This document shows positions 1 to 64,000 of a stretch of 64,000 nt of DNA, in pieces (the first letter of the stretch is position 1; each line of letters begins with the position of its first letter). The DNA comes from Photorhabdus laumondii subsp. laumondii. Its GTDB lineage: Bacteria > Pseudomonadota > Gammaproteobacteria > Enterobacterales > Enterobacteriaceae. Below the pieces are notes generated by a model. The model worked only from the letters and a program-made list of their open reading frames with translations. It was not told the DNA's origin and made no database searches. The position numbers and the translations under genes are program-made. The DNA lies in assembly GCF_003343245.1 (NCBI RefSeq), contig NZ_CP024901.1, forward strand, positions 1,364,001 to 1,428,000, written 5' to 3'.

Positions 1-612
1 ATCAGTCATCCCCATTGAAAGAGTATCTATTTGGGGATATTTCGTTTTCAGGTTAAGGAAGGCTTGTTCCATTCTCCTGAAAACCGCTAATTGATGTGCA
101 TAGTCAGGTTCTGGTGCCGGGATTGCCATTAAACCACGGAGCCTTACATTCGGCAGTTTGTTCATTTCGGCTGCCAGCGTTGATAGTTCATCAAGTTGAA
201 TACCTGATTTGCTCCGTTCATCACTGATATTTATTTGAATAAGAATATTCAGCGGTTCCATTCCCTCCGGGCGTTGTTCGTTCAGGCGTTGTGCTATTTT
301 TAAGCGGTCTATGGTATGGCACCAGTTAAAATTTTCTGCCACCAAACGGCTTTTATTAGACTGTAACGGACCGATAAAGTGCCATATCAAATCATTACAA
401 TTTGCAAAATAAGCAATTTTTTCTACACCTTCCTGCACATAATTTTCACCAAACTGGCGTTGCCCGGCAGCGATTGCTTTTTCGATATCTTCCACAGGTT
501 TGGTTTTACTGACTGCAAGCAAGGTAATTTCTTCTGGAGCGCGTTCGCATTTCTGTGCGGCAATGGCTATGTGGGTCCTGACATCTTGTAAATTTTGTTC
601 AATATTGTTCAT
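1..612 (-). CDS. yggS: PLP homeostasis protein YggS, C-terminus cut by window edge
   Basis: This is a pyridoxal 5'-phosphate-binding protein of the YggS/PROSC family, a cytosolic PLP-homeostasis factor with an alanine-racemase-like TIM barrel. Translation of the minus strand from the ATG at 612 gives a protein starting MNNIEQNLQDVRTHIAIAA. It contains the PLP-lysine block TLLAVSKTKP, then FGENYVQEG and WHFIGPLQSNKS, all hallmarks of the family. About 204 of roughly 230 residues are present; the end lies outside the window. It is divergent from yggR, 21 bp away, as in other enterobacteria. Confidence 0.93.
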   Translation of the reverse strand, partial: MNNIEQNLQDVRTHIAIAAQKCERAPEEITLLAVSKTKPVEDIEKAIAAGQRQFGENYVQEGVEKIAYFANCNDLIWHFIGPLQSNKSRLVAENFNWCHTIDRLKIAQRLNEQRPEGMEPLNILIQINISDERSKSGIQLDELSTLAAEMNKLPNVRLRGLMAIPAPEPDYAHQLAVFRRMEQAFLNLKTKYPQIDTLSMGMTD

Positions 613-633
613 GGTGACTCAGGAGATTAAAAA

Positions 634-1671
634 ATGAATATGGATAAGCTAGTGGCCCTTAGTGTAAAGCATAATGCTTCAGATCTGCATCTTTGTATTG
701 GGCAAGTTCCTGTATTACGTATAAATGGAGTGCTTTGTCCGCAAACTCAACTGCAATCTGTAAATAATCTATTGCTGGAAGAGTGGAGTAGGCAGTTTTT
801 ATCAGAAAATCAGCGACAACAGCTATTAACTAGTGGACATGTGGATTTTGCGTTGGAAACAGAAAATGGCCAACGATTGAGAGGCAACATCTTTCGTCAG
901 CACTCCGGGTTGTCAGCCGTTTTGCGTTTAATTCACTCTCAGTGTTCAACTCTGGAACAGCTAAAAGCACCTGAAATTATCCGTGAAATGGCTTTGCGGG
1001 AAGAGAGTGGGTTGATCTTGGTAACCGGCGCTACAGGCAGCGGAAAGTCGACAACGTTAACTGCCATTGTGGATATGCTGAACAGCCACTGTTGTCAGCA
1101 CATTATTACATTGGAAGATCCTGTGGAATTTATCCACCATAGTCGCAATTGTTTGATACAACAACGGCAAATTGGGTTGGATTCTCCCAGTTATCAGGCT
1201 GCGTTAAAAGGGGCTCTCCGGCAAGATCCTGATGTATTGTTGTTGGGTGAGCTGCGGGATAAAGAGACAATACGCTTGGCGTTAACCGCGGCAGAGACTG
1301 GGCATTTGGTATTGTCGACTTTGCATACCCGAGGTGCTGTACAGGCAATTGACCGGCTGGTGGATATTTTTTCCGCTGAAGAAAAAGGGTGGGTACGTAG
1401 CCAGCTAGCAGGCAGCCTGAAAGCTGTGATAGCACAGCAATTAGTCTCTGCCCAGGGAGGGGGACGAGTTGCTATATATGAAGTATTGGTAGTTAATCAG
1501 GCAGTGAGTCATCTGATACGAGAAGGAAAAAATCATCAAATAACAACGCTTATGCAGACGGGCGCTGCCAGTGGGATGCAAACCTATGAACAAGGCTGGC
1601 AGCAGCGTAAATTGCAGGGATTACTGGCAGAGCAAACGGAAAGGAAGATTAAAGAAAATGCTATCAGTTAA
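634..1671 (+). CDS. yggR: PilT-like secretion ATPase YggR
   Basis: A hexameric GspE/PilT-superfamily ATPase of 345 residues. Visible motifs are Walker A GATGSGKST (about residue 133), the Asp-box region ITLEDPVE, Walker B DPDVLLLGELRD and the His box TGHLVLSTLHT. These are the retraction-type PilT signatures. The start at 634 follows AGGAG at 621; an in-frame ATG two codons later is possible. No pilin or pilus-assembly gene is adjacent, so a retraction-motor role is only inferred. A prepilin peptidase gene lies 3 kb downstream. The yggS-yggR divergent pair is the usual enterobacterial arrangement. Confidence 0.9.
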   Translation: MNMDKLVALSVKHNASDLHLCIGQVPVLRINGVLCPQTQLQSVNNLLLEEWSRQFLSENQRQQLLTSGHVDFALETENGQRLRGNIFRQHSGLSAVLRLIHSQCSTLEQLKAPEIIREMALREESGLILVTGATGSGKSTTLTAIVDMLNSHCCQHIITLEDPVEFIHHSRNCLIQQRQIGLDSPSYQAALKGALRQDPDVLLLGELRDKETIRLALTAAETGHLVLSTLHTRGAVQAIDRLVDIFSAEEKGWVRSQLAGSLKAVIAQQLVSAQGGGRVAIYEVLVVNQAVSHLIREGKNHQITTLMQTGAASGMQTYEQGWQQRKLQGLLAEQTERKIKENAIS

Positions 1672-1725
1672 TCGCGGTTATATGGTTGCTGTTAATTGAT
1701 TGCTGTTACTGTTGGTTGATTGCTA

Positions 1726-2145
1726 TTAATAGCGCTGTTCAAACCAGCTTTCCAGAATAATAACAGCGGAAGTAGCATCTACTTTTCCTTTATTTAAAGC
1801 CTTATAACCACCTCGGTCAAACAGATGAGCACGGGCTTCAACCGTTGTCAGGCGTTCATCTTGGAGTTGCACTTGTACGCCAAACCGGCCATGTAGCCGG
1901 TTTGCAAATTTACGTGCTTGCACTGTGACGAATTGCTCAGTGCCATCCATATTGAGGGGAAGACCAACGATAACCAGATCGGGTTGCCATTCTTTAAGTA
2001 ATTTTTCGATTTGCCCCCAATTGGGGATACCATCTGTGGCTTTAAACGAGGTTAATGCTCTGGCGGTGCCCGTGATTTCTTGTCCAATAGCTGCGCCGAT
2101 GCTGCGGGTGCCAAAATCGAAGGCCATTATTGTACGATTATTCAT
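1726..2145 (-). CDS. yqgF: Holliday-junction-resolvase-fold protein YqgF/RuvX
   Basis: A 139-residue RNase H-fold protein of the YqgF/RuvX family, implicated in processing the 5' end of pre-16S rRNA. The N-terminal acidic strand ([15 protein letters not shown]), the VGLPLNMDG loop and the DERLTT motif are all present. The ATG at 2145 directly abuts the stop codon of yqgE, so the two are probably translated from one transcript (gshB-yqgE-yqgF order on the minus strand). Its length is normal for the family. Confidence 0.93.
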
Positions 2146-2709
2146 CTATGCATGTCCCGCCTGTGGCGCAATATTATAGATATTGATTCCGAGCAAAGAT
2201 GCGGCTTCACGCCAGCGGTCCGCAATAGGTGAGTTGAAAATAATGTGTGGATCAGCGTTTGTTGTTAGCCAACTATTCTCCATTATCTCTTTTTCAAGTT
2301 GGCCTTTTTCCCAACTGGTATACCCCAACGTGACCAATATCTGTTTTGGTTGGCGTGGTGTACCCAAGGTTTCAAGGACATCTTTGGAGGTGGTGATCAT
2401 TGTGTCATCGGAAATTTTGATACTTGAACTGAAACCGGGTTTTGGTGTGTGCAATATAAAACCATGATCTTCAGCAAGTGGGCCACCAGTCATGACAGGC
2501 TTGTTTAGATTGACACTTTCATCCCGATCTTCTGGTGATATTTTCAGCTTTTGTAAAACTTTCCGAACGGAGATTTGCTCAATAGGTTTATTTATCACCA
2601 ATCCCATTGCCCCATTTGCATTGTGTTCACATATGTAAACAACTGAGCGTTTGAAATAGGGATCAGATAATGAAGGCATGGCGATAAGAAAATGGTGCTG
2701 TAGATTCAT
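2146..2709 (-). CDS. yqgE: UPF0301/AlgH-family protein YqgE
   Basis: A 187-residue member of the YqgE/AlgH family (UPF0301), whose biochemical role is not established. The family signature is visible at the N-terminus: [17 protein letters not shown] followed by [34 protein letters not shown] follows later. It sits between gshB and yqgF, the standard gene order in gamma-proteobacteria, and its stop is adjacent to the yqgF start codon. Confidence 0.93.
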
Positions 2710-2746
2710 TTTTTTTCTAGTAATTAACCTGGCTATGTAAGGATTA

Positions 2747-2772
2747 TTTAGCCCAACAGTATGTGGGCTAAA
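2747..2772 (-). terminator. hairpin downstream of gshB, possible terminator
   Basis: TTTAGCCCA and TGGGCTAAA form a 9-bp perfect stem with an 8-nt loop in the gap between the gshB stop and the yqgE start. There is no long T tract on the minus strand, so termination may be partial. Seen directly; function inferred. Confidence 0.4.
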
Positions 2773-2818
2773 AGTATAAATGACAAACCTTGACAGGCAA
2801 ATTCGTAAAAAGAATTTT

Positions 2819-3769
2819 TTATTTCTCTAATCGTTCTTCAATTGCATTCATTAACATGCCAGTAATTGAAATATCAGGGAAAGCGGCTTCTATCTCGCGT
2901 GCACAGGTTGGACTGGTGACATTAATTTCAGTCAGTTTGTCACCAATGATGTCCAGGCCAACAAAGATTAACCCTTTTTCTTGCAACGTTGGAGCAACAG
3001 CTCTGGCGATAGCCCAGTCACTTTCTGAAAGCGGGCGAGCTTCACCACGGCCACCCGCAGCAAGATTACCACGGGTTTCACCTTGGGCTGGGATACGAGC
3101 CAGGCAATAAGGAACGGGTTCGCCATCGACAATTAATACCCGCTTATCACCTTCTTTGATGGCCGGTAAGAAATTCTGTGCCATGCAGAAGCGATTGCCA
3201 TGTTCCGTCAGGGTTTCAATAATAACCCCGACGTTTGGGTCATCTTTTTTCAGGCGGAATATCGATGCACCGCCCATACCATCTAGTGGTTTAAAGATGA
3301 CATCACCATGTTTCTGGTGAAATTCACGTAAGTGAGCGGCATTGCGAGTCACTAATGTATCTGGTGTTAATTCAGGGAACCAGGCTGTGAAGAGTTTTTC
3401 GTTACAATCGCGTAGGCTTTGTGGTTTATTGACAATGAGAGTGCCTTTCTCTTCCGCGCGTTCTAAAATATAAGTGGCGTAAATGTATTCGGTATCAAAT
3501 GGTGGATCTTTACGCATCAGGATGACATCCAATGTTTCCAGTGCCAGATCTTGTTCTCTATCGAATTGATACCATTGTTGTGGATGGTTTTCTACCTGCA
3601 ATAAGCGGGTACGTGCGCGGGCTTCCCCTTGGTGCAGATAAAGATCACTCATCTCCATATAATGGAGTTCCCAGCTGCGACGTTGTGCTTCTAATAGCAT
3701 GGCAAAACTGGTGTCTTTCTTGATGTTGATGGATGAAATGGGGTCCATCACGATGCCGAGTTTGATCAT
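2819..3769 (-). CDS. gshB: glutathione synthetase
   Basis: An ATP-grasp ligase that joins gamma-glutamylcysteine and glycine to make glutathione in the cytosol. The 316-residue length is normal. It shows the N-terminal [19 protein letters not shown] block, [17 protein letters not shown] (ATP-grasp), [19 protein letters not shown] and [17 protein letters not shown] with metal-binding E and N. The start is preceded by AGGAGAAAG. It follows rsmE by 9 bp on the minus strand, an rsmE-gshB operon as in E. coli. Confidence 0.97.
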
Positions 3770-3778
3770 TCTTTCTCC

Positions 3779-4510
3779 TTAACCCAAATCGCCGAAACGC
3801 ACTTGTAATGCAGTAATTGCGGTGAGCGCTGTCGTTTCTGTTCTCAGTACCCGTGGTCCTAATAGGATATCAGTAAATTGGTAATTAGCTGTCATAGCAA
3901 TTTCATCTATCGATAATCCCCCTTCCGGGCCGATCAGTAAACGCACTTTTTCTACAGGTAAAGGCAGGGTATTGATGCTTTGGCTGGCTCGTGGATGTAG
4001 ATTTAATTTTAAACTGCCATCATTTTCTGCACACCAGTGCTCAAGTTGCATCACTGGGCGAATTTCAGGGACACGGTTACGACAGCATTGCTCACAGGCA
4101 GCAATAGCAATTTTCTGCCACTGTTGAAGCTTTTTAGCCAGCCGTTCTCCATCCAGCTTTACACCACAGCGTTCAGAAATTAAAGGCGTAATAACATTTA
4201 CCCCTAATTCTACAGATTTTTGAATGGTGAATTCCATTTTCTCACCGCGGGATATGACTTGCCCCAGATGGAGATTAAGTGGTGATTCATTATCGGCAAG
4301 TTCGCTATTGCTGATATGTACTTTGACAGATTTTTTGCTAGCTTCGGTAATCTGAGCGTTGAAAATCTGATTGCTGCCATCAAACAGTTGCAACTGCTGA
4401 CCGTGGCTCATTCTGAGTACCCGCCCAACATGGTTAGCCGCCTCATCACTCAGATAAATTTCAGTATTCGATGAGAGTAATTCCGGGTGATATACGCGGG
4501 GTATACGCAT
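3779..4510 (-). CDS. rsmE: 16S rRNA m3U1498 methyltransferase
   Basis: A SPOUT-class methyltransferase that modifies U1498 of 16S rRNA using S-adenosylmethionine. The start was placed at 4510 ([12 protein letters not shown], 243 residues) because GGAAGGAAAG lies just upstream and this matches the usual N-terminus. An in-frame extension to 4645 is open but has no family support. The SPOUT knot motif [14 protein letters not shown] and [16 protein letters not shown] are intact. It is upstream of gshB and co-oriented. Confidence 0.94.
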
Positions 4511-4772
4511 GTTTTTCTTTCCTTCCTGCGGGTATACATAAAGCAATAAATAATGGTGGGTATGATAAAGGAGGCTTAATCCAATTATCAAGCTATCTCG
4601 ATGCAGATTGTTATCTCTGAATAAATGTTGCGAGTCTGCTCGCATATTTATATCTTATTTGACTATTTTATATTTATTTTGTTGTTTTAATGTAGTGGTG
4701 TTTATTATTATCTTTTTATGCCAAAAACATAATGAATATTTGTTTTTTTATTTATTGGAGATGTTTTATTAA

Positions 4773-5447
4773 ATGGATTTTAATATTAAGGTTATTGTTT
4801 TAGCTATTTGTATTGGAATAGTATCAGGAATGATTTTGAATAAAGTGATAGCCGTATTTATTAAAATTATTTATGGCTATGAAAAAATAGTTTTTGGTTA
4901 TTTTCAGGTTGAATTAGTGACACTGTTTATAACAGCTTTCTTTATGATTTATTTTTCATTAAATTTCCATTTATATGTTGTTTTGATATTTGTTTGGGTG
5001 TTAATTATATTGTCTTTTATTGATATAAAAATTAAGTTATTGCCAGACATAATAAATTATCCACTGTTATGGTTAGGATTATTATTGAATTTGAATCAAA
5101 CTTTTGTGCCTATTGAACAAGCTGTGACAGGTGCGATTGTGGGTTATTTGATTTTATGGTCGCTCTATTGGTTATTTAGAATAATTTGTCATAAAGAAGG
5201 GTTAGGATATGGTGATTTTAAGTTAATGGCGGCGGTTAGTGCTTGGTTGGGGATTGGTGCAATTCCTTTATTAATGCTCTTATCCTCACTGTTTGGTCTT
5301 ATTGGGTGCTTATGGATGTGGAGAATACGAGAAAATTGCCAAGAGCCTGTTGCTTTTGGCCCATATATAGCCATTTCTGCGGTCATAATGATCTATTTGA
5401 ATTTATTGGGAATGGATGGGATATCGTGGATGGTGCCCGATAGCTGA
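4773..5447 (+). CDS. A24-family prepilin peptidase, short form without methylase domain
   Basis: An integral-membrane aspartic protease that cleaves type IV prepilin-like leaders. The 224 residues are largely hydrophobic, with several predicted membrane segments. Both catalytic aspartate regions of the family are visible: FIDIKIKLLPDIINYP and GLGYGDFKLMAAVSAWLG. The N-terminal cysteine-rich methyltransferase region of full-length PilD/GspO is missing, as in short type 4 peptidases. The gene is visibly AT-rich relative to gshB and rsmE. No pilin genes are nearby, so the substrate is unknown. The RBS is GGAG at 4757, 12 nt from the ATG. Confidence 0.85.
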   Translation: MDFNIKVIVLAICIGIVSGMILNKVIAVFIKIIYGYEKIVFGYFQVELVTLFITAFFMIYFSLNFHLYVVLIFVWVLIILSFIDIKIKLLPDIINYPLLWLGLLLNLNQTFVPIEQAVTGAIVGYLILWSLYWLFRIICHKEGLGYGDFKLMAAVSAWLGIGAIPLLMLLSSLFGLIGCLWMWRIRENCQEPVAFGPYIAISAVIMIYLNLLGMDGISWMVPDS

Positions 5448-5495
5448 AAACGTATGGGCACCAGTAGTTAAAATTGTGGTATTAGAACTGTGGGA

Positions 5496-6137
5496 TTAAA
5501 ATTGATAATGAATCAGCGCATCTTGCCAACGTTTAGGTTGTCCCAAGTATTTATCAAGAGAAATAATAGATAGCTCATTTCTGTCATTTTCTAAAATAAA
5601 TGTAGGGAAACCTGAGCCGCCAACTTTTGCCAATAATTCACGGCTTTTCCTAATATGTTGGAGACTTTCTGATTCATTATTCAATATCAGCTCCTGCTGG
5701 AACTGTTCTGAATCAAGCTGTAGTTCATTTGCTAAATTCAATAATGTTTCAGTTTCGCTGATTTTTAATCCACGAACATAATGCGCTTTTTGTACTGCTA
5801 GTAACATTTCGACACCTTTACCAGCCAATTTTTCTGCTGCAAGAATGGCTGATATTGGTGGTAATGAATCCATAATCAGTGATTTATCATTTAACAGTGC
5901 GACATATTGCTCACTGAAAATTTGCCCGGTAAGGCTTGCGATCCGTTTATCCTGACTAAGGACATAATCACGCCATGTGTTGTCTATTTGACGTCTATTA
6001 TCACCTGTCAGCATTCCGCCGCCATGCAATTCAATTTTCACATTTGCGACCTCTTTTGCGGCTTGTATCAGAGAGGAAACGCCATAACACCAGCCACATA
6101 GTGGATCATAGATATAATGCAGAGTCATTCCGGGCAT
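5496..6137 (-). CDS. DsbA-family thioredoxin-like protein
   Basis: A 213-residue thioredoxin-fold protein of the DsbA/FrnE superfamily. The active site is near the N-terminus, in YDPLCGWCYG (a CGWC disulfide). The cis-Pro loop GGSGFPTFIL comes late in the protein, with a helical insert between. No signal peptide is visible, so it is probably cytosolic. The start is ATG 6137; ATG 6128 is an alternative. It lies tail-on to the MBL-fold gene, 31 bp from its stop. The substrate is unknown. Confidence 0.8.
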   Translation of the reverse strand: MPGMTLHYIYDPLCGWCYGVSSLIQAAKEVANVKIELHGGGMLTGDNRRQIDNTWRDYVLSQDKRIASLTGQIFSEQYVALLNDKSLIMDSLPPISAILAAEKLAGKGVEMLLAVQKAHYVRGLKISETETLLNLANELQLDSEQFQQELILNNESESLQHIRKSRELLAKVGGSGFPTFILENDRNELSIISLDKYLGQPKRWQDALIHYQF

Positions 6138-6168
6138 ATTACTTATTCCTGAAAAAGAGTTAATTTAC

Positions 6169-7053
6169 TTATTGGGGCCACTTCATTTCGCCTTTCAGCA
6201 CCTTAGCACTTAATTCGAGACTGGATTTGTCTCCAAGTTTTGGATAGTGTTTTTCCATTGCGGCGATTAGCGCTTTTGAATCTTTCGCTTTTGCCAGCTC
6301 TTTCTCAAAAATGGTCAGATATTTTTGCGTGAAATGAACGGATTCCAACGTCATTGGTGTGTTACCAATGAAATGCCCCGGAACCACAATTGTCGGTTTC
6401 AGCTCTTTTATACGATCTAGTGTCTGCATCCAGTTTTTACGCGACTCTTTAGTCTGTGTATCCGCCATCCAGACATGAATGTTGCTTGAAACGGTGACGC
6501 CACCTACTACCGATTTTAGTTTTGGTATCCAAACAAAAGTACGATCAGCCGCTGGGCCATCAAGACCTTCGACGATCAGTTTTTCACCATCAACTGTAAA
6601 AGAGTGACCTTCCAGTGGTTGCGGCACGATGACTTTTTTGGGTGCCTGTTCTTTCAGGACACCTCCCCAATAAGCCAGTTTGCCATCTTTGGTCTTGTTG
6701 ATTTCTTTAATTGTTTCTGGTGATGCAATGACTTTGGCATCAGGGAATGCTTTGGTCAGTACTTCAAGGCCGAAATAGAAATCAGGATCGGACTGACTGA
6801 TATAAATGGTTGTCAGCTTTTTGCCGGTATCTTTAATTCTTTTGACCAGTGCTTCAGCATCATTTTTTTGAAACTGAGCATCGATCAGGACAACTTCTTT
6901 ATCTCCACTGATGATTTCAGAAGAGACGGGAAATAGGCTTTTCTCACCCGGATTATAAACATCCAGTTTGAGATCAGCGGCTTGTGCCAGAGAAATGGTA
7001 CCCAAGGAAAGGATACCTGCCAGCGCAATATTGAGTGTTGTTTTGCGAGTCAT
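6169..7053 (-). CDS. secreted metallo-beta-lactamase-fold protein with degenerate metal site
   Basis: A 294-residue protein with a clear signal peptide (MTRKTTLNIALAGILSLG, then AQAA cleavage) and an MBL-fold layout: EIISGDKEVVLIDAQF near the N-terminus and VVPGHFIG late. The canonical metal motif HxHxDH is replaced by QSDPDF within YISQSDPDFYFG, leaving only the aspartate. A standard two-zinc hydrolase site is therefore unlikely. The start at 7053 was chosen because AGGA precedes it and it yields the signal peptide; upstream codons to 7206 overlap the divergent regulator. It may be controlled by that LysR-type gene. Confidence 0.78.
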   Translation of the reverse strand: MTRKTTLNIALAGILSLGTISLAQAADLKLDVYNPGEKSLFPVSSEIISGDKEVVLIDAQFQKNDAEALVKRIKDTGKKLTTIYISQSDPDFYFGLEVLTKAFPDAKVIASPETIKEINKTKDGKLAYWGGVLKEQAPKKVIVPQPLEGHSFTVDGEKLIVEGLDGPAADRTFVWIPKLKSVVGGVTVSSNIHVWMADTQTKESRKNWMQTLDRIKELKPTIVVPGHFIGNTPMTLESVHFTQKYLTIFEKELAKAKDSKALIAAMEKHYPKLGDKSSLELSAKVLKGEMKWPQ

Positions 7054-7158
7054 GATTGAATTCCTGATGTTGTGTGAACGAGGTTCATAATAAGTTGCGT
7101 TTTTCGATGGAAAAACCGCATAATGGGTAATTATTTGTTGCATAAATCGAGCTAATTG

Positions 7159-8073
7159 ATGGATAGAATCACTGCTGCGCAAGTGTTCACTATAATTGTA
7201 GAACAAGGCAGCATGATTGCTGCATCGGAACGGTTAGATATGTCGCGGGCAATGGTATCCCGTTATTTGGCTGAAATGGAAAAATGGGCGGGGGTACGTC
7301 TGTTACATCGTACAACGAGAAAGATCAGCCTGACATCAGCAGGAGAGATCGCCTATCAGCGCAGTCGTAAGTTATTGCAATTGTCGGAAGAGATACCAGT
7401 TCATCAACCAGTAGAAGCGCAGGAGCTGAGTGGTCTTTTGCGGATAAGCAGTTCTCAATCTCTGGCAGTAAGCGCGTTGTCTGTGGCGATTCCTGAGTTT
7501 ATGCAGATTTATCCTCAGATAGCGATTGATATGCAAATAAGCAATAAGGCAATAAATTTGGTCGAGGAGCGGATAGATTTAGCGTTACGCATCACGAATA
7601 ATCTGGAACCCAATTTGATCGCCAGACCGTTATCGACATGTCATTCTGTGGTTTGTGCCGCCCCTTGTTATCTGGCGGGAAAAATGCTCCCGCAAAAGCC
7701 TGCGGATTTAGCCTTGCATAACTGTATGACTTATAACTTTTTTGGTAAAAGTCTTTGGTTATTTGAACATCGAGGGGAAAAATATTCTGTTCCTGTTAGC
7801 GGTACTTTGAGTGCCAATGAATCGATGGTGTTAATGGAAGCAACATTGCAAGGTGCGGGAATCGCTATGCAACCTTATTATTCTGTTGCTTCGCATTTGG
7901 CGTCAGGAAAATTGATTCAGTTGTTGCCAGAATATCGACCTCAAGCGATGGGAATTTATGGTATTTATGCCAGCCGTCAAAATATGCCAGCAACGCTGAG
8001 GGCATTACTGGATTTTCTGGTTCAATGGTTTGCTTCTTCTCCGTACTGGCAAGCCCTAATGCTGAAAAGCTGA
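7159..8073 (+). CDS. LysR-type transcriptional regulator
   Basis: A 304-residue LysR-family regulator: N-terminal winged HTH (about residues 1-60, with SERLDMSRAMVSRYLAEMEKW as recognition region and LLHRTTRKISLTSAGE) and a C-terminal effector-binding domain. The ATG at 7159 is used; a TTG one codon upstream is also open. It is divergent from the MBL-fold gene, with 105 bp between starts, so it may regulate it. Its 3' end overlaps the convergent lysR gene by 18 bp. The subfamily looks like the CrgA/YafC-type group; the ligand is unknown. Confidence 0.88.
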   Translation: MDRITAAQVFTIIVEQGSMIAASERLDMSRAMVSRYLAEMEKWAGVRLLHRTTRKISLTSAGEIAYQRSRKLLQLSEEIPVHQPVEAQELSGLLRISSSQSLAVSALSVAIPEFMQIYPQIAIDMQISNKAINLVEERIDLALRITNNLEPNLIARPLSTCHSVVCAAPCYLAGKMLPQKPADLALHNCMTYNFFGKSLWLFEHRGEKYSVPVSGTLSANESMVLMEATLQGAGIAMQPYYSVASHLASGKLIQLLPEYRPQAMGIYGIYASRQNMPATLRALLDFLVQWFASSPYWQALMLKS

Positions 8074-8991
8074 CTTTAGTTTCTGAGGAAACAGAGCAAT
8101 TTGTGCTTTTAGGTGTTCAATAAAAGTATCAACTGGGGCAGAAGAAGGGCGGTGAATGGGTTTTATCAGGCTGACAGTAAAAGGAATGTTAATACTAAAT
8201 GGGCGAGCGCATATTTCAGATTTGCCGTGACTCTCTAGATAATCGAGTACGGTCAGTGGGTTGACAATCGAAATACCAATGCCTTCGCGCACCATTGCAC
8301 ATACTGATGCAGCACTGTGAGTTTCCATAATCATGCGACGGCGAATATGGTGTTCTGCGAATATTCCATCAATGAGCTGACGGTAGCTATCCGTTATTGA
8401 AAGGCTGATGAAATTTTGTTCGCTGAAATCTTCTGGAGTCAATAGCGGCTTATGACTGAGAGGGTGAGCAGCGGGCAATACGCAAATTTCATTCAGCGTG
8501 ATCAGTGTTTCTCTCTGTGTACCCGGTGGTGTCTGCAAATGTTCTGTCAAACCCAGATCATGGCGTTGAGCTGAAAGCCACTCTTCCAGTAGCGGTGATT
8601 CCTGTGGAATGATTGTTAAATTAGTCTCAGGATATTGACGGATGAAGTGATGGCAAACTTTCGGTAATAGTGATTGAGAAAATACTGGCAGGCAGGCAAT
8701 GGAAAGCTGAGCATGTTGAAATTTACGTATATTGTCAGCCGCATTCATTATTCTTTCGAGTCCATAATAAGAGCGCTGAACTTCTTCAAAAAGGCGTAAT
8801 CCTTGTGCTGTCGGATGCAGGCGGCCTTTTACTCGGTCAAATAGTTTGAATTTTATTAGATGCTCGAATCGTGCTAATTCACGACTGACGGTTGGTTGTG
8901 ATGTTTGTAATAAAATAGCCGCTTCTGTCAGATTTTTTGTCGTCATTACTGCATGGAAGATTTCAATATGGCGCCATGAACAAGAAGGCAT
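8056..8991 (-). CDS. lysR: LysR, transcriptional activator of lysA
   Basis: The founding LysR regulator, which activates lysA and responds to diaminopimelate/lysine. The 311-residue protein matches E. coli LysR as I recall it along its length, e.g. WRHIEIFHAVMTTKNLTEAA, LQTSQPTVSRELARFEHL, LHPTAQGLRLFEEVQRSYYG and METHSAASVCAMVREGIG. It is divergent from lysA with about 130 bp between starts, the conserved arrangement in which LysR binds the shared region. Confidence 0.95.
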   Translation of the reverse strand: MPSCSWRHIEIFHAVMTTKNLTEAAILLQTSQPTVSRELARFEHLIKFKLFDRVKGRLHPTAQGLRLFEEVQRSYYGLERIMNAADNIRKFQHAQLSIACLPVFSQSLLPKVCHHFIRQYPETNLTIIPQESPLLEEWLSAQRHDLGLTEHLQTPPGTQRETLITLNEICVLPAAHPLSHKPLLTPEDFSEQNFISLSITDSYRQLIDGIFAEHHIRRRMIMETHSAASVCAMVREGIGISIVNPLTVLDYLESHGKSEICARPFSINIPFTVSLIKPIHRPSSAPVDTFIEHLKAQIALFPQKLKSAFQH

Positions 8992-9119
8992 AAATTGTTT
9001 GTTCCTTCAAAGGATAATTCTATATCACAGATGAATAGACTATAACGAAATGGATATTTTTATTCCTGTTTTTTACTGCCAATAATGGGTTATCTGCTGA
9101 CTTTGTGAGAGAAACCCTG

Positions 9120-10415
9120 ATGAGTACTACTTTTACTCCCAATTTTACCCGTAATAATTGTCCTAATCTGATACCGGAGAGTTTGGGTCGTCTGCCAGAA
9201 ACGTATGGTACTCCATTATGGGTTTACGATAGTGAAACAATTATCCAAAAAATCAATTTGTTATGTCAATTTGATGTGGTCAGGTTTGCTCAGAAAGCGT
9301 GTTCTAATACTCACATTTTACGCCTGATGCGTGAGTATGGTGTGAAAGTTGATGCCGTTTCGCTAGGGGAAATTGAACGTGCTTTACGGGCCGGGTTTTG
9401 TCCAGGGCAAGAAGTGTCAGATATCATTTTCACTGCTGATTTAATCGATGTGTCGACGCTGCAAAGAGTAACCGAATTGGATATTCCGGTTAATGCGGGT
9501 TCTATCGATATGTTGGAACAGATTGGTCAATATAAAAAAGGGCATCCGGTGTGGTTGCGGATTAATCCTGGGTTTGGTCATGGTCATAGCCAGAAGACGA
9601 ATACCGGGGGTGAAAACAGTAAACATGGTATTTGGTACCAGAATCTTCCTCAGGCAATTGAAAAAATCCGCCACTATGGATTGAAATTGCTTGGTTTACA
9701 TATGCATATTGGCTCTGGTGTTGATTATCATCACCTTGCCAGTGTATGTAATGCGATGGTTGAACAGGTTATTCTTTGTGGTGAAGATATTCAGGCAATT
9801 TCAGCCGGTGGAGGTTTATCGACTCCTTATCATCAGGGAGATGAACGAATCAATATCGCTCATTATTTTGGGTTGTGGGATGATGCTCGTAAAAGAATTG
9901 AGCAGCATTTGGGTCATAAAATTGAGTTGGAAATTGAACCGGGGCGTTTTTTGGTTGCGGAATCTGGCGTTTTGATGACAGAAGTTCGGGCGGTTAAGCA
10001 GATGGGGAACCGTAATTATGTTCTGGTGGATGCGGGGTTCAATGACTTAATGCGTCCAGTAATGTATGGCAGTTATCACCATATCTCGGTTTTGCCTGCT
10101 GATGGACGTAAGATTGAGCAATTGCCATTGCGGGAAACGTTAGTTGCGGGGCCGTTATGTGAATCCGGTGATATCTTTACGCAGGTTGAGGGCGGTGGAA
10201 TTGCGCCAAGAGCATTGCCACCTGTTCAAGTTGGCGACTATTTAGTTTTTCATGACACTGGTGCCTATGGTGCGTCAATGTCTTCCAATTACAATAGCCG
10301 TCCGCTTATCTCTGAAGTGTTGTTTGTTAATGGTAAGCCTCAATTAATTCGTCGCCGTCAAACGATTGAAGAGTTGTTAGCATTGGAAGAAGTATCTTGT
10401 GCCTCTACGTCATAA
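9120..10415 (+). CDS. lysA: diaminopimelate decarboxylase
   Basis: A PLP-dependent fold-III decarboxylase converting meso-diaminopimelate to L-lysine, the last step of lysine synthesis. The 431-residue protein has the PLP-lysine block VVRFAQKACSNTHILRLMRE, HMHIGSGVDYHHL, the glycine-rich AISAGGGLSTPY, EIEPGRFLVAESG and AGPLCESGDIFTQ (catalytic Cys). The start at 9120 (MSTTFTPNF) was chosen over an in-frame GTG at 9105. A perfect 10-bp hairpin follows the stop. Confidence 0.96.
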   Translation: MSTTFTPNFTRNNCPNLIPESLGRLPETYGTPLWVYDSETIIQKINLLCQFDVVRFAQKACSNTHILRLMREYGVKVDAVSLGEIERALRAGFCPGQEVSDIIFTADLIDVSTLQRVTELDIPVNAGSIDMLEQIGQYKKGHPVWLRINPGFGHGHSQKTNTGGENSKHGIWYQNLPQAIEKIRHYGLKLLGLHMHIGSGVDYHHLASVCNAMVEQVILCGEDIQAISAGGGLSTPYHQGDERINIAHYFGLWDDARKRIEQHLGHKIELEIEPGRFLVAESGVLMTEVRAVKQMGNRNYVLVDAGFNDLMRPVMYGSYHHISVLPADGRKIEQLPLRETLVAGPLCESGDIFTQVEGGGIAPRALPPVQVGDYLVFHDTGAYGASMSSNYNSRPLISEVLFVNGKPQLIRRRQTIEELLALEEVSCASTS

Positions 10416-10420
10416 AATAT

Positions 10421-10448
10421 GGGGCGATATTTGTTAAGATATCGCCCC
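10421..10448 (+). terminator. hairpin after lysA
   Basis: GGGGCGATAT and ATATCGCCCC form a 10-bp perfect stem with an 8-nt loop, 6 bp after the lysA stop and 40 bp from the convergent fadE stop. The T tract is weak (GTGATTAATTT). It probably serves as a bidirectional terminator for the convergent pair. Confidence 0.65.
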
Positions 10449-10487
10449 GTGATTAATTTAGTGCTTAACTCTCTTTAGTCGTCAGTT

Positions 10488-12923
10488 TCAGGCGGCTTCT
10501 GTTCTCAGTTTTTCAACGCGGGCAGGAACAGCCAGCGCTTCTGGTTCAAACTCATCGACATTAATAGAACGCAGACGGCTTGCTTCCGCACGTTTTAGAA
10601 TTGCGGCCTCGTCTGGCGTGATCTTACGTTCTGCGAGTGCCTGTTCTGCCAGTTTATCCAGGCGAGTAAAGCCAAGACGCTTACCTGCTTCGCGACTCAA
10701 ACGGGCGTGGATCGGTTCTGCGGCAATAATATCGTGCAGCGCTTCTTCCAATAATCCGTGAGGATTGTGCTCGTTTGGTGTCAGATATTGACCTCGGCCA
10801 ATGCGATCACGGGTAGCCGAAGGTTGCTGTAAGATCTGGGCCAGTTTGTGATCCAGATGGTCAGATGGTGCTGAGTGTACACGCCCTAGAGGGAAGACAA
10901 TAACACGCATCAGACCGGCAACCAGACGATTCGGGAAGTTACTCAGTAAGTTATCTATCGCCTGTTCTGCCTGATACAAACTATCTTGAACGGCCCACTG
11001 AACTAGCGGCAAATCTTCTTTTTGACGACCTTCATCTTCATAGCGTTTTAATGTCGCGGAAGCCAGATAGGTTTGACTCAAAACATCTCCAAGACGGGCG
11101 GAGACACGTTCACGGCGTTTCAGGCTACCACCTAATACCCCCATTGCCACATCTGATAATAGCGCAAGGTTGGTGCTCAGGCGGTTTAATTGCTGATAGT
11201 AACGGCGTGTTGCATCATTGACCGGTGTGCTGCTGGTGCGGCCATTGGTTAAGCCAAGCCAGAAGCTGCGTAACGTGTTACTAGCAACGTGACCAAGGTG
11301 GCTAAACAGTGCCTTATCAAAATCTTTAATACGGTTATTTTCAACCGCGGCCATTTCGTCAAGTACATAAGGATGGCAGCGGATAGCTCCCTGACCGTAG
11401 ATAATCATGTTACGGGTCAGAATATTGGCACCTTCAACGGTAATGGCGATAGGTGCACCTTGATAAGCGCGAGCAAGGAAGTTGGATGGACCAAGGCAGA
11501 TACCTTTACCACCGGCAATATCCATTGCGTCAATAATTGAGCGTTGGCCTCGGTGAGTACAGTGATATTTCACGATAGCGGATAACACAGAGGGTTTTTC
11601 ACCTAGCATGATACCGGTTGTTGCAAGTGTTGAAGCGGCATCCATCAAATAGGTGTTACCGGCAATGCGTGCTAGTGGTTCTTCAATCCCTTCCATTTTA
11701 CCAATTGGCATTTTAAATTGGCGGCGGATATAAGAGTATGCACCAATTGCCATCGCAACGCTTTTCAAACCGCCGGTTGCATTTGATGGCAGAGTGATAC
11801 CGCGGCCAACAGACAGACACTCAACCAGCATACGCCAGCCTTGTCCGGCCATTTTTGGCCCGCCAATAATATAGTCGATCGGAACAAAGATATCTTTACC
11901 GCGAGTCGGGCCATTCTGGAATGGAATATTCAGTGGGAAATGGCGATGACCAATTTCTACTCCTGGTACATTGGTCGGGATCAATGCACAGGTAATGCCC
12001 AATTCTTCTGTATCACCCAATAAATGGTCAGGGTCGGACAGTTTGAAAGCCAGACCGAGTACGGTGGCGATAGGTGCAAGTGTGATATAACGTTTGTTCC
12101 AGGTCAGGCGCATACCGAGAATTTGTTCACCTTGCCATTCTCCCATACAGACTACGCCTGTATCTGGGATTGATCCGGCATCAGAGCCAGCTTCCGGGCT
12201 GGTCAGTGCGAAACATGGGATCTCTTCACCACGGGCAAGCCCGGGTAGATAGCGGTTTTTCTGCTCTTCGGTGCCATAATGCTGTAACAATTCACCTGGG
12301 CCGAGAGAGTTAGGTACACCTACGGTGATTGCCAAAATGCCGGATGCCCCCGCCAATTTTTGCAGGACTCGTGCCTGTGCATAGGCTGAGAATTCCAGAC
12401 CGCCATACTCTTTTTTAATGATCATGGCAAAGAAGCGGTGTTCTTTCAGGTAACGCCATAACTCAGGTGGTAAATCAGCAAGTTCATGGCTTATCTGGAA
12501 ATCATTGGTCATGCGGCAAGCTTCTTCTACCGGGCCATCCAGAAATGCTTGTTCTTCAGCGGTTAGCTGAGGCCTTGGATAGTCATGCAATTTTTTCCAG
12601 TCGGGTTTACCGCGGAACAGCTCGCCTTCCCACCAGGTAGTTCCTGCATCAAGAGCTTCTTTTTCCGTGCGAGATAGACTTGGCATTACTTTACGGAAGG
12701 CTTTTAAGGCCGGAACAGTCAGTAAGGAGTGGCGCATTGGCGCAAAATTCAGCGGGAACAGAATAATGGCCATTGGTAACAACATCCAGTAGCTCCATGC
12801 ATCAATAGCGCCCATCAGGACGGTATAGACAAGGAGCAGTAGGCTGCTGAGACTGAGATTGACTTTGTGATAGCAAAGTATCCCAATCAAGACTAAGAAT
12901 AGAATAATACTCAATGTGGTCAT
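10488..12923 (-). CDS. fadE: acyl-CoA dehydrogenase FadE
   Basis: The FAD-dependent acyl-CoA dehydrogenase of fatty-acid beta-oxidation. The 811 residues include two N-terminal membrane segments (about residues 1-60) typical of the FadE type. The dehydrogenase core follows, with [15 protein letters not shown] (flavin/substrate region) and [13 protein letters not shown] containing the expected catalytic glutamate. The C-terminal DUF1974-like extension is present. AGGAG precedes the ATG, and a FadR-like operator lies 41 bp upstream. The gene is convergent with lysA and divergent from gmhA. Confidence 0.96.
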
Positions 12924-12963
12924 AATAAAAGCTCCTGGTTAATCTCAGGGTCAGGTAAGTCAT

Positions 12964-12980
12964 CAGAGGTCGGACCTGTT
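12964..12980 (-). promoter_or_regulatory. FadR-like operator upstream of fadE
   Basis: The 17-mer CAGAGGTCGGACCTGTT contains the palindromic core GGTCGGACC and matches the recalled E. coli FadR consensus (AACTGGTCNGACNTGTT) at most informative positions. It lies 41-57 bp upstream of the fadE ATG. The sequence match is seen; repression by FadR is inferred from the known fad regulon. Confidence 0.6.
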
Positions 12981-13182
12981 GTGGTGTTCTTCTCTTTTTA
13001 GACCAGGAAATTGCTTTTAGCAATATCTTTACATCTTAATTACAATGTAGCTCACAAACTCGCAGTGATCAGGAACGGATTAATTCTCCAGAAATGTGAT
13101 GTTGTCTTCTTTCAATTCTCTTGATCCGGTAAACTGCCATCCGGCACAACATTAAAGATTACCTGACCGAAGTGAGGAGCCT

Positions 13183-13764
13183 ATGTATCAAGACTTGATC
13201 CGTAGTGAATTGAACGAAGCCGCGGATACGCTGGCAAAGTTTTTAAGTGACGATGCAAATATTGAAGCAATTCAAAAAGCAGCAGTATTGCTGGCTGATT
13301 CATTTAAAGTGGGTGGCAAGGTACTGTCCTGCGGTAATGGGGGTTCGCATTGTGATGCGATGCATTTTGCCGAAGAATTAACAGGTCGTTACCGCGAGAA
13401 TCGTCCTGGCTATCCAGCGATTGCGATTTCTGATGTCAGTCATCTTTCCTGCGTCAGTAATGATTTCGGGTATGAATTTGTTTTTTCTCGTTATATAGAA
13501 GCGGTAGGGAAAGAGGGCGATGTATTACTGGGTATCTCTACTTCCGGTAATTCCGGTAATATTATCAAAGCAGTTGAAGCTGCCCGCTTAAAAGGCATGA
13601 AAGTCATTACGTTGACAGGCAAGGATGGCGGTAAAATGGCAGGAACCGCTGATGTGGAAATTCGTGTCCCGCATTTTGGTTATGCAGATCGTATTCAGGA
13701 AATTCATATCAAAGTTATTCATATCCTGATTCAACTTATTGAAAAAGAGATGGTTAAAGCTTGA
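13183..13764 (+). CDS. gmhA: sedoheptulose-7-phosphate isomerase
   Basis: Catalyses the first step of ADP-heptose synthesis for the LPS inner core (sedoheptulose-7-P to D-glycero-D-manno-heptose-7-P). The 193-residue SIS-domain protein has the family blocks [38 protein letters not shown] and [19 protein letters not shown] lies just upstream of the ATG. It is divergent from fadE and followed by yafJ, as in E. coli, with a 127-bp repeat between them. Confidence 0.97.
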
Positions 13765-13767
13765 TTT

Positions 13768-13894
13768 TATACCCTATGGATTTCAAGATGGATCGCGACG
13801 GCAAGGGAGCGAATCCCCGGGAGCATAGGTAACGATGTGACCGGGGTGAGTGAGTGCAGCCAACAAAGAGGCAACTTGAAAGATGACGGGTATA
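13768..13894. repeat. 127-bp intergenic repeat, copy 1
   Basis: A 127-bp element with inverted termini: TATACCC...TTTCAAG at one end and CTTGAAA...GGGTATA at the other. A near-identical full copy lies at 27750-27876 and a 46-bp internally deleted copy at 60442-60487. It lacks coding capacity and sits between gmhA and yafJ. It resembles the ERIC/MITE class of enterobacterial intergenic repeats by size and terminal symmetry; I cannot assign a named family. Confidence 0.85.
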
Positions 13895-13913
13895 CAGGCT
13901 ACAGAGGTGGGCA

Positions 13914-14681
13914 ATGTGTGAGTTACTTGGCATGAGTGCAAATGTGCCAACAGATATCTGCTTTAGTTTAGGTGGCTTGATTCAGCGAGGTGGTCATACT
14001 GGGCCCCATAAAGATGGTTGGGGGATCACTTTTTATGAGGGGCGGGGCTGTCGCACATTTAAAGATCATCAACCAAGTTACAATTCACCCGTTGCCCGCT
14101 TTGTACAAGAGTATCCGATTAAATCTAGAGTGGTGGTTTCTCATATCCGGCAGGCTAATCGCGGTAATGTTACGTTGGAAAATACTCATCCTTTCATCCG
14201 TGAGATGTGGGGGCGCAACTGGACTTATGCCCATAATGGGCAGCTTCGGGGCTATCGGCAGCTTGAAACGGGTCAGTATCGTCCCGTTGGGCAAACTGAT
14301 AGCGAACATGCTTTTTGCTGGATTTTGCAGCAACTTTCACAAAAATACCCAAGAACCCCCTCCAATTGGCCTAAGGTTTTTCGTTTTATCGCTTCACTAG
14401 CAGATGAGCTCAGCAAAAAAGGCGTATTTAATATGTTGTTGTCAGATGGGCGTTTTATGATGGCATATTGTTCAACCAACCTTTATTGGATTACCCGTCG
14501 GGCGCCGTTTGGAAAAGCGAAACTTCTGGATCAAGATATTGAAATTGATTTTCAACAACATACACAGCCGGATGATGTTGTTTCTGTCATTGTTACTCAA
14601 CCTTTAACGGGTAATGAAGCTTGGAATCGTATTGAGCCGGGTCGCTATGCACTATTTCATCTTGGTGAACGCATATTGTGA
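13914..14681 (+). CDS. yafJ: class II glutamine amidotransferase YafJ
   Basis: A 255-residue N-terminal-nucleophile amidotransferase-fold protein. The catalytic Cys is residue 2 (MCELLGMSANVP), with GGHTGPHKDGWGITFY, VVSHIRQANRGN, NTHPF and YAHNGQL forming the GATase-II pocket. No synthase domain is fused and the amide acceptor is unknown. GAGGTGG lies 8 nt before the ATG. Its 3' end overlaps the convergent yafK by 30 bp. The gmhA-yafJ-yafK order is the same as in E. coli. Confidence 0.92.
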   Translation: MCELLGMSANVPTDICFSLGGLIQRGGHTGPHKDGWGITFYEGRGCRTFKDHQPSYNSPVARFVQEYPIKSRVVVSHIRQANRGNVTLENTHPFIREMWGRNWTYAHNGQLRGYRQLETGQYRPVGQTDSEHAFCWILQQLSQKYPRTPSNWPKVFRFIASLADELSKKGVFNMLLSDGRFMMAYCSTNLYWITRRAPFGKAKLLDQDIEIDFQQHTQPDDVVSVIVTQPLTGNEAWNRIEPGRYALFHLGERIL

Positions 14682-15395
14682 TTGATGCTGCAAAAGTGGT
14701 GATTTTTCAGGTGTAGCATTAACCACATATTGGCCGTTAATGATGCTGACCGTTGCTGGCTGGTGATTTTTTGCAAAATATTCATAAGCCGGCTGTAATT
14801 GTAACCAAAACATATAGTGGGAGGATGAACGATGGCGTAGCATATTCTGTGGTGTCATTCTGAATGGATAAATACTGATATTAATTTCATATTGCCCGCG
14901 CAATAATGCACTTTCTACATAATGGTAGATCTCATCCATATAACCATTAGTCATCGCATAGCAACCGACAGATTTACACTCTCCGTGGATCATTAAATAG
15001 TTGCCGGAATAGCCTCTGAATTTATCGTATTCATTTGGAAAGCCGAGATTAATAGATCGGTAATACCGACTATTTGGATTAAGTTGATGGGTTTTTACAC
15101 GATAGAAGCCTTCCGGGCTTTTCAGATCACCTTCTGTGGTTTTGGGACCAAGGCCGCCAGAGTAATTACAGATGGGGTAGCTTTTAGACAGTTGGTAGCT
15201 TCCATGACTATTTTTAGTATAAAGCTCCAATATCCGCTCTTCTTTGAATATTTGGATAAAGACAGGAGAGCCAGGCTGCACAGGGAAATTTTGCTGCAAT
15301 TGCACTAAAGTATCCTGAGTATAGACAGGAGTAAATGAACTAAATAACAACAATATTATTGTAATTATTGCAGGAAAAGCCGCAATTTTTTTCAT
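14652..15395 (-). CDS. yafK: YkuD-fold murein protein YafK (DpaA-like)
   Basis: A periplasmic L,D-transpeptidase-fold protein. E. coli YafK/DpaA is reported to detach Braun lipoprotein from peptidoglycan. The 247 residues start with a signal peptide (MKKIAAFPAIITIILLLFSS). The YkuD catalytic motif HGECKSVGCYAMTNG contains the nucleophilic Cys. GGLGPKTTEGDLKSPEGFYRV is the other conserved block. It is convergent with yafJ. A 419-bp gap separates its start from nqrA. Confidence 0.9.
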   Translation of the reverse strand: MKKIAAFPAIITIILLLFSSFTPVYTQDTLVQLQQNFPVQPGSPVFIQIFKEERILELYTKNSHGSYQLSKSYPICNYSGGLGPKTTEGDLKSPEGFYRVKTHQLNPNSRYYRSINLGFPNEYDKFRGYSGNYLMIHGECKSVGCYAMTNGYMDEIYHYVESALLRGQYEINISIYPFRMTPQNMLRHRSSSHYMFWLQLQPAYEYFAKNHQPATVSIINGQYVVNATPEKSPLLQHQSQYAFTKMK

Positions 15396-15814
15396 GTGAC
15401 TACCGTAATAGCGATGTCGCGAACTAACTAAAAATTTAGCTTAAGATTGCCATGAGTCATCGACTTTGTGAATAGAAAATGATGACGGTAACTTTATCAC
15501 TACAAAGTGATTGTTAGGTTAAAATACAATCAGTTGTCGGTAAAGGTGATATAATCATTCGTTTTTTGCGATCGGTTAATCGTTCAATGCCAAAATTATT
15601 CCTGTTTGCTTGAACTAAATCACTTGATTAGTCAGACAGTCTAAGAAGGGAGATGTTAAAATTGCCGCCCGGAGATTAACAGAAAATCGTAACAATTATC
15701 GGAGAATTATAACCTGGGCACGATTCGTGACTTAAGGGGTTTTTTATAGAGTGGCTATATTACCACCAGGTAATCTGTAGCATATGATTTAATTGATAAA
15801 CTTGTGCAAATCTT
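15396..15814. other. intergenic region between yafK and nqrA
   Basis: 419 bp without a supportable gene. It presumably carries the yafK promoter and the nqr operon promoter. I see no convincing operator or riboswitch. The nqrA ATG has only a weak ribosome-binding site. Confidence 0.6.
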
Positions 15815-17158
15815 ATGATTAAAATTAAAAAAGGACTCGACCTCCCGATTGCAGGAGCGCCTGCTCAAGTAATAGAAGACGGTCCGACGATTCGCCATGT
15901 AGCACTGTTGGGTGAAGAGTATGTTGGAATGCGTCCTTCTATGTTGGTGAAGGAAGGTGAGCATGTTAAGAAGGGCCAGATTCTTTTTGAAGATAAAAAG
16001 AATCCAGGTGTGGTTTTCACCAGCCCAGCCTGTGGGCAGGTTGTAGCGATTAATCGTGGTGAACAACGTATTTTGCAGTCAATTGTGATTGAGATAACGG
16101 GAGACGAACAGGTTAATTTTGACCGTTATGATCGTGCCCAATTTACTCAATTATCCCGAGAACAAGTGGAAAAGAATCTGATTGATTCCGGGTTATGGAC
16201 TGCACTACGTACCCGTCCTTACAGCCGAAGTCCTGCTCCCGGCTCCTCGCCAAAAGCAATTTTTGTAACCGCGATGGATACTCAGCCTCTGGCTGCAAAT
16301 TCACAGGTGATTATTGCTACCGATAAAGAGGCTTTTGTTGATGGTCTGAATGTACTGACTAAACTGACCGAAGGTAAAGTCCATGTTTGCCATAGTGCAG
16401 GAAGCTTGCCGAATGTCGGTAATAATGCACAAATCACTTATAATCAGTTCTCTGGTCCGCACCCTGCGGGATTAGCTGGAACTCATATTCACTTTATTGA
16501 ACCCGTCAGTGCGACTAAAACGGTATGGCACCTGGGATATCAGGATGTGATTGCGATCGGTAAATTATTCACTACCGGTACACTTTATACTGATCGTGTC
16601 ATTGCATTGGCCGGTCCACAGGTTGAGAAACCCCGTCTCATACGTACTTGCTTAGGGGCCGATCTGCTTGAGTTAACTCAGGGTCAGCTTAAACAGGGTG
16701 AAAACCGTATTATTTCAGGTTCCGTATTGTGCGGTACTCAGTCAGATGAGGTTCATCACTATCTTGGTCGTTTCCACACTTTGGTTTCCGTTTTGCGTGA
16801 AGGTCGCGAAAAAGAGCTATTTGGTTGGATCATGCCGGGCATCGATAAATTTTCTATCACCCGCACCACCATTGGTCATTTCCTGAAAAATAAGCGCTTT
16901 GCTTTTTCAACCACAATGAATGGTGGTGAACGTTCTATGGTACCAATTGGTAACTATGAGCGTGTTATGCCTTTGGATATTATGGCAACGCATTTGCTGC
17001 GGGATCTGCTGGCGGGTGATACCGATAGTGCTCAGGCACTGGGTTGTCTGGAGTTAGATGAGGAAGACTTAGCGCTTTGTACCTATGTCTGTCCTGGCAA
17101 ATATGAATATGGTCCGGTACTGCGTGAAGTGCTGACTAAGATTGAGCAGGAAGGATGA
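15815..17158 (+). CDS. nqrA: Na+-NQR subunit A
   Basis: A cytoplasmic-side subunit of the Na+-translocating NADH:ubiquinone oxidoreductase, associated with quinone binding. The 447 residues begin [18 protein letters not shown] and include [19 protein letters not shown] and [15 protein letters not shown], all typical. It is the first gene of nqrABCDEF-apbE-nqrM; its stop lies 4 bp before nqrB. Confidence 0.97.
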
Positions 17159-17162
17159 TTTC

Positions 17163-18401
17163 ATGGGCCTGAAAAACTATTTTGAAAAAATTGAGCACCA
17201 CTTTGAGCTCGGGGGCAAATTAGAAAAATATTATCCGTTGTATGAAGCGGTAACGACGATTTTCTATACACCAGGTACAGTAACTTCTGGCGGTGCCCAT
17301 GTCCGTGATGCTATCGATCTAAAGCGTATGATGATCATGGTATGGCTGGCCGTATTCCCGGCAATGTTCTGGGGAATGTATAACGTTGGTCAGCAGGCGA
17401 TCCCTGCGTTGTATCATTTATACAGTGGCGCAGAATTACAACAACTTTTGGTATCTGACTGGCACTATTGCGTTGCTCAGTTTTTGGGGGCATCACTGAC
17501 ACCGGATGCGGGTTGGGGCAGTAAAATGTTGCTTGGTGCAACTTACTTTTTGCCTGTTTACATCGTTGTATTTGTGGTGGGTGGCTTCTGGGAAGTGCTG
17601 TTTGCCCTTATCCGTAAGCATGAAATTAACGAAGGATTTTTCGTTACTTCTATTTTATTTGCGTTGATTGTTCCACCAACGATTCCTCTGTGGCAGGCGG
17701 CGCTGGGTATTACATTCGGTGTTGTCATTGCGAAAGAAGTCTTCGGTGGTACAGGTCGTAACTTCCTGAACCCGGCACTGGCTGGCCGTGCTTTTCTATT
17801 CTTTGCTTACCCTGCACAGATTTCAGGTGATTTGGTATGGACTGCGGCTGATGGTTTCTCTGGTGCGACCCCGTTATCTCAATGGGCGGCTGGTGGTAGT
17901 CAGGGATTAGTGAATACCGTTACCGGTCAGCCTGTTACCTGGATGGATGCTTTCATTGGTAATATTCCTGGTTCTATCGGAGAAGTATCTACGCTGATGA
18001 TTTTCATCGGTGGGGCAATTATCCTGTTTACCCGCATTGCTTCATGGCGCATTGTCGCCGGGGTGATGTTGGGTATGGTTGCAACTTCCTACCTATTTAA
18101 TGCTATCGGTTCAGAGACTAACCCGTTGTTTGCTATGCCGTGGTATTGGCATATGGTTCTGGGTGGTTTTGCTTTTGGTATGATTTTTATGGCGACCGAT
18201 CCAGTGTCTGCTTCATTTACCGATAAAGGTAAATGGTGGTACGGCGTTCTGATTGGTGTAATGTGCGTTCTGATCAGGGTTGTTAACCCGGCATACCCGG
18301 AAGGTATGATGCTGGCGATTCTGTTCGCAAACCTGTTTGCGCCATTGTTTGATTATCTGGTAGTGCAGGCCAATATTAAGCGGAGAAAAGCCCGTGGCTA
18401 A
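17163..18401 (+). CDS. nqrB: Na+-NQR subunit B
   Basis: A membrane subunit with multiple transmembrane helices that carries a covalently attached FMN. The start at 17163 ([14 protein letters not shown], 412 residues) follows AAGGATG and was preferred over an upstream in-frame start at 17142. The flavinylation sequence DGFSGATPL (Thr attachment) and the [20 protein letters not shown] block are intact. It overlaps nqrC by 8 bp. Confidence 0.97.
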
Positions 18402-19191
18402 TGATAAACCAAAAAATAATGACAGCATCGGCAGAACATTTATCGTTGTTTTTGTGCTATGTCTCGTTTGCTCAATTGTGGTAGCAGGTTCTGCGGTAGG
18501 GCTGAAATCTCAGCAACAGGAACAAAAATTGCTGGATAAACAGCGTAATATCCTCGATGTTGCGGGGTTACTTAATCCACAGATGAGTGCCGATGAGGTT
18601 AAAGAAGCGTTCAAAAGACGCATTAAAACTGAGTTATTGAATCTGGAGACGGCAACGCTTGAAAGCAGTCAGGGCAAGTTTAACCTGAACGATGCGTTGC
18701 GCAGTGATGATACCAGTATTGCATTACCACCTGAAAAGGATCTGGCGAAAATTCGCCGTCGCGCCAATATGGCCGAGGTCTATCTGGTGAAGAATGAACA
18801 GGGTAAAACTCGTGAAATCGTTCTGCCTATCTATGGTTCTGGCTTGTGGTCTGTTATGTATGCTTTTATCTCCGTTGATGTGGACGGCAAAACGGCTCGC
18901 GGTATCACTTATTATTCGCATGGCGAAACGCCGGGGTTGGGGGGAGAAGTGGATAACCCGCAGTGGCGTAAAAAGTGGATAGGTAAAAAACTGTATAACG
19001 ATGAAGGCAACCCGGCGATTAAAATTGTTCGTGGCGGTGCCGCTGCCGATGACTCTTATGGTGTTGATGGTTTGTCTGGTGCGACTCTCACCTCTGCCGG
19101 TGTCCAGAATATGTTTAATTTCTGGTTAGGGGATAACGGTTTTGGTCCGTTCCTGAAAAAAGTACGCGAAGGAGCGTTGAAAGATGGCTGA
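18394..19191 (+). CDS. nqrC: Na+-NQR subunit C
   Basis: A single-span subunit with a periplasmic domain carrying covalent FMN. The 265-residue protein uses a GTG start at 18394, overlapping nqrB. The membrane anchor spans about residues 10-32. The flavinylation motif [10 protein letters not shown], substrate of ApbE, is present near the C-terminus. It overlaps nqrD by 8 bp, suggesting translational coupling. Confidence 0.97.
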
Positions 19192-19813
19192 TAGTAAAGA
19201 AATAAAACGAGTCCTTCTTGGGCCACTCTTGGATAATAACCCGATTGCATTGCAGGTTTTGGGGATTTGCTCAGCGCTGGCGGTAACAACCAAGCTGGAA
19301 ACGGCGTTGGTCATGACAATAGCGGTAACATTGGTGACTGCCTTTTCCAGCTTTTTTATCTCGTTGATTCGTCATTACATCCCCGGCAGTGTGCGGATCA
19401 TTGTCCAGATGGCTATTATTGCATCACTGGTTATCGTGGTAGATCAGATTTTACAGGCTTATGCTTATGAGATTTCCAAGCAGTTGTCGGTATTTGTTGG
19501 TCTTATCATTACTAACTGTATCGTGATGGGACGTGCGGAAGCCTATGCGATGAAGTCTCCACCCATTGAGAGCTTTATGGATGGTATCGGTAATGGTTTA
19601 GGTTACGGGGTTATTCTGGTATTGGTTGGTTTCCTGCGTGAGTTGTTTGGTTCCGGCAAACTGTTTGGGATTACCGTGATGGAATCGGTACAGAATGGTG
19701 GCTGGTATCAACCTAATGGTTTGTTCCTGTTAGCCCCAAGCGCGTTTTTCATTATTGGTATGCTGATTTGGGGTCTGAGGACGTTGAAACCGGCGCAGGT
19801 TGAGAAGGAGTAA
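19184..19813 (+). CDS. nqrD: Na+-NQR subunit D
   Basis: A polytopic membrane subunit of 209 residues, related to RnfE. Together with NqrE it forms the inverted half-channel pair of the complex. Landmarks are [20 protein letters not shown] at the N-terminus, [18 protein letters not shown] (membrane Cys involved in iron ligation in this family) and [13 protein letters not shown]. The start overlaps the nqrC stop. Confidence 0.97.
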
Positions 19814-19821
19814 CTGACAAC

Positions 19822-20418
19822 ATGGAACATTTTATAAGCCTGTTTGTCCGCGCTGTCTTTATTGAGAACATGGCGTTGGCTTTCTTCCTCGGTATGTGCA
19901 CCTTTTTGGCCGTATCGAAAAATGTCACAACAGCGTTTGGTCTGGGTATTGCCGTCACGGTGGTTTTAGGGATCTCGGTTCCTGCTAATAACCTGGTGTA
20001 TAACTTGGTATTGCGTGACGGTGCATTGGTTGAAGGGGTTGATCTCAGCTTTCTGAACTTTATTACATTTATTGGCGTGATTGCTGCATTAGTGCAGATT
20101 CTTGAAATGATCCTTGATCGTTATTTCCCTTCACTCTATAACGCGCTTGGCATTTTTTTACCACTGATTACGGTTAACTGTGCGATTTTTGGTGGTGTCT
20201 CTTTCATGGCGCAGCGTGACTATAACTTTTCTGAATCCATCGTGTATGGTTTTGGCTCAGGTATAGGTTGGATGTTGGCAATTGTTCTGCTGGCTTCTAT
20301 CCGTGAAAAAATGAAATATGCTGATGTTCCAGCGGGTCTGAAAGGATTGGGGATCACCTTTGTCACTACGGGTTTGATGGCATTGGGTTTTATGTCCTTC
20401 TCTGGTGTCCAGTTATAA
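19822..20418 (+). CDS. nqrE: Na+-NQR subunit E
   Basis: A polytopic membrane subunit of 198 residues, related to RnfA and partner of NqrD. Conserved blocks include [20 protein letters not shown] (containing one intramembrane Cys region), [17 protein letters not shown] (the second) and [19 protein letters not shown]. It lies 8 bp after nqrD and 15 bp before nqrF. Confidence 0.97.
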
Positions 20419-20433
20419 AGGCGAGAAGCGTTC

Positions 20434-21660
20434 ATGGATATAATAATTTTAGGCGTAGTGATGTTTACCCTAATTGTGTTGGTACTGACGGCGCTGATTT
20501 TGTTCGCAAAATCAAAGTTAGTTAACACTGGAAATATTAGGGTTGAAGTTAATGGTGATCCGGAAAAGAGCTTTACCGCTCCTGCCGGTGATAAATTGCT
20601 AAATATGTTGTCAAGCCAGGGGATTTTTGTCTCTTCTGCTTGTGGTGGTGGTGGCTCTTGTGGTCAGTGCCGCGTAAAGATTAAAGATGGTGGTGGTGAC
20701 ATTCTGCCAACAGAGCTTTCTCACATTAGTAAGCGTGAAGCAAAAGAGGGGTGTCGTCTGGCTTGTCAGGTCAATGTAAAACAGAACCTGAAAATTAAGT
20801 TACCGGAAGAGATATTCGGTGTTAAGAAATGGGAATGTGAAGTTATCTCCAACGATAACAAAGCAACTTTCATTAAAGAGCTAAAATTGAAGATCCCTGA
20901 TGGGGACGTTGTACCTTTCCGCGCAGGTGGCTATATTCAGATTGAAGCTCAGCCACATATTGCTCGTTACGAGGATTATGATGTGCCGAAAGAATACCGT
21001 GAGGACTGGGATAAATTTAATTTGTTCCGTTTTGTCTCTGAGGTGAAAGAGCCAACAGTTCGTGCTTACTCAATGGCAAACTATCCAGAAGAACACGGAA
21101 TTATCATGCTTAACGTTCGTATTGCGACGCCGCCGCCAAAAAATTCGGAAGCACCTCCGGGAATTATGTCTTCTTATATTTGGTCACTAAAACCCGGTGA
21201 TAAAGTGACTATTTCGGGTCCGTTCGGTGAATTTTTCGCAAAAGATACTGATGCGGAAATGATCTTCATCGGTGGTGGCGCAGGTATGGCACCAATGCGT
21301 TCTCATATCTTTGATCAGCTTAATCGATTGAATTCCAAACGTAAGATTAGCTTCTGGTATGGTGCTCGTTCTAAACGTGAAATGTTCTATACAGAGGATT
21401 TCGATCAGCTAGCGGCTGAAAATGAAAACTTTACCTGGAACGTAGCCCTATCAGATGCACTGCCTGAAGACAACTGGGATGGTTACACTGGTTTTATCCA
21501 TAATGTTCTGTATGAGAATTATTTGAGGGATCATCCGGCTCCTGAAGATTGTGAGTTTTACATGTGTGGGCCTCCGGTTATGAATGCCGCGGTGATCAAA
21601 ATGTTGAAAGATCTCGGTGTTGAGGATGAAAACATCATGTTAGATGATTTTGGCGGCTGA
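20434..21660 (+). CDS. nqrF: Na+-NQR subunit F (NADH entry)
   Basis: The electron-entry subunit, oxidising NADH through FAD and a 2Fe-2S centre. The 408 residues are ordered as an N-terminal membrane anchor, a ferredoxin domain ([16 protein letters not shown] and GCRLACQ cysteines), then ferredoxin-reductase FAD and NAD domains ([38 protein letters not shown]). The C-terminal LDDFGG is typical. A 22-bp perfect palindrome follows the stop. Confidence 0.97.
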
Positions 21661-21691
21661 TACACCATAAATAGTTTGATTTTAATGACCG

Positions 21692-21713
21692 GCGCCCACA
21701 AATTTGTGGGCGC
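21692..21713 (+). terminator. 22-bp perfect palindrome between nqrF and apbE
   Basis: GCGCCCACAAA followed by its exact reverse complement TTTGTGGGCGC gives a strong hairpin 31 bp after the nqrF stop. It is not followed by a T tract, so it may act as a partial terminator or an mRNA-stabilising structure that sets lower expression of apbE and nqrM relative to nqrA-F. Structure seen; role inferred. Confidence 0.5.
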
Positions 21714-21739
21714 TAACAATTCGGAAAGAGTAATTAACT

Positions 21740-22768
21740 GTGCGTAAAAAGATAAGTAGCTGGATAGCGTTAATATTTGCAGTATTGCTGCTGGCGGCAT
21801 GCGATGGTCTGGAGCAGAAAAATATTCATGGGCAAACAATGGGGACTTACTATTCCATTAAATTTGTCACGGGTTCATCGGCTCCTTCGCCAGAAGCTCT
21901 GCAAAAAGAGATTGATCGCTTGCTGGAGGAGGTTAACGGTCAGATGTCGACATATCGCCCTGATTCTGAATTAAGTCGTTTTAATCAAAGTCGCCAAATT
22001 GATCGGCCATTCCCGGTATCACCTGCGACAGCCAAAGTGGTTAAAGAAGCGATCTACATTAATAAATTGACCGATGGCGCATTGGATGTGACGGTTGGCC
22101 CATTGGTTAATTTATGGGGGTTTGGTCCCGAAGGGCACGTGACGAAAGCACCTTCTGCGAGTGAACTGGAAAAACGCCGTGAATGGACTGGGATTGATAA
22201 ACTGGTGGTAGAAGGTAATAACCTGATTAAAACCGTTCCAGAGCTGTATATCGATTTATCATCTATCGCTAAAGGTTATGGCGTAGATGTTGTTGCTGAA
22301 TATCTGGAATCACAGAATATCAAAGACTATATGGTTGACATTGGCGGTGAAGTTCGTACATCAGGTCATAATGGTAAAGATCTGCTGTGGCGGATTGCGA
22401 TTGAAAAGCCATCTGACACTGGCATGGCACAAAATGCTCAGGAAGTGATAATGCCTGGGAATATGTCGATAGCGACTTCGGGTGATTACCGTAATTACTT
22501 TGAACAAAATGGCGTGCGCTATTCACATACCATTGATCCAAAAACGGGGAACCCTATTTCTCATAATTTAGTCTCTATTACGGTGATTGCTCCAGTTTGT
22601 ATGAGTGCTGATGGGCTTTCTACTGGATTGAATGTTTTAGGGCCGGAAAAAGGAATGGAAGTTGCGGAAAATTTGAATATCCCGGTTTTTATGATTATAA
22701 AAACGAAAAATGGTTTTGAAGAGCGTTACAGTAAAGCCTTTGAGCCATACCTACAGAAAAATCAATGA
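21740..22768 (+). CDS. apbE: FAD:protein FMN transferase ApbE
   Basis: Transfers FMN from FAD onto threonines of NqrB and NqrC. The 342-residue lipoprotein has a lipobox at LLAACDG (signal peptide about residues 1-21). HGQTMGTYYSIKF, GALDVTVGPLVNLWGFGP, DLSSIAKGYGVDVV and DIGGEVRTSG are the ApbE signatures. It uses a GTG start at 21740 with GGAAAGAG upstream. Position after nqrF matches its role in maturing the complex. Confidence 0.95.
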   Translation: MRKKISSWIALIFAVLLLAACDGLEQKNIHGQTMGTYYSIKFVTGSSAPSPEALQKEIDRLLEEVNGQMSTYRPDSELSRFNQSRQIDRPFPVSPATAKVVKEAIYINKLTDGALDVTVGPLVNLWGFGPEGHVTKAPSASELEKRREWTGIDKLVVEGNNLIKTVPELYIDLSSIAKGYGVDVVAEYLESQNIKDYMVDIGGEVRTSGHNGKDLLWRIAIEKPSDTGMAQNAQEVIMPGNMSIATSGDYRNYFEQNGVRYSHTIDPKTGNPISHNLVSITVIAPVCMSADGLSTGLNVLGPEKGMEVAENLNIPVFMIIKTKNGFEERYSKAFEPYLQKNQ

Positions 22769-22781
22769 GAAGCGGAAGGAA

Positions 22782-23009
22782 ATGCTGAAAGTATTTATTG
22801 CTGCCTTCGTCTTTTTCCTGCTGGCTTTTGCGGGAATGTCGTTAGGCTATATGATTAAACGTAAGAGCATACAAGGGAGCTGCGGTGGTTTAAGCAGTAT
22901 TGGGGTGGAAAAAGTATGTGATTGCCCAGAACCTTGTGATGCCCGTAAAAAACGTATGGCGCGTGAAGCTGCGCGGCAGGTTCAATTAGAGAAACATCGG
23001 ATTATCTGA
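22782..23009 (+). CDS. nqrM: NqrM, Na+-NQR maturation factor
   Basis: A 75-residue protein of the DUF539/NqrM family, needed for Na+-NQR assembly and thought to deliver iron to the NqrD/NqrE centre. It has one N-terminal membrane helix (VFIAAFVFFLLAFAGMSLGY) and a conserved cysteine cluster: CGG, then CDCPEPC. The start at 22782 is preceded by GGAAGGA, 13 bp after the apbE stop. It ends the nqr block; accessory DNA begins just downstream. Confidence 0.93.
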   Translation: MLKVFIAAFVFFLLAFAGMSLGYMIKRKSIQGSCGGLSSIGVEKVCDCPEPCDARKKRMAREAARQVQLEKHRII

Positions 23010-23137
23010 GTTTAACAAATCGGCGGAATTCTCCTTCCTGAATGCTAATTGAGAGCAAAGCGAGCTTTTAGTATTAGGGGGGAGATGGATAGCAAACAGC
23101 CCAAAGAGTTATCAGGTTGTCGTCATTGATTTTAGTA

Positions 23138-23530
23138 TCAGGCCATATTTCGTAAACCGGACCGATTAAAATAGTGTAAAGTAAGTTTAATTTGGTGTGT
23201 GCAGGTTATTCTTTTACATACTAAATAATTCTCGCTTTTTAATTTATAATCCACATAAAAAGATAGAGTAAAGCTTAAAATAAATGAAGAAAAAGCTATC
23301 ACGGCTGAATATTTAACAAAGGTATCATGATGCTTAGGATAATGACCAGTTATATTAACAAGAATAGATAAAATCATATGATATGAGATCAAAGGGAAAG
23401 AAAAAAATATTATAAAAACAGGATCTGAGAATGTTATTTTATCTTCTATTTTAATTAAAGAAATTAAATTTTCTCTTGCCAAAAAGAAAGTTCATGGCGA
23501 TAAAATAAAAATAGCAAGAGCATAGATTAT
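23138..23530 (-). pseudogene. decayed fourth copy of putative immunity membrane protein
   Basis: The central part reads like the paralogues at 25570, 25131 and 24693 (ENLISLIKIEDKITFSDPVF, then SFYVDYKLKSENYLVCKRI). The conserved N-terminal helix upstream (PIIYALAIFIL) is interrupted by an in-frame stop and the leader MVNKKN is absent. The conserved C-terminus after CKRI (SPNTYVKDIKLCD in the others) is replaced by unrelated residues. It is the most promoter-distal copy and separated from the others by the KilA-N gene. An open frame of 114 codons from 23482 survives but is probably not functional. Confidence 0.75.
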
Positions 23531-23612
23531 TGGGGCAGATCCAATAGTCTTGTCATCAGCTGTCACTTAGTGAATATGGATCAGAATTGTGTTCACACCT
23601 ATTTCCAGACTC

Positions 23613-23630
23613 AACGGGCAGTTGCCCGTT
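23613..23630. terminator. hairpin at the 3' side of the KilA-N gene
   Basis: AACGGGCA-GT-TGCCCGTT is a perfect 8-bp stem followed on the plus strand by TTCTTT. It lies 22 bp past the stop of the minus-strand KilA-N gene and may terminate in either direction. Confidence 0.45.
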
Positions 23631-23651
23631 TTCTTTCAGGTTTCAATCTCT

Positions 23652-24506
23652 TTACTGTGTCGATGAGGGATCAGGTAATTGTTGTGAACCCTTTCCCAAC
23701 TGTTTGACATCTGACAGACCAACTAGAGAGCGCATCTGAGTAATGGCGATCGTATTCAACTGACCCAGACGTTCCGGTGCGGGTAGTTCCTGATGAATTA
23801 GAACCGCATTGATGCTCTCCAGATTGGACAACACAACCAGTTGCTCAAGTGTTGCATGGTCACGCATGTTACCGGATTGATTGCCGTTGTTTTGTCGCCA
23901 TTGAGCCGCTGTCTGACCGAATAAAGCCACGTTGAGCAAATCAGCTTCGCTGGCATAAATAATGGCAGTTTGCGTTTTGGTCAGTTGCGGAGGGATCAGT
24001 CTTTCTTTGATGGCATCCGTGTGAATGCGGTAATTTACCTTGGCTAGGGTGCGTTGGAAATTCCATTCTAATGAGTTAACCCGGGCTTCTTCTTCCTTGA
24101 GCCGCTGGAACTCACGGATCAGGTACAGCTTGAATTCTGCACTCAGCCAGGAACCAAACTCGAAAGCGATATCGCGGTGGGCATAAGTGCCGCCACCCCG
24201 GCCTGATTTGGCGTACAGGCCAATGGCACCGGTAGCATCGATCCATTTTTTGGGTGATAGTGAAAAACTGTTCAAACCTGCCTGGCTTTTAAACCTCTCG
24301 AATTCGAGAGGTTTAAAATTGGCTGGGTTGTAGAGCTGCTCCCATATTCCCAGAAACTCGATAGTATTGCGGTTACGCAGCCAGTTATAGAGGATACTCT
24401 CGTCCCCAAAGCTCCTGACCATATCGGTCAATGAGATGTAGTCCTGATCATGACGGGTGGTAATGGTCACAATAGAGCCATGCACAGTGATGTTGCGGTT
24501 CTTCAT
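23652..24506 (-). CDS. KilA-N domain protein, phage-like
   Basis: A 284-residue protein with an N-terminal KilA-N domain (about residues 5-135): ISLTDMVRSFGDESILYNWL, NTIEFLGIWEQLYNP, PKKWIDATGAIGLYAKSGRG, GTYAHRDIAFEFGSWLSAEF and LYLIREFQRLKEEE. The rest is helical and of unknown role. KilA-N proteins occur in phages and DNA viruses and on bacterial prophage fragments as DNA-binding factors. Its base composition looks richer in G+C than the surrounding immunity-like genes, and it interrupts their tandem array. This points to separate acquisition. Confidence 0.85.
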   Translation of the reverse strand: MKNRNITVHGSIVTITTRHDQDYISLTDMVRSFGDESILYNWLRNRNTIEFLGIWEQLYNPANFKPLEFERFKSQAGLNSFSLSPKKWIDATGAIGLYAKSGRGGGTYAHRDIAFEFGSWLSAEFKLYLIREFQRLKEEEARVNSLEWNFQRTLAKVNYRIHTDAIKERLIPPQLTKTQTAIIYASEADLLNVALFGQTAAQWRQNNGNQSGNMRDHATLEQLVVLSNLESINAVLIHQELPAPERLGQLNTIAITQMRSLVGLSDVKQLGKGSQQLPDPSSTQ

Positions 24507-24692
24507 TCAGTTGCCCCAAGGTAGTCGGTAAACAAGTGTTTTTCGACACGGGCAAAAATGGTCTGGATGTCCCGTGTGTACATCGCCTAAAAACATGCGG
24601 AAAACTCTGTCGTTATGGTATAGCATACGGAAATTCAACACGAGGGGTTTTTCATAATTATCCCAGTTATGAAGAAATTAAATACAATAATG

Positions 24693-25073
24693 TTAATCAC
24701 ATAGTTTAATATCTTTTACATAGGTATTCGGTGACATCCAGGATATTCTTTCACATACTAAATAATTCTCACTTTTTAATTTATAATCTACATAAAAAGA
24801 TAGGGGGAAACTTAAAAAGAATGAAACAATGGCTATCACCCTAAAACAGTTAATAAAACTATCGTGATGTTTTGGCCAGCGATTTTTTATATTAAGGAAA
24901 ATAACAGAAACTATAAAGTATGAAAGAAAAGGAAAAGAAAAAAATATTATAAAAACAGGGCCTGAGAATGTTATTTTCTCTTCCATTTTAATTAAGGAAA
25001 TTAGATTTTCCCCAGTCAAAAATAAACCTGATAGTGCTAAAATAAAAATAGCAAAAGCGCCGATGATATGCAT
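24693..25073 (-). CDS. putative immunity membrane protein, copy 3 (leader frame broken)
   Basis: A 126-residue small membrane protein with three or four hydrophobic segments, closely similar to copies at 25131 and 25570. Its cognate leader exists upstream (GGAGGGGTT then ATG at 25093). A run of seven A residues, against eight in copy 2, puts that ATG out of frame, and the leader frame stops within about 18 codons. Translation would have to start at the internal ATG at 25073, which lacks a good ribosome-binding site, or depend on slippage. The C-terminus YVKDIKLCD is intact. DUF1240 is a possible family assignment from memory. Confidence 0.65.
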   Translation of the reverse strand: MHIIGAFAIFILALSGLFLTGENLISLIKMEEKITFSGPVFIIFFSFPFLSYFIVSVIFLNIKNRWPKHHDSFINCFRVIAIVSFFLSFPLSFYVDYKLKSENYLVCERISWMSPNTYVKDIKLCD

Positions 25074-25130
25074 AATATTTTTTTATTTATCATAACCCCT
25101 CCAGTTATAAAGAAATTAAATCCGATAATA

Positions 25131-25532
25131 TTAATCACATAGCTTAATGTTTTTCACATAGGTATTAGGCGACCTCCAGGATATTTTTTCACATATTAAA
25201 TAATTTTCACTTTTTAATTTATAATCCACATAAAAAGATAGGGGAAAACTTAAAAAGAATGAAACAATGGCAATCACCCCAAAACAGTTAATAAAACTAT
25301 CGTGATGTTTTGGCCAGCGATTTTTTATATTAAGGAAAATAACAGAAACTATAAAGTATGAAAGGAAAGGAAAAGCAAAAAATAGCATAAAAACAGGACC
25401 TGAGAATATTATTTTATCTTCCATTTTAACTAAGGAAATTAAATTTTCTCCGCTAGAAAAAAAAGTAAATAACGTTAGAATAATAAAAGAAAAAGCTCCT
25501 ATAATATGCATAATCTTTTTTTTATTTATCAT
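25131..25532 (-). CDS. putative immunity membrane protein, copy 2
   Basis: A 133-residue membrane protein starting MINKKKIMHIIGAFSF, with GGAGGGG 4 nt upstream of the ATG. The shared family pattern is: N-terminal helix, ENLISLVKMEDKIIFSGPVF, two more helices, SFYVDYKLKSENYLIC, and terminal YVKNIKLCD. Size and topology resemble immunity proteins of pore-forming bacteriocins, which block the pore in the inner membrane. That role is inferred from the toxin candidate upstream. An in-frame extension to 25577 overlaps copy 1 and is unlikely. Confidence 0.75.
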   Translation of the reverse strand: MINKKKIMHIIGAFSFIILTLFTFFSSGENLISLVKMEDKIIFSGPVFMLFFAFPFLSYFIVSVIFLNIKNRWPKHHDSFINCFGVIAIVSFFLSFPLSFYVDYKLKSENYLICEKISWRSPNTYVKNIKLCD

Positions 25533-25569
25533 AACCCCTCCAGTTATAAAGAAATTAAATACAATAGTA

Positions 25570-25971
25570 TTAATCACATAGCTTAATATCTTTTACATAG
25601 GTATTAGGTGATGCCCAGGATATTCTTTTACATACAAAATAATTCTCACTTTTTAATTTATAATCCACATAAAAAGATAAAGGAAAACTTAAAATAAATG
25701 AAGAAAAAGCTATTGCGGCTGAATATTTAACATAGGTATCATGATGCTTAGGATAACTACCAGTTATATAAACAATAATAACTAAAACCATATGATATGA
25801 AATCAAAGGAAAAGAGAAAAATATTATAAAAACAGGACCTGAGAATATTATTTTCTCTTCCATTTTAATTAAAGAAATTAAGTTTCCCCCAGATAAAAAT
25901 AAACCTGATAGTGCTAAAATAAAAATAGCAATGGCACAGATTATTGGTAAGATATTTTTCTTATTTACCAT
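25570..25971 (-). CDS. putative immunity membrane protein, copy 1
   Basis: A 133-residue paralogue (MVNKKNILPIICAIAIFILA), with GGGGGA just before the ATG. Its start codon overlaps the last 11 bp of the toxin candidate, a typical toxin-immunity coupling. Three or four membrane segments and the conserved SFPLSFYVDYKLKSENYF and YVKDIKLCD blocks are present. It is the copy closest to the toxin and therefore the best candidate for the cognate immunity protein; the later copies may protect against variants. Function is inferred, not shown by any motif of known activity. Confidence 0.75.
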   Translation of the reverse strand: MVNKKNILPIICAIAIFILALSGLFLSGGNLISLIKMEEKIIFSGPVFIIFFSFPLISYHMVLVIIVYITGSYPKHHDTYVKYSAAIAFSSFILSFPLSFYVDYKLKSENYFVCKRISWASPNTYVKDIKLCD

Positions 25972-26830
25972 AATTCCCCCAGTTATGAAGAAATTGATTG
26001 AAATTAGCTTCTGGTGTTTTTGGTTTTCTTTCTAATTCTTTTTTGATCAAATTAATTATAGTTTCACTAATTTTAAAATTTTTATCTATAGAATCAAGTA
26101 TAGATGTCGTTGCAATACCAATAGCAAGCATAATACCAGCCACAACAATTACGCTAGCACCAGTAGCAAATGCAGTTGCTGCAAAAGTTCCAATAACCCA
26201 AGAAGCAAAAGCCGCTACTGCTGCTTTAGCCAGATCTACTGAAATATTGCCTAAGAAATCAGCTAGTGTGTATTCATCCTTAAAGATGTATTCAACCGCT
26301 CGATAAGCTGAGGAAAATAGTATATTGAATTTAACTCCCTTAACTATGCTACTATTTATTCCCTGTTGCCCTATCCCCATAGAGATCATCTTCATGTTAG
26401 AAGCACTGTATCTTGAAGCATTGATGATTTTTCTAAGCCCCGCATGACCTGAGATTTTAATATATCTTTGCCCATTTTTACCAACATACTCTGTGGCTTT
26501 AATTCCTAATTTTTTAAATTCTCCTACTACATTTGCAAAGTCAAAAGCATCACGTATATTACCTGCATAGGGTGATATAGGATCGGTAATCGAAAACACT
26601 TTCTTTATAAATGGACTTTTTGGTTTTGGCGAATCAATATCCTCTAAAACATCTTTCGCTTCCTCTAAGGATAGCAACGCAATATACGTTGTATTCTCGT
26701 TTAACTGTTTCTCAAGACCAATAGCATCAAAGGACTGATATTGAGGTTTCAAATGATTAATCCCAGAGTTACCTCTTAGAAAATCGCCCATATAGCTTTC
26801 CCAAGAGGGGCTGTATCTTTTATGTGTCAT
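25961..26830 (-). CDS. colicin-like pore-forming toxin candidate
   Basis: A 289-residue protein starting MTHKRYSPSWESYMG, chosen because AAAGGA precedes this ATG. The open frame extends to 26977 without support. The C-terminal third holds a long hydrophobic hairpin (VAAFASWVIGTFAATAF then GASVIVVAGIMLAIGIATTS) followed by a charged helix (LDSIDKNFKISETIINLIKK). This resembles the H8-H9 hairpin and tail of pore-forming colicins. No signal peptide and no clear receptor or translocation domain is visible. The stop overlaps the first immunity-like gene. It could be a bacteriocin or a contact- or type-VI-delivered effector; the delivery route is unknown. Confidence 0.55.
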   Translation of the reverse strand: MTHKRYSPSWESYMGDFLRGNSGINHLKPQYQSFDAIGLEKQLNENTTYIALLSLEEAKDVLEDIDSPKPKSPFIKKVFSITDPISPYAGNIRDAFDFANVVGEFKKLGIKATEYVGKNGQRYIKISGHAGLRKIINASRYSASNMKMISMGIGQQGINSSIVKGVKFNILFSSAYRAVEYIFKDEYTLADFLGNISVDLAKAAVAAFASWVIGTFAATAFATGASVIVVAGIMLAIGIATTSILDSIDKNFKISETIINLIKKELERKPKTPEANFNQFLHNWGNYGK

Positions 26831-27749
26831 CGTGAAGTTTCCTTTAATATTCTTAAAATCAAAAGTCGTCACATCGGTATTTAATGGACGAAGTTTACGA
26901 TTTGAGTATAACATCGTTGTGTAAAAAAAAGCCACATCGGGTGCATAATAGCAAAAAGTTGGATAAGCGCAACGCATCAGCCATTATATTCCTGCATCAT
27001 AATGGATAAAATCATCTCTGATGGGATAGCACCATAGACTTAAGCCCTTTAAAGGCTCGGATTTTTATAATGATTAAAACTGAGTAATAGAACAAAGCCC
27101 TACACCCAAATGTGATTTAACCTGACAAGATGGGAATGAATATAAGTATGAAAATGATAAAACAAATGCTTTAAATTCTATTATCCCAACCATCTCTAAT
27201 AAACGAAACTATTAACTCAAACAGATAAAAAAAGCTTCTATGTTTTAGGAAAGAAATTCGGTATTAAAACCATTCACCTTTTTATTTACCCTTTTTTAGG
27301 GCAGAAACGCCTATTTTTTTAAGTTTAATTATCATGGTTTTCTTCGTAAAATAACAGCGAGAAAACGCTTTAATATGAACTGGAGTACACTCATGGTTTT
27401 CAAGTATGATAAATTTATAAAACGACCATTATTAGGCATATCAAATATTATCTAAAATATGAAAAATAAGTCTGATAATAATGTCAGTAATAGTTTTTCA
27501 ATCTATCAAATCATACAGCTTATTAACTATTTAACTGAATATATTTACTCTTATAAAAAAGTTAAAGATAAAGCATTTGAGACAAACGGCAATTTTATTC
27601 ATCTCAATTATGTGGGAGTATTGAGTCTTTCTGATTTATGTAATAAGATATTCATAATAGCAATAGATCGATTTACTAAATGTAATTTTACCAGAGTGTT
27701 AGCGTTCACTAGCATTTGGGATTACTAACCGTTTACAAATTCTAAAACC
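26831..27749. other. AT-rich mostly non-coding stretch with one doubtful small ORF
   Basis: About 0.9 kb between the toxin candidate and repeat copy 2. It is AT-rich. An 89-codon frame on the plus strand (27459-27728, MKNKSDNNVSNSFSIYQ) has no recognisable domain and a poor ribosome-binding site. It may be a gene remnant or chance. I see no RNA gene. Confidence 0.5.
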
Positions 27750-27876
27750 TATACCCTATGGATTTCGAGATGCATCGCGACAGCAAGGGAGCGAATCCCC
27801 GGGAGCATAGATAACGATGTGACCGGGGTGAGTGAGTGCAGCCAACAAAGAGGCAACTTGAAAGATAACGGGTATA
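27750..27876. repeat. 127-bp intergenic repeat, copy 2
   Basis: Same length and termini as the copy at 13768-13894, differing at only a few positions (e.g. TTTCGAG for TTTCAAG near the left end). It lies between the toxin-immunity island and the NRPS/PKS operon, at the boundary of the two accessory blocks. Confidence 0.85.
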
Positions 27877-27878
27877 CA

Positions 27879-27897
27879 TATCCAAGTTACTTGGATA
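27879..27897. promoter_or_regulatory. inverted repeat upstream of the NRPS/PKS operon
   Basis: TATCCAAG-TTA-CTTGGATA is a perfect 8-bp inverted repeat immediately beyond repeat copy 2 and 157 bp before the first operon gene. It could be an operator or a small hairpin. No regulator gene is within the operon. Confidence 0.4.
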
Positions 27898-28053
27898 TAC
27901 GGTTTAAATCTATTTTAAGAGTATCGAAATAGTGCCAGATATTTCGAATTCGTGCTGCTCTTTTTAGTTTTGGTAATTTACTCAATTAATAACTTTGGAA
28001 AATGAATGACGTAGGCAGTTTAGCTAATCCATTTTAAATAGGATTAATATGAT

Positions 28054-29025
28054 ATGCTACCTTACACGATTTGCTCTCCAAATAGTGAGATCACACTGTA
28101 TTCCTGGTTTAGTAATAACTGGAACGAGTGTAAAAAAAAGCTTAATGATCATGGTGCCTTACTTTTTCGTGGATTCAACATTGAAGATGTTATTGCATTC
28201 AGAGAAGCAGTATTAAGTGCAACTCCTGAAATATTGGATTATGAAGAACCATCAACACCACGTACTAAAGTCAATGATCGGGTGTTCACTTCTACAGAGT
28301 ACCCTGCTGATCAACGAATACCTTTGCATAATGAAATGTCTTACCGGCGTACTTGGCCAAAATATTTATGGCTGTGGTCACAAAAAGCTGCTGATTCTGG
28401 TGGTCAGACAACATTGGCAGACTATAGAAAAGTGCTCCAACGTCTCTCGAATGAAACCCGTGAAGAATTTAAAAGTAAAGGTGTTTTATATGAACGACGT
28501 TATAACACTGGGTTTGACTTAACTTGGCAGCAAGTATTTCAGACTGAGGAAAGGAGAATAGTTGAAGAGAAACTCAGATCTGAAGGTGTTGACTTTGAGT
28601 GGTTAGATGAAGAGCAGTTAATCACACGACAGGTTGTACAAGGTGTTGTGACTCATCCTTACACTGGGGAAGAAAGCTGGTTTAATCAAGCGAATCTGTT
28701 CCATCCTTCCAGTTTGCCTGAAGAAGTTCAGCTTGCTTTGGAAGCTGCACTCGGTGTGGGGATATTTCCACGAATGGCGAAATATGGCGACGGTACTCTT
28801 ATCAGCGCATCCACATTAATTGAAATTCGAGCCGCTATTGATGCGGAGACAGTGTACCCGGATTGGAAGAACGGTGATGTGGCGGTTGTTGACAACCTTG
28901 CTGTTGCCCATGGCAGGGAACCGTTTAGTGGAGCACGCAAAGTCTATGTGATCATGGCTTCACCAATGCATTGCAATTTTTTCCTGCCAAATGAGGACAT
29001 GAGATGCAAACATGGGACACTTTGA
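28054..29025 (+). CDS. Fe(II)/2-oxoglutarate dioxygenase, SyrP/TauD-like
   Basis: A 323-residue non-haem iron dioxygenase of the TauD/TfdA family, closest in style to SyrP-type enzymes that beta-hydroxylate carrier-bound amino acids. The iron facial triad is visible as PLHNEMSY (His and Glu) and the distal His in VAHGREPFSGARKVYV, which also supplies the 2OG-binding Arg. ALLFRGFNI is a conserved N-terminal block. It overlaps the next gene, an aspartate-type A-T protein, by 22 bp. This suggests the substrate is aspartate on that carrier (inference). AGGA lies 12 nt before the ATG. Confidence 0.85.
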   Translation: MLPYTICSPNSEITLYSWFSNNWNECKKKLNDHGALLFRGFNIEDVIAFREAVLSATPEILDYEEPSTPRTKVNDRVFTSTEYPADQRIPLHNEMSYRRTWPKYLWLWSQKAADSGGQTTLADYRKVLQRLSNETREEFKSKGVLYERRYNTGFDLTWQQVFQTEERRIVEEKLRSEGVDFEWLDEEQLITRQVVQGVVTHPYTGEESWFNQANLFHPSSLPEEVQLALEAALGVGIFPRMAKYGDGTLISASTLIEIRAAIDAETVYPDWKNGDVAVVDNLAVAHGREPFSGARKVYVIMASPMHCNFFLPNEDMRCKHGTL

Positions 29026-30788
29026 CAGAATCAAGAACTTGTGCAGATCTTTTTGCCAATTCAGTAACCACTTCAGATTCATTATATGCTGTACGCCATG
29101 ACAACATTGCACTTACTTATAAAGAATTGGCAGGGAAGGCTGGTGCCATTGCTCAATTACTCATTTCACAAGGAGTGGTAAATGGTGATGTTGTGGCAAT
29201 TTTTATGGAAAGATCTGCTACAAGTCTTGTAGCTGCATTGGCTATCTGGGCCGTTGGCGCTGCATATATTCAGTTAGAGGTCAGCGAACCCGACAGTAGA
29301 ATTAATGAATTAATAGAGCGTGCAGGCGGGGTTACAGTATTAACTGATGATTTGAACTGCCGACGTATTGAACACCATTCTTACATTAATCTTGATAGAC
29401 AAATATTAGATCCACAGGAATATATTCCGGTATCAGGTCGCAAAGCCGGTGATTTGGCTTATTTGGTATCAACTTCCGGTTCAACAGGAATTCCCAAACT
29501 TGTTGCAATTGAACACAGCAGTATCATGAATTACGTCTCGGCATTTGTTGAGCGTGTATCACCAATACCCTCCAGTTTGGCGAGTACAACAACTTTTGCT
29601 TCGGATCTTGGTAATACGTCTATTTTCGTTGCTCTGCTAACAGGTCGTACTCTTGAGCTTATCAATCGAGAAATGATGCTGGACTCAATCGCGCTTGCTA
29701 AGCATATCAGTAAATTTTCAATTGAAATGTTGAAATGCACGCCTTCGCAATTAGAGATGTTATCCAGAGAAGGTAACCTTTCGGAATTATTACCTGAAAA
29801 AGTACTTATTATTGGTGGGGAAGAACTAACTTCGGCACTTGCTAAAACTTTATTTGCAGCAAACCCCAATCTGAGAATATTTAATCACTATGGCCCTTCG
29901 GAAACGACTATTGGTGTATTAATGCATCAGCTAAATGGAACACGCCTAGGCAATGACTCAATTCCAATCGGTAAGCCCTTAAATGGTGTTGAAATAGCTG
30001 TATTGGACGACGCCAGGCGACCAGTTTCCCCCGGGGAAGTGGGGCAATTATATATAGGAGGGCGTGCGCTGGCCAGAGGCTATCATGGGGATCAAGATCT
30101 GACAGAAACTCACTTTGTTGATATCTTTGGACGTAGGTTTTATGCCAGTGGTGATTTGGTTAAACAAAACGAGCAAGGCAACTATTTATTTATCGGGCGC
30201 GTGGATCGCCAGCTCAAAATCCGTGGATATCGAATCCAGCCTAAAGAGATTGAGAATGCCTTGCTTGCTGAACCTGGGATTAAGCAGGTTGTTGTTACCA
30301 GTGTAAAATCTGAGTTTCACCAGATTGATGAACTGGTTGCTTATGTTGTGGGTACTGCGAGAGAGAATGAACTACTTTCAAACTTAGCTACCCGATTACC
30401 GGCCAGTCATATTCCATCCAGAATCTACAACATTGATGAAATCCTTGTTAATGCTAATGGAAAGCTTGATATAGCGCGTTTGCAGGCTTCTGTTAATACT
30501 GTTGAATCGATTTCTTCTGATGTTACCGTTCCTTGTAATGACATAGAAAAGCTTATCTTAGATATTTGGCGTGAAGTGCTTAAGCGTGATGATATTGATA
30601 TGCAGGCTAAATTCCTGGAGTCGGGAGGTGACTCATTCAAGTCGTTAGTGGTTTTTGGGCGATTACGTCGTCATTTTCCAAATCTCACTGTTGCCCAACT
30701 ATTTAAATATCCATCCATTGAGTCCTTAGCCAAAGTGCTCGGTGGCGAGAGTACAGCTCCCAATAAAACTAAGGTGGTACAGTTGTGA
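29004..30788 (+). CDS. NRPS adenylation-carrier didomain, aspartate predicted
   Basis: A 594-residue A-T protein without a condensation domain. The A domain spans about 20-500: A3 STSGSTGIPKL near residue 155, A5 NHYGPSETTIG, A7 YASGDLVK, A8 GRVDRQLKIRGYR, A10 NANGKLD. The T domain is about 515-580 with the phosphopantetheine serine in LESGGDSFKSL. Manual alignment to the GrsA pocket gives DLTKIGHIGK, which matches the recalled aspartate code DLTKVGHIGK except for one conservative change. A two-residue insert before the pocket Asp makes the A4 core look odd (FASDLGNT). It probably carries the Asp that the upstream dioxygenase hydroxylates. Confidence 0.85.
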   Translation: MQTWDTLTESRTCADLFANSVTTSDSLYAVRHDNIALTYKELAGKAGAIAQLLISQGVVNGDVVAIFMERSATSLVAALAIWAVGAAYIQLEVSEPDSRINELIERAGGVTVLTDDLNCRRIEHHSYINLDRQILDPQEYIPVSGRKAGDLAYLVSTSGSTGIPKLVAIEHSSIMNYVSAFVERVSPIPSSLASTTTFASDLGNTSIFVALLTGRTLELINREMMLDSIALAKHISKFSIEMLKCTPSQLEMLSREGNLSELLPEKVLIIGGEELTSALAKTLFAANPNLRIFNHYGPSETTIGVLMHQLNGTRLGNDSIPIGKPLNGVEIAVLDDARRPVSPGEVGQLYIGGRALARGYHGDQDLTETHFVDIFGRRFYASGDLVKQNEQGNYLFIGRVDRQLKIRGYRIQPKEIENALLAEPGIKQVVVTSVKSEFHQIDELVAYVVGTARENELLSNLATRLPASHIPSRIYNIDEILVNANGKLDIARLQASVNTVESISSDVTVPCNDIEKLILDIWREVLKRDDIDMQAKFLESGGDSFKSLVVFGRLRRHFPNLTVAQLFKYPSIESLAKVLGGESTAPNKTKVVQL

Positions 30789-33700
30789 CGACACTATATT
30801 CAGATGATGCGGTCGCCATAATTGGCGTCTCTTTTCGGTTACCACAATGCTCAAATTGGCGTGAATTGATTGATATTTTGGCTGACGGTCGGGACTGCAT
30901 TCGCCCAATACCTGAAAGTCGGGTGGCTAATACGGGGCAAATTCTTACAGGCAATGAGAAAGAGGGGGGATGGCTTGATGAAATTACCGGGTTCGATCAC
31001 CGTTATTTTGGTATTGCACTAAGTGAAGCCGAATATATCGATCCCAGACAACGTATAGGGCTTCAACTGGCTACAGAAGCGATTGTCAATGCGGGATACA
31101 CTCTGAAAGAGTTATCTGATGCGCGTACAGCAGTACTTGTTGCTGCGCACGGCGGGCCGCATCCAGATCTTTTTCAGTCGTTATCGGTACAGGGAAAAGC
31201 CAATCCGTTCGCTTTCATCGGCAGCTTGCATGCTTTTTCGGCGGGTCGCATTGCGTATCTGCTTGATCTGCGTGGCCCAGTTTATGCCATAGATACGGGA
31301 TGTTCATCATTTTTGGTCGCACTTCACGAAGCACGGAACAAGATTCTGACAGGGGAGGCTGATTTTGCTCTGGTAGGAGGCTGTGAACTTGTTTTAGGTA
31401 CCTTGCCTCAGAGTAGTAAGAACTCAAGTGGGTTAGGGGTTGAGTCAATGACAGATCGATGCCGTCCTTTCGATGCAATGGCTGATGGTGCTGGATTTGG
31501 GGAAGGAGGCGGTTTTGTTCTGCTTAAACGGTTGAGTCGTGCACATCAAGATCATGATGTTATCCATGCTGTCATACGAGGGAGTGCGATTAATCATGAC
31601 GGTGGCCGTAGCAATGGTATCACTGCACCTAGCAGCATCGCACAAACCGAGGTGATTACGGCAGCATGGCATCAAGCAGGGGTCACAGCTACTGATATTG
31701 GTTACATAGAAGCTCATGGTACGGGCACTAAAATTGGTGATCCGATAGAAGTACAAGGTTTAGTCGATACATTTGCCGCTTATGACGTGCAACAGGAGTC
31801 TTGTGTCATCTCTTCTGTAAAAAGTAATTTTGGACATTTAAGTGGTATGGCTGGGTTGGCGGGGCTTGTTCGTATTATAGCTCAATTCCGCACTGGTCAG
31901 ATTTTCCCTACGGCTCACTTCCAACAGTTGAATCCATTGTGTAGATCTACAGAAGAGCTGCCGATACGTGTCTCTTCTTCTTGTGAGCCGTGGCCACGTC
32001 AAGGTCAGCGTCCTTACTGCGCGGGAATCAGTGGGTTTGGGCTAAGTGGTACTAATGTGCATTTAGTCGTTGAAGAGGCCCCCTCAACTTTAAGGCACAA
32101 AAAATACGAGATAAATGAGAGATTGGTGCTGATATCGGCACAGACGACACAAGATCTCAGCACTTACCTAAGTGCTATAACTAATGCGTTATCTTCAACC
32201 GAAGCATCAATTGACGAGATTGCCGATATATTAATGTTGGGACGGGAGCATTTCCCATATCGTTGGAGCTGTGTGGCTTCATCTGTTTCGCATTTAGTGC
32301 AGCAACTCACGAACCACGGTTCAATCTCGCTATCTTCATCTTCACCATCATCTTCGTTATCTGTTGGTCTTATTTTTGATGAATGCTCTCCAATAGATAT
32401 TCAACTATTGATGAAACGAGGAGAAACATTTCCAGCTTTTCATCGTGTAATAAAACAAGCAGAGAACTTATGTTCAGGGAAAACTTGGACGCTTCGGCAG
32501 CGCTGGATTATTTGGTTGTTGGGACATCACGCGGTATTGACAGCGTTTGGGGTGACAATTGACTTATTACTGGCCTACGGTGTGGGGAAATTGGCCGCAC
32601 AGGTCGTCGATGGTGGTCTTGAATTTGTTGATGCATTGCGTCTTGCTGATGAACCGGTCACTGATTCAACATTTGATCACCAGCGTTTGCAAACCTTGTT
32701 GCAAGAACAGGCTGAACTATGCTTGGTGAGATTCAGTCGTTGTGGTGAGCTTGCAACAGCCATTAACACGTTGGGTTATCAGTCATACGATAGTGAAAGA
32801 TCTCTGTTGACATTGCTTGGAGATTGGTTTGTCAATGGCACCAATCTGGATTGGCAGCAAGGGTGTGAACGCAAGATAAATCGTCGTCTTGAACTGCCAT
32901 TTGCTCCTTTTGTTGCCACCTATTGCTGGCCAGAGACTATTGAGAACTCTGCTATGGTTTCTGATGTTGTACCGCACACTTCGATATCAAATTCAGGAGA
33001 AAATGTTGAAGAGATATTGTTGACTCAGGTCAGAGAAGTGCTGAAAGAGCCGAAATTAACACTTGATGATGATTTTTTTGCGGCTGGAGGTAATTCACTT
33101 AATGGTGAGCAGCTTGTGGTTCGGCTGAACGAGGTATTAGGTACGGATCTGAAATTGATGGATTTGTTGGATTGCCTGGATCTGAATGAGTTTTATCAAT
33201 TGGTGAAAGACAGTGTTCAATTATCCTCCGTATCTACAACACCGGAGATAGAAACAAGGAACAATAAACATGTACTTTCTGGTCAGCAATTAGCAATTTG
33301 GGCGGCAACGGAAATTGCTGGTGAGTCTGGCGCTTATAATGTTCCCGCTGCTCTGCTTATCAATGCGGAGGCGGATGTTGCCTGGCTGGAGAAAACGCTA
33401 ACTGAACTTGTCTTACAACAGTTGATGCTGCGTTGTAGTCTGGAATACAACGAACAAGGCGTTAACCCGGTAATCCATCCTCCGATGCAGGTCAAACTGG
33501 TTCATAGTGAAGTCGATTTAACAAAATACACTATTGCAACGGGCATACCCGTTCTGACTCAGCGTCTACAGCAGATGGTTGAAACGCCGCTCTCACCTTA
33601 TGGTATTCCTCCCACACGATTCGAACTGTTGCAAGTGAATTTTAGCGATGGAGTACGTCAAGCACTATTGCTGAATTTTCATCACCTGTTTTTTGATGGC

Positions 33701-34588
33701 TGGTCATGGCGATTGGTATTGGCAGCTCTTAGTGGTGGCAAGATATCTCCGCCTGTGAACGACTATTTAAATTACGCGATGGAGCAATATACCTTACTTG
33801 AAAGTGAACAGGGTCGAAAACTGGAGGCTTTCTGGTATGGATATTTGGCAAACATCCCAATTCTGCTGCTGCCTTGTGATGGTGAGGGCGGGACAGCATC
33901 TAACCTCCAGGGTGCTAATTTACCTGTGATGATATCGAAGGATGTTACCGAGAGGTTGAGGCAGATGGCGATGAATTCTCGCGTAACGGTACAAATGATA
34001 ATGTTGACAACTTGGGTGGCATTACAATGGCAGATAAGTGCGCAGCATGATATTTGTGTTGCTATGCCGGTGGCTAACCGGCAACTGAAAGATGAAAACA
34101 CCATTGGTTGTTATGTTAATACCGTGATTGTGCGTGCACGGCTTGATCCACACCAGCCATTTCACGTAGTGCTGAATGCGGTTAGGCAGGCATCACTCAG
34201 CGCGATTTCACATAGTGCATTTCCTTCTGATCGAATCCAGAAACTGATGGCAAATACCTCCTATCATCTCACCATGTTTGATTTTCAGAATGATGTTGAT
34301 CCTATTAGGGTATTAGGGGGAAATGGAGCCGTTGTCGAATTGCTGGATGTCGATCCTAATGGCGCAAAATATCCGCTCAATCTTACCTGTATTGAATATG
34401 GTGATGAGCTTCAAGCGCGATTGGAATATTCCGCTGCCCTTTTCTCACAAGACACGGTTTCTCGCTGGTTGAATATTTATATAGAGGCACTGACACGGCT
34501 GATGACATTAGGCGAAGAAACCACTCTTTTCGCCTTGTTTGATGGTCAAGACGATGTTCTTAGCGATATTCCAGATTTTCAGTTCTAG
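30785..34588 (+). CDS. hybrid PKS-NRPS: KS - inactive AT - carrier - C
   Basis: 1267 residues with a GTG start overlapping the previous stop. KS about 8-430, with the full C-H-H triad (DTGCSSFL, EAHGTGT, KSNFGHLSG). About 440-717 is an AT-like region ending in the usual post-AT linker (LELPFAPFVATYCWPE). The nucleophile motif GHSxG is replaced by AYGVG in LLLAYGVGKLAAQVVDG, so the AT should be inactive and malonyl loading must come in trans. A carrier domain follows (about 735-815, FFAAGGNSLNGEQ). The C domain is about 830-1267 with intact HHLFFDGWSW. No KR, DH or MT is present, so a beta-keto unit is expected. Confidence 0.88.
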   Translation: MTTLYSDDAVAIIGVSFRLPQCSNWRELIDILADGRDCIRPIPESRVANTGQILTGNEKEGGWLDEITGFDHRYFGIALSEAEYIDPRQRIGLQLATEAIVNAGYTLKELSDARTAVLVAAHGGPHPDLFQSLSVQGKANPFAFIGSLHAFSAGRIAYLLDLRGPVYAIDTGCSSFLVALHEARNKILTGEADFALVGGCELVLGTLPQSSKNSSGLGVESMTDRCRPFDAMADGAGFGEGGGFVLLKRLSRAHQDHDVIHAVIRGSAINHDGGRSNGITAPSSIAQTEVITAAWHQAGVTATDIGYIEAHGTGTKIGDPIEVQGLVDTFAAYDVQQESCVISSVKSNFGHLSGMAGLAGLVRIIAQFRTGQIFPTAHFQQLNPLCRSTEELPIRVSSSCEPWPRQGQRPYCAGISGFGLSGTNVHLVVEEAPSTLRHKKYEINERLVLISAQTTQDLSTYLSAITNALSSTEASIDEIADILMLGREHFPYRWSCVASSVSHLVQQLTNHGSISLSSSSPSSSLSVGLIFDECSPIDIQLLMKRGETFPAFHRVIKQAENLCSGKTWTLRQRWIIWLLGHHAVLTAFGVTIDLLLAYGVGKLAAQVVDGGLEFVDALRLADEPVTDSTFDHQRLQTLLQEQAELCLVRFSRCGELATAINTLGYQSYDSERSLLTLLGDWFVNGTNLDWQQGCERKINRRLELPFAPFVATYCWPETIENSAMVSDVVPHTSISNSGENVEEILLTQVREVLKEPKLTLDDDFFAAGGNSLNGEQLVVRLNEVLGTDLKLMDLLDCLDLNEFYQLVKDSVQLSSVSTTPEIETRNNKHVLSGQQLAIWAATEIAGESGAYNVPAALLINAEADVAWLEKTLTELVLQQLMLRCSLEYNEQGVNPVIHPPMQVKLVHSEVDLTKYTIATGIPVLTQRLQQMVETPLSPYGIPPTRFELLQVNFSDGVRQALLLNFHHLFFDGWSWRLVLAALSGGKISPPVNDYLNYAMEQYTLLESEQGRKLEAFWYGYLANIPILLLPCDGEGGTASNLQGANLPVMISKDVTERLRQMAMNSRVTVQMIMLTTWVALQWQISAQHDICVAMPVANRQLKDENTIGCYVNTVIVRARLDPHQPFHVVLNAVRQASLSAISHSAFPSDRIQKLMANTSYHLTMFDFQNDVDPIRVLGGNGAVVELLDVDPNGAKYPLNLTCIEYGDELQARLEYSAALFSQDTVSRWLNIYIEALTRLMTLGEETTLFALFDGQDDVLSDIPDFQF

Positions 34589-34590
34589 AT

Positions 34591-37500
34591 GTGGATAAAA
34601 AAATGACAACTATGAAGCTGATTGATCGTGAATACTGGCTGATGCGGGTTGGTGATTTAACTAAGGCCGCTGCCACAACCGCAGATATTTTTCCTCACCA
34701 TGAGGGATCTCTGGTAAGTGCGCAATGTCCGCTTTTCCCCACCGTTACTGACCGGCTAAAACAAGTAGCGGGCAACTCTGAATTGCTGACATGGGCAATT
34801 TTGGCGGCAGTGACTAGTATCGTGTTGCGCCGTATTGGGGGCGTATCCTCTGTTGTGTTGCATATTAACACCGAACAAGGCAAGCGTTTGCCTGTCTTAT
34901 TGACGGTACCTCCTGCCGTGACTTTTCGTGAATGGTTAAGCCATGTTCGCATGGCCGCTGTTGAGGCTATTAATCATGGATCGATAGACAAGGCGCTGTT
35001 GATGCCGTTTTTGGAGCATTTCATGCCTATTGTCGTTAATTGCGCTCAGACGGAAACTGGGATAGCTATCGAGCTTATTGATGGTGTAGTGAGTGTGAGT
35101 GGAATTGTTGCTGCGACTCAGACGCTTCATCACTTAGCGGCAGGTATCGCGACACTGTTAAACAAGGGGCTTTTCGATCTCGACATCTGTCTAAATAATA
35201 TGGCTATCGTCGATGACGCGATGCAAACAAAATTGCTAGCCAGATTCAATTCCCAACCTGATTATAGCTCAGGAAAATCATTTTATCGGCTAGTGTTGGA
35301 GCAAGCGGAAAGTAACCCCCATGCGATAGCTCTCCGTGATAAAACAGAATCGCTTACCTATCGGGAACTATTTCAGTTGGCGTTATCGGTAGCATTGAAG
35401 TTAAAAAATGCTGGCATTAGTGCCGATGATATTGTGGCGCTTTCAGCACCACGCAGCGCTCGATTTATTGCTGTTGCTACCGGTATTTTCTTCTCGGGTG
35501 GTGCTTACTTACCTATTGATCCAACTTTACCGAAAGCCCGGCAACAGCACATGCTAAAACATGCGAAGGCATTGATTGCAGATCATGTTGTGGATATGCC
35601 GCAGATAGTTTGGTTCTCATTCAGTGAACTTAGTTTTCAAAGCCCGGTTTTAGTGGATGGTGATGAGATAAAGTTACTTAATCAGCAGGTAACTGAGCCA
35701 TCACCAAGCGAATTAGCTTATGTAATCTTTACTTCAGGCTCGACAGGTCTTCCTAAAGGTGTAGGAATTGAACATCGTTCTTTCCTTAATTTACTGGTAT
35801 TTCAGGTCCAAAACTGTGAATTGAAACTAGGGGTGACATTGCCGCAAACAGCACCCATTTCGTTTGATATCTCAGTTTGGCAAATGTTTACTGGATTGAC
35901 CGTAGGTGCGACGGTTTCCATTGTCTCTGATGATGTTGTAAAAGATCCTCAAGAGTTAATTCAATACATTATTGAGCAGAAATTTGAATATATTGAACTA
36001 GTTCCTTCGCTCATTGCAGTTATCCTGGATATCCTTGAACAATCGATTTCATTGAAGATGCGGGTTCAGCGGCAGTTACGTGGGATGATCTCAACTGGAG
36101 AAGTGTTAAGTACGGATCTAGCACGTCGCTGGCATCAGTGTATGCCAATGGTGACACTGCTAAATGCTTATGGTCCCGCTGAGTGTACCGATGATGTGAC
36201 TCAAGGAAAGGTCGAAGAGCAATCTGATGGGCTATATTGTCCAGTGGGTACGCCTTTGCCAAACGTGACAATTTATGTATTAGATAAAGATTTTCAACTT
36301 GTTCCTCCAATGGTCGGTGGTGAAATTTTCGTTGGTGGGCCGAATGTCGGGCGAGGATACATCGGCAGTAATCGCTTCACGGCGGCGGCTTTTTTGCCGG
36401 ACCCATTTCTGCCTGTCCCGGGTGCCCGTATGTATCGGACGGGTGATCGTGGTCGTTGGCGAGAGGATGGCATATTGGAGTGCCTTGGCCGGGCCGACAA
36501 CCAGGTGAAGATTCGTGGTCGCCGCGTCGAACTTGGAGAAATTGAAGCGGTGCTGGCAAACCATCCGGATGTAGCGATGTGTGCGGTTGAACTTGTTGAT
36601 ATGAGTGGCTTTGAGCAATTAAGTGCTTTCGTGACGCAGACGAGTGATACCGTTGTGGATGCCAGATCATTGAGTAAATTTTTGGCTGAGCAATTGCCGG
36701 ATTATATGGTGCCGAGCAAGTTTTATTTTCTTGATGCACTGTTATGTAATGCTAATGGTAAAGTCGATCGTAAGCAATTAAAGGCACTGGCAAAACAACA
36801 ACCTGAATCTGCTTCTTATGTTGCACCACGCAGCAAGTTGGAACAACAGCTTTGTGATTTATGGTGTAAATACCTCAAGCTAGCCAAAGTGGGCATCACG
36901 GATGATTTTTTCGCTTTGGGTGGGGATTCCATTATTGGTATCCGTCTGATACATGAGGCGGGCTCTTTGGGGATCAATTTGCGTCCTCGTCATGTGCTTG
37001 AACATCCAACTATCGCTTCACTTGCAAAACTGGCGAGTACCAAAGGTGAAATGGCAGCAAATTCAACTCCGCGTATAGAAAAAGCACCATTGACATCAAT
37101 CCAACAATGGTTTTTCGAGCAGCGATTTTCTGAACAGCACCATTGGAATCAGTCACATGTGATCAGTACAACGGAGCCGTTAAATGCAGAAGCATTATCC
37201 TTGGCGATACAGTCATTAGTTGAGCACCATGAACAATTGCGAGTTTGTTTTCCCAAAGAGAAGGGAAAGCATTATCAAGCCTTGCGCTCGCCTTATGACA
37301 ACTTACTTTGGTTCGCTGAATCAGATTGTTCGGAAGAAACCATCGCCAATGAGGCTCATGCATCATTATCAATCGAGGAAGGACCGTTACTACGAATTGT
37401 AATGTTGGATGATTTTCGAGTTTTGCTGACATTACATCACTTAATTGTGGATCAAGTTTCCTGGCAAATCTTGCTGGAAGATCTTGAAACTGCGTATCAG

Positions 37501-39600
37501 GCTATTATTCAAAAAGAAATGCCGAGGTTTCCGAGGAAAAGCACGCAATATCTCTATTGGTCTCAGCAACAAGCAGCAATATCTCCCCAAATACTTCCTC
37601 CGATCCAGTTAACTGCACCAATTGATGTGGTACAGGTGAATAGTCATGTAAGTAACCTTTATGGCAAACGTTCGGTTGCTGAGGTCAAGTTATCTGAGTC
37701 AGAAACACAATATATTCAGGAAATTTCGGCATTAGTGCCTAACGGAGGAATACCTGCGGTTCTTTTGACGGGACTTGCAAATACCATTGCTGTTGAACAG
37801 GGTAACGGTCAACTCTTGATTGAGTTGGAAGGTTATGGCAGGCAAGAGGAAAACAAGTCTATTGACGTAATGCGAACTGTGGGGTGGTTTACAACAATAG
37901 GCCCCTTTGTGCTACCGGTCAATGCTATGGTTACGGTAGTCGAAGTTGCGACTGCAATGGTTGAAGCTAGTCCCTATATCAAGACCCATTTACAACAAAC
38001 TTATGTTATGGAGCAGAATCCAAATATTGGATTCAACTATTTAGGGCGCTTCAATACGAAGCAGCAGAATGATGGCTTTTTCAGTGTAGAAGAAGATATT
38101 GGAATGCGGCGGGCAGCAACGGGGCACCGTCCACTGGAATGGGAAATCAATGCGGCCATCGTTGATGGGAAACTGATTATTACCCTTGAGTACATCCCCT
38201 CCCGTCATAATGAAGCTGCAATTAATGTGTTGTTAGCCAAGTGGAAGAGTGCACTAACCAAAGTCAGATATGCACCGAATGAATTAAGTGATCTGGCCCC
38301 TTTGACACCAGCTCAGCATGCCTTTTTTGAGCGTGATAATCCAAATGAAAATCATTGTAATCATGGTGTGTTGTTTACACTGAGTCGCACTTTGTCATTG
38401 GAGACTGTTGAACAGGCAGCAGCAGCGCTATTGGCCCGATTCCCTATTTTGGGAGCCAGCTTTATGGTTACTACATTGGGGAGGTGGCAAGGAATTAACC
38501 CGCAAGCCCGTATCGCAATTGAACAATTTGAATTGCAGCAGATAGCCCTAAATAGCTTATCGCAGAAAATTACTGAGTTAGCGAATATAGGTCATAAGTC
38601 GTTAGATCTGCTGAATGGGCCAATCTGCCGCATACAACTTTATCGAACTGCTCATAATTTGCCGGACAAGTTGTTGATTATAGTTCACCACTTGGTAGTC
38701 GATCCTTATTCCTGGGATTTACTTACAGAGGATTTAGCGGCGTTGCTTGGCGGAGCTGAAGCCCATGAATTAGATATTCCGACAACTTCGTATCTCGCTT
38801 GGGCCAGGCGTTTACACCGATTGGTGCAGGATGATCCAGCGTTGTTTGGTGTTCATTATTGGCTTTCACAACCTTATGAACAGGCACAGCAGTTAGTAAG
38901 TACGGATGCTATTGGCATTGAGGCGAATAGGGTTGAGCAAACAACAGTATTTGATGAAGTACAGACTCAGCAGTTTTTAAAACCATCTGAGCACAGTCAA
39001 CTTCCCGTACTTGCCCGATTACTGACTCTGCTTGCGCGGTCTTTAGAAAGCCATTTTCTTTCCAGTGCCAACAATATCCTTGTTGAGTTGGGAGGACATG
39101 GTCGAGAAGACCTATTCGACGAAGTTGATTTAGGACGCACTATCGGCTGGTTTACATGTGGTTTTCCGTTCCTGTTGCCCTTTTCGATGGGACGCAGTTT
39201 TGATGAACATGCAACTGATGTGGCGCGGTTGTTACGTGAGGTACCTGTTCGAGGGTTTGGCTTTGAAGCACTTCGCTATCTTTCTGTTAATCCTAAAATC
39301 ACCGAAAAATTAAAGGCAATTCCTCGACCACAATTAAGACTGGATTTTGAAGGAGAGCTTTTATTTCTGAATACACCTGATGAGGAGAAAGTTAATCCGA
39401 TCTTTATTGATATCACCACAGAGGGAACGGGTTACTGGAAGCCTCAGGTAACACCGATGGATTATTTGCTTTGCTTTAACATCAGTGTGAATGATGGGCA
39501 GATGGAAATTCGTGCTCAATTTGCAGGTGATGTCATGCCAAAAGAGCAAATAAAAACGGTCCTATCTGAATTTAATGAACGGATAACTCATAAAAATTAA
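34591..39600 (+). CDS. NRPS: half-C - A(Dab) - T - E - E-like
   Basis: 1669 residues; GTG at 34591 or ATG at 34603. Residues about 10-220 resemble only the C-terminal lobe of a C domain and lack HHxxxDG. A domain about 230-740 (FTSGSTGLPKG, FDISVW, NAYGPAECTDD, MYRTGDRGRW, CNANGKVDRKQL). Its pocket reads DIWEITADDK, similar to recalled diaminobutyrate codes of pseudomonad NRPSs. T domain has Ser in LGGDSIIGI (about 777). E domain 1 about 845-1290 (HHLIVDQVSW, RTVGWFTTIGP, NIGFNYLGRF). A second E-like domain about 1290-1660 follows (HHLVVDPYSW, GGHGRED, RTIGWFTCGFP). Tandem E domains at a C-terminus are unusual. No thioesterase is present. Confidence 0.88.
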   Translation: MDKKMTTMKLIDREYWLMRVGDLTKAAATTADIFPHHEGSLVSAQCPLFPTVTDRLKQVAGNSELLTWAILAAVTSIVLRRIGGVSSVVLHINTEQGKRLPVLLTVPPAVTFREWLSHVRMAAVEAINHGSIDKALLMPFLEHFMPIVVNCAQTETGIAIELIDGVVSVSGIVAATQTLHHLAAGIATLLNKGLFDLDICLNNMAIVDDAMQTKLLARFNSQPDYSSGKSFYRLVLEQAESNPHAIALRDKTESLTYRELFQLALSVALKLKNAGISADDIVALSAPRSARFIAVATGIFFSGGAYLPIDPTLPKARQQHMLKHAKALIADHVVDMPQIVWFSFSELSFQSPVLVDGDEIKLLNQQVTEPSPSELAYVIFTSGSTGLPKGVGIEHRSFLNLLVFQVQNCELKLGVTLPQTAPISFDISVWQMFTGLTVGATVSIVSDDVVKDPQELIQYIIEQKFEYIELVPSLIAVILDILEQSISLKMRVQRQLRGMISTGEVLSTDLARRWHQCMPMVTLLNAYGPAECTDDVTQGKVEEQSDGLYCPVGTPLPNVTIYVLDKDFQLVPPMVGGEIFVGGPNVGRGYIGSNRFTAAAFLPDPFLPVPGARMYRTGDRGRWREDGILECLGRADNQVKIRGRRVELGEIEAVLANHPDVAMCAVELVDMSGFEQLSAFVTQTSDTVVDARSLSKFLAEQLPDYMVPSKFYFLDALLCNANGKVDRKQLKALAKQQPESASYVAPRSKLEQQLCDLWCKYLKLAKVGITDDFFALGGDSIIGIRLIHEAGSLGINLRPRHVLEHPTIASLAKLASTKGEMAANSTPRIEKAPLTSIQQWFFEQRFSEQHHWNQSHVISTTEPLNAEALSLAIQSLVEHHEQLRVCFPKEKGKHYQALRSPYDNLLWFAESDCSEETIANEAHASLSIEEGPLLRIVMLDDFRVLLTLHHLIVDQVSWQILLEDLETAYQAIIQKEMPRFPRKSTQYLYWSQQQAAISPQILPPIQLTAPIDVVQVNSHVSNLYGKRSVAEVKLSESETQYIQEISALVPNGGIPAVLLTGLANTIAVEQGNGQLLIELEGYGRQEENKSIDVMRTVGWFTTIGPFVLPVNAMVTVVEVATAMVEASPYIKTHLQQTYVMEQNPNIGFNYLGRFNTKQQNDGFFSVEEDIGMRRAATGHRPLEWEINAAIVDGKLIITLEYIPSRHNEAAINVLLAKWKSALTKVRYAPNELSDLAPLTPAQHAFFERDNPNENHCNHGVLFTLSRTLSLETVEQAAAALLARFPILGASFMVTTLGRWQGINPQARIAIEQFELQQIALNSLSQKITELANIGHKSLDLLNGPICRIQLYRTAHNLPDKLLIIVHHLVVDPYSWDLLTEDLAALLGGAEAHELDIPTTSYLAWARRLHRLVQDDPALFGVHYWLSQPYEQAQQLVSTDAIGIEANRVEQTTVFDEVQTQQFLKPSEHSQLPVLARLLTLLARSLESHFLSSANNILVELGGHGREDLFDEVDLGRTIGWFTCGFPFLLPFSMGRSFDEHATDVARLLREVPVRGFGFEALRYLSVNPKITEKLKAIPRPQLRLDFEGELLFLNTPDEEKVNPIFIDITTEGTGYWKPQVTPMDYLLCFNISVNDGQMEIRAQFAGDVMPKEQIKTVLSEFNERITHKN

Positions 39601-39601
39601 T

Positions 39602-41356
39602 ATGAAAATACAAACGAATATGCAAGGTATGAATTCTCCTAACCCATTAACAGGTTTTAAGTTGCTTTGGCAGAGCGCCCGGACAATGAAAAAAGCCATT
39701 ATTGGCACCTTTCTGGCATTAGTTGTCACACTGGTTTGTGATTTAGCGGGGCCATTTGTGATCCGTCATTACATTGATAAAGCGACCGCAGGTACTTTTG
39801 TTTATGAACTTGTCCTCTTGGCTTTAGGATACGCAATCATCTCTTTTGCCGGTGTTATCGCTGGTCTGGTTACCAGTTATTGCAGTACCAGTGCAGGTTG
39901 GGGTATTGCCGATGCGTTTAGGCGTCAGCTATTTCATCATGTTGTGCACAATCGGTCTATCCTGCAAATTGAAAGTGAAGCTCAGGGTAAGCTCCTTGAA
40001 AAGATTGAGGGGAATGCGGACATTATTGGAAAAACTATTGCGGAATCCGGATTCCGAATTATAGGCAATATCGCATTAGCATTAGGTACTTTGGTGATTT
40101 TGTTTTCTATTATCCCAGAAGTAGGTATCGCAATTACCGTGTTAGTTCTCGTTGTGGCTTATGTTCTGGTGAAACTTACTAACCTTGCAGTAGTGCGATG
40201 GAAAAAAGCCCGTGAAGAGAAAGCCCACATATTTGGTTTTATCGGCGATGCTCTTGCTGCGAAAGATGATTTGCATTCATTGGGAAGACGCCGTTGGCCT
40301 GCTTTGCAACTACAGAAGATGCTTTCTGGCTTATTAAAAATGGAACGTAAAGCCTATGTCAGCGGACGCATATTTTGGCCGATTACCCAGCTATTTTTTG
40401 CCTTGAGTTTTGGCCTGGGTTTTGGATTTGGGCTGCAATTACTCGGTCATAACAGTATCAGTATTGGTACGTTAACCATGATTTATCTTTATGTTGACCG
40501 ACTCAGAGAGCCAATGGAAGAGATGTCTTCGGAGGTAGATCAGGTACAACAATTGATGGCGACCTTATCACTGGTAGTCAAGATGTTGCGAGATGAGGAG
40601 AAAGTCAATCACAACAGTGTAGAGAATCAGCTACCTGAAGGCCCCCTGTCAGTTCAATTTGATCAGGTTGACTTTCGCTATGAAAGTCAGGGTAAGCAAG
40701 TCTTACATAACGTGAGCTTCAGTGTGGACGCTGGAAGCAAAGTAGGCATTGTTGGGCGCACGGGGGCAGGTAAAAGCACATTACTCAATCTCATGTGTGG
40801 GTTGGCTCAGCCTGATAGCGGACGGGTTACTCTTGCTGGTGTTGAGGTCACTTCCATTCATCCTGATGAATTTGCCAATCGTGTGGCAGTGTTAAGCCAA
40901 AAAGCGTATCTCTTTTCAGCAACACTACGCGAAAATTTAACTCTGTTCGATAACAGCATTTCAGATGATGCAATTTGGTGCGCGCTCGAAGAGTTAGAGA
41001 TCCATAAATGGGCGAAGACATTACCAGAGGGGCTGGATACTTTGGTGGGGGTTGGGGGGCGTTCATTGTCGGAAGGGGAAGTCCAAATGATTGCCGGGGT
41101 AAGAACCATGCTTCAAGACGCACAATTAATCATTATCGATGAAGGCACCTCGCTATTAGATCCTCGCACTGAGCAGAGTTGGATGAGATTACTGGAAAAA
41201 ATTAGCGCTAATCGTACCGTGATCATCGTTGCCCATCGCCTGCACACATTATCCACTGCTGACCAAGTCATTATCATGAATGAAGGCCGTGTCGAGGAAC
41301 TCCTTCATGGCGCAGGGATCAAAACGTTAACAAAACATAGGGAACTTATATCATGA
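39602..41356 (+). CDS. ABC exporter half-subunit 1 (catalytic Walker B, degenerate signature)
   Basis: A 584-residue TMD-NBD half-transporter. The membrane domain covers about residues 30-320. The nucleotide-binding domain has Walker A GRTGAGKST (about 385), Walker B LIIIDEGTSLLD with catalytic Glu, and a degenerate signature LSEGE instead of LSGGQ. It starts 1 bp after the NRPS stop and overlaps the second half-transporter by 4 bp (ATGA). It probably exports the peptide product or a precursor as a heterodimer with the next gene product. Confidence 0.9.
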   Translation: MKIQTNMQGMNSPNPLTGFKLLWQSARTMKKAIIGTFLALVVTLVCDLAGPFVIRHYIDKATAGTFVYELVLLALGYAIISFAGVIAGLVTSYCSTSAGWGIADAFRRQLFHHVVHNRSILQIESEAQGKLLEKIEGNADIIGKTIAESGFRIIGNIALALGTLVILFSIIPEVGIAITVLVLVVAYVLVKLTNLAVVRWKKAREEKAHIFGFIGDALAAKDDLHSLGRRRWPALQLQKMLSGLLKMERKAYVSGRIFWPITQLFFALSFGLGFGFGLQLLGHNSISIGTLTMIYLYVDRLREPMEEMSSEVDQVQQLMATLSLVVKMLRDEEKVNHNSVENQLPEGPLSVQFDQVDFRYESQGKQVLHNVSFSVDAGSKVGIVGRTGAGKSTLLNLMCGLAQPDSGRVTLAGVEVTSIHPDEFANRVAVLSQKAYLFSATLRENLTLFDNSISDDAIWCALEELEIHKWAKTLPEGLDTLVGVGGRSLSEGEVQMIAGVRTMLQDAQLIIIDEGTSLLDPRTEQSWMRLLEKISANRTVIIVAHRLHTLSTADQVIIMNEGRVEELLHGAGIKTLTKHRELIS

Positions 41357-42999
41357 CGGGGTTAACCCACTTTTTCCCATCAAAAATGTTGCCTTCTTTA
41401 CTGAGTTTAGTGCGCAGATTTTCCTTTCTTTACTTCATCAGCATGGTTATATGGACGCTGATCCACGGCTTACCTTTGGTCGTTGGTTTTGCCATCAGCC
41501 AGCTTCTTGATAGTGCTGTTATCGATCCCGTAGGCTCAGCGGTTTGGTGGCTATTGGCATTGGCGGTAGGCTCAATGGTATTACGCTCAGTGATACTGAT
41601 TTTTGGCTTACAGATTGATTTTACCCTTATTTTTAAGGTCAGCGCATATCTTAAACAACGCATTCTGGAGGGAATAAATTGCAGCCACTCTGGCGCGGAT
41701 CTGGGTCTTTCTCAAGGGGATATGCTCAACCGTATTCGTAATGACAGTGATGAAGTAGCCTCTTTTCTCGGTTGGACAGCGGATTTCTTCTACCGAGCGG
41801 TACTATTGTTGATAGCACTTGTGGTGTTGCTGAGTACTGACATTGTGACGACATTGGCGCTTTTACCGATGGCTGGTGGTTTGTGGCTGGGCATAGCTCT
41901 CAAACATAAGGTCGGAGCATTACAGGAGGAGAAACGTCAATATCAAGGCCAAATTGCGGGTCGTATCACCGACATATTGGCAGGAATCCGTGACCTTCGC
42001 CTTGGTGGAAAGTTGGATCTGCATATTGAGCGACTTTCGGCAAGTTTTGAACGTCGTCGGGCGGTGCAGGCAAAGCATCAAATGTTCACTGATCTGCTGT
42101 CGGGGCTATTTCGTAACATCGTGATGCTAGGTACATCTATTGTTTTGATTATTGTCAGTACCCGAATTGTCAGTGGCGATTTCACTATTGGTAAATTGGC
42201 TCTGTTTTTGACTTATATCGGTTGGGTCAGTGAGCAGATCTTCTTTTTCGGTCGCGCCTTGGCTAACTATAAAAATGCCGATGTCTGCTACGAGCGAATT
42301 CAGCCACTGTTACAGACAGAGCAGCCTGCCAGCGAAGCCCCTATTGCTGATGACATCCTGAAATCACTGACAGTGAGGGGGCTTTGTTGCAATAGCGATA
42401 CGCAACCTATTTCGTTTACAGCCACACCCAATCAACTGATTGTCGTTAATGGAGAAGTGGGTTCCGGTAAAAGTCGTATGCTTCGCGGTCTGCTCGCGCT
42501 GGAACGACACTTATCAGGAAGTGTGCTTTGGAATAACAAAGAAGTTTGTGGAGACGTCGATTGGTGGCAAAGCCCTAAAGTTACTTATGCCCGTCAAGGT
42601 GCTGGCTTTGTTGGCGGTACTGTTCGAGATAACTTGGCACTGGGTAACGACGCTGTCAGTGATGAAACTATGGAGCGGGCGTTAACGGCAGTATATCTGA
42701 AACCGGGTTCATCTGATCTTCCTGAAGGGCTTGATACTGTGCTGGGGTCCGGTAGTGTCAAACAGTTATCAGGAGGCCAGCGCCAACGTTTGACATTGGC
42801 CCGTATGCTATGTCATTCAGCCGAAGTTTATGTCGTCGATGATTGCGATTCATCTCTGGATACTGATACCGCCCGAGCCATATGGTCAGCACTGCCTAAA
42901 AAGTGGTCGGGGATCTGGATTGTAGCCTCGCAAAATATTGACCTGCTTGCTCAGGCGGATCAAGTGGTGACTATCAAACGGCGGAGCGAAACATCATGA
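41353..42999 (+). CDS. ABC exporter half-subunit 2 (degenerate Walker B, canonical signature)
   Basis: A 548-residue TMD-NBD half-transporter. Walker A is GEVGSGKSRM, signature LSGGQRQRLTLARM, and Walker B YVVDDCDSSLD with Asp where the catalytic Glu normally sits. Paired with the upstream subunit this gives one canonical and one degenerate ATP site, the pattern of heterodimeric ABC exporters. The start overlaps the previous stop, and the stop overlaps the mbtH-like start (both ATGA). Confidence 0.9.
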   Translation: MTGLTHFFPSKMLPSLLSLVRRFSFLYFISMVIWTLIHGLPLVVGFAISQLLDSAVIDPVGSAVWWLLALAVGSMVLRSVILIFGLQIDFTLIFKVSAYLKQRILEGINCSHSGADLGLSQGDMLNRIRNDSDEVASFLGWTADFFYRAVLLLIALVVLLSTDIVTTLALLPMAGGLWLGIALKHKVGALQEEKRQYQGQIAGRITDILAGIRDLRLGGKLDLHIERLSASFERRRAVQAKHQMFTDLLSGLFRNIVMLGTSIVLIIVSTRIVSGDFTIGKLALFLTYIGWVSEQIFFFGRALANYKNADVCYERIQPLLQTEQPASEAPIADDILKSLTVRGLCCNSDTQPISFTATPNQLIVVNGEVGSGKSRMLRGLLALERHLSGSVLWNNKEVCGDVDWWQSPKVTYARQGAGFVGGTVRDNLALGNDAVSDETMERALTAVYLKPGSSDLPEGLDTVLGSGSVKQLSGGQRQRLTLARMLCHSAEVYVVDDCDSSLDTDTARAIWSALPKKWSGIWIVASQNIDLLAQADQVVTIKRRSETS

Positions 43000-43175
43000 A
43001 TTACAGGGTGGTATGTAACAAAGAGGGTAAGCACTCCATTTGGCCTGAAGGGCGGATATTACCGTTAGGGTGGCAAAATGTGGGTTTTTCGGGATCAGAA
43101 CAAGAATGCCTGGATTGGATAGCTACATATTGGAGTGATCCTAAATTGAAAGTTTCCGCAGAGACGTTGGAATGA
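42996..43175 (+). CDS. stand-alone MbtH-like protein (short)
   Basis: 59 residues, starting ATG inside the previous stop (ATGA) and ending inside the next start (ATGA). MbtH-like proteins bind and activate or stabilise NRPS A domains. The N-terminal signature is intact: NKEGKHSIWP, then LPLGWQNVGFSG, then CLDWI. The usual C-terminal WTDMRP is degenerate here (YWSDPK). A second MbtH module with the complementary pattern is fused to the ATP-grasp protein two genes on. Confidence 0.88.
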   Translation: MNYRVVCNKEGKHSIWPEGRILPLGWQNVGFSGSEQECLDWIATYWSDPKLKVSAETLE

Positions 43176-43936
43176 AACGTGTTCAACTGACGCCAGGATT
43201 ATGGAATTACTGCGATCGACAGCAGACGACAATGACTGTTGTGATTGCGCCTTTTGGCGGCGGCAGTGCTTATTCTATGACCGACTGGGTTCAGCAACTG
43301 TTGACTGATAGTTATCGAGTGCTGGTGCTTCAGTATCCGGGACGAGGTTCTCGAAGTATTGAACCACTCCCTTTATGTATAAGAGATTTGGTGGCTACCG
43401 CGGCAAAAGATGTATTGCTGCATACACAGGGGCCTCTTCTTCTTATTGGTCATAGTATGGGCGCTTTGTTATGTCATGAACTGGCATTACTTTTAGAACA
43501 AGCTAACCGAACCGTTGAATATTTGGTCTTATCAGCAGCACGTCCACCACATTTGAATAGTATGGTGCCAGAAGAGATACTCCGTATGAGCCGGGAAGCT
43601 TGGATTGAAGAGCTAAAAACCAATATAGGAAATGAAGATAAGAAACTGCTTCATGCGGATGTGCTTGATCTCATGTTGCCTGTATTGCGTGCTGATTATT
43701 TGTTAGTGGCTGAGCACAAACAAGCCAGTGGCAAGGTACATTGCCCTATTTTAGCCATTGGCGGTGATCGTGACCCGTGGGTGAGCCCATATCATTTACA
43801 AGAGTGGCAATCGCTGACACATGATTCTTGCCAATTAGTCATGTTCCCTGGAGATCACTTCTATTATCGAGATCAGCTTTACGACATTTATTTGTATATC
43901 CGTCAAACTTGCTTAAAAGAAGGAAGTCTGCGCTAA
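43172..43936 (+). CDS. type II thioesterase
   Basis: A 254-residue alpha/beta-hydrolase of the RifR/GrsT type, which removes wrong or stalled acyl groups from NRPS/PKS carriers. The nucleophile elbow is [11 protein letters not shown]. The acid and base residues are in GGDRDPWV and [22 protein letters not shown] and LQYPGRGSR are family blocks. Start and stop overlap the neighbouring genes by a few bases, so it is translationally coupled within the operon. It is not a releasing in-line TE. Confidence 0.92.
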
Positions 43937-45459
43937 TGAGTGATGAAAATACCCAAACACAAATGAAGTATTCATCCCGTTTTGAAGGTTTGACGGATGA
44001 ATATTTGGTTGTAATAAATGATGAAGAGCAATATGCCTGTGTTCATTCTGAATGGCCTGTCGCTACCGGATGGCGAGCGACCGGTTTTAGTGGGACGCAA
44101 GAAGCATGTAAAAAATGGATTGAAGAAGTTTGGACCGATATGCGCCCGGCTTCTCTGCGTAATGGCCCACAATCCTTTGATAATCAACCTCTGATAGTGA
44201 TTTATGATGAAGGCGCAGCCCTTCCCAAAGATATTGTCACTGAATTGAATGGGGTTGCACCACTTGTACTTGTTATCAATTCAAACGAACACACAAGAGA
44301 GCGCATATCCTACTTTTCACGATTTGGTCACGTAGTTGATGGTTCTGATATTGCAAGGGCGGTATCAGAACTTGCTCACCTTAATCCTGCGGGGATTGTG
44401 ACATTTAGTGAGCGTGCCTTACGTCTTACAGCTACGCTGGCAAAACACTTGAATTTGCCTTTTCACAATCTCGAAACGGTCTATCGGCTTACTGACAAAT
44501 ATAAGCAGCGAGTGGCTTTACAAGAGGCTGGCATTGAGTCGATAAGATTCTACCTCATTAACACTGTGTCAGATTGGGAGCAAGCTGTTGAACAGGTTTG
44601 TCTTCCCGCAGTGTTAAAACCAGCCTATGGTGGTGGCAGCATCGATACTTATCTTATTGAAGATCCGCAAACAGGAAAGAGCCTTGTAGAAAAACTGCTT
44701 TCAAATAAACAGGTTGGATTTGATGGTGGTCGTTCACTGGTATTGGAAGAGTTCCTCCAGGGGCGGCCATCGTTGCCTTTTGGTGACTATGTCTCGGTTG
44801 AGAGCTTGGTGGTTAACGGAGAGATTAAGCATATAAATGTGACCGGCAAGATGCCACTTAGTCCCCCTTTTCGTGAATATGGTCATATCTGGCCATCAGT
44901 TTTAAGTGATAGTGAACAAAACCAAATCTATGCATTAACGTCAAGTGCCATCAACGTGTTAGGGGTTAATCGGGGGATCACCCATACCGAGCTGAAGTTG
45001 ACCGAGCAGGGACCCAGGATCATTGAAGTAAATGGCCGAGTGGGCGGGGGTATCAACGAGATGGCCAAAATCAGCCTCAATATTAGTCTGCTTGAAATGG
45101 CTGCACGATTAGCGCTGGGAAAAATGATTGATCTCCCTGTGTTCAATCCTGAGCACGTCTATTTCAATATCTGCCATATTGCGCCAACACGTCCATGTGA
45201 AATTCTCCGAATTAATGGGGAAGATGAACTTCTCTCTCTTGAGGGTGTATCGTCATATCGCCCATATGTATGGGCAGGAGCTACTTTGCCGGGAGGCTCA
45301 CAAACCAATGAAATTAACATGGTGTTGGGCAAAGTGGATAACCATAAGGCATTTCTGGATATTTATCAGCGTATGGGGCAGTGCTTGCGTTTTCATGTTC
45401 GATTTATGGACAGTGAAGCCGTTCAAATTCTTGATGCGCATGAATTGGGGGCGATATGA
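43936..45459 (+). CDS. MbtH - ATP-grasp fusion ligase
   Basis: 507 residues, ATG overlapping the thioesterase stop (TAATG). Residues about 20-70 are an MbtH-like module: [22 protein letters not shown], and perfect [12 protein letters not shown], though the SLWP position reads ACVH. About 190-430 is an ATP-grasp domain ([62 protein letters not shown]), of the kind that forms amide bonds via acyl phosphates, e.g. dipeptide ligases. A joined MbtH/ATP-grasp chain is unusual. It may modify or release the product; the substrate is unknown. Confidence 0.85.
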
Positions 45460-46691
45460 ATCTTATTTCAAACGTAGCTAAAGTGCCGGATAACATAAAT
45501 CTCACTGACCCCCTGACTCATTTACGTCCTGATATAGATAACATCTGGCGGCAATTACGTAATGAGTCACCTGTCGCTTGGCATCCTGCGGTCAATGGTC
45601 AATCAGGATTTTGGGTTGTCAGCACCCATGAGTTAGCTATGCGGGTTTACCGTGATAGTCAAACCTTTACCTCTGTTCGTGGAAATGTCATGGCTACACT
45701 GTTACATGATGGAGACACAGCGGGTGGTCGCATGCTTGCAGTGTCTGATGGAGATAGACACCGTCAAATCCGTAAAGAGTTGTTAAAGTCTTTCAGCCCT
45801 AAGAACCTGATGTCGGTACAGAAAAGAATCAAAAATGCGATGCATGAGCTTGTACGTAATGCAGTAACATCCGGGCAATGTGACTTTGCCACTGATGTAG
45901 CACCACATATTCCGTTAGCGGCCATATGTGACATTTTAAAAGTTCCAGAATCGGATCGAGCAAAACTATTTGTCAATGCAAGTGCAGCACTGGCTTCGAA
46001 CTCTTTGTCAGTTGATAAAGTAGATACCCGCCTCGCCAGAAATGAAGTGTTGATGTATTTCTATAAATGTATTCAGACTCGCAAAATCGCGCCATTGGAA
46101 GATGATCTTATAAGTAACCTGATAGCAATGACTCAAAACTCCCTGGCATTAACAGAAGAAGAACTCGTCTTCAATTGTTATAGCGTGTTACTGGGTGGCG
46201 ATGAAACAACTCGGTTGGCATTGATAGGGATCATAAAAGCATTTGCCGAATATCCAGAATGCTGGGCTCAATTGCGACGTGGTGAAGCAGAAATTAGTAA
46301 GGCAGTAGAGGAGTTGTTGCGATGGACCACGCCGGCTTTACATGGTGGTCGGACCGCAACGGTAGATGTTGAATTAGGCGGTCAGCAGATTAGGGCTGGT
46401 GATATTGTCATTGTTTGGAATCGGTCTGCTAACTTTGATGAAACCGTCTTTACTAAACCCAATCAGCTTGATCTGAATCGGAGTGATAATCGGCATATTT
46501 CTTTTTCATATGGGGCTCATTTTTGCCTTGGTGCCGCTCTTGCCAGAATAGAAATTATTGCACTGCTGGAGGCGCTTGTGGAGCTCGTTGATCAGATCTC
46601 TTTGAGTGGAGAACCCAGCCCTATCTATTCGACTTTTCTATCTGGTTACCATCGCTTGCCAGTCAAATTGACTGCTGCACATTATTCATAG
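45456..46691 (+). CDS. cytochrome P450
   Basis: A 411-residue soluble bacterial P450. The I-helix oxygen-binding motif is LLGGDETTR. The ExxR region lies in [15 protein letters not shown]. The haem-thiolate loop [15 protein letters not shown] carries the ligating Cys. The start overlaps the ATP-grasp stop (ATGA), so it belongs to the same operon and probably oxidises the peptide or a carrier-bound amino acid. No dedicated ferredoxin gene is nearby. Confidence 0.93.
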
Positions 46692-46700
46692 GAATAAATA

Positions 46701-49700
46701 ATGAAAGAACGCATAGTGTTGCATGAACGAATAGTGTTGCATGAACAATTTGATGCGATGGTTGAGAATGCTCCTCACAAGATCGCCATTAGTGCACATC
46801 ATGTAGAAATGACATACCAAAATGTGCAAGACCGTGCTACCCAACTTGCCTATCGACTAATGGACTTAGATATCGGGGCTGAAGATGTGGTTGGAATCCA
46901 TATTGAGCGCTCTTCTGACATGATCATAGCGATGTTGGCTGCGCTTAAAGTTGGTGCTGCTTATTTAGCACTCCCACCCGATTATCCGACTGAGCGACTT
47001 CGTTATATGATAACGGACTCGCGTACAAGGTTGGTGTTAACTCGAACTATGATGAAAGATTCAACGGTCATTGAAAATGTTGCCACTGTTTATATCGATG
47101 AAATCCAATCTGTAGTGCCAAAAATCCTGCCACAAGTTACCAGTCAACAGCTAGCTTACGTTATCTATACCTCGGGAAGTACAGGACGCCCCAAAGGAGT
47201 GGGAGTGACTCATCATGGCGTTACCAACTTCGTTAGCCAGAAACAGCAGTACGTTCATTTCGGACCTAATGAAAAAATATTGCAGTTAGCACCTGCGGCT
47301 TTTGATGCTTCTGCCTTTGAAATATGGGGAGCATTGACTAATGGCGCGGCATTGGTATTGGCTTCTCCTTCATATCAAGCCATTGATGAGCTACCGAAAT
47401 GCCTTGTTGAACATGGAATTACGATATTGCTACTGACACCTGCCTTATTTCACGTATTGGTAGATTATCGCGAAGAGGCTCTGGATAGCGTACCTCAATT
47501 GCTTGTTGGTGGCGATGCAATGTCAGTCACTCATGCGTTTAAGTATTTGTCCAGGAAGCAGAAATTAGGCAAACACTTTTTATTTAATAACGTATATGGC
47601 CCGACTGAAGGAACGACCTTGGTGAGTAGTTACTCTATGTCATCATTAAGTATTGATGCGATAAAATCTCCCTTAGGTAAACCTATCGTCAATGCGGAAA
47701 TGTACTTATTGGATGAGATGTTAAGACCGGTCAGGCCAGGTGAGCGTGGTGAAATCTATATTGGGGGACAGTCTGTCGCACGGGGGTATTTATATCAACC
47801 TGGGCTAACTAGCCTGCGTTTTTTACCTGATCCTTTCTCCACCCAACCAGGAGCCAGAATGTTTGCTACTGGTGATGAAGGCGTATTGTCGAATGATGGA
47901 CTGATTGAGTTTGTGGGCAGGCTTGATGATCAGGTCAAAGTGCGGGGTCATCGAGTTGAGCTGGCAGAAGTAGAGCATGCAATAAAAAGCTGTCAGGATG
48001 TGAGTGCTGTTTGTGTTGTGCTGAACATTGACAGTGATCGCCATGTTGAACAACTGGTCGCCCATTATACAACTCACATTGATCATACAACTCATAAAAA
48101 CACTGATGTTGAGCAAGCTATCATCACTCGTGTTCAAACATTGTTACCCAGCTATATGTGGCCTAGTCAGTTTATTCAGCATGAACAGCTACCTTTAACA
48201 AGCAGTGGTAAAGTGGATCGTCGATTTTTGATGGGTTGGAAAGAGGCTGAGAGATTAGAAGAGGTGGTATCCGGTGAACTCTCCATGACAGAAGCACTGG
48301 TGGCAGAGATCTGGCAACAAATTCTAGGGCCATTTGATGTTGTGCCTGATGCTGATTTTTTTGCGTTGGGAGGCGATTCGTTATTGGCTATTCAGGTTAT
48401 CGCGGAAGCTGAAAAACGAGGACTCAATCTGACACTCTCTACCTTATTTCGTACCTCGACGCTTAGGGCGATGTGTAAAGATTTGGTGCTCCCAGAACAA
48501 ACAGATAATGGACTAACTCGCAATCCGGCATTGCGTGGGGTTTGCCGCGGTTTGGCACAAACAGAAGAAGCTCTCAGTCAGCAGAATGAGAACCCACTGA
48601 TAAATGAAACGGATAAGCAAAGGTTGCCTGTTAATATCGAAACTGCTTATCCGGCGACGAGATTGCAGCTAGGGATGCTGTTTGAGGGATTATACAGTGG
48701 TAAAGCAATCTACCTTGATGTTATTGCTCGGGATGTCAACTTGCCACTGGATGAAAAAATACTTCACGACACGCTTCAGTCAATAGCCAAAAGGCACCCG
48801 GTTCTCAGAACAAAATTTGATTTGGCCTCTTTTAGTGAAGTGATGCAATTGGTTGAATCACTACCATCATTGCCACTTATAGTGGAAAACTACACAAATC
48901 TTGATGATGAACAGTTGGCTGCACGTCACGAAAAAGTAATGGTTGAGTTAAGCCAACCATTTGATCCTGAAGAGGCTCCTTTAATGAGGGTACATGCGGC
49001 GGCATTGAATGAAGGACAATTTCGGTTAGCTTATGCCTTTCATCATGCGATCCTTGATGGTTGGAGTGAGTCTGTTTTTATCCTTGAGCTTTTGAGATTG
49101 TATCAAGCCAATTTAGTTAGCGAGTCTGTTTTATTGGAGCAACCGGCACCATTGTCAGAGTTTGTCAGACTTGAGCGAGAAGCGCTCGATAACGACAAGG
49201 CGAAACAGTTTTTTAGTCAATATTCAGCTAAAGAAAAAACGGATAGATATCAAGATACTGATTATAGGAAAGCAGTACTGGTCTTGCCGGAAAGAACAGT
49301 GGAGCAATTGTTAAAAAATGTATCAGATTGGGGCATTCCGTTAAAAAGTATGTTTTTTGCTGGTTTCTATCTGACAACAGCTCATCAGTTACAAGATATT
49401 GACTTTGTTGCAGGGATGTCTGTTAACGGTAGGCCTGAGATGGAAGGTGCGGATTTAACTCTTGGACTGTTCCTTAATCATATTCCGATAAAGTTGAATC
49501 TTGACTCTGCTAATAACTGGCAGGCACTGGCAAGACAGTCTTTCGATGCTGAAAAAGAAATATTGCCCTTTAGACGCTTTCCATATTCAGAAATACAAAC
49601 CATGTTAGGAGGGCCACCCTTCGAGGCTGCATTTAGCTACGTTCATTTTCATTCTCGCAATGAGTTATTAGAGCAAGGGTTGGTGAATAGTGATGAAGAT

Positions 49701-49883
49701 GTGCGTGACCATACCAGCTTACCGATTAGGGTTGAGTTGATAAATGATTTGAAAGGCGAAGGTATTTTAATAAATGTGACAGCAGATGAAAAACGTTATG
49801 GCACGGGATTCGCTTTAGCGTTGGCCGAACGACTTAGTGAAAAGATAGAAGACATAGCATTTGTATCCGAGCAGATTATTTAA
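46701..49883 (+). CDS. NRPS A-T-C module
   Basis: 1060 residues: A about 10-510 (YTSGSTGRPKG, FDASAFEIW, NVYGPTEGTT, FATGDEGVL, GRLDDQVKVRGHR, SSGKVDRR), T about 530-600 (FFALGGDSLLAIQ), C about 645-1055 with intact FHHAILDGWSES. The A-domain pocket reads DAFLLGVTLK by hand alignment, closest in feel to branched-chain aliphatic codes, low confidence. It begins with A and ends with C, so it fits best as the initiating protein that passes its amino acid to the aspartate carrier at 29004. The first codons contain an 18-bp tandem duplication (ERIVLH twice, 46707-46742). There is no thioesterase. Confidence 0.9.
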   Translation: MKERIVLHERIVLHEQFDAMVENAPHKIAISAHHVEMTYQNVQDRATQLAYRLMDLDIGAEDVVGIHIERSSDMIIAMLAALKVGAAYLALPPDYPTERLRYMITDSRTRLVLTRTMMKDSTVIENVATVYIDEIQSVVPKILPQVTSQQLAYVIYTSGSTGRPKGVGVTHHGVTNFVSQKQQYVHFGPNEKILQLAPAAFDASAFEIWGALTNGAALVLASPSYQAIDELPKCLVEHGITILLLTPALFHVLVDYREEALDSVPQLLVGGDAMSVTHAFKYLSRKQKLGKHFLFNNVYGPTEGTTLVSSYSMSSLSIDAIKSPLGKPIVNAEMYLLDEMLRPVRPGERGEIYIGGQSVARGYLYQPGLTSLRFLPDPFSTQPGARMFATGDEGVLSNDGLIEFVGRLDDQVKVRGHRVELAEVEHAIKSCQDVSAVCVVLNIDSDRHVEQLVAHYTTHIDHTTHKNTDVEQAIITRVQTLLPSYMWPSQFIQHEQLPLTSSGKVDRRFLMGWKEAERLEEVVSGELSMTEALVAEIWQQILGPFDVVPDADFFALGGDSLLAIQVIAEAEKRGLNLTLSTLFRTSTLRAMCKDLVLPEQTDNGLTRNPALRGVCRGLAQTEEALSQQNENPLINETDKQRLPVNIETAYPATRLQLGMLFEGLYSGKAIYLDVIARDVNLPLDEKILHDTLQSIAKRHPVLRTKFDLASFSEVMQLVESLPSLPLIVENYTNLDDEQLAARHEKVMVELSQPFDPEEAPLMRVHAAALNEGQFRLAYAFHHAILDGWSESVFILELLRLYQANLVSESVLLEQPAPLSEFVRLEREALDNDKAKQFFSQYSAKEKTDRYQDTDYRKAVLVLPERTVEQLLKNVSDWGIPLKSMFFAGFYLTTAHQLQDIDFVAGMSVNGRPEMEGADLTLGLFLNHIPIKLNLDSANNWQALARQSFDAEKEILPFRRFPYSEIQTMLGGPPFEAAFSYVHFHSRNELLEQGLVNSDEDVRDHTSLPIRVELINDLKGEGILINVTADEKRYGTGFALALAERLSEKIEDIAFVSEQII

Positions 49884-50014
49884 TTATCGTCGGATAGTTA
49901 ATTTTTTGGTATTTGATTTCACAGTTTTTAGTTGCTGTAAACGCAGAAATCTAATCTACGAGGCTGACTTACATTAGCCTCATTCAGAAAACATTTGGAG
50001 GAGAACTTAAACAG

Positions 50015-50455
50015 ATGGCTCGCCATATCTTGATTTTCTCAGTTGTGCAGGGGCGTTGAATTATGGGCATAACCATTACGCACTAAAACTGGCTGTATCT
50101 CAGTACATCAATGAAGATGGTATTCAAGGTGCATTGGATTTGCACACTAAAGCGAAAAAAGACTTTATCACCGCTTTTCAAGAAAACATTCTGGTACCCA
50201 GAGGGTTGACCTATAAACTACAGTTTACTTCACCGACTGGTAGCAGTGTTGTTGAATCGGCGATTAAGCTTGCACGTAAAGTAACCCAACGCTGTCGAGT
50301 CGTTGCTTTTACCAATGGTTTTCACGGTATGACAGGAACCTCATTAAGTTTGACAGGTAATAAGGATCATCGTCAGCCTGTGATGGATGCTTATGTGGAG
50401 CGTTGATGAAGTCTTAGCTAAAGTAATAGATATTTTAGATCCTCGATTAAATTGA
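50015..50455 (+). pseudogene. diaminobutyrate--2-oxoglutarate aminotransferase (EctB/Dat) remnant
   Basis: A strong RBS (GGAGGAG) and ATG at 50015 lead into a frame that shifts after four codons. From 50029 another frame reads LDFLSCAGALNYGHNHYALK, then DLHTKAKKDFITAFQENILV, PRGLTYKLQF and RVVAFTNGFHGMTGTSLSLT. These are the N-terminal third of EctB/Dat, a PLP enzyme making 2,4-diaminobutyrate from aspartate semialdehyde. The first ~50 residues and everything after GNKDHRQP are missing; about 18 codons of uncertain origin follow. It fits the Dab prediction for the NRPS at 34591 and indicates loss of precursor supply. Confidence 0.8.
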
Positions 50456-50496
50456 TCGTCAAATTTGGGGGTTCTTCCACAGGAGAGCGTAAAAAT
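50452..50496 (+). pseudogene. possible aspartokinase N-terminal remnant
   Basis: Fifteen codons read LIVKFGGSSTGERKN, matching the N-terminal aspartokinase motif VxKFGG(S/T)S. The frame runs straight into the segment shared with IS copy 2, so the rest of the gene is absent. Aspartokinase feeds aspartate semialdehyde to a Dat enzyme, so its location after the dat remnant makes sense. The match is short. Confidence 0.4.
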
Positions 50497-50646
50497 GAGA
50501 GCATAAAAAAGTCTGGGGCACTTGAGTTATTTAGCGGTAAAGTGGGCGATTCAACCGGACTATTACCCATTATCGGCCCATGAATACTTATACGTTAAAG
50601 TGGCTTCTTTAGCTGCTTTACCACATAAATGCCCCAAGGTAATGAG
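50497..50646 (+). repeat. 150-bp segment duplicated upstream of both IS copies
   Basis: Present again at 52814-52963 with one observed substitution (GGGCGATTC versus GGGCAATTC). It contains imperfect inverted repeats (GGGGCA with TGCCCC; GGTAAAG with CTTTACC). It may be part of the mobile element outside its inverted repeats, or a shared target sequence. Confidence 0.7.
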
Positions 50647-50712
50647 ATGGTTCCCCTCACTCTAACGGCAGTATATTAGCAGAGTGATTATCTTTGATAA
50701 GAGGCTACCATC

Positions 50713-51717
50713 ATGAACACTATCGCACTGATTGGCATCGATCTCGGCAAACATTCTTTTCATGTCCATTGTCAGGAGCCATCGGGAAAAGCTCTGCTAC
50801 GTAAAAAATTCACCCGAACTAAATTGATGGAATTCTTAGCCGATTGCTCTCCGGCAACGGTTGTGATGGAAGCCTGTGCTGGCGCGCATTTCATGGCAAG
50901 GCGGATCGCTGATTTGGGGCATGAGGCTAAGCTGATTTCACCGCAGTTTGTCCGTCCTTTTGTCAAAAGTAACAAGAATGATTTTATTGACGCGGAAGCC
51001 ATCTGTGAAGCCGCCTCACGACCTTCAATGCGTTTTGTTCAGCCCAGAACGGAAGCCCAACAAGCCATGCGAGCGTTGCATCGTGTCCGGGAATCACTGG
51101 TCCGGGATAAAGTCAAAACCACCAATCAGATGCAAGCTTTCCTGCTTGAGTTTGGCATCAGTATGCCCAAGGGGATTGCCGTGATAAAACGACTCTCCAC
51201 TGTTTTGGCCGAACATCCTCTTCCACCTTATTTGGCGCAAATATTACTACGGTTACAGGCGCATTATCACTATCTGGTTGGGCAAATCACCGAGATTGAG
51301 ACCGCACTGTCACAGGAAATCATTCAGGATGATACCGGACAACGGCTGATGACGATCCCCGGTATTGGTCCCATCACGGCGAGTGTGCTTTCCTCACAAC
51401 TGGGTGATGGAAAACAATATTCTCGCAGCCGGGATTTTGCGGCCTCGACGGGTTTGGTTCCCCGCCAGTACAGCACCGGGGGAAGGACGACCTTATTGGG
51501 TATCAGTAAACGGGGTAATAAGACGCTCCGGCAACTGTTGGTACTCTGCGCCCGGTCATTCATGCAACAGATTGAACACCGGCAGGGAAAACTGGCTGAC
51601 TGGGTTAAGCAGCAGCTTGAACGAAAGCACTCTAATATCGTGGCCTGTGCATTGGCTAATAAACTCGCCCGGATAGCGTGGGCCATTACGACACAACACA
51701 CGGTATTTGTCGCCTAA
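50713..51717 (+). CDS. IS110-family transposase, copy 1
   Basis: A 334-residue DEDD recombinase. The N-terminal RuvC-like domain starts ALIGIDLGKHSFHVH and has VVMEACAGAHFMA, SPQFVRPFVKSNKNDFIDAE. The C-terminal Tnp-20 domain has MTIPGIGPITASVLSSQLGD, FAASTGLVPRQYSTGG and LLGISKRGNKTLRQLL with the conserved serine region. The protein is identical to the second copy at 53030. Length and motifs are complete, so it is probably functional. Confidence 0.95.
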   Translation: MNTIALIGIDLGKHSFHVHCQEPSGKALLRKKFTRTKLMEFLADCSPATVVMEACAGAHFMARRIADLGHEAKLISPQFVRPFVKSNKNDFIDAEAICEAASRPSMRFVQPRTEAQQAMRALHRVRESLVRDKVKTTNQMQAFLLEFGISMPKGIAVIKRLSTVLAEHPLPPYLAQILLRLQAHYHYLVGQITEIETALSQEIIQDDTGQRLMTIPGIGPITASVLSSQLGDGKQYSRSRDFAASTGLVPRQYSTGGRTTLLGISKRGNKTLRQLLVLCARSFMQQIEHRQGKLADWVKQQLERKHSNIVACALANKLARIAWAITTQHTVFVA

Positions 51718-51960
51718 AGCTGGCGTCATTGTGAACCTATTTAAATGTTACCCCACTGGTTTTGCGAAGACTGATTATTGATGACATGAACGGCCTACCG
51801 GCCTGATGAGAAACCTAACATAAAAAATGGCTCTTTCAAGCCGACAAGGTTTTAAGGTTCATCAGGCGCGGAACTCATCGAGGCGCAGGCTCCTTGCCTA
51901 CAGTGACGCCGGATAGATTTAAGCAAGCCAAAAATTCATCAAAATGAGTGTTGCAAAAAC
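51718..51960 (+). ncRNA. candidate bridge-RNA region of IS copy 1
   Basis: About 240 bp of non-coding IS DNA between the transposase stop and the right inverted repeat. It contains short pairing segments such as GGCC-TACC-GGCC and the pair CCTGATGAGAAACC / GGTTCATCAGG. IS110-family recombinases are guided by an RNA made from a non-coding end, on the 3' side in IS1111-type elements. Presence here is inferred from position and length only. Confidence 0.3.
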
Positions 51961-52045
51961 GAGGGGAACCATAGATTTTTATGTTCTATAACTTTCAATG
52001 TGTTTGGTCTTTACCCACCGCTAATCAGAGATGGGCAAATTTACC

Positions 52046-52384
52046 TTACCCGCTATGTGCCAAAATTAAATGCCCGGTTTGGGCAGTAGTCGGCTTGACA
52101 GTGATCTCGATGTCACACCCCAGCCGATTCAGACACTCCATCATCTTACGTTCTGACAGGTTGGAAAAATCGCCCCGGAACAGGTGGGATACTTTTGCCT
52201 GGCTGATCCCAATACGTTCGCCAGCAGTAGTTTGTGTCAGCCCCAGACGCTTGATAGATTTGATGATCTCAAAGGCCAAGCCGGATTTAATTTTGTGCTT
52301 TTCGGCATCACGGAAACCCAGATCGGCAAACACGTTGCCGGAGCTGATTTCAACCGCTACGCCATTAATGGTTTTCTCTTTCAT
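52046..52384 (-). CDS. XRE-type antitoxin, HigA-like
   Basis: A 112-residue DNA-binding antitoxin. The helix-turn-helix is in the middle: LGLTQTTAGERIGISQAKVS followed by HLFRGDFSNLSERK. Toxin-first order and a 20-bp overlap with the upstream toxin gene are typical of HigBA-type modules. It probably represses the operon through the palindromes at 52753-52798. The pair lies between two IS copies. Confidence 0.87.
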   Translation of the reverse strand: MKEKTINGVAVEISSGNVFADLGFRDAEKHKIKSGLAFEIIKSIKRLGLTQTTAGERIGISQAKVSHLFRGDFSNLSERKMMECLNRLGCDIEITVKPTTAQTGHLILAHSG

Positions 52385-52745
52385 TTTTCATCTCCTGGGC
52401 CATCACAGCGGCCACTTTCAGTCGATTACGGATGATGTCCATATCTTCTTTCGGCGTCGCTATGCCGTGCTTACTCTTCTTCTGAAAGGCATGTAGCACA
52501 AAGACCGCTTCGTCAAATTTCACCGTATACACCGCTCGGTAGGTACCACCTATGTCGTCCTCCAACACTTCCAGAACGCCGGCACCACCAAACCCTTTCA
52601 TCACCTTCACAGCATCATGCTTTTCGCCACGCTGCGCGAAGTCTAGGGCAAAGCCAAAGAAGCGCTGCACGTCCTTCGGCAAGTTCAGCAAGTCCTTCTT
52701 GCTGCTGCCTATCCACACTAGCAGCTTTTCACTTTGTTGCTCCAT
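52365..52745 (-). CDS. RelE/HigB-like (Gp49 family) toxin
   Basis: A 126-residue toxin starting MEQQSEKLLVWIGSSKKDLL. The core reads FGFALDFAQRGEKHDAVKVM, VLEVLEDDIGGTYRAVYTVK and VFVLHAFQKKSKHGIATPKE, the pattern of Gp49/HigB ribosome-dependent mRNA interferases. The start at 52745 was chosen because it leaves the operator region upstream free; the frame is open to 52838. It overlaps the antitoxin gene by 20 bp. Confidence 0.87.
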   Translation of the reverse strand: MEQQSEKLLVWIGSSKKDLLNLPKDVQRFFGFALDFAQRGEKHDAVKVMKGFGGAGVLEVLEDDIGGTYRAVYTVKFDEAVFVLHAFQKKSKHGIATPKEDMDIIRNRLKVAAVMAQEMKNERENH

Positions 52746-52752
52746 CCTGTTT

Positions 52753-52798
52753 ATACCTTTTCTGGTATTGTGTGAATTCAGTATACCAGAAATGGTAT
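52753..52798. promoter_or_regulatory. paired operators of the toxin-antitoxin operon
   Basis: Two palindromes of form ATACC-N6-GGTAT lie 30 bp apart, at 52753-52768 and 52783-52798, just upstream of the toxin start. The second extends to GTATACC-N6-GGTATAC. They are candidate binding sites for the XRE antitoxin. Sequence seen; binding inferred. Confidence 0.65.
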
Positions 52799-52813
52799 AC
52801 TCAGCAACTAGGG

Positions 52814-52963
52814 GAGAGCATAAAAAAGTCTGGGGCACTTGAGTTATTTAGCGGTAAAGTGGGCAATTCAACCGGACTATTACCCATTATCGGCCCATGA
52901 ATACTTATACGTTAAAGTGGCTTCTTTAGCTGCTTTACCACATAAATGCCCCAAGGTAATGAG
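52814..52963 (+). repeat. second copy of the 150-bp IS-upstream segment
   Basis: Same as 50497-50646 apart from one substitution noted. It abuts the left inverted repeat of IS copy 2 and follows the toxin-antitoxin promoter region directly. Confidence 0.7.
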
Positions 52964-54269
52964 ATGGTTCCCCTCACTCTAACGGCAGTATATTAGCAGA
53001 GTGATTATCTTTGATAAGAGGCTACCATCATGAACACTATCGCACTGATTGGCATCGATCTCGGCAAACATTCTTTTCATGTCCATTGTCAGGAGCCATC
53101 GGGAAAAGCTCTGCTACGTAAAAAATTCACCCGAACTAAATTGATGGAATTCTTAGCCGATTGCTCTCCGGCAACGGTTGTGATGGAAGCCTGTGCTGGC
53201 GCGCATTTCATGGCAAGGCGGATCGCTGATTTGGGGCATGAGGCTAAGCTGATTTCACCGCAGTTTGTCCGTCCTTTTGTCAAAAGTAACAAGAATGATT
53301 TTATTGACGCGGAAGCCATCTGTGAAGCCGCCTCACGACCTTCAATGCGTTTTGTTCAGCCCAGAACGGAAGCCCAACAAGCCATGCGAGCGTTGCATCG
53401 TGTCCGGGAATCACTGGTCCGGGATAAAGTCAAAACCACCAATCAGATGCAAGCTTTCCTGCTTGAGTTTGGCATCAGTATGCCCAAGGGGATTGCCGTG
53501 ATAAAACGACTCTCCACTGTTTTGGCCGAACATCCTCTTCCACCTTATTTGGCGCAAATATTACTACGGTTACAGGCGCATTATCACTATCTGGTTGGGC
53601 AAATCACCGAGATTGAGACCGCACTGTCACAGGAAATCATTCAGGATGATACCGGACAACGGCTGATGACGATCCCCGGTATTGGTCCCATCACGGCGAG
53701 TGTGCTTTCCTCACAACTGGGTGATGGAAAACAATATTCTCGCAGCCGGGATTTTGCGGCCTCGACGGGTTTGGTTCCCCGCCAGTACAGCACCGGGGGA
53801 AGGACGACCTTATTGGGTATCAGTAAACGGGGTAATAAGACGCTCCGGCAACTGTTGGTACTCTGCGCCCGGTCATTCATGCAACAGATTGAACACCGGC
53901 AGGGAAAACTGGCTGACTGGGTTAAGCAGCAGCTTGAACGAAAGCACTCTAATATCGTGGCCTGTGCATTGGCTAATAAACTCGCCCGGATAGCGTGGGC
54001 CATTACGACACAACACACGGTATTTGTCGCCTAAAGCTGGCGTCATTGTGAACCTATTTAAATGTTACCCCACTGGTTTTGCGAAGACTGATTATTGATG
54101 ACATGAACGGCCTACCGGCCTGATGAGAAACCTAACATAAAAAATGGCTCTTTCAAGCCGACAAGGTTTTAAGGTTCATCAGGCGCGGAACTCATCGAGG
54201 CGCAGGCTCCTTGCCTACAGTGACGCCGGATAGATTTAAGCAAGCCAAAAATTCATCAAAATGAGTGTT
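52964..54269 (+). mobile_element. IS110-family insertion sequence, copy 2 (right repeat missing)
   Basis: Identical in layout to copy 1, with the left repeat ATGGTTCCCCTC at 52964-52975. Homology ends at 54269, before the position of the 12-bp right inverted repeat, which is absent here (the sequence becomes TAAAAATATTCTG). The copy therefore seems right-truncated and may be immobile by itself. It ends 32 bp before the stop of nitH. Confidence 0.72.
53030..54034 (+). CDS. IS110-family transposase, copy 2
   Basis: 334 residues, identical at protein level to the transposase at 50713, with all DEDD and Tnp-20 landmarks present. Although its own element lacks a right repeat, the protein could act on copy 1. 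The two identical genes form a 2.3-kb-spaced direct repeat. Confidence 0.95.
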   Translation: MNTIALIGIDLGKHSFHVHCQEPSGKALLRKKFTRTKLMEFLADCSPATVVMEACAGAHFMARRIADLGHEAKLISPQFVRPFVKSNKNDFIDAEAICEAASRPSMRFVQPRTEAQQAMRALHRVRESLVRDKVKTTNQMQAFLLEFGISMPKGIAVIKRLSTVLAEHPLPPYLAQILLRLQAHYHYLVGQITEIETALSQEIIQDDTGQRLMTIPGIGPITASVLSSQLGDGKQYSRSRDFAASTGLVPRQYSTGGRTTLLGISKRGNKTLRQLLVLCARSFMQQIEHRQGKLADWVKQQLERKHSNIVACALANKLARIAWAITTQHTVFVA

Positions 54270-54301
54270 TAAAAATATTCTGTCAGGTGAAGTTAGGAAT
54301 T

Positions 54302-55639
54302 TCACATTTGAGATATTCTTTTATCTTTGATTTTAGATTTAGCACCTTTAATTAGAGTAGGTGGCATATGTATATTTTGCTGACTTATTTGTTGCTCAAT
54401 ATGTTGCACCACATAGGCGGCATCCTGATCGATCCCCAGAAAACGTCCAGAACCCCATGTATATAACCACGGCAAACCAATAAATGTGACATTCGGATCG
54501 ATAGTAATACCACGGTCATGTTTGGGATAACCATTGGTTTGAAAAATATCTAAATCAAGCCATGAATAGTCTGGTTTAAAACCAATACACCAAATCACGG
54601 AAGTCATATTTTCTTTTGCTAAATCAATGTGTGTGATTTCCTGCTCAGGCTGCCAAACCGGTTGATATACCGATGCAGGTTCATCGGTTGCAATATTGTT
54701 TTTCTCTAAATACTCATCAATCGAGGCATTAATACGATTATAAGTAGCATCGGCAAGGTCCAGGTTTTCTGATAAATTTGGTTTAAACCAGAATTGACCC
54801 TCTTTAAAGTCATCAAAATGTCCGAACAGTTGCATACCTTCTAAGGCAAATTTACGCAGGTCAATATCACGCCCGCCGTCACGCCCTGTGACATAGTGGT
54901 TAGTACTGTTACGTACCTCTTCACTATAACGATGATGTTTGACAGTCGTTTCGTAATACCCCATATCAAACAGCCATTTCACCACATCTTTGCCGCGATA
55001 GAAGCGAGCACAACGTGGTGCATTGCCTGTCGATAAATAGACTTTTTTGCCTGCCAGATGTAAATCTTCGGCAATCTGTGCACCGGATTGTCCTGACCCG
55101 ACCACCAGCACCGCACCTTTAGGCAGTTGCTCTACATTTAAATACTCTTCCGAATGCATCACTTTCACATGGTTAGGCAAGGTATCACTTAATTTTGGAT
55201 AAATCGGGGTGTGATACCCGCCTGCTGCAACGACAAGCTGTTTGGCTGTGGTTGTACCGTGATTGGTTTCAATGACAAACTCATGCGCTGCCACTTTTTT
55301 CACATGTTCTACCTGAATATTTAAAATGGCGGGAGGATTAGTTTTTTCAATAAATTCGTCAAGATATGCCACAATTTCGTGCTTTTTCATAAAGCCGTCA
55401 GGGTCGTTCCCCTGATAAGGGTGTTCAGGCAATAGACACTGCCAGTTTGGTGTCACCAAAGTGAAATTATTCCAACGTTTATGGCACCAGCTATGGGTCA
55501 ACTCGGATTCTTTTTCCAATACCACATGGTCAATACCCGCTTTTTGCAAATAGTGACTGATACATAGACCAGCCTGACCGCCACCAATAATCACCACATC
55601 ATAATTTGGCTGTAACATTTGATTTTGGATACTTAACAT
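54302..55639 (-). CDS. nitH: NitH-like flavin-dependent monooxygenase (MSMEG_0569 family)
   Basis: A 445-residue flavoprotein of the FMO/CzcO type. FAD-binding VVIIGGGQAGLCISHYL lies at the N-terminus and the NADPH-binding VVGSGQSGAQIAEDL in the middle. It is the last gene of a seven-gene minus-strand cluster whose order and families match Nit1C clusters reported to be needed for growth on cyanide in pseudomonads. The enzyme's exact step is unresolved. Its 3' end is 32 bp from IS copy 2. Confidence 0.82.
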   Translation of the reverse strand: MLSIQNQMLQPNYDVVIIGGGQAGLCISHYLQKAGIDHVVLEKESELTHSWCHKRWNNFTLVTPNWQCLLPEHPYQGNDPDGFMKKHEIVAYLDEFIEKTNPPAILNIQVEHVKKVAAHEFVIETNHGTTTAKQLVVAAGGYHTPIYPKLSDTLPNHVKVMHSEEYLNVEQLPKGAVLVVGSGQSGAQIAEDLHLAGKKVYLSTGNAPRCARFYRGKDVVKWLFDMGYYETTVKHHRYSEEVRNSTNHYVTGRDGGRDIDLRKFALEGMQLFGHFDDFKEGQFWFKPNLSENLDLADATYNRINASIDEYLEKNNIATDEPASVYQPVWQPEQEITHIDLAKENMTSVIWCIGFKPDYSWLDLDIFQTNGYPKHDRGITIDPNVTFIGLPWLYTWGSGRFLGIDQDAAYVVQHIEQQISQQNIHMPPTLIKGAKSKIKDKRISQM

Positions 55640-55651
55640 GGAATATCCCTC

Positions 55652-55942
55652 TCATTGATTCGTCATTTCGATAATTTCAATTTGATCTTCCGGACTTAAC
55701 CCGAAGAATTTGGCTTGGCGTTTGATTATCGCCAGATTGTCCACGGCTGAACTACAGAAAAAGCCATAACGTGCCCGTACCCTTTCCGATGCGGCATGCA
55801 GACCATTTTCAACTTGATGCAAGAACTGCATACTTGGGTAATGCTGACCAATGGACAGATATTCATAAATCACCGTTGAGGGTGAGTAATATTGAATCAG
55901 CTCCCCATTAGGCCATTTCACAGTAAAATTCACACTGGGCAT
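55652..55942 (-). CDS. nitG: NitG-like small protein (MSMEG_0570 family)
   Basis: A 96-residue protein of unknown function (VNFTVKWPNGELIQYYSPST, then GFFCSSAVDNLAIIKRQAKF), matching the small conserved member of Nit1C clusters. Its start overlaps the end of the AIR-synthase-like gene by 13 bp and its stop is 12 bp before nitH, so it is co-translated. No catalytic motif is recognisable. Confidence 0.78.
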   Translation of the reverse strand: MPSVNFTVKWPNGELIQYYSPSTVIYEYLSIGQHYPSMQFLHQVENGLHAASERVRARYGFFCSSAVDNLAIIKRQAKFFGLSPEDQIEIIEMTNQ

Positions 55943-56985
55943 AACATCGACTCCTGCTGACTTTTAGGTTTAATCTGTACGGATTTAGCCTGTAACTTTT
56001 TTAACGCATCGGCATAACAAAAACCGGTAAACATTTGGTGGTTAAAATCCCAAAATATTCCGTATTGCTGCTGTTGCTGCACGGCAACCACACCACTGGC
56101 ATTGGTTTCACCAATCACCGCGCAGGCAATACCCTGACGGTGAAACAGCTTAATAATTTCTTCACATTCATTTGTATCGGCCGTCAGTAAAAAACCAAAA
56201 CTGGGGAAGATTTGGAGCCATTTAAACCAGTCCACATTCTCAGGTTTAGGAATGGTATCTAAATTGATATGTGCCCCCGATGCTGTGGCTTCGAGCAGCA
56301 TCAATAAACTGCCTAAGATACCGGCGTTGCTAATATCGCGGGCGGCATGAACCAGATTTGCCTCCGCCAATTGCGGCAACAAGGCAATTTGTGACTGTAA
56401 AATGCGGTCAGACACTCGCTCAAAGCATTTCCAATAAGGGGTATTGGGGTGGAATTGTCCTTTCAGATTTAAAGCAATCAGAATTTTTTGTTGTGGTTTG
56501 ACATGCAACACCGAGAGTAGTTTTCGTGCTATGCCTTGAATCGCAACGGATAAAGTAGGCTGATAAACCACCCCAATATTGGTATGTCCACCGACCAATA
56601 GCACACCATAAGCACGACAAGCATCCTGCATACCTTGCATTAACAACTGGGCATGTTCGCTACTGGTATGCCAAAAACTGTTCACCACCGACAATGCCCG
56701 ACCACCCATTGCGGCAATATCACTAATATTCGCCATGACTGCTGACCATCCGGCAAAGTAAGGATGATTGGTCACAAAGCTTGGTAACATGCCTTCACAG
56801 GCGTGCAATACATATTGACCATTTAGCGACACTGCCGCCGTGTCATCTCCGGGATAGGCATATAAGCTATCCAATGAATCCATATGGCAAGTTGTGTCAA
56901 TTGAAACATTGTGAGCAATCGCCTGCTTGGACTGCATTGCAGGTGTATGTTTTAACATTTCGAGTAATTGATTGAGTTTCATCAC
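55930..56985 (-). CDS. nitF: NitF-like AIR-synthase/PurM-fold protein
   Basis: A 351-residue member of the PurM/SelD/HypE ATP-dependent superfamily (Sll0787-like). The ATP/metal site shows AYPGDDTAAVSLNGQYVLHA, ANISDIAAMGGRALSVVNSF and GVLLVGGHTNIG. In mycobacteria the equivalent is a GNAT-AIR synthase fusion; here the two are separate genes overlapping by 4 bp with nitE. The reaction in cyanide metabolism is unknown. Confidence 0.82.
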   Translation of the reverse strand: MMKLNQLLEMLKHTPAMQSKQAIAHNVSIDTTCHMDSLDSLYAYPGDDTAAVSLNGQYVLHACEGMLPSFVTNHPYFAGWSAVMANISDIAAMGGRALSVVNSFWHTSSEHAQLLMQGMQDACRAYGVLLVGGHTNIGVVYQPTLSVAIQGIARKLLSVLHVKPQQKILIALNLKGQFHPNTPYWKCFERVSDRILQSQIALLPQLAEANLVHAARDISNAGILGSLLMLLEATASGAHINLDTIPKPENVDWFKWLQIFPSFGFLLTADTNECEEIIKLFHRQGIACAVIGETNASGVVAVQQQQQYGIFWDFNHQMFTGFCYADALKKLQAKSVQIKPKSQQESMLCPV

Positions 56986-57545
56986 TGCGTCTCCTTTTGC
57001 ATATAGGCTTGCATTGGGACATGCGGTAATGGATAGTTTTCAATCTGTGCCTGCATCAGCACATGTGGAATGTTGGCAATGGTTAACTGACGCAAACTAT
57101 CCCAACACAACCTTTGGAAATAGTGTTCATTTTGACTTTGCACGGTGGCTAAAAAAGTACGGCATCCTAAGTGCTTGGCGGTCGATACCGCGGTATTGAT
57201 TAACGCTTTACCAATGATATGGCGACGTCGATATAAAGGTTCTACGCATAAACGCCCGCCATACCATGTCTGTTCGCCATCCGGGAAAATCCGTACTGCG
57301 CCAATCACTCGATCATGCGCACCCAACATTTTCTCAATGGCAACAATGCCTAATGCTTTAACATCGTATTCGTCACGATCTTCTTGCAAGATTTTCTGTT
57401 CATCGCGAAAGGTCATTTCACGCAAACGATAATATTGGCGACGCTCCCAATCTTCCGACACAATTTTGATGGCAATGTCATCGCTAACAAATTGTTTCCG
57501 CCCTTCATTTGGCTCAAGCAGCCAAGGATAGTGAGAAAGTTTCAT
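56982..57545 (-). CDS. nitE: NitE-like GNAT acetyltransferase
   Basis: A 187-residue GNAT-fold protein (MSMEG_0567 N-terminal family). The acetyl-CoA loop is visible in LCVEPLYRRRHIIGKALINT, preceded by VIGAVRIFPDGEQTWYGGR. It lies 12 bp after nitD and overlaps nitF by 4 bp. Substrate unknown. Part of the Nit1C gene order. Confidence 0.82.
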   Translation of the reverse strand: MKLSHYPWLLEPNEGRKQFVSDDIAIKIVSEDWERRQYYRLREMTFRDEQKILQEDRDEYDVKALGIVAIEKMLGAHDRVIGAVRIFPDGEQTWYGGRLCVEPLYRRRHIIGKALINTAVSTAKHLGCRTFLATVQSQNEHYFQRLCWDSLRQLTIANIPHVLMQAQIENYPLPHVPMQAYMQKETQ

Positions 57546-57557
57546 ATCACATTCTCC

Positions 57558-58655
57558 TTATTCATACGCTTTTAGCGAAGAGCAAGCGCCACATTTGGCA
57601 CAGCCGGCTTGAGTATTTTCCGAGTTCAAACCATGTTGTTTGAGTTGTTGTCCGATTTTCGGATAGAGCGACTGCATAAAAGCTTGATCAGGTTTAGGGT
57701 GATGCTCTAATGGTGTACCTCGAATCGGCACAAACGGTACCACAAATGGATACACCCCCATTTCAGTCAGTTTGGCGCTCATCTCCACGATTTCCAGTTC
57801 GGTATCGCCCAAACCGGCCAAAATGTAGGTACTGACCTGTCCTCGGCCGAACACCGCAACGGCTGCCTCAAACGCCGCAAAATATTTTTCCAACGAGACT
57901 TCGGCTTTACCCGGCATCATTTTCTGCCGTACACGTTCGCTTACCGCCTCAAGGTGCATGCCAATCGACACCGCTCCTGCATCTTTTAAACGTTGGAACC
58001 AGGCAAAATCATCAGGTGGTTCGCACTGTACCTGTATTGGCAAATCGACTTGCGCCTTAATCGCTTTAACTGAGTCATATAAAATCTTGGCACCACGATC
58101 TCCTGTGTTTGGCGTACCTGTGGTGATCACCATTTGCTTAACGCCATCCAGCTCAACGGCGGCTTTCGCGACCTCAGCCAATTGTTCCGGGCGTTTACGG
58201 ATCAAGGTTCGACCCTCTTTTAAAGACTGATCAATCGAGCAAAATTGGCAGGCAGTTGCTTTGTCCTTCATACGAATGCAATGCTGTAACACCGTTGTCG
58301 CCAGCACATCACGGCTATGTAAGGTGGCAATTTGTTGGTAGGCAATGCCTTCGGCGGTTTTTAAATCATAAAAACGGGGTCGTGCAGGTGCAGTTAAGGT
58401 CGCCACAGGAATCCGGTTTTTAAAGACAATCACCTTGTCAGAGTGCGGTTCAGGCTTGGCGGTGTAGGGAGAATCTTGTACTGCAAGGTTCAGCACAGGA
58501 ATCATCATGGTCTGCCCGTCAAGGCTCAGCGCTTTATGATCGCTTGGCCCTGCGCCACCTTTACGAGACAAGCCAAAATTGCCTTCCCATTTCAGACCAT
58601 TACATTGTAAATCGGTTAATAGTTGCAAATCGGTTAATCGTTGTATTGCAGACAT
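57558..58655 (-). CDS. nitD: NitD-like radical SAM protein (MSMEG_0568 family)
   Basis: A 365-residue radical SAM enzyme. The cluster motif is the unusual C-x9-C-x2-C spacing HCIRMKDKATACQFCS, characteristic of this family rather than CxxxCxxC. A cysteine-rich C-terminus (AGCAKCGACSS) suggests a second Fe-S site. The MVITTGTPNTGDRG and IQVQCEPPDD blocks are typical. It lies 23 bp downstream of nitC in the cluster. Confidence 0.85.
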   Translation of the reverse strand: MSAIQRLTDLQLLTDLQCNGLKWEGNFGLSRKGGAGPSDHKALSLDGQTMMIPVLNLAVQDSPYTAKPEPHSDKVIVFKNRIPVATLTAPARPRFYDLKTAEGIAYQQIATLHSRDVLATTVLQHCIRMKDKATACQFCSIDQSLKEGRTLIRKRPEQLAEVAKAAVELDGVKQMVITTGTPNTGDRGAKILYDSVKAIKAQVDLPIQVQCEPPDDFAWFQRLKDAGAVSIGMHLEAVSERVRQKMMPGKAEVSLEKYFAAFEAAVAVFGRGQVSTYILAGLGDTELEIVEMSAKLTEMGVYPFVVPFVPIRGTPLEHHPKPDQAFMQSLYPKIGQQLKQHGLNSENTQAGCAKCGACSSLKAYE

Positions 58656-58678
58656 CTTTAACCCCCTATCGATTGGGT

Positions 58679-59686
58679 TTACATCAATATGGTTTCGACA
58701 TGTTCTTCATTAAATGTTGAGAGCTTTTCGGGATGACTTTGAACTGATGTTTCGACTTTCAGTTCGTGTAATACGTGTGTTGGACGGCGATCAATCATTA
58801 AGCTGAGTAATTCAGGTCGGCTGTAATGTCCAATCGAATCCATCATGCGTTTGCGTTTATCAATCAGGCTAAAGTCCAGATCGGCAATACAATAACCTTC
58901 ACCTTGTGTGATCGGTTCAGCCAGGAGCTTGCCTTCGGGAGAAACGATGGCGGCAAAACATCCGCCTGAAATTGGACCGATATCACAGCCAGTATCCTGC
59001 ATAATCTGCCGTTGCTGTTCGGGATGCAGCCATGCGGTGGCGTTGATCACAAAGCAGCCAGACTCTAAAGCATGGTGTTGAATGGTTGCGCGGATTTGAT
59101 CGGCAAAGACTTGCCCTACCAATGAACCGGGAAACATGGCGGCATGAATTTGCTCACCATCTGCCATTAAGGCAAAACGTGCCAACGGGTTGTAATGTTC
59201 CCAACAGGCCAGCGAACCAATACGCCCTACCGCAGAATTAATGGCACGTAAACCACTGCCATCACCTTGTCCCCACACCATGCGTTCATGGTAAGTTGGG
59301 GTAATTTTGCGGCGATGCTGAATGATTGAACCGTCGGCATTAAATAACAGTTGCGCGTTATAAATCGTACTGCCCGCACGTTCATTAGTGCCAATCGATA
59401 CCACCATGTTGGCTTCAAGACAGGCTTGACCAATCGCTAAAGTTGCTTCGGAAGGTACAACCACCGATTCATTTAATAGCTTTAAATGCTCTTTACCCAT
59501 AGCAAATGGCGGTTGTACAAAGGAGAAATAAGGGTAATAAGGCACGACGGTTTCAGGAAAGACTGCGAATTGCACTCCCTGTTTTCCAAGCTCTAAAATA
59601 ATGCCACAGATTTTTTTTACTGTTGCGGCTTGACTATAAAGCACTGGGCTACATTGTACTGCGGCGGCTTTAATGATTCGGTTCAT
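58679..59686 (-). CDS. nitC: NitC-like nitrilase
   Basis: A 335-residue carbon-nitrogen hydrolase. The E-K-C catalytic triad is visible: Glu in [16 protein letters not shown], Lys in [16 protein letters not shown], and Cys in [15 protein letters not shown]. It belongs to the Nit6803-like nitrilase branch found in Nit1C clusters, where NitC is required for cyanide use as nitrogen source; its physiological nitrile is not settled. It is flanked by nitB (29 bp) and nitD. Confidence 0.9.
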
Positions 59687-59715
59687 AACCTTATCCCCTC
59701 GTGGTTTATGTTTAC

Positions 59716-60198
59716 TTAGGCAGTCCAGGTATCAATGACTAAGGCATTGTCGCGACGCATCAGCAGTCTTAAATCCATCACATCCAATGGATTAATTGGC
59801 CGAATTCCCGGAATAAGCGCTTTTTCGGTTTGACCATAAAATGCTTGTAATGCAAAACGGCAGGCATAGACTTCGCCACCTTCTTCCATAAAGGCTTTCA
59901 ACTGATTGTTGACGGCTAAATGACCTGGAAAAGCTTCTGCCCCTAAAGTTGGAAAACCCCGTTGTACACCCAACTGCACGCCTGGGCCGTAAAGCAAAAT
60001 TTTGGTTTCAAAGCCTTTGCGCAACAGACGTTTTGCCTGTAACACATTGACCAAGCCGGCTGATCCTTCAAATGCAACGGTATGGAAAGTCACCAATGCT
60101 TTTTCACCTGGCAGGGCTTTGACGTCCTCAAACACTTTTTCTTCGTAATCAACAAGAAAATCGCCGTCTTTATATTGCTCGATATCAATCTTTGGCAT
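59716..60198 (-). CDS. nitB: NitB-like protein (MSMEG_0572/Sll0783 family)
   Basis: A 160-residue conserved protein, first gene of the minus-strand cluster. Sequence blocks are [52 protein letters not shown] and [17 protein letters not shown]. The fold resembles DsrE-type proteins; activity is unknown. The start at 60198 has GAGGAG upstream. The frame is open to 60240 but without a ribosome-binding site. A sigma54 promoter lies about 75 bp upstream of this ATG. Confidence 0.85.
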
Positions 60199-60271
60199 GA
60201 CCAACTCCTCGTTCAATGTTATTTGGGAATGAACCAACATGTAGTCTGTCTGTACTATTGCGAGAAATTAT

Positions 60272-60287
60272 TGCGAGAACTGTGCCA
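60272..60287 (-). promoter_or_regulatory. sigma54 (-24/-12) promoter for nitBCDEFGH
   Basis: On the minus strand TGGCACAGTTCTCGCA has GG and GC dinucleotides at exact sigma54 spacing (consensus TGGCAC-N5-TTGCA, one mismatch in the -12 box). It lies between nitB and the divergent sigma54 activator gene. The transcription start should fall near 60260. Confidence 0.75.
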
Positions 60288-60408
60288 AGTTGTATTTTGG
60301 AGTGGAAGTTAATTTTTATCACATTGAAAAATATCATTTAATTTTTATAAAAATAGTTTCCATGGAGATAAATTGAACGACTAGGGAATTAGGATTTTTC
60401 GTAGTATT

Positions 60409-60442
60409 ATGAAATTTAATCGCTTAAATTATGAAATTTCAT
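60409..60442. promoter_or_regulatory. candidate activator-binding sites for NitA
   Basis: ATGAAATTTAAT at 60409-60420 and the perfect palindrome ATGAAATTTCAT at 60431-60442 are 22 bp apart, two helical turns, and lie about 125-155 bp upstream of the -24 box. This is the expected position and phasing for an enhancer-binding protein dimer pair. Sequence seen; binding inferred. Confidence 0.5.
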
Positions 60443-60487
60443 ATACCCTATGGATTTTAAGAGGCAACTTGAAAGATGACAGGTATA
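60442..60487. repeat. internally deleted copy of the 127-bp repeat
   Basis: Starts TATACCCTATGGATTTTAAGA, as in the full copies, and continues directly with GAGGCAACTTGAAAGATGAC and GGTATA, so 81 bp of the middle are missing. It supplies the GAGG ribosome-binding site and the ATG at 60476 of the sigma54 activator, and abuts the palindrome at 60431-60442. Confidence 0.75.
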
Positions 60488-62407
60488 GTAACTGACTTTA
60501 TCTCGGACTGGGTAGTTTACGAAGACTCGATTCGCCCGCTGGTATTTGAACACACGTCACAGGCATTAATTGTGCTAGATCCACATCAAAACCAGTTTAT
60601 TGATGTGAATATTAGCGCCACCCAATTATTACAATATGAACGTCATGAAATTATTCAAAAAACGGTGACTTCCATTTTTGGTCATTTCAGACAACTGCCA
60701 TATCTTATGGCATTTACCGAAGAAGCTTTGGTAAAAGGTCGGGCCTGGAACAATGAGTTGTATATCTTTGATAGAAACGGTGAAAAAATCCAATTGGATA
60801 TTACTGCTGTTTCATTGTCTTATAAAAATAAAACCTTGCTGATATGGTCGCTGGTGGATGTCAAAGATTTAGCATTGCGCCAACTCAATAAAAATGCCGA
60901 TAAAGCCATTCGTATAGGTTTAAAAGAATCGCAAGCCTTACAAGAGCTGTTTATTGACTCTGACACAGGCAAGCATTTATTACTGAGTTCAGTCGGTGAC
61001 GGTATTTACAGTATTAACAAACAAGGCTTGTGTACCTTTATTAACCCTGTCGGGGCTAAAATGTTGGGGCTGCAACCTGAAGATGTATTGAGTGACAATA
61101 TCCATAACGTTCATCACCATACCCATGAAAATGGCGAACCCTATCCTGAAGAAGAGTGCCCGATTTACGCGGCGGTACATGACGGTATTGTGCACGAAGG
61201 GGTGCAGGAAATTTTTTGGCGTCGTGACGGTAGTTGCTTTCCGGTGGAATTTACCAGTACCCCAGTGATTCGTGACAGTGAAATTATTGGCGCGGTAGTG
61301 GTGTTCCGTGATATTACCGATCGGCTGAATACCGAAAAACAACTGACCCATGCCCTTGAAGAACTACAAGATTTAAAAAGTCGACTGGAACAGCAAAATG
61401 AATATCTGCAAGAAGAAATTTTACATGAAAATCAATATGATGAAATTATTGGCAGAAGTGCATCCATTTTACAGATTATTGAGAAAATCAAGGTGGTCGC
61501 TCCAACCGATGCCAATGTGATGATTTATGGTGAATCAGGTACAGGCAAGGAGCTGATTGCTCGTGCTATTCACCAATCCAGTCACCGTAAACAGCAACCA
61601 CTTATTCGAGTCAATTGTGCCGCCATTCCTTCGGAACTGTTTGAAAGTGAATTTTTCGGACATGTTAAAGGTGCATTTACCGGGGCTGTGCGTGACCGTG
61701 CCGGACGTTTTGAATTGGCAGACCAAGGCACACTGTTTTTAGATGAAATTGGTGAAATTCCTATCGAGCTACAAAGTAAATTGCTGCGTGTATTGCAGGA
61801 AGGAACCTTTGAGCGAGTCGGCGAAGAAAAAACGCGACATGTGGATGTGCGGATTATTGCCGCCACCAACCGCAATTTAAAAGAAGAAGTTAAACACAAA
61901 CGTTTTCGTGAAGACCTCTATTTCCGTTTAAATGTATTCCCGATTTATTCACCGGCTTTACGTGACCGTAAAGAAGATATTCCACTTTTAGTTACGCATT
62001 TTACTAAGTTGATTTGTGACAAGCGTAAAATTAATTATCTCCCATTTTCACAAAGGCATATTTTAGAATTACAGCAATATGATTGGCCTGGTAATATTCG
62101 TGAATTACAAAATGTCATTGAACGCGCACTCATTATAGCGAAACAAGGCACGGTTTCGTTTAAATATTTGCTAGAACAAGATCAACAGCAAAATGAAACG
62201 ACGCATCAGAATATTCACAATAAACTTCAACACATTGAAGTTGTGCTGACCATGCAGCAACTGAAGGACTTGGAAATTAAAAATTTCTCTCTTGCCGTTA
62301 AACAATGCAAAGGTAAAATTTTTGGTGATGATGGCGCAGCAAAATTGTTGGGAATGAACCCAACGACATTGATCTCACGCTTAAAGAAATTAGGAGTTGA
62401 TTATTAA
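60476..62407 (+). CDS. nitA: NitA-like sigma54-dependent activator (PAS-PAS-AAA-Fis)
   Basis: A 643-residue enhancer-binding protein. PAS-like domains span about 20-125 and 165-285; the second has [19 protein letters not shown] and [15 protein letters not shown] short coiled coil precedes the AAA+ domain (about 325-560): Walker [15 protein letters not shown] near 350, the sigma54-contact loop [11 protein letters not shown] near 399, [14 protein letters not shown], and [13 protein letters not shown] Fis-type HTH ends the protein ([20 protein letters not shown]). It is divergent from nitB. The ATG lies in a repeat remnant, so the original start may differ by a few codons. Confidence 0.9.
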
Positions 62408-62454
62408 AAATCTCATCTTGAGTTTGGAAAATGCGCCTTATTTACCAATGGAAA

Positions 62455-62476
62455 AACCCGCAAAAAACTGCGGGTT
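62455..62476 (+). terminator. terminator after nitA
   Basis: AACCCGCA and TGCGGGTT form an 8-bp stem with an AAAAAC loop, 48 bp after the nitA stop, followed by CTGCCTTGTTTTGTC. It marks the end of the Nit1C block. Confidence 0.7.
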
Positions 62477-62573
62477 CTGCCTTGTTTTGTCTATATAAGA
62501 TTTTGTCTGTATGGGGTAAAGCGTTCCTTAAAAATAGTTACTGGGGGAGTTTCTTTCTGGGAACCTCAAATTC

Positions 62574-63449
62574 TTATTTTGTTTTAAAGGTACTGAACAG
62601 CTTGGGAGAATCCACCAGTACACCATCGGCACCAAGCTCTTTAGCTTGTTTGAAATCTTCCTCAGTTTTAATGCCAAAGAGAATGATGTTAGCGCCACCA
62701 TTAGCACGGAAACACGCCATCGCTTCCTTATCCCATGATAATACTGATTTGGAACGTGCCTCACCAAGAGTATATTTCTCAACAACTTCTACGTTACGGC
62801 GCATTTCCAAACCATACCAGCGAGTGGTGTCGGTATTTGCAGGGATATCACATTGATGAGCCATTGTGATATTTGCCAGCATGGTGCGGGTTTTATCCCG
62901 GCTTTCAAAACGCTGAATTGTTGCGGGTAATGCGTTAAGGTAAGTTTCGTTAGTGGAATAGAAACGGGTACGGGCAAGCGATTTTTGTTTGGTCAGTACT
63001 TTTTCTAGTGCTTTGGCTTGTTGTGCTGGATCCGCATCCGGTGATTTCAGATCAATATAGAAAAAAGTATCTGGGTATTTTTTTAAGACTTGTTCTAATG
63101 TTGGAATACCTAACCCTTTATTACGGAATGGATGATGACCATCAGAGCCAAATTTGTAACCAGCATCAAATTTAGCCAACTGACTTGCTTTATAAGCAGA
63201 AACGAGTCCACTTTTATTGGTCAAGCTATTTAGGTCTGTTGGACGATAGAGTACGGGAATACCATCCTTTGAAAGCTGGACAGTGATCCAAATAGCATCT
63301 GCTTTATTCTCTAAGGAGTTAGAAATTGCGTACTCAGTATTTTCAGGTGCATCACCTGTACCGGCACGATGAGCGATAATTTGTGGTGGTGTTGCGAAAG
63401 TGCTGGCAGAGCAACAAAGTAGGATTGCAGCGGTAATTCCGTGTCGCAT
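62574..63449 (-). CDS. glycerophosphodiester phosphodiesterase-fold secreted protein, degenerate site
   Basis: A 291-residue exported protein with signal peptide MRHGITAAILLCCSASTFA. The start at 63449 was chosen because GGAG lies 6 nt upstream; in-frame starts at 63461 and 63470 are weaker. GDPD-type TIM-barrel features are present: IIAHRAGTGDAPENTEYAIS and GADGVLVDSP. The usual ExD pair and the catalytic HD after it are replaced (IWITVQLSKDG, LYRPTDL), so normal Ca2+-dependent phosphodiesterase activity is doubtful. FYIDLKS keeps an acidic residue. Confidence 0.78.
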   Translation of the reverse strand: MRHGITAAILLCCSASTFATPPQIIAHRAGTGDAPENTEYAISNSLENKADAIWITVQLSKDGIPVLYRPTDLNSLTNKSGLVSAYKASQLAKFDAGYKFGSDGHHPFRNKGLGIPTLEQVLKKYPDTFFYIDLKSPDADPAQQAKALEKVLTKQKSLARTRFYSTNETYLNALPATIQRFESRDKTRTMLANITMAHQCDIPANTDTTRWYGLEMRRNVEVVEKYTLGEARSKSVLSWDKEAMACFRANGGANIILFGIKTEEDFKQAKELGADGVLVDSPKLFSTFKTK

Positions 63450-63551
63450 CGTTTTCTCCATAATATCCAATTATAACTAAGTTAAAATAATCAACTTTAT
63501 TAATGATTTCTTCATGAAATCAATTTTGAATGTAACACGGTTTTTTGAATT

Positions 63552-64000
63552 TTAAGTGAGAATTTGAATTTTTTTACATTTGTTATGTGCTCGTTGCAAA
63601 TACTGTTTTACTGAGCTGGAAGAAACCTGAAGTTGATCAGCTATTTCGCTATAACGTAGTCCTTGTAGCTGTGCCAGTAAAAAAGCGCTTTTTACTTGAA
63701 CTGGCAATTTATCAAGAGTGATCTCAAGTTTTTCAAGCTGTTCAAATGTAGCGATTCTGCTTTCAGCAGAGGGCATGGTCATTTCTGGTGTCGAGTTTAT
63801 ATATTCCAAATAGCTCTCCTCGTTCTTTTTTCGACGGTAATAGTTGGCAACCAGGCAACGGGCCACGGTTGCTAGAAAAGACCGTGGCTGGCGGATGTCT
63901 GACAAATTTGAATTTGATAGAACGTTCAGGAAAGTATCCTGCGTGAGATCCTCCGCATGGCAAGGGCAAGGGACTTTACGGCGTAGCCAGTTATATAACC
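63552..64000 (-). CDS. FecI-like ECF sigma factor, N-terminus cut by window edge
   Basis: An extracytoplasmic-function sigma-70 factor. The frame is open from the right edge: RRKVPCPCHAEDLTQDTFLN and DIRQPRSFLATVARCLVANY form region 2; LDKLPVQVKSAFLLAQLQGL and YSEIADQLQVSSSSVKQYLQ form region 4. The style matches FecI-type regulators of iron-siderophore uptake, usually followed by a FecR anti-sigma gene. The downstream side here is the phosphodiesterase-fold gene instead. About 150 codons are visible. Confidence 0.88.
   Translation of the reverse strand, partial: LYNWLRRKVPCPCHAEDLTQDTFLNVLSNSNLSDIRQPRSFLATVARCLVANYYRRKKNEESYLEYINSTPEMTMPSAESRIATFEQLEKLEITLDKLPVQVKSAFLLAQLQGLRYSEIADQLQVSSSSVKQYLQRAHNKCKKIQILT

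What the first reader, a model, noticed from the sequence alone, without database searches (positions are those of the whole stretch)
28054..49883. Non-collinear NRPS/PKS line that becomes logical when the last gene is read first
Every C domain sits at the end of a protein: A-T-C (46701), A-T (29004), KS-AT*-ACP-C (30785), A-T-E-E (34591). Read in that order each C domain meets its acceptor, giving amino acid - (hydroxy)Asp - C2 - D-Dab. Read in gene order the final C domain has no acceptor. The mixed architecture, with no in-line thioesterase, does not match a product I recognise.
Basis: inference. Interest (0 to 1): 0.75.

Follow-up and report, generated by a model that had tools for sequence, protein, structure and literature searches.

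The report
Malonomycin-like tetramate-type gene cluster
An insect-pathogenic Photorhabdus carries an assembly line that most likely joins amino acids, one acetate unit and diaminobutyrate into a tetramic-acid compound related to the Streptomyces antibiotic malonomycin; the general kind is known, this version and its product are not.

Summary
The reported domains are there, and reading the last gene first is the most sensible order, but the architecture is recognisable: malonomycin-like. A-domain codes suggest Asp and Dab; X. mauleonii has an intact Dab transaminase right after the A-T-C gene, the window a broken remnant. "A-T-E-E" is half-C–A–T–E1–E2, and E2 is no second epimerase: the 10 E2 domains sampled form one clade (100/100) and none keeps the catalytic glutamate. 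Among the 56 best homologues of the KS protein, 23 are natural KS-ACP-C-T-E2 fusions; a C-terminal P[DE]FxF tail occurs in 27 of 33 unfused and 0 of 23 fused ones. This fixes the order C2 → Dab → E2. The module has no ketoreductase and its AT is dead. Best reading: X–(hydroxy)Asp–C2–D-Dab closed to a 3-acyl tetramate, E2 being the likely ring-closing domain. Two genome surveys list a "malonomycin" cluster in one isolate of the sister species P. akhurstii; that it is this cluster is inferred. Different from malonomycin as recalled: Dab, TauD, a P450, MbtH fused to ATP-grasp, and no VKDC-family match. A-T-C → Asp rests on elimination.

The parts
28054..29025 (+). TauD-family Fe/2-oxoglutarate dioxygenase, probable beta-hydroxylase of the carrier-bound Asp
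   Evidence: PF02668 E 4.2e-40; overlaps the Asp A-T gene; 88% identical in X. mauleonii
29004..30788 (+). A-T module, code DLTKIGHIGK (Asp); C-terminal tail TKVVQL
   Evidence: tail TQVVQL in X. mauleonii, TEVIEL in S. clavuligerus
30785..34588 (+). KS - dead AT - ACP - C, no ketoreductase found; C-terminal docking-type tail IPDFQF
   Evidence: KS Cys/His/His invariant in 57 of 57 aligned rows; AT serine position is Gly 54, Ala 2, Asp 1
34591..35235 (+). half C domain (C-terminal lobe only) at the N-terminus of the Dab protein
   Evidence: hhalign probability 95, E 9.3e-9, alignment of 8 rows
34591..39600 (+). half-C - A (code DIWEITADDK, Dab-type) - T - E1 - E2
37057..38274 (+). E1, probable true epimerase (keeps catalytic Glu, ELEGYGR)
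38275..39597 (+). E2, epimerase-derived terminal domain without the catalytic Glu (ELGGHGR); proposed ring-closing / release domain
   Evidence: one clade with 9 others, 100/100; Glu absent in those 10; Val at that place in 22 of 23 fused homologues, the last garbled there
39602..41356 (+). ABC exporter half
   Evidence: 44% to S. clavuligerus cluster
41353..42999 (+). ABC exporter half
   Evidence: 51% to S. clavuligerus cluster
43172..43936 (+). free (type II) thioesterase, probably editing
   Evidence: PF00975 E 1.3e-29; residues 43-178 missing in X. mauleonii
43936..45459 (+). MbtH domain fused to ATP-grasp amino-acid ligase (BacD-like)
45456..46691 (+). cytochrome P450, closest solved structure 4l0e/4l0f/4pwv/4pxh (recalled: P450sky, beta-hydroxylates carrier-bound amino acids)
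   Evidence: 405 bits over residues 9-405
46701..49883 (+). A-T-C, code DAFLLGVTLK; probable first module
   Evidence: its C domain pairs with that of the T-C protein of S. clavuligerus (100/99)
50005..50382 (+). remnant of diaminobutyrate transaminase (broken); open 437-aa gene at the same place in X. mauleonii

Best explanation
A malonomycin-type NRPS/PKS line. A-T-C (46701) loads an aliphatic amino acid, which the neighbouring P450 probably beta-hydroxylates on the carrier; its C domain joins it to Asp on the A-T protein (29004), which the TauD enzyme probably hydroxylates. The KS (30785) adds one malonyl-derived C2 unit supplied in trans (own AT dead) and, with no ketoreductase, leaves a beta-ketone. 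Its C domain joins this to Dab on the 34591 protein; E1 sets D-Dab. The bound N-(beta-ketoacyl)-Dab is then closed and released as a 3-acyl tetramic acid with an aminoethyl side chain, most likely by E2. MbtH supports the A domains, ATP-grasp probably adds a further amino acid, TE edits, the ABC pair exports. Shown by sequence: gene content, codes, dead AT, no KR found, E2 clade, tails and fusions, linked Dab gene. Inferred: all chemistry, the A-T-C first step, the E2 function, the tetramate.
For: Domains and codes. EctB-type Dab transaminase over cut-off directly after A-T-C in X. mauleonii, remnants in the window and in P. namnaonensis. Order: of the 56 best KS homologues 23 carry one carrier motif and an E2 motif, without an A core motif, after the C domain; P[DE]FxF tail in 27 of the 33 unfused, 0 of those 23; A-T tail alike in 3 of 3 looked at. 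E2: 10 of 10 rows one clade, 100/100, no epimerase Glu; in S. clavuligerus it is the only E-type domain after the same Dab-type code. A beta-ketoacyl-ACP joined by a C domain to a carrier-bound amino acid is the described tetramate set-up (PMC10161427, passages); a C-terminal condensation-like domain was proposed for tetramate formation in malonomycin (PMC11310079, passages). TE has lost its middle in X. mauleonii and has no match in the S. clavuligerus stretch (tblastn, 1e-3), so it is unlikely to be the conserved release enzyme. 'Malonomycin' listed in P. akhurstii NN168.5 (PMC10676414, PMC9491552, passages).
Against: No product known; the malonomycin paper is not held and no mlo sequence was identified, so similarity to it was not measured. 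The two surveys seem to treat the same isolate, do not say in the passages seen which genes matched, and one gives its listed partial matches only as 2-83% similarity. No VKDC-family match in the genome. No conserved tail links A-T-C to A-T. S. clavuligerus has the same Dab-type code beside PALP and OCD (SbnA/SbnB-like, Dap-type) genes, so the code alone does not tell Dab from Dap. PMC10161427 names reductase, TE or free cyclases as closers, not an E-type domain. AlphaFold of E2 was too poor to use (mean pLDDT 48.9). The tool flags odd composition in several E1 and E2 rows of the tree. Role of ATP-grasp is open. KS is cut or incomplete in both other Photorhabdus genomes that have it among 12 held.
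Confidence: 0.6

Rival explanations
1. A-T-C does not start the chain. It makes a beta-hydroxylated amino acid that its C domain (or the ATP-grasp enzyme) attaches to an amine of the already released Asp-C2-Dab tetramate.
For: A-T-C shows no conserved tail; in S. clavuligerus the matching protein is a free T-C without A domain, next to the ATP-grasp gene; BacD-type ligases join free amino acids (similarity; function recalled).
Against: The Asp A-T then has no donor and the A-T-C no carrier-bound acceptor; malonomycin (recalled) carries an amino acid on its Asp-derived residue, as a chain start would give.
Confidence: 0.2
2. The line runs in gene order, Asp - C2 - Dab - X, with A-T-C as last module.
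For: Gene order only.
Against: Nothing would condense Dab-peptide with X: E2 groups with epimerases, not with C domains (10 C rows on their own side, 100/100). The final C would have no acceptor.
Confidence: 0.05
3. E2 is not a cyclase but a platform that recruits the TauD or P450 enzyme (like interface or X domains), and the product is a linear or hydrolysed beta-keto peptide.
For: E-like domain without catalytic Glu, TauD and P450 in the cluster. The interface- and X-domain analogy is recalled.
Against: E2 is kept in the S. clavuligerus cluster, where the 43.8 kb stretch has no TauD match and only one weak, partial P450 match (24%, residues 217-360) at its far edge, and in the KS-ACP-C-T-E2 fusions, whose surroundings were not seen.
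Confidence: 0.15
4. The cluster makes a siderophore that uses beta-hydroxy-Asp.
For: TauD next to an Asp A-T module.
Against: No receptor or iron-uptake gene among the ten gene products scanned; the beta-keto unit and E2 are not explained.
Confidence: 0.05

Closest known systems
Malonomycin (mlo) biosynthesis, Streptomyces rimosus (recalled; Law et al. 2018 not held)
   Same: Recalled: Ser - carboxy-Asp - C2 - Dap built by a hybrid NRPS/PKS line; a C-terminal condensation-like domain was proposed for the tetramate (passage in PMC11310079)
   Different: Probably Dab, with an EctB-type gene linked in X. mauleonii; TauD and P450 instead of a vitamin K-dependent carboxylase (no family match in the genome); aliphatic-type A code; MbtH fused to ATP-grasp
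Unnamed cluster on Streptomyces clavuligerus plasmid pCLA1 (L032)
   Same: ABC pair, A-T, KS-ACP-C, half-C-A-T-E2, ATP-grasp, T-C, 36-51% identity; an MbtH-like reading (45%) directly before ATP-grasp
   Different: No E1; no TauD or TE match; MbtH not fused; T-C lacks A; PALP and OCD genes follow; other code in the A-T protein
Photorhabdus temperata / P. tasmaniensis homologues (P0003, P0243)
   Same: KS-ACP-C 52% over full length; half-C-A-T-E1-E2 with E2 52% identical
   Different: Gene surroundings not seen
Other tetramate lines (epifadin; reductase-like, TE or free Dieckmann cyclases)
   Same: beta-ketoacyl-ACP + C + amino-acid carrier, Dieckmann closure (PMC10161427 and PMC11310079, passages)
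   Different: Closed by other kinds of domain; their sequences were not compared with E2 here

Membership tests
Malonomycin biosynthesis | Asp-loading module followed by a KS-ACP unit without ketoreductase (recalled feature) | tested here: met
Malonomycin biosynthesis | Vitamin K-dependent carboxylase making carboxy-Asp | tested here: not met
   no PF05090 match in the genome (the model is named HTTM, that VKDC falls under it is recalled); none among the ten gene products
Malonomycin biosynthesis | Dap as tetramate-forming residue | tested here: inconclusive
   leans to Dab: EctB-type transaminase linked in X. mauleonii, remnants in two Photorhabdus; code DIWEITADDK alone does not exclude Dap
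Malonomycin biosynthesis | Ser as N-terminal residue | tested here: inconclusive
   code DAFLLGVTLK resembles Val/Ile codes (recalled), not Ser
Malonomycin biosynthesis | sequence similarity of the synthases to Mlo proteins | not testable with these tools
   no mlo sequence identified in the collections; paper not held
Tetramate-forming NRPS/PKS line | beta-ketoacyl-ACP condensed to an amino acid on a carrier, followed by a terminal domain | tested here: met
   by anatomy only; function of the terminal domain inferred
Tetramate-forming NRPS/PKS line | tetramic acid product | not testable with these tools
   no metabolite data found for this cluster
Epimerisation domain (for E2) | catalytic Glu of the EGHGR motif | tested here: not met
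Epimerisation domain (for E1) | HHxxxD and EGHGR-type Glu | tested here: met
   HHLIVDQ, ELEGYGR

The most novel reading that the evidence does not exclude
E2 is an epimerase-descended domain that lost its catalytic Glu and became a dedicated ring-closing (tetramate-forming) release domain, shared by Photorhabdus, Xenorhabdus and several actinomycete genera in one chemically little explored family of split NRPS/PKS lines, of which this cluster is a Dab-using, probably doubly hydroxylated branch.
Probability: 0.45. Interest if true: 0.7.

Novelty: new variant of a known kind. Interest (0 to 1): 0.5.

Why it matters
If this is plu1210-1222, as its position suggests, it was given an inducible promoter in 2014, with no product in the passages seen, and was noted as not cloneable in E. 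coli without mutations that ablate expression, suspected because of toxicity (PMC4381043). A concrete prediction, an X-(OH)Asp-C2-D-Dab tetramate, tells chemists which masses and labels to look for. The E2 clade would be a sequence handle for related lines and a defined test of whether an epimerase fold can close and release tetramates.

Tried and rejected
Gene-order reading: rejected because E2 is not a C domain. Thioesterase as conserved ring closer: disfavoured because X. mauleonii has lost its middle. Siderophore: no uptake genes among the ten scanned. Tandem epimerase: rejected. I first took the single S. clavuligerus E-type domain for E1; motif and tree put it with E2. I first believed S. 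clavuligerus had no MbtH; a tblastn with short frames allowed found one before ATP-grasp. PMC8069389 (passages) reports polycyclic tetramate macrolactams in S. clavuligerus, another class. AlphaFold of E2 from 4 rows was too poor and was not used; no fold search was run. Gaps in P. akhurstii L003 (AT1 379-427, KS 627-1091) are probably assembly faults, since a 1265-aa protein with 34 members exists (P0001); not checked further. Rows dropped: of 20 own-genome C-domain stretches fetched, 4 were not readable by my filter and 4 went into the tree. Literature searches without a paper: plu1217-plu1222; Photorhabdus + ATP-grasp + MbtH + P450 + nonribosomal.
Full report
WHAT WAS CHECKED. The window is bases 1364001-1428000 of a 5,687,677-base single-contig genome with 59 condensation-type matches, some in a 16,367-aa frame. 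The best database match to the E2 region of the 34591 protein (100% identical, 39 member sequences) is named Photorhabdus laumondii. The cluster holds the only PF00668 matches listed between 1.297 and 2.223 Mb, so by position it is probably plu1210-1222 of strain TT01; this is inference. PMC4381043 (passages) says an inducible promoter was put before plu1210-1222, gives product data only for plu2670 in the passages seen, and says that plu1210-1222 and plu3123 could not be cloned in E. [quoted passage not shown] It was the only paper found for 'plu1210' with Photorhabdus.

ANATOMY. Pfam confirms TauD, A-T, KS-ACP-C, A-T-E-E, two ABC exporter halves, a free thioesterase, MbtH with ATP-grasp in one frame, P450 and A-T-C: ten genes on one strand. 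The finding does not mention the thioesterase, the MbtH domain, the half C domain or the Dab gene remnant. Substrate codes are DLTKIGHIGK (Asp), DIWEITADDK (Dab-type) and DAFLLGVTLK (aliphatic); the meaning of codes is recalled. The KS has its Cys and two His in 57 of 57 aligned sequences, while the AT serine position is Gly in 54, Ala in 2 and Asp in 1 (the window plus the 56 best homologues), so malonyl must come in trans. No ketoreductase match was seen.

DAB. A TIGR00709 fragment with a stop lies at 50005-50382, directly after A-T-C. P. namnaonensis has a 190-aa fragment at the same place, and X. mauleonii an open 437-aa gene there, over the cut-off of the EctB model (599.6 against 552.2 bits). 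Three other matches over the TIGR00709 cut-off exist in the window's genome, so Dab can be supplied from elsewhere.

E2 IS NOT AN EPIMERASE BY MOTIF. Standard E domains carry a Glu in EGHGR; in the rows used here 10 of 10 E2 have Gly or Val there and 5 of 5 E1 keep Glu. Among the 23 fused homologues 22 have Val and one (P0011) is garbled there. A 30-row tree (IQ-TREE) puts the 10 E2 rows on one branch (100/100) and the 5 E1 rows on another (100/100), both among epimerases (the 5 standard E rows are not one group) and apart from the 10 C rows (100/100). I chose the rows: 5 proteins with E1 and E2, 5 with E2 alone, 5 standard E, 10 C. The tool warns of odd composition in several of them. Lentzea (P0245) has E1 and E2; S. 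clavuligerus, Amycolatopsis (P0008) and Nocardia (P0029) have E2 only, straight after the carrier. The C domains of A-T-C and of the S. clavuligerus T-C protein pair (100/99), as do the two KS-linked C domains (100/99).

ORDER OF ASSEMBLY. Of the 56 best homologues of the KS protein, 33 are shorter than 1400 aa and 23 longer. All 23 long ones carry, after the C domain, one GGDS carrier motif, no A core motif, and an HHxxxDLYSW motif of E2 type: KS-ACP-C-T-E2 fusions. The tail P[DE]FxF occurs within the last 12 residues in 27 of the 33 short and 0 of the 23 long ones. The simplest reading is a docking tail needed only when the partner is a separate protein, so the KS protein hands its chain to the Dab protein. 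The A-T protein ends TKVVQL here, TQVVQL in X. mauleonii and TEVIEL in S. clavuligerus, suggesting a second docking tail, to the KS protein. A-T-C shows no tail shared with S. clavuligerus. Only elimination (A-T has no other donor, A-T-C no other acceptor) and the recalled structure of malonomycin put it first.

FAMILY. S. clavuligerus plasmid locus L032 holds ABC-ABC-(A-T)-(KS-ACP-C)-(half-C-A-T-E2)-ATP-grasp-(T-C), 36-51% identical, with an MbtH-like reading (45%) just before ATP-grasp and no TauD or TE match, and PALP and OCD genes after it. KS and ATP-grasp homologues share the same longest-contig length in nine cases besides X. mauleonii, compared by eye, seven of them with actinomycete names; this suggests linkage. 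MbtH and ATP-grasp are in one protein in 5 of the 120 listed of 566 homologues (P0121-P0125). In the genus 3 of 12 held genomes, the window's own included, match the KS protein at 1e-200; one of the others starts at residue 244, the other covers residues 1-323. A sample of 394 genomes of the order gave only the window's own at 1e-150. P. luminescens L004/L037 is degraded; beside P. namnaonensis KS no TauD or A-T was found. X. mauleonii is 78-88% identical gene by gene, apart from its shortened thioesterase (75-79%).

CHEMISTRY PROPOSED. A beta-ketoacyl-ACP, a C domain and an amino-acid carrier are the usual set for Dieckmann-closed tetramates, with reductase-type, TE or free cyclases as closers (PMC10161427, passages). 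PMC11310079 (passages) states that a C-terminal condensation-like domain was proposed for tetramate formation in malonomycin. PMC9491552 (antiSMASH 5.1.2; passages) and PMC10676414 (passages) list malonomycin in what seems to be one P. akhurstii isolate, NN168.5; the review PMC11547657 repeats it (passage). P. akhurstii carries the window's cluster at 91-99% by segment, KS 96%. That these are the same genes is inferred. The P450 matches 4l0e/4l0f/4pwv/4pxh over its length; that this is the skyllamycin enzyme acting on carrier-bound amino acids is recalled. TauD beside the Asp module suggests beta-hydroxy-Asp. ATP-grasp resembles BacD; its target is open.

VERDICT. A real cluster, open in the window, of malonomycin-like architecture, not a malonomycin cluster proper: no carboxylase-family match and probably Dab in place of Dap. 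New variant of a known kind. The most interesting part is the E2 clade.

Noticed in passing
54302-60240 (-) and 60476-62407 (+): Nitrilase-centred gene set (Nit6803-family nitrilase, MSMEG_0568 radical SAM, MSMEG_0567 GNAT, sll0787 AIR synthase-like, MSMEG_0569 flavoprotein, MSMEG_0572), a conserved nitrile/cyanide-related set (recalled), beside a sigma-54-type regulator.
   Followed up: partly
50713-51717 and 53030-54034: Two IS110-family transposase frames of the same length and, by eye, the same sequence beside the cluster end (only the first was scanned); between them a pair that by eye looks like a HigB/HigA-type toxin-antitoxin (52046-52838, -).
   Followed up: no
46701-49883; L037:11029-13851; L064: P. 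luminescens A-T-C pieces show two T domains in tandem; the window seems to keep the first plus a remnant of the second, X. mauleonii the second only (by eye).
   Followed up: partly
50440-50640: Possible further gene remnant after the transaminase (one frame reads VKFGGSS, aspartokinase-like by eye), as expected if an Asp kinase once fed Dab.
   Followed up: no
15815-22768: Na+-translocating NADH:quinone reductase (nqr) type operon with apbE.
   Followed up: no
L037:444-10767: Prophage tail-like genes (by eye) directly beside the degraded A-T-C in P. luminescens.
   Followed up: no
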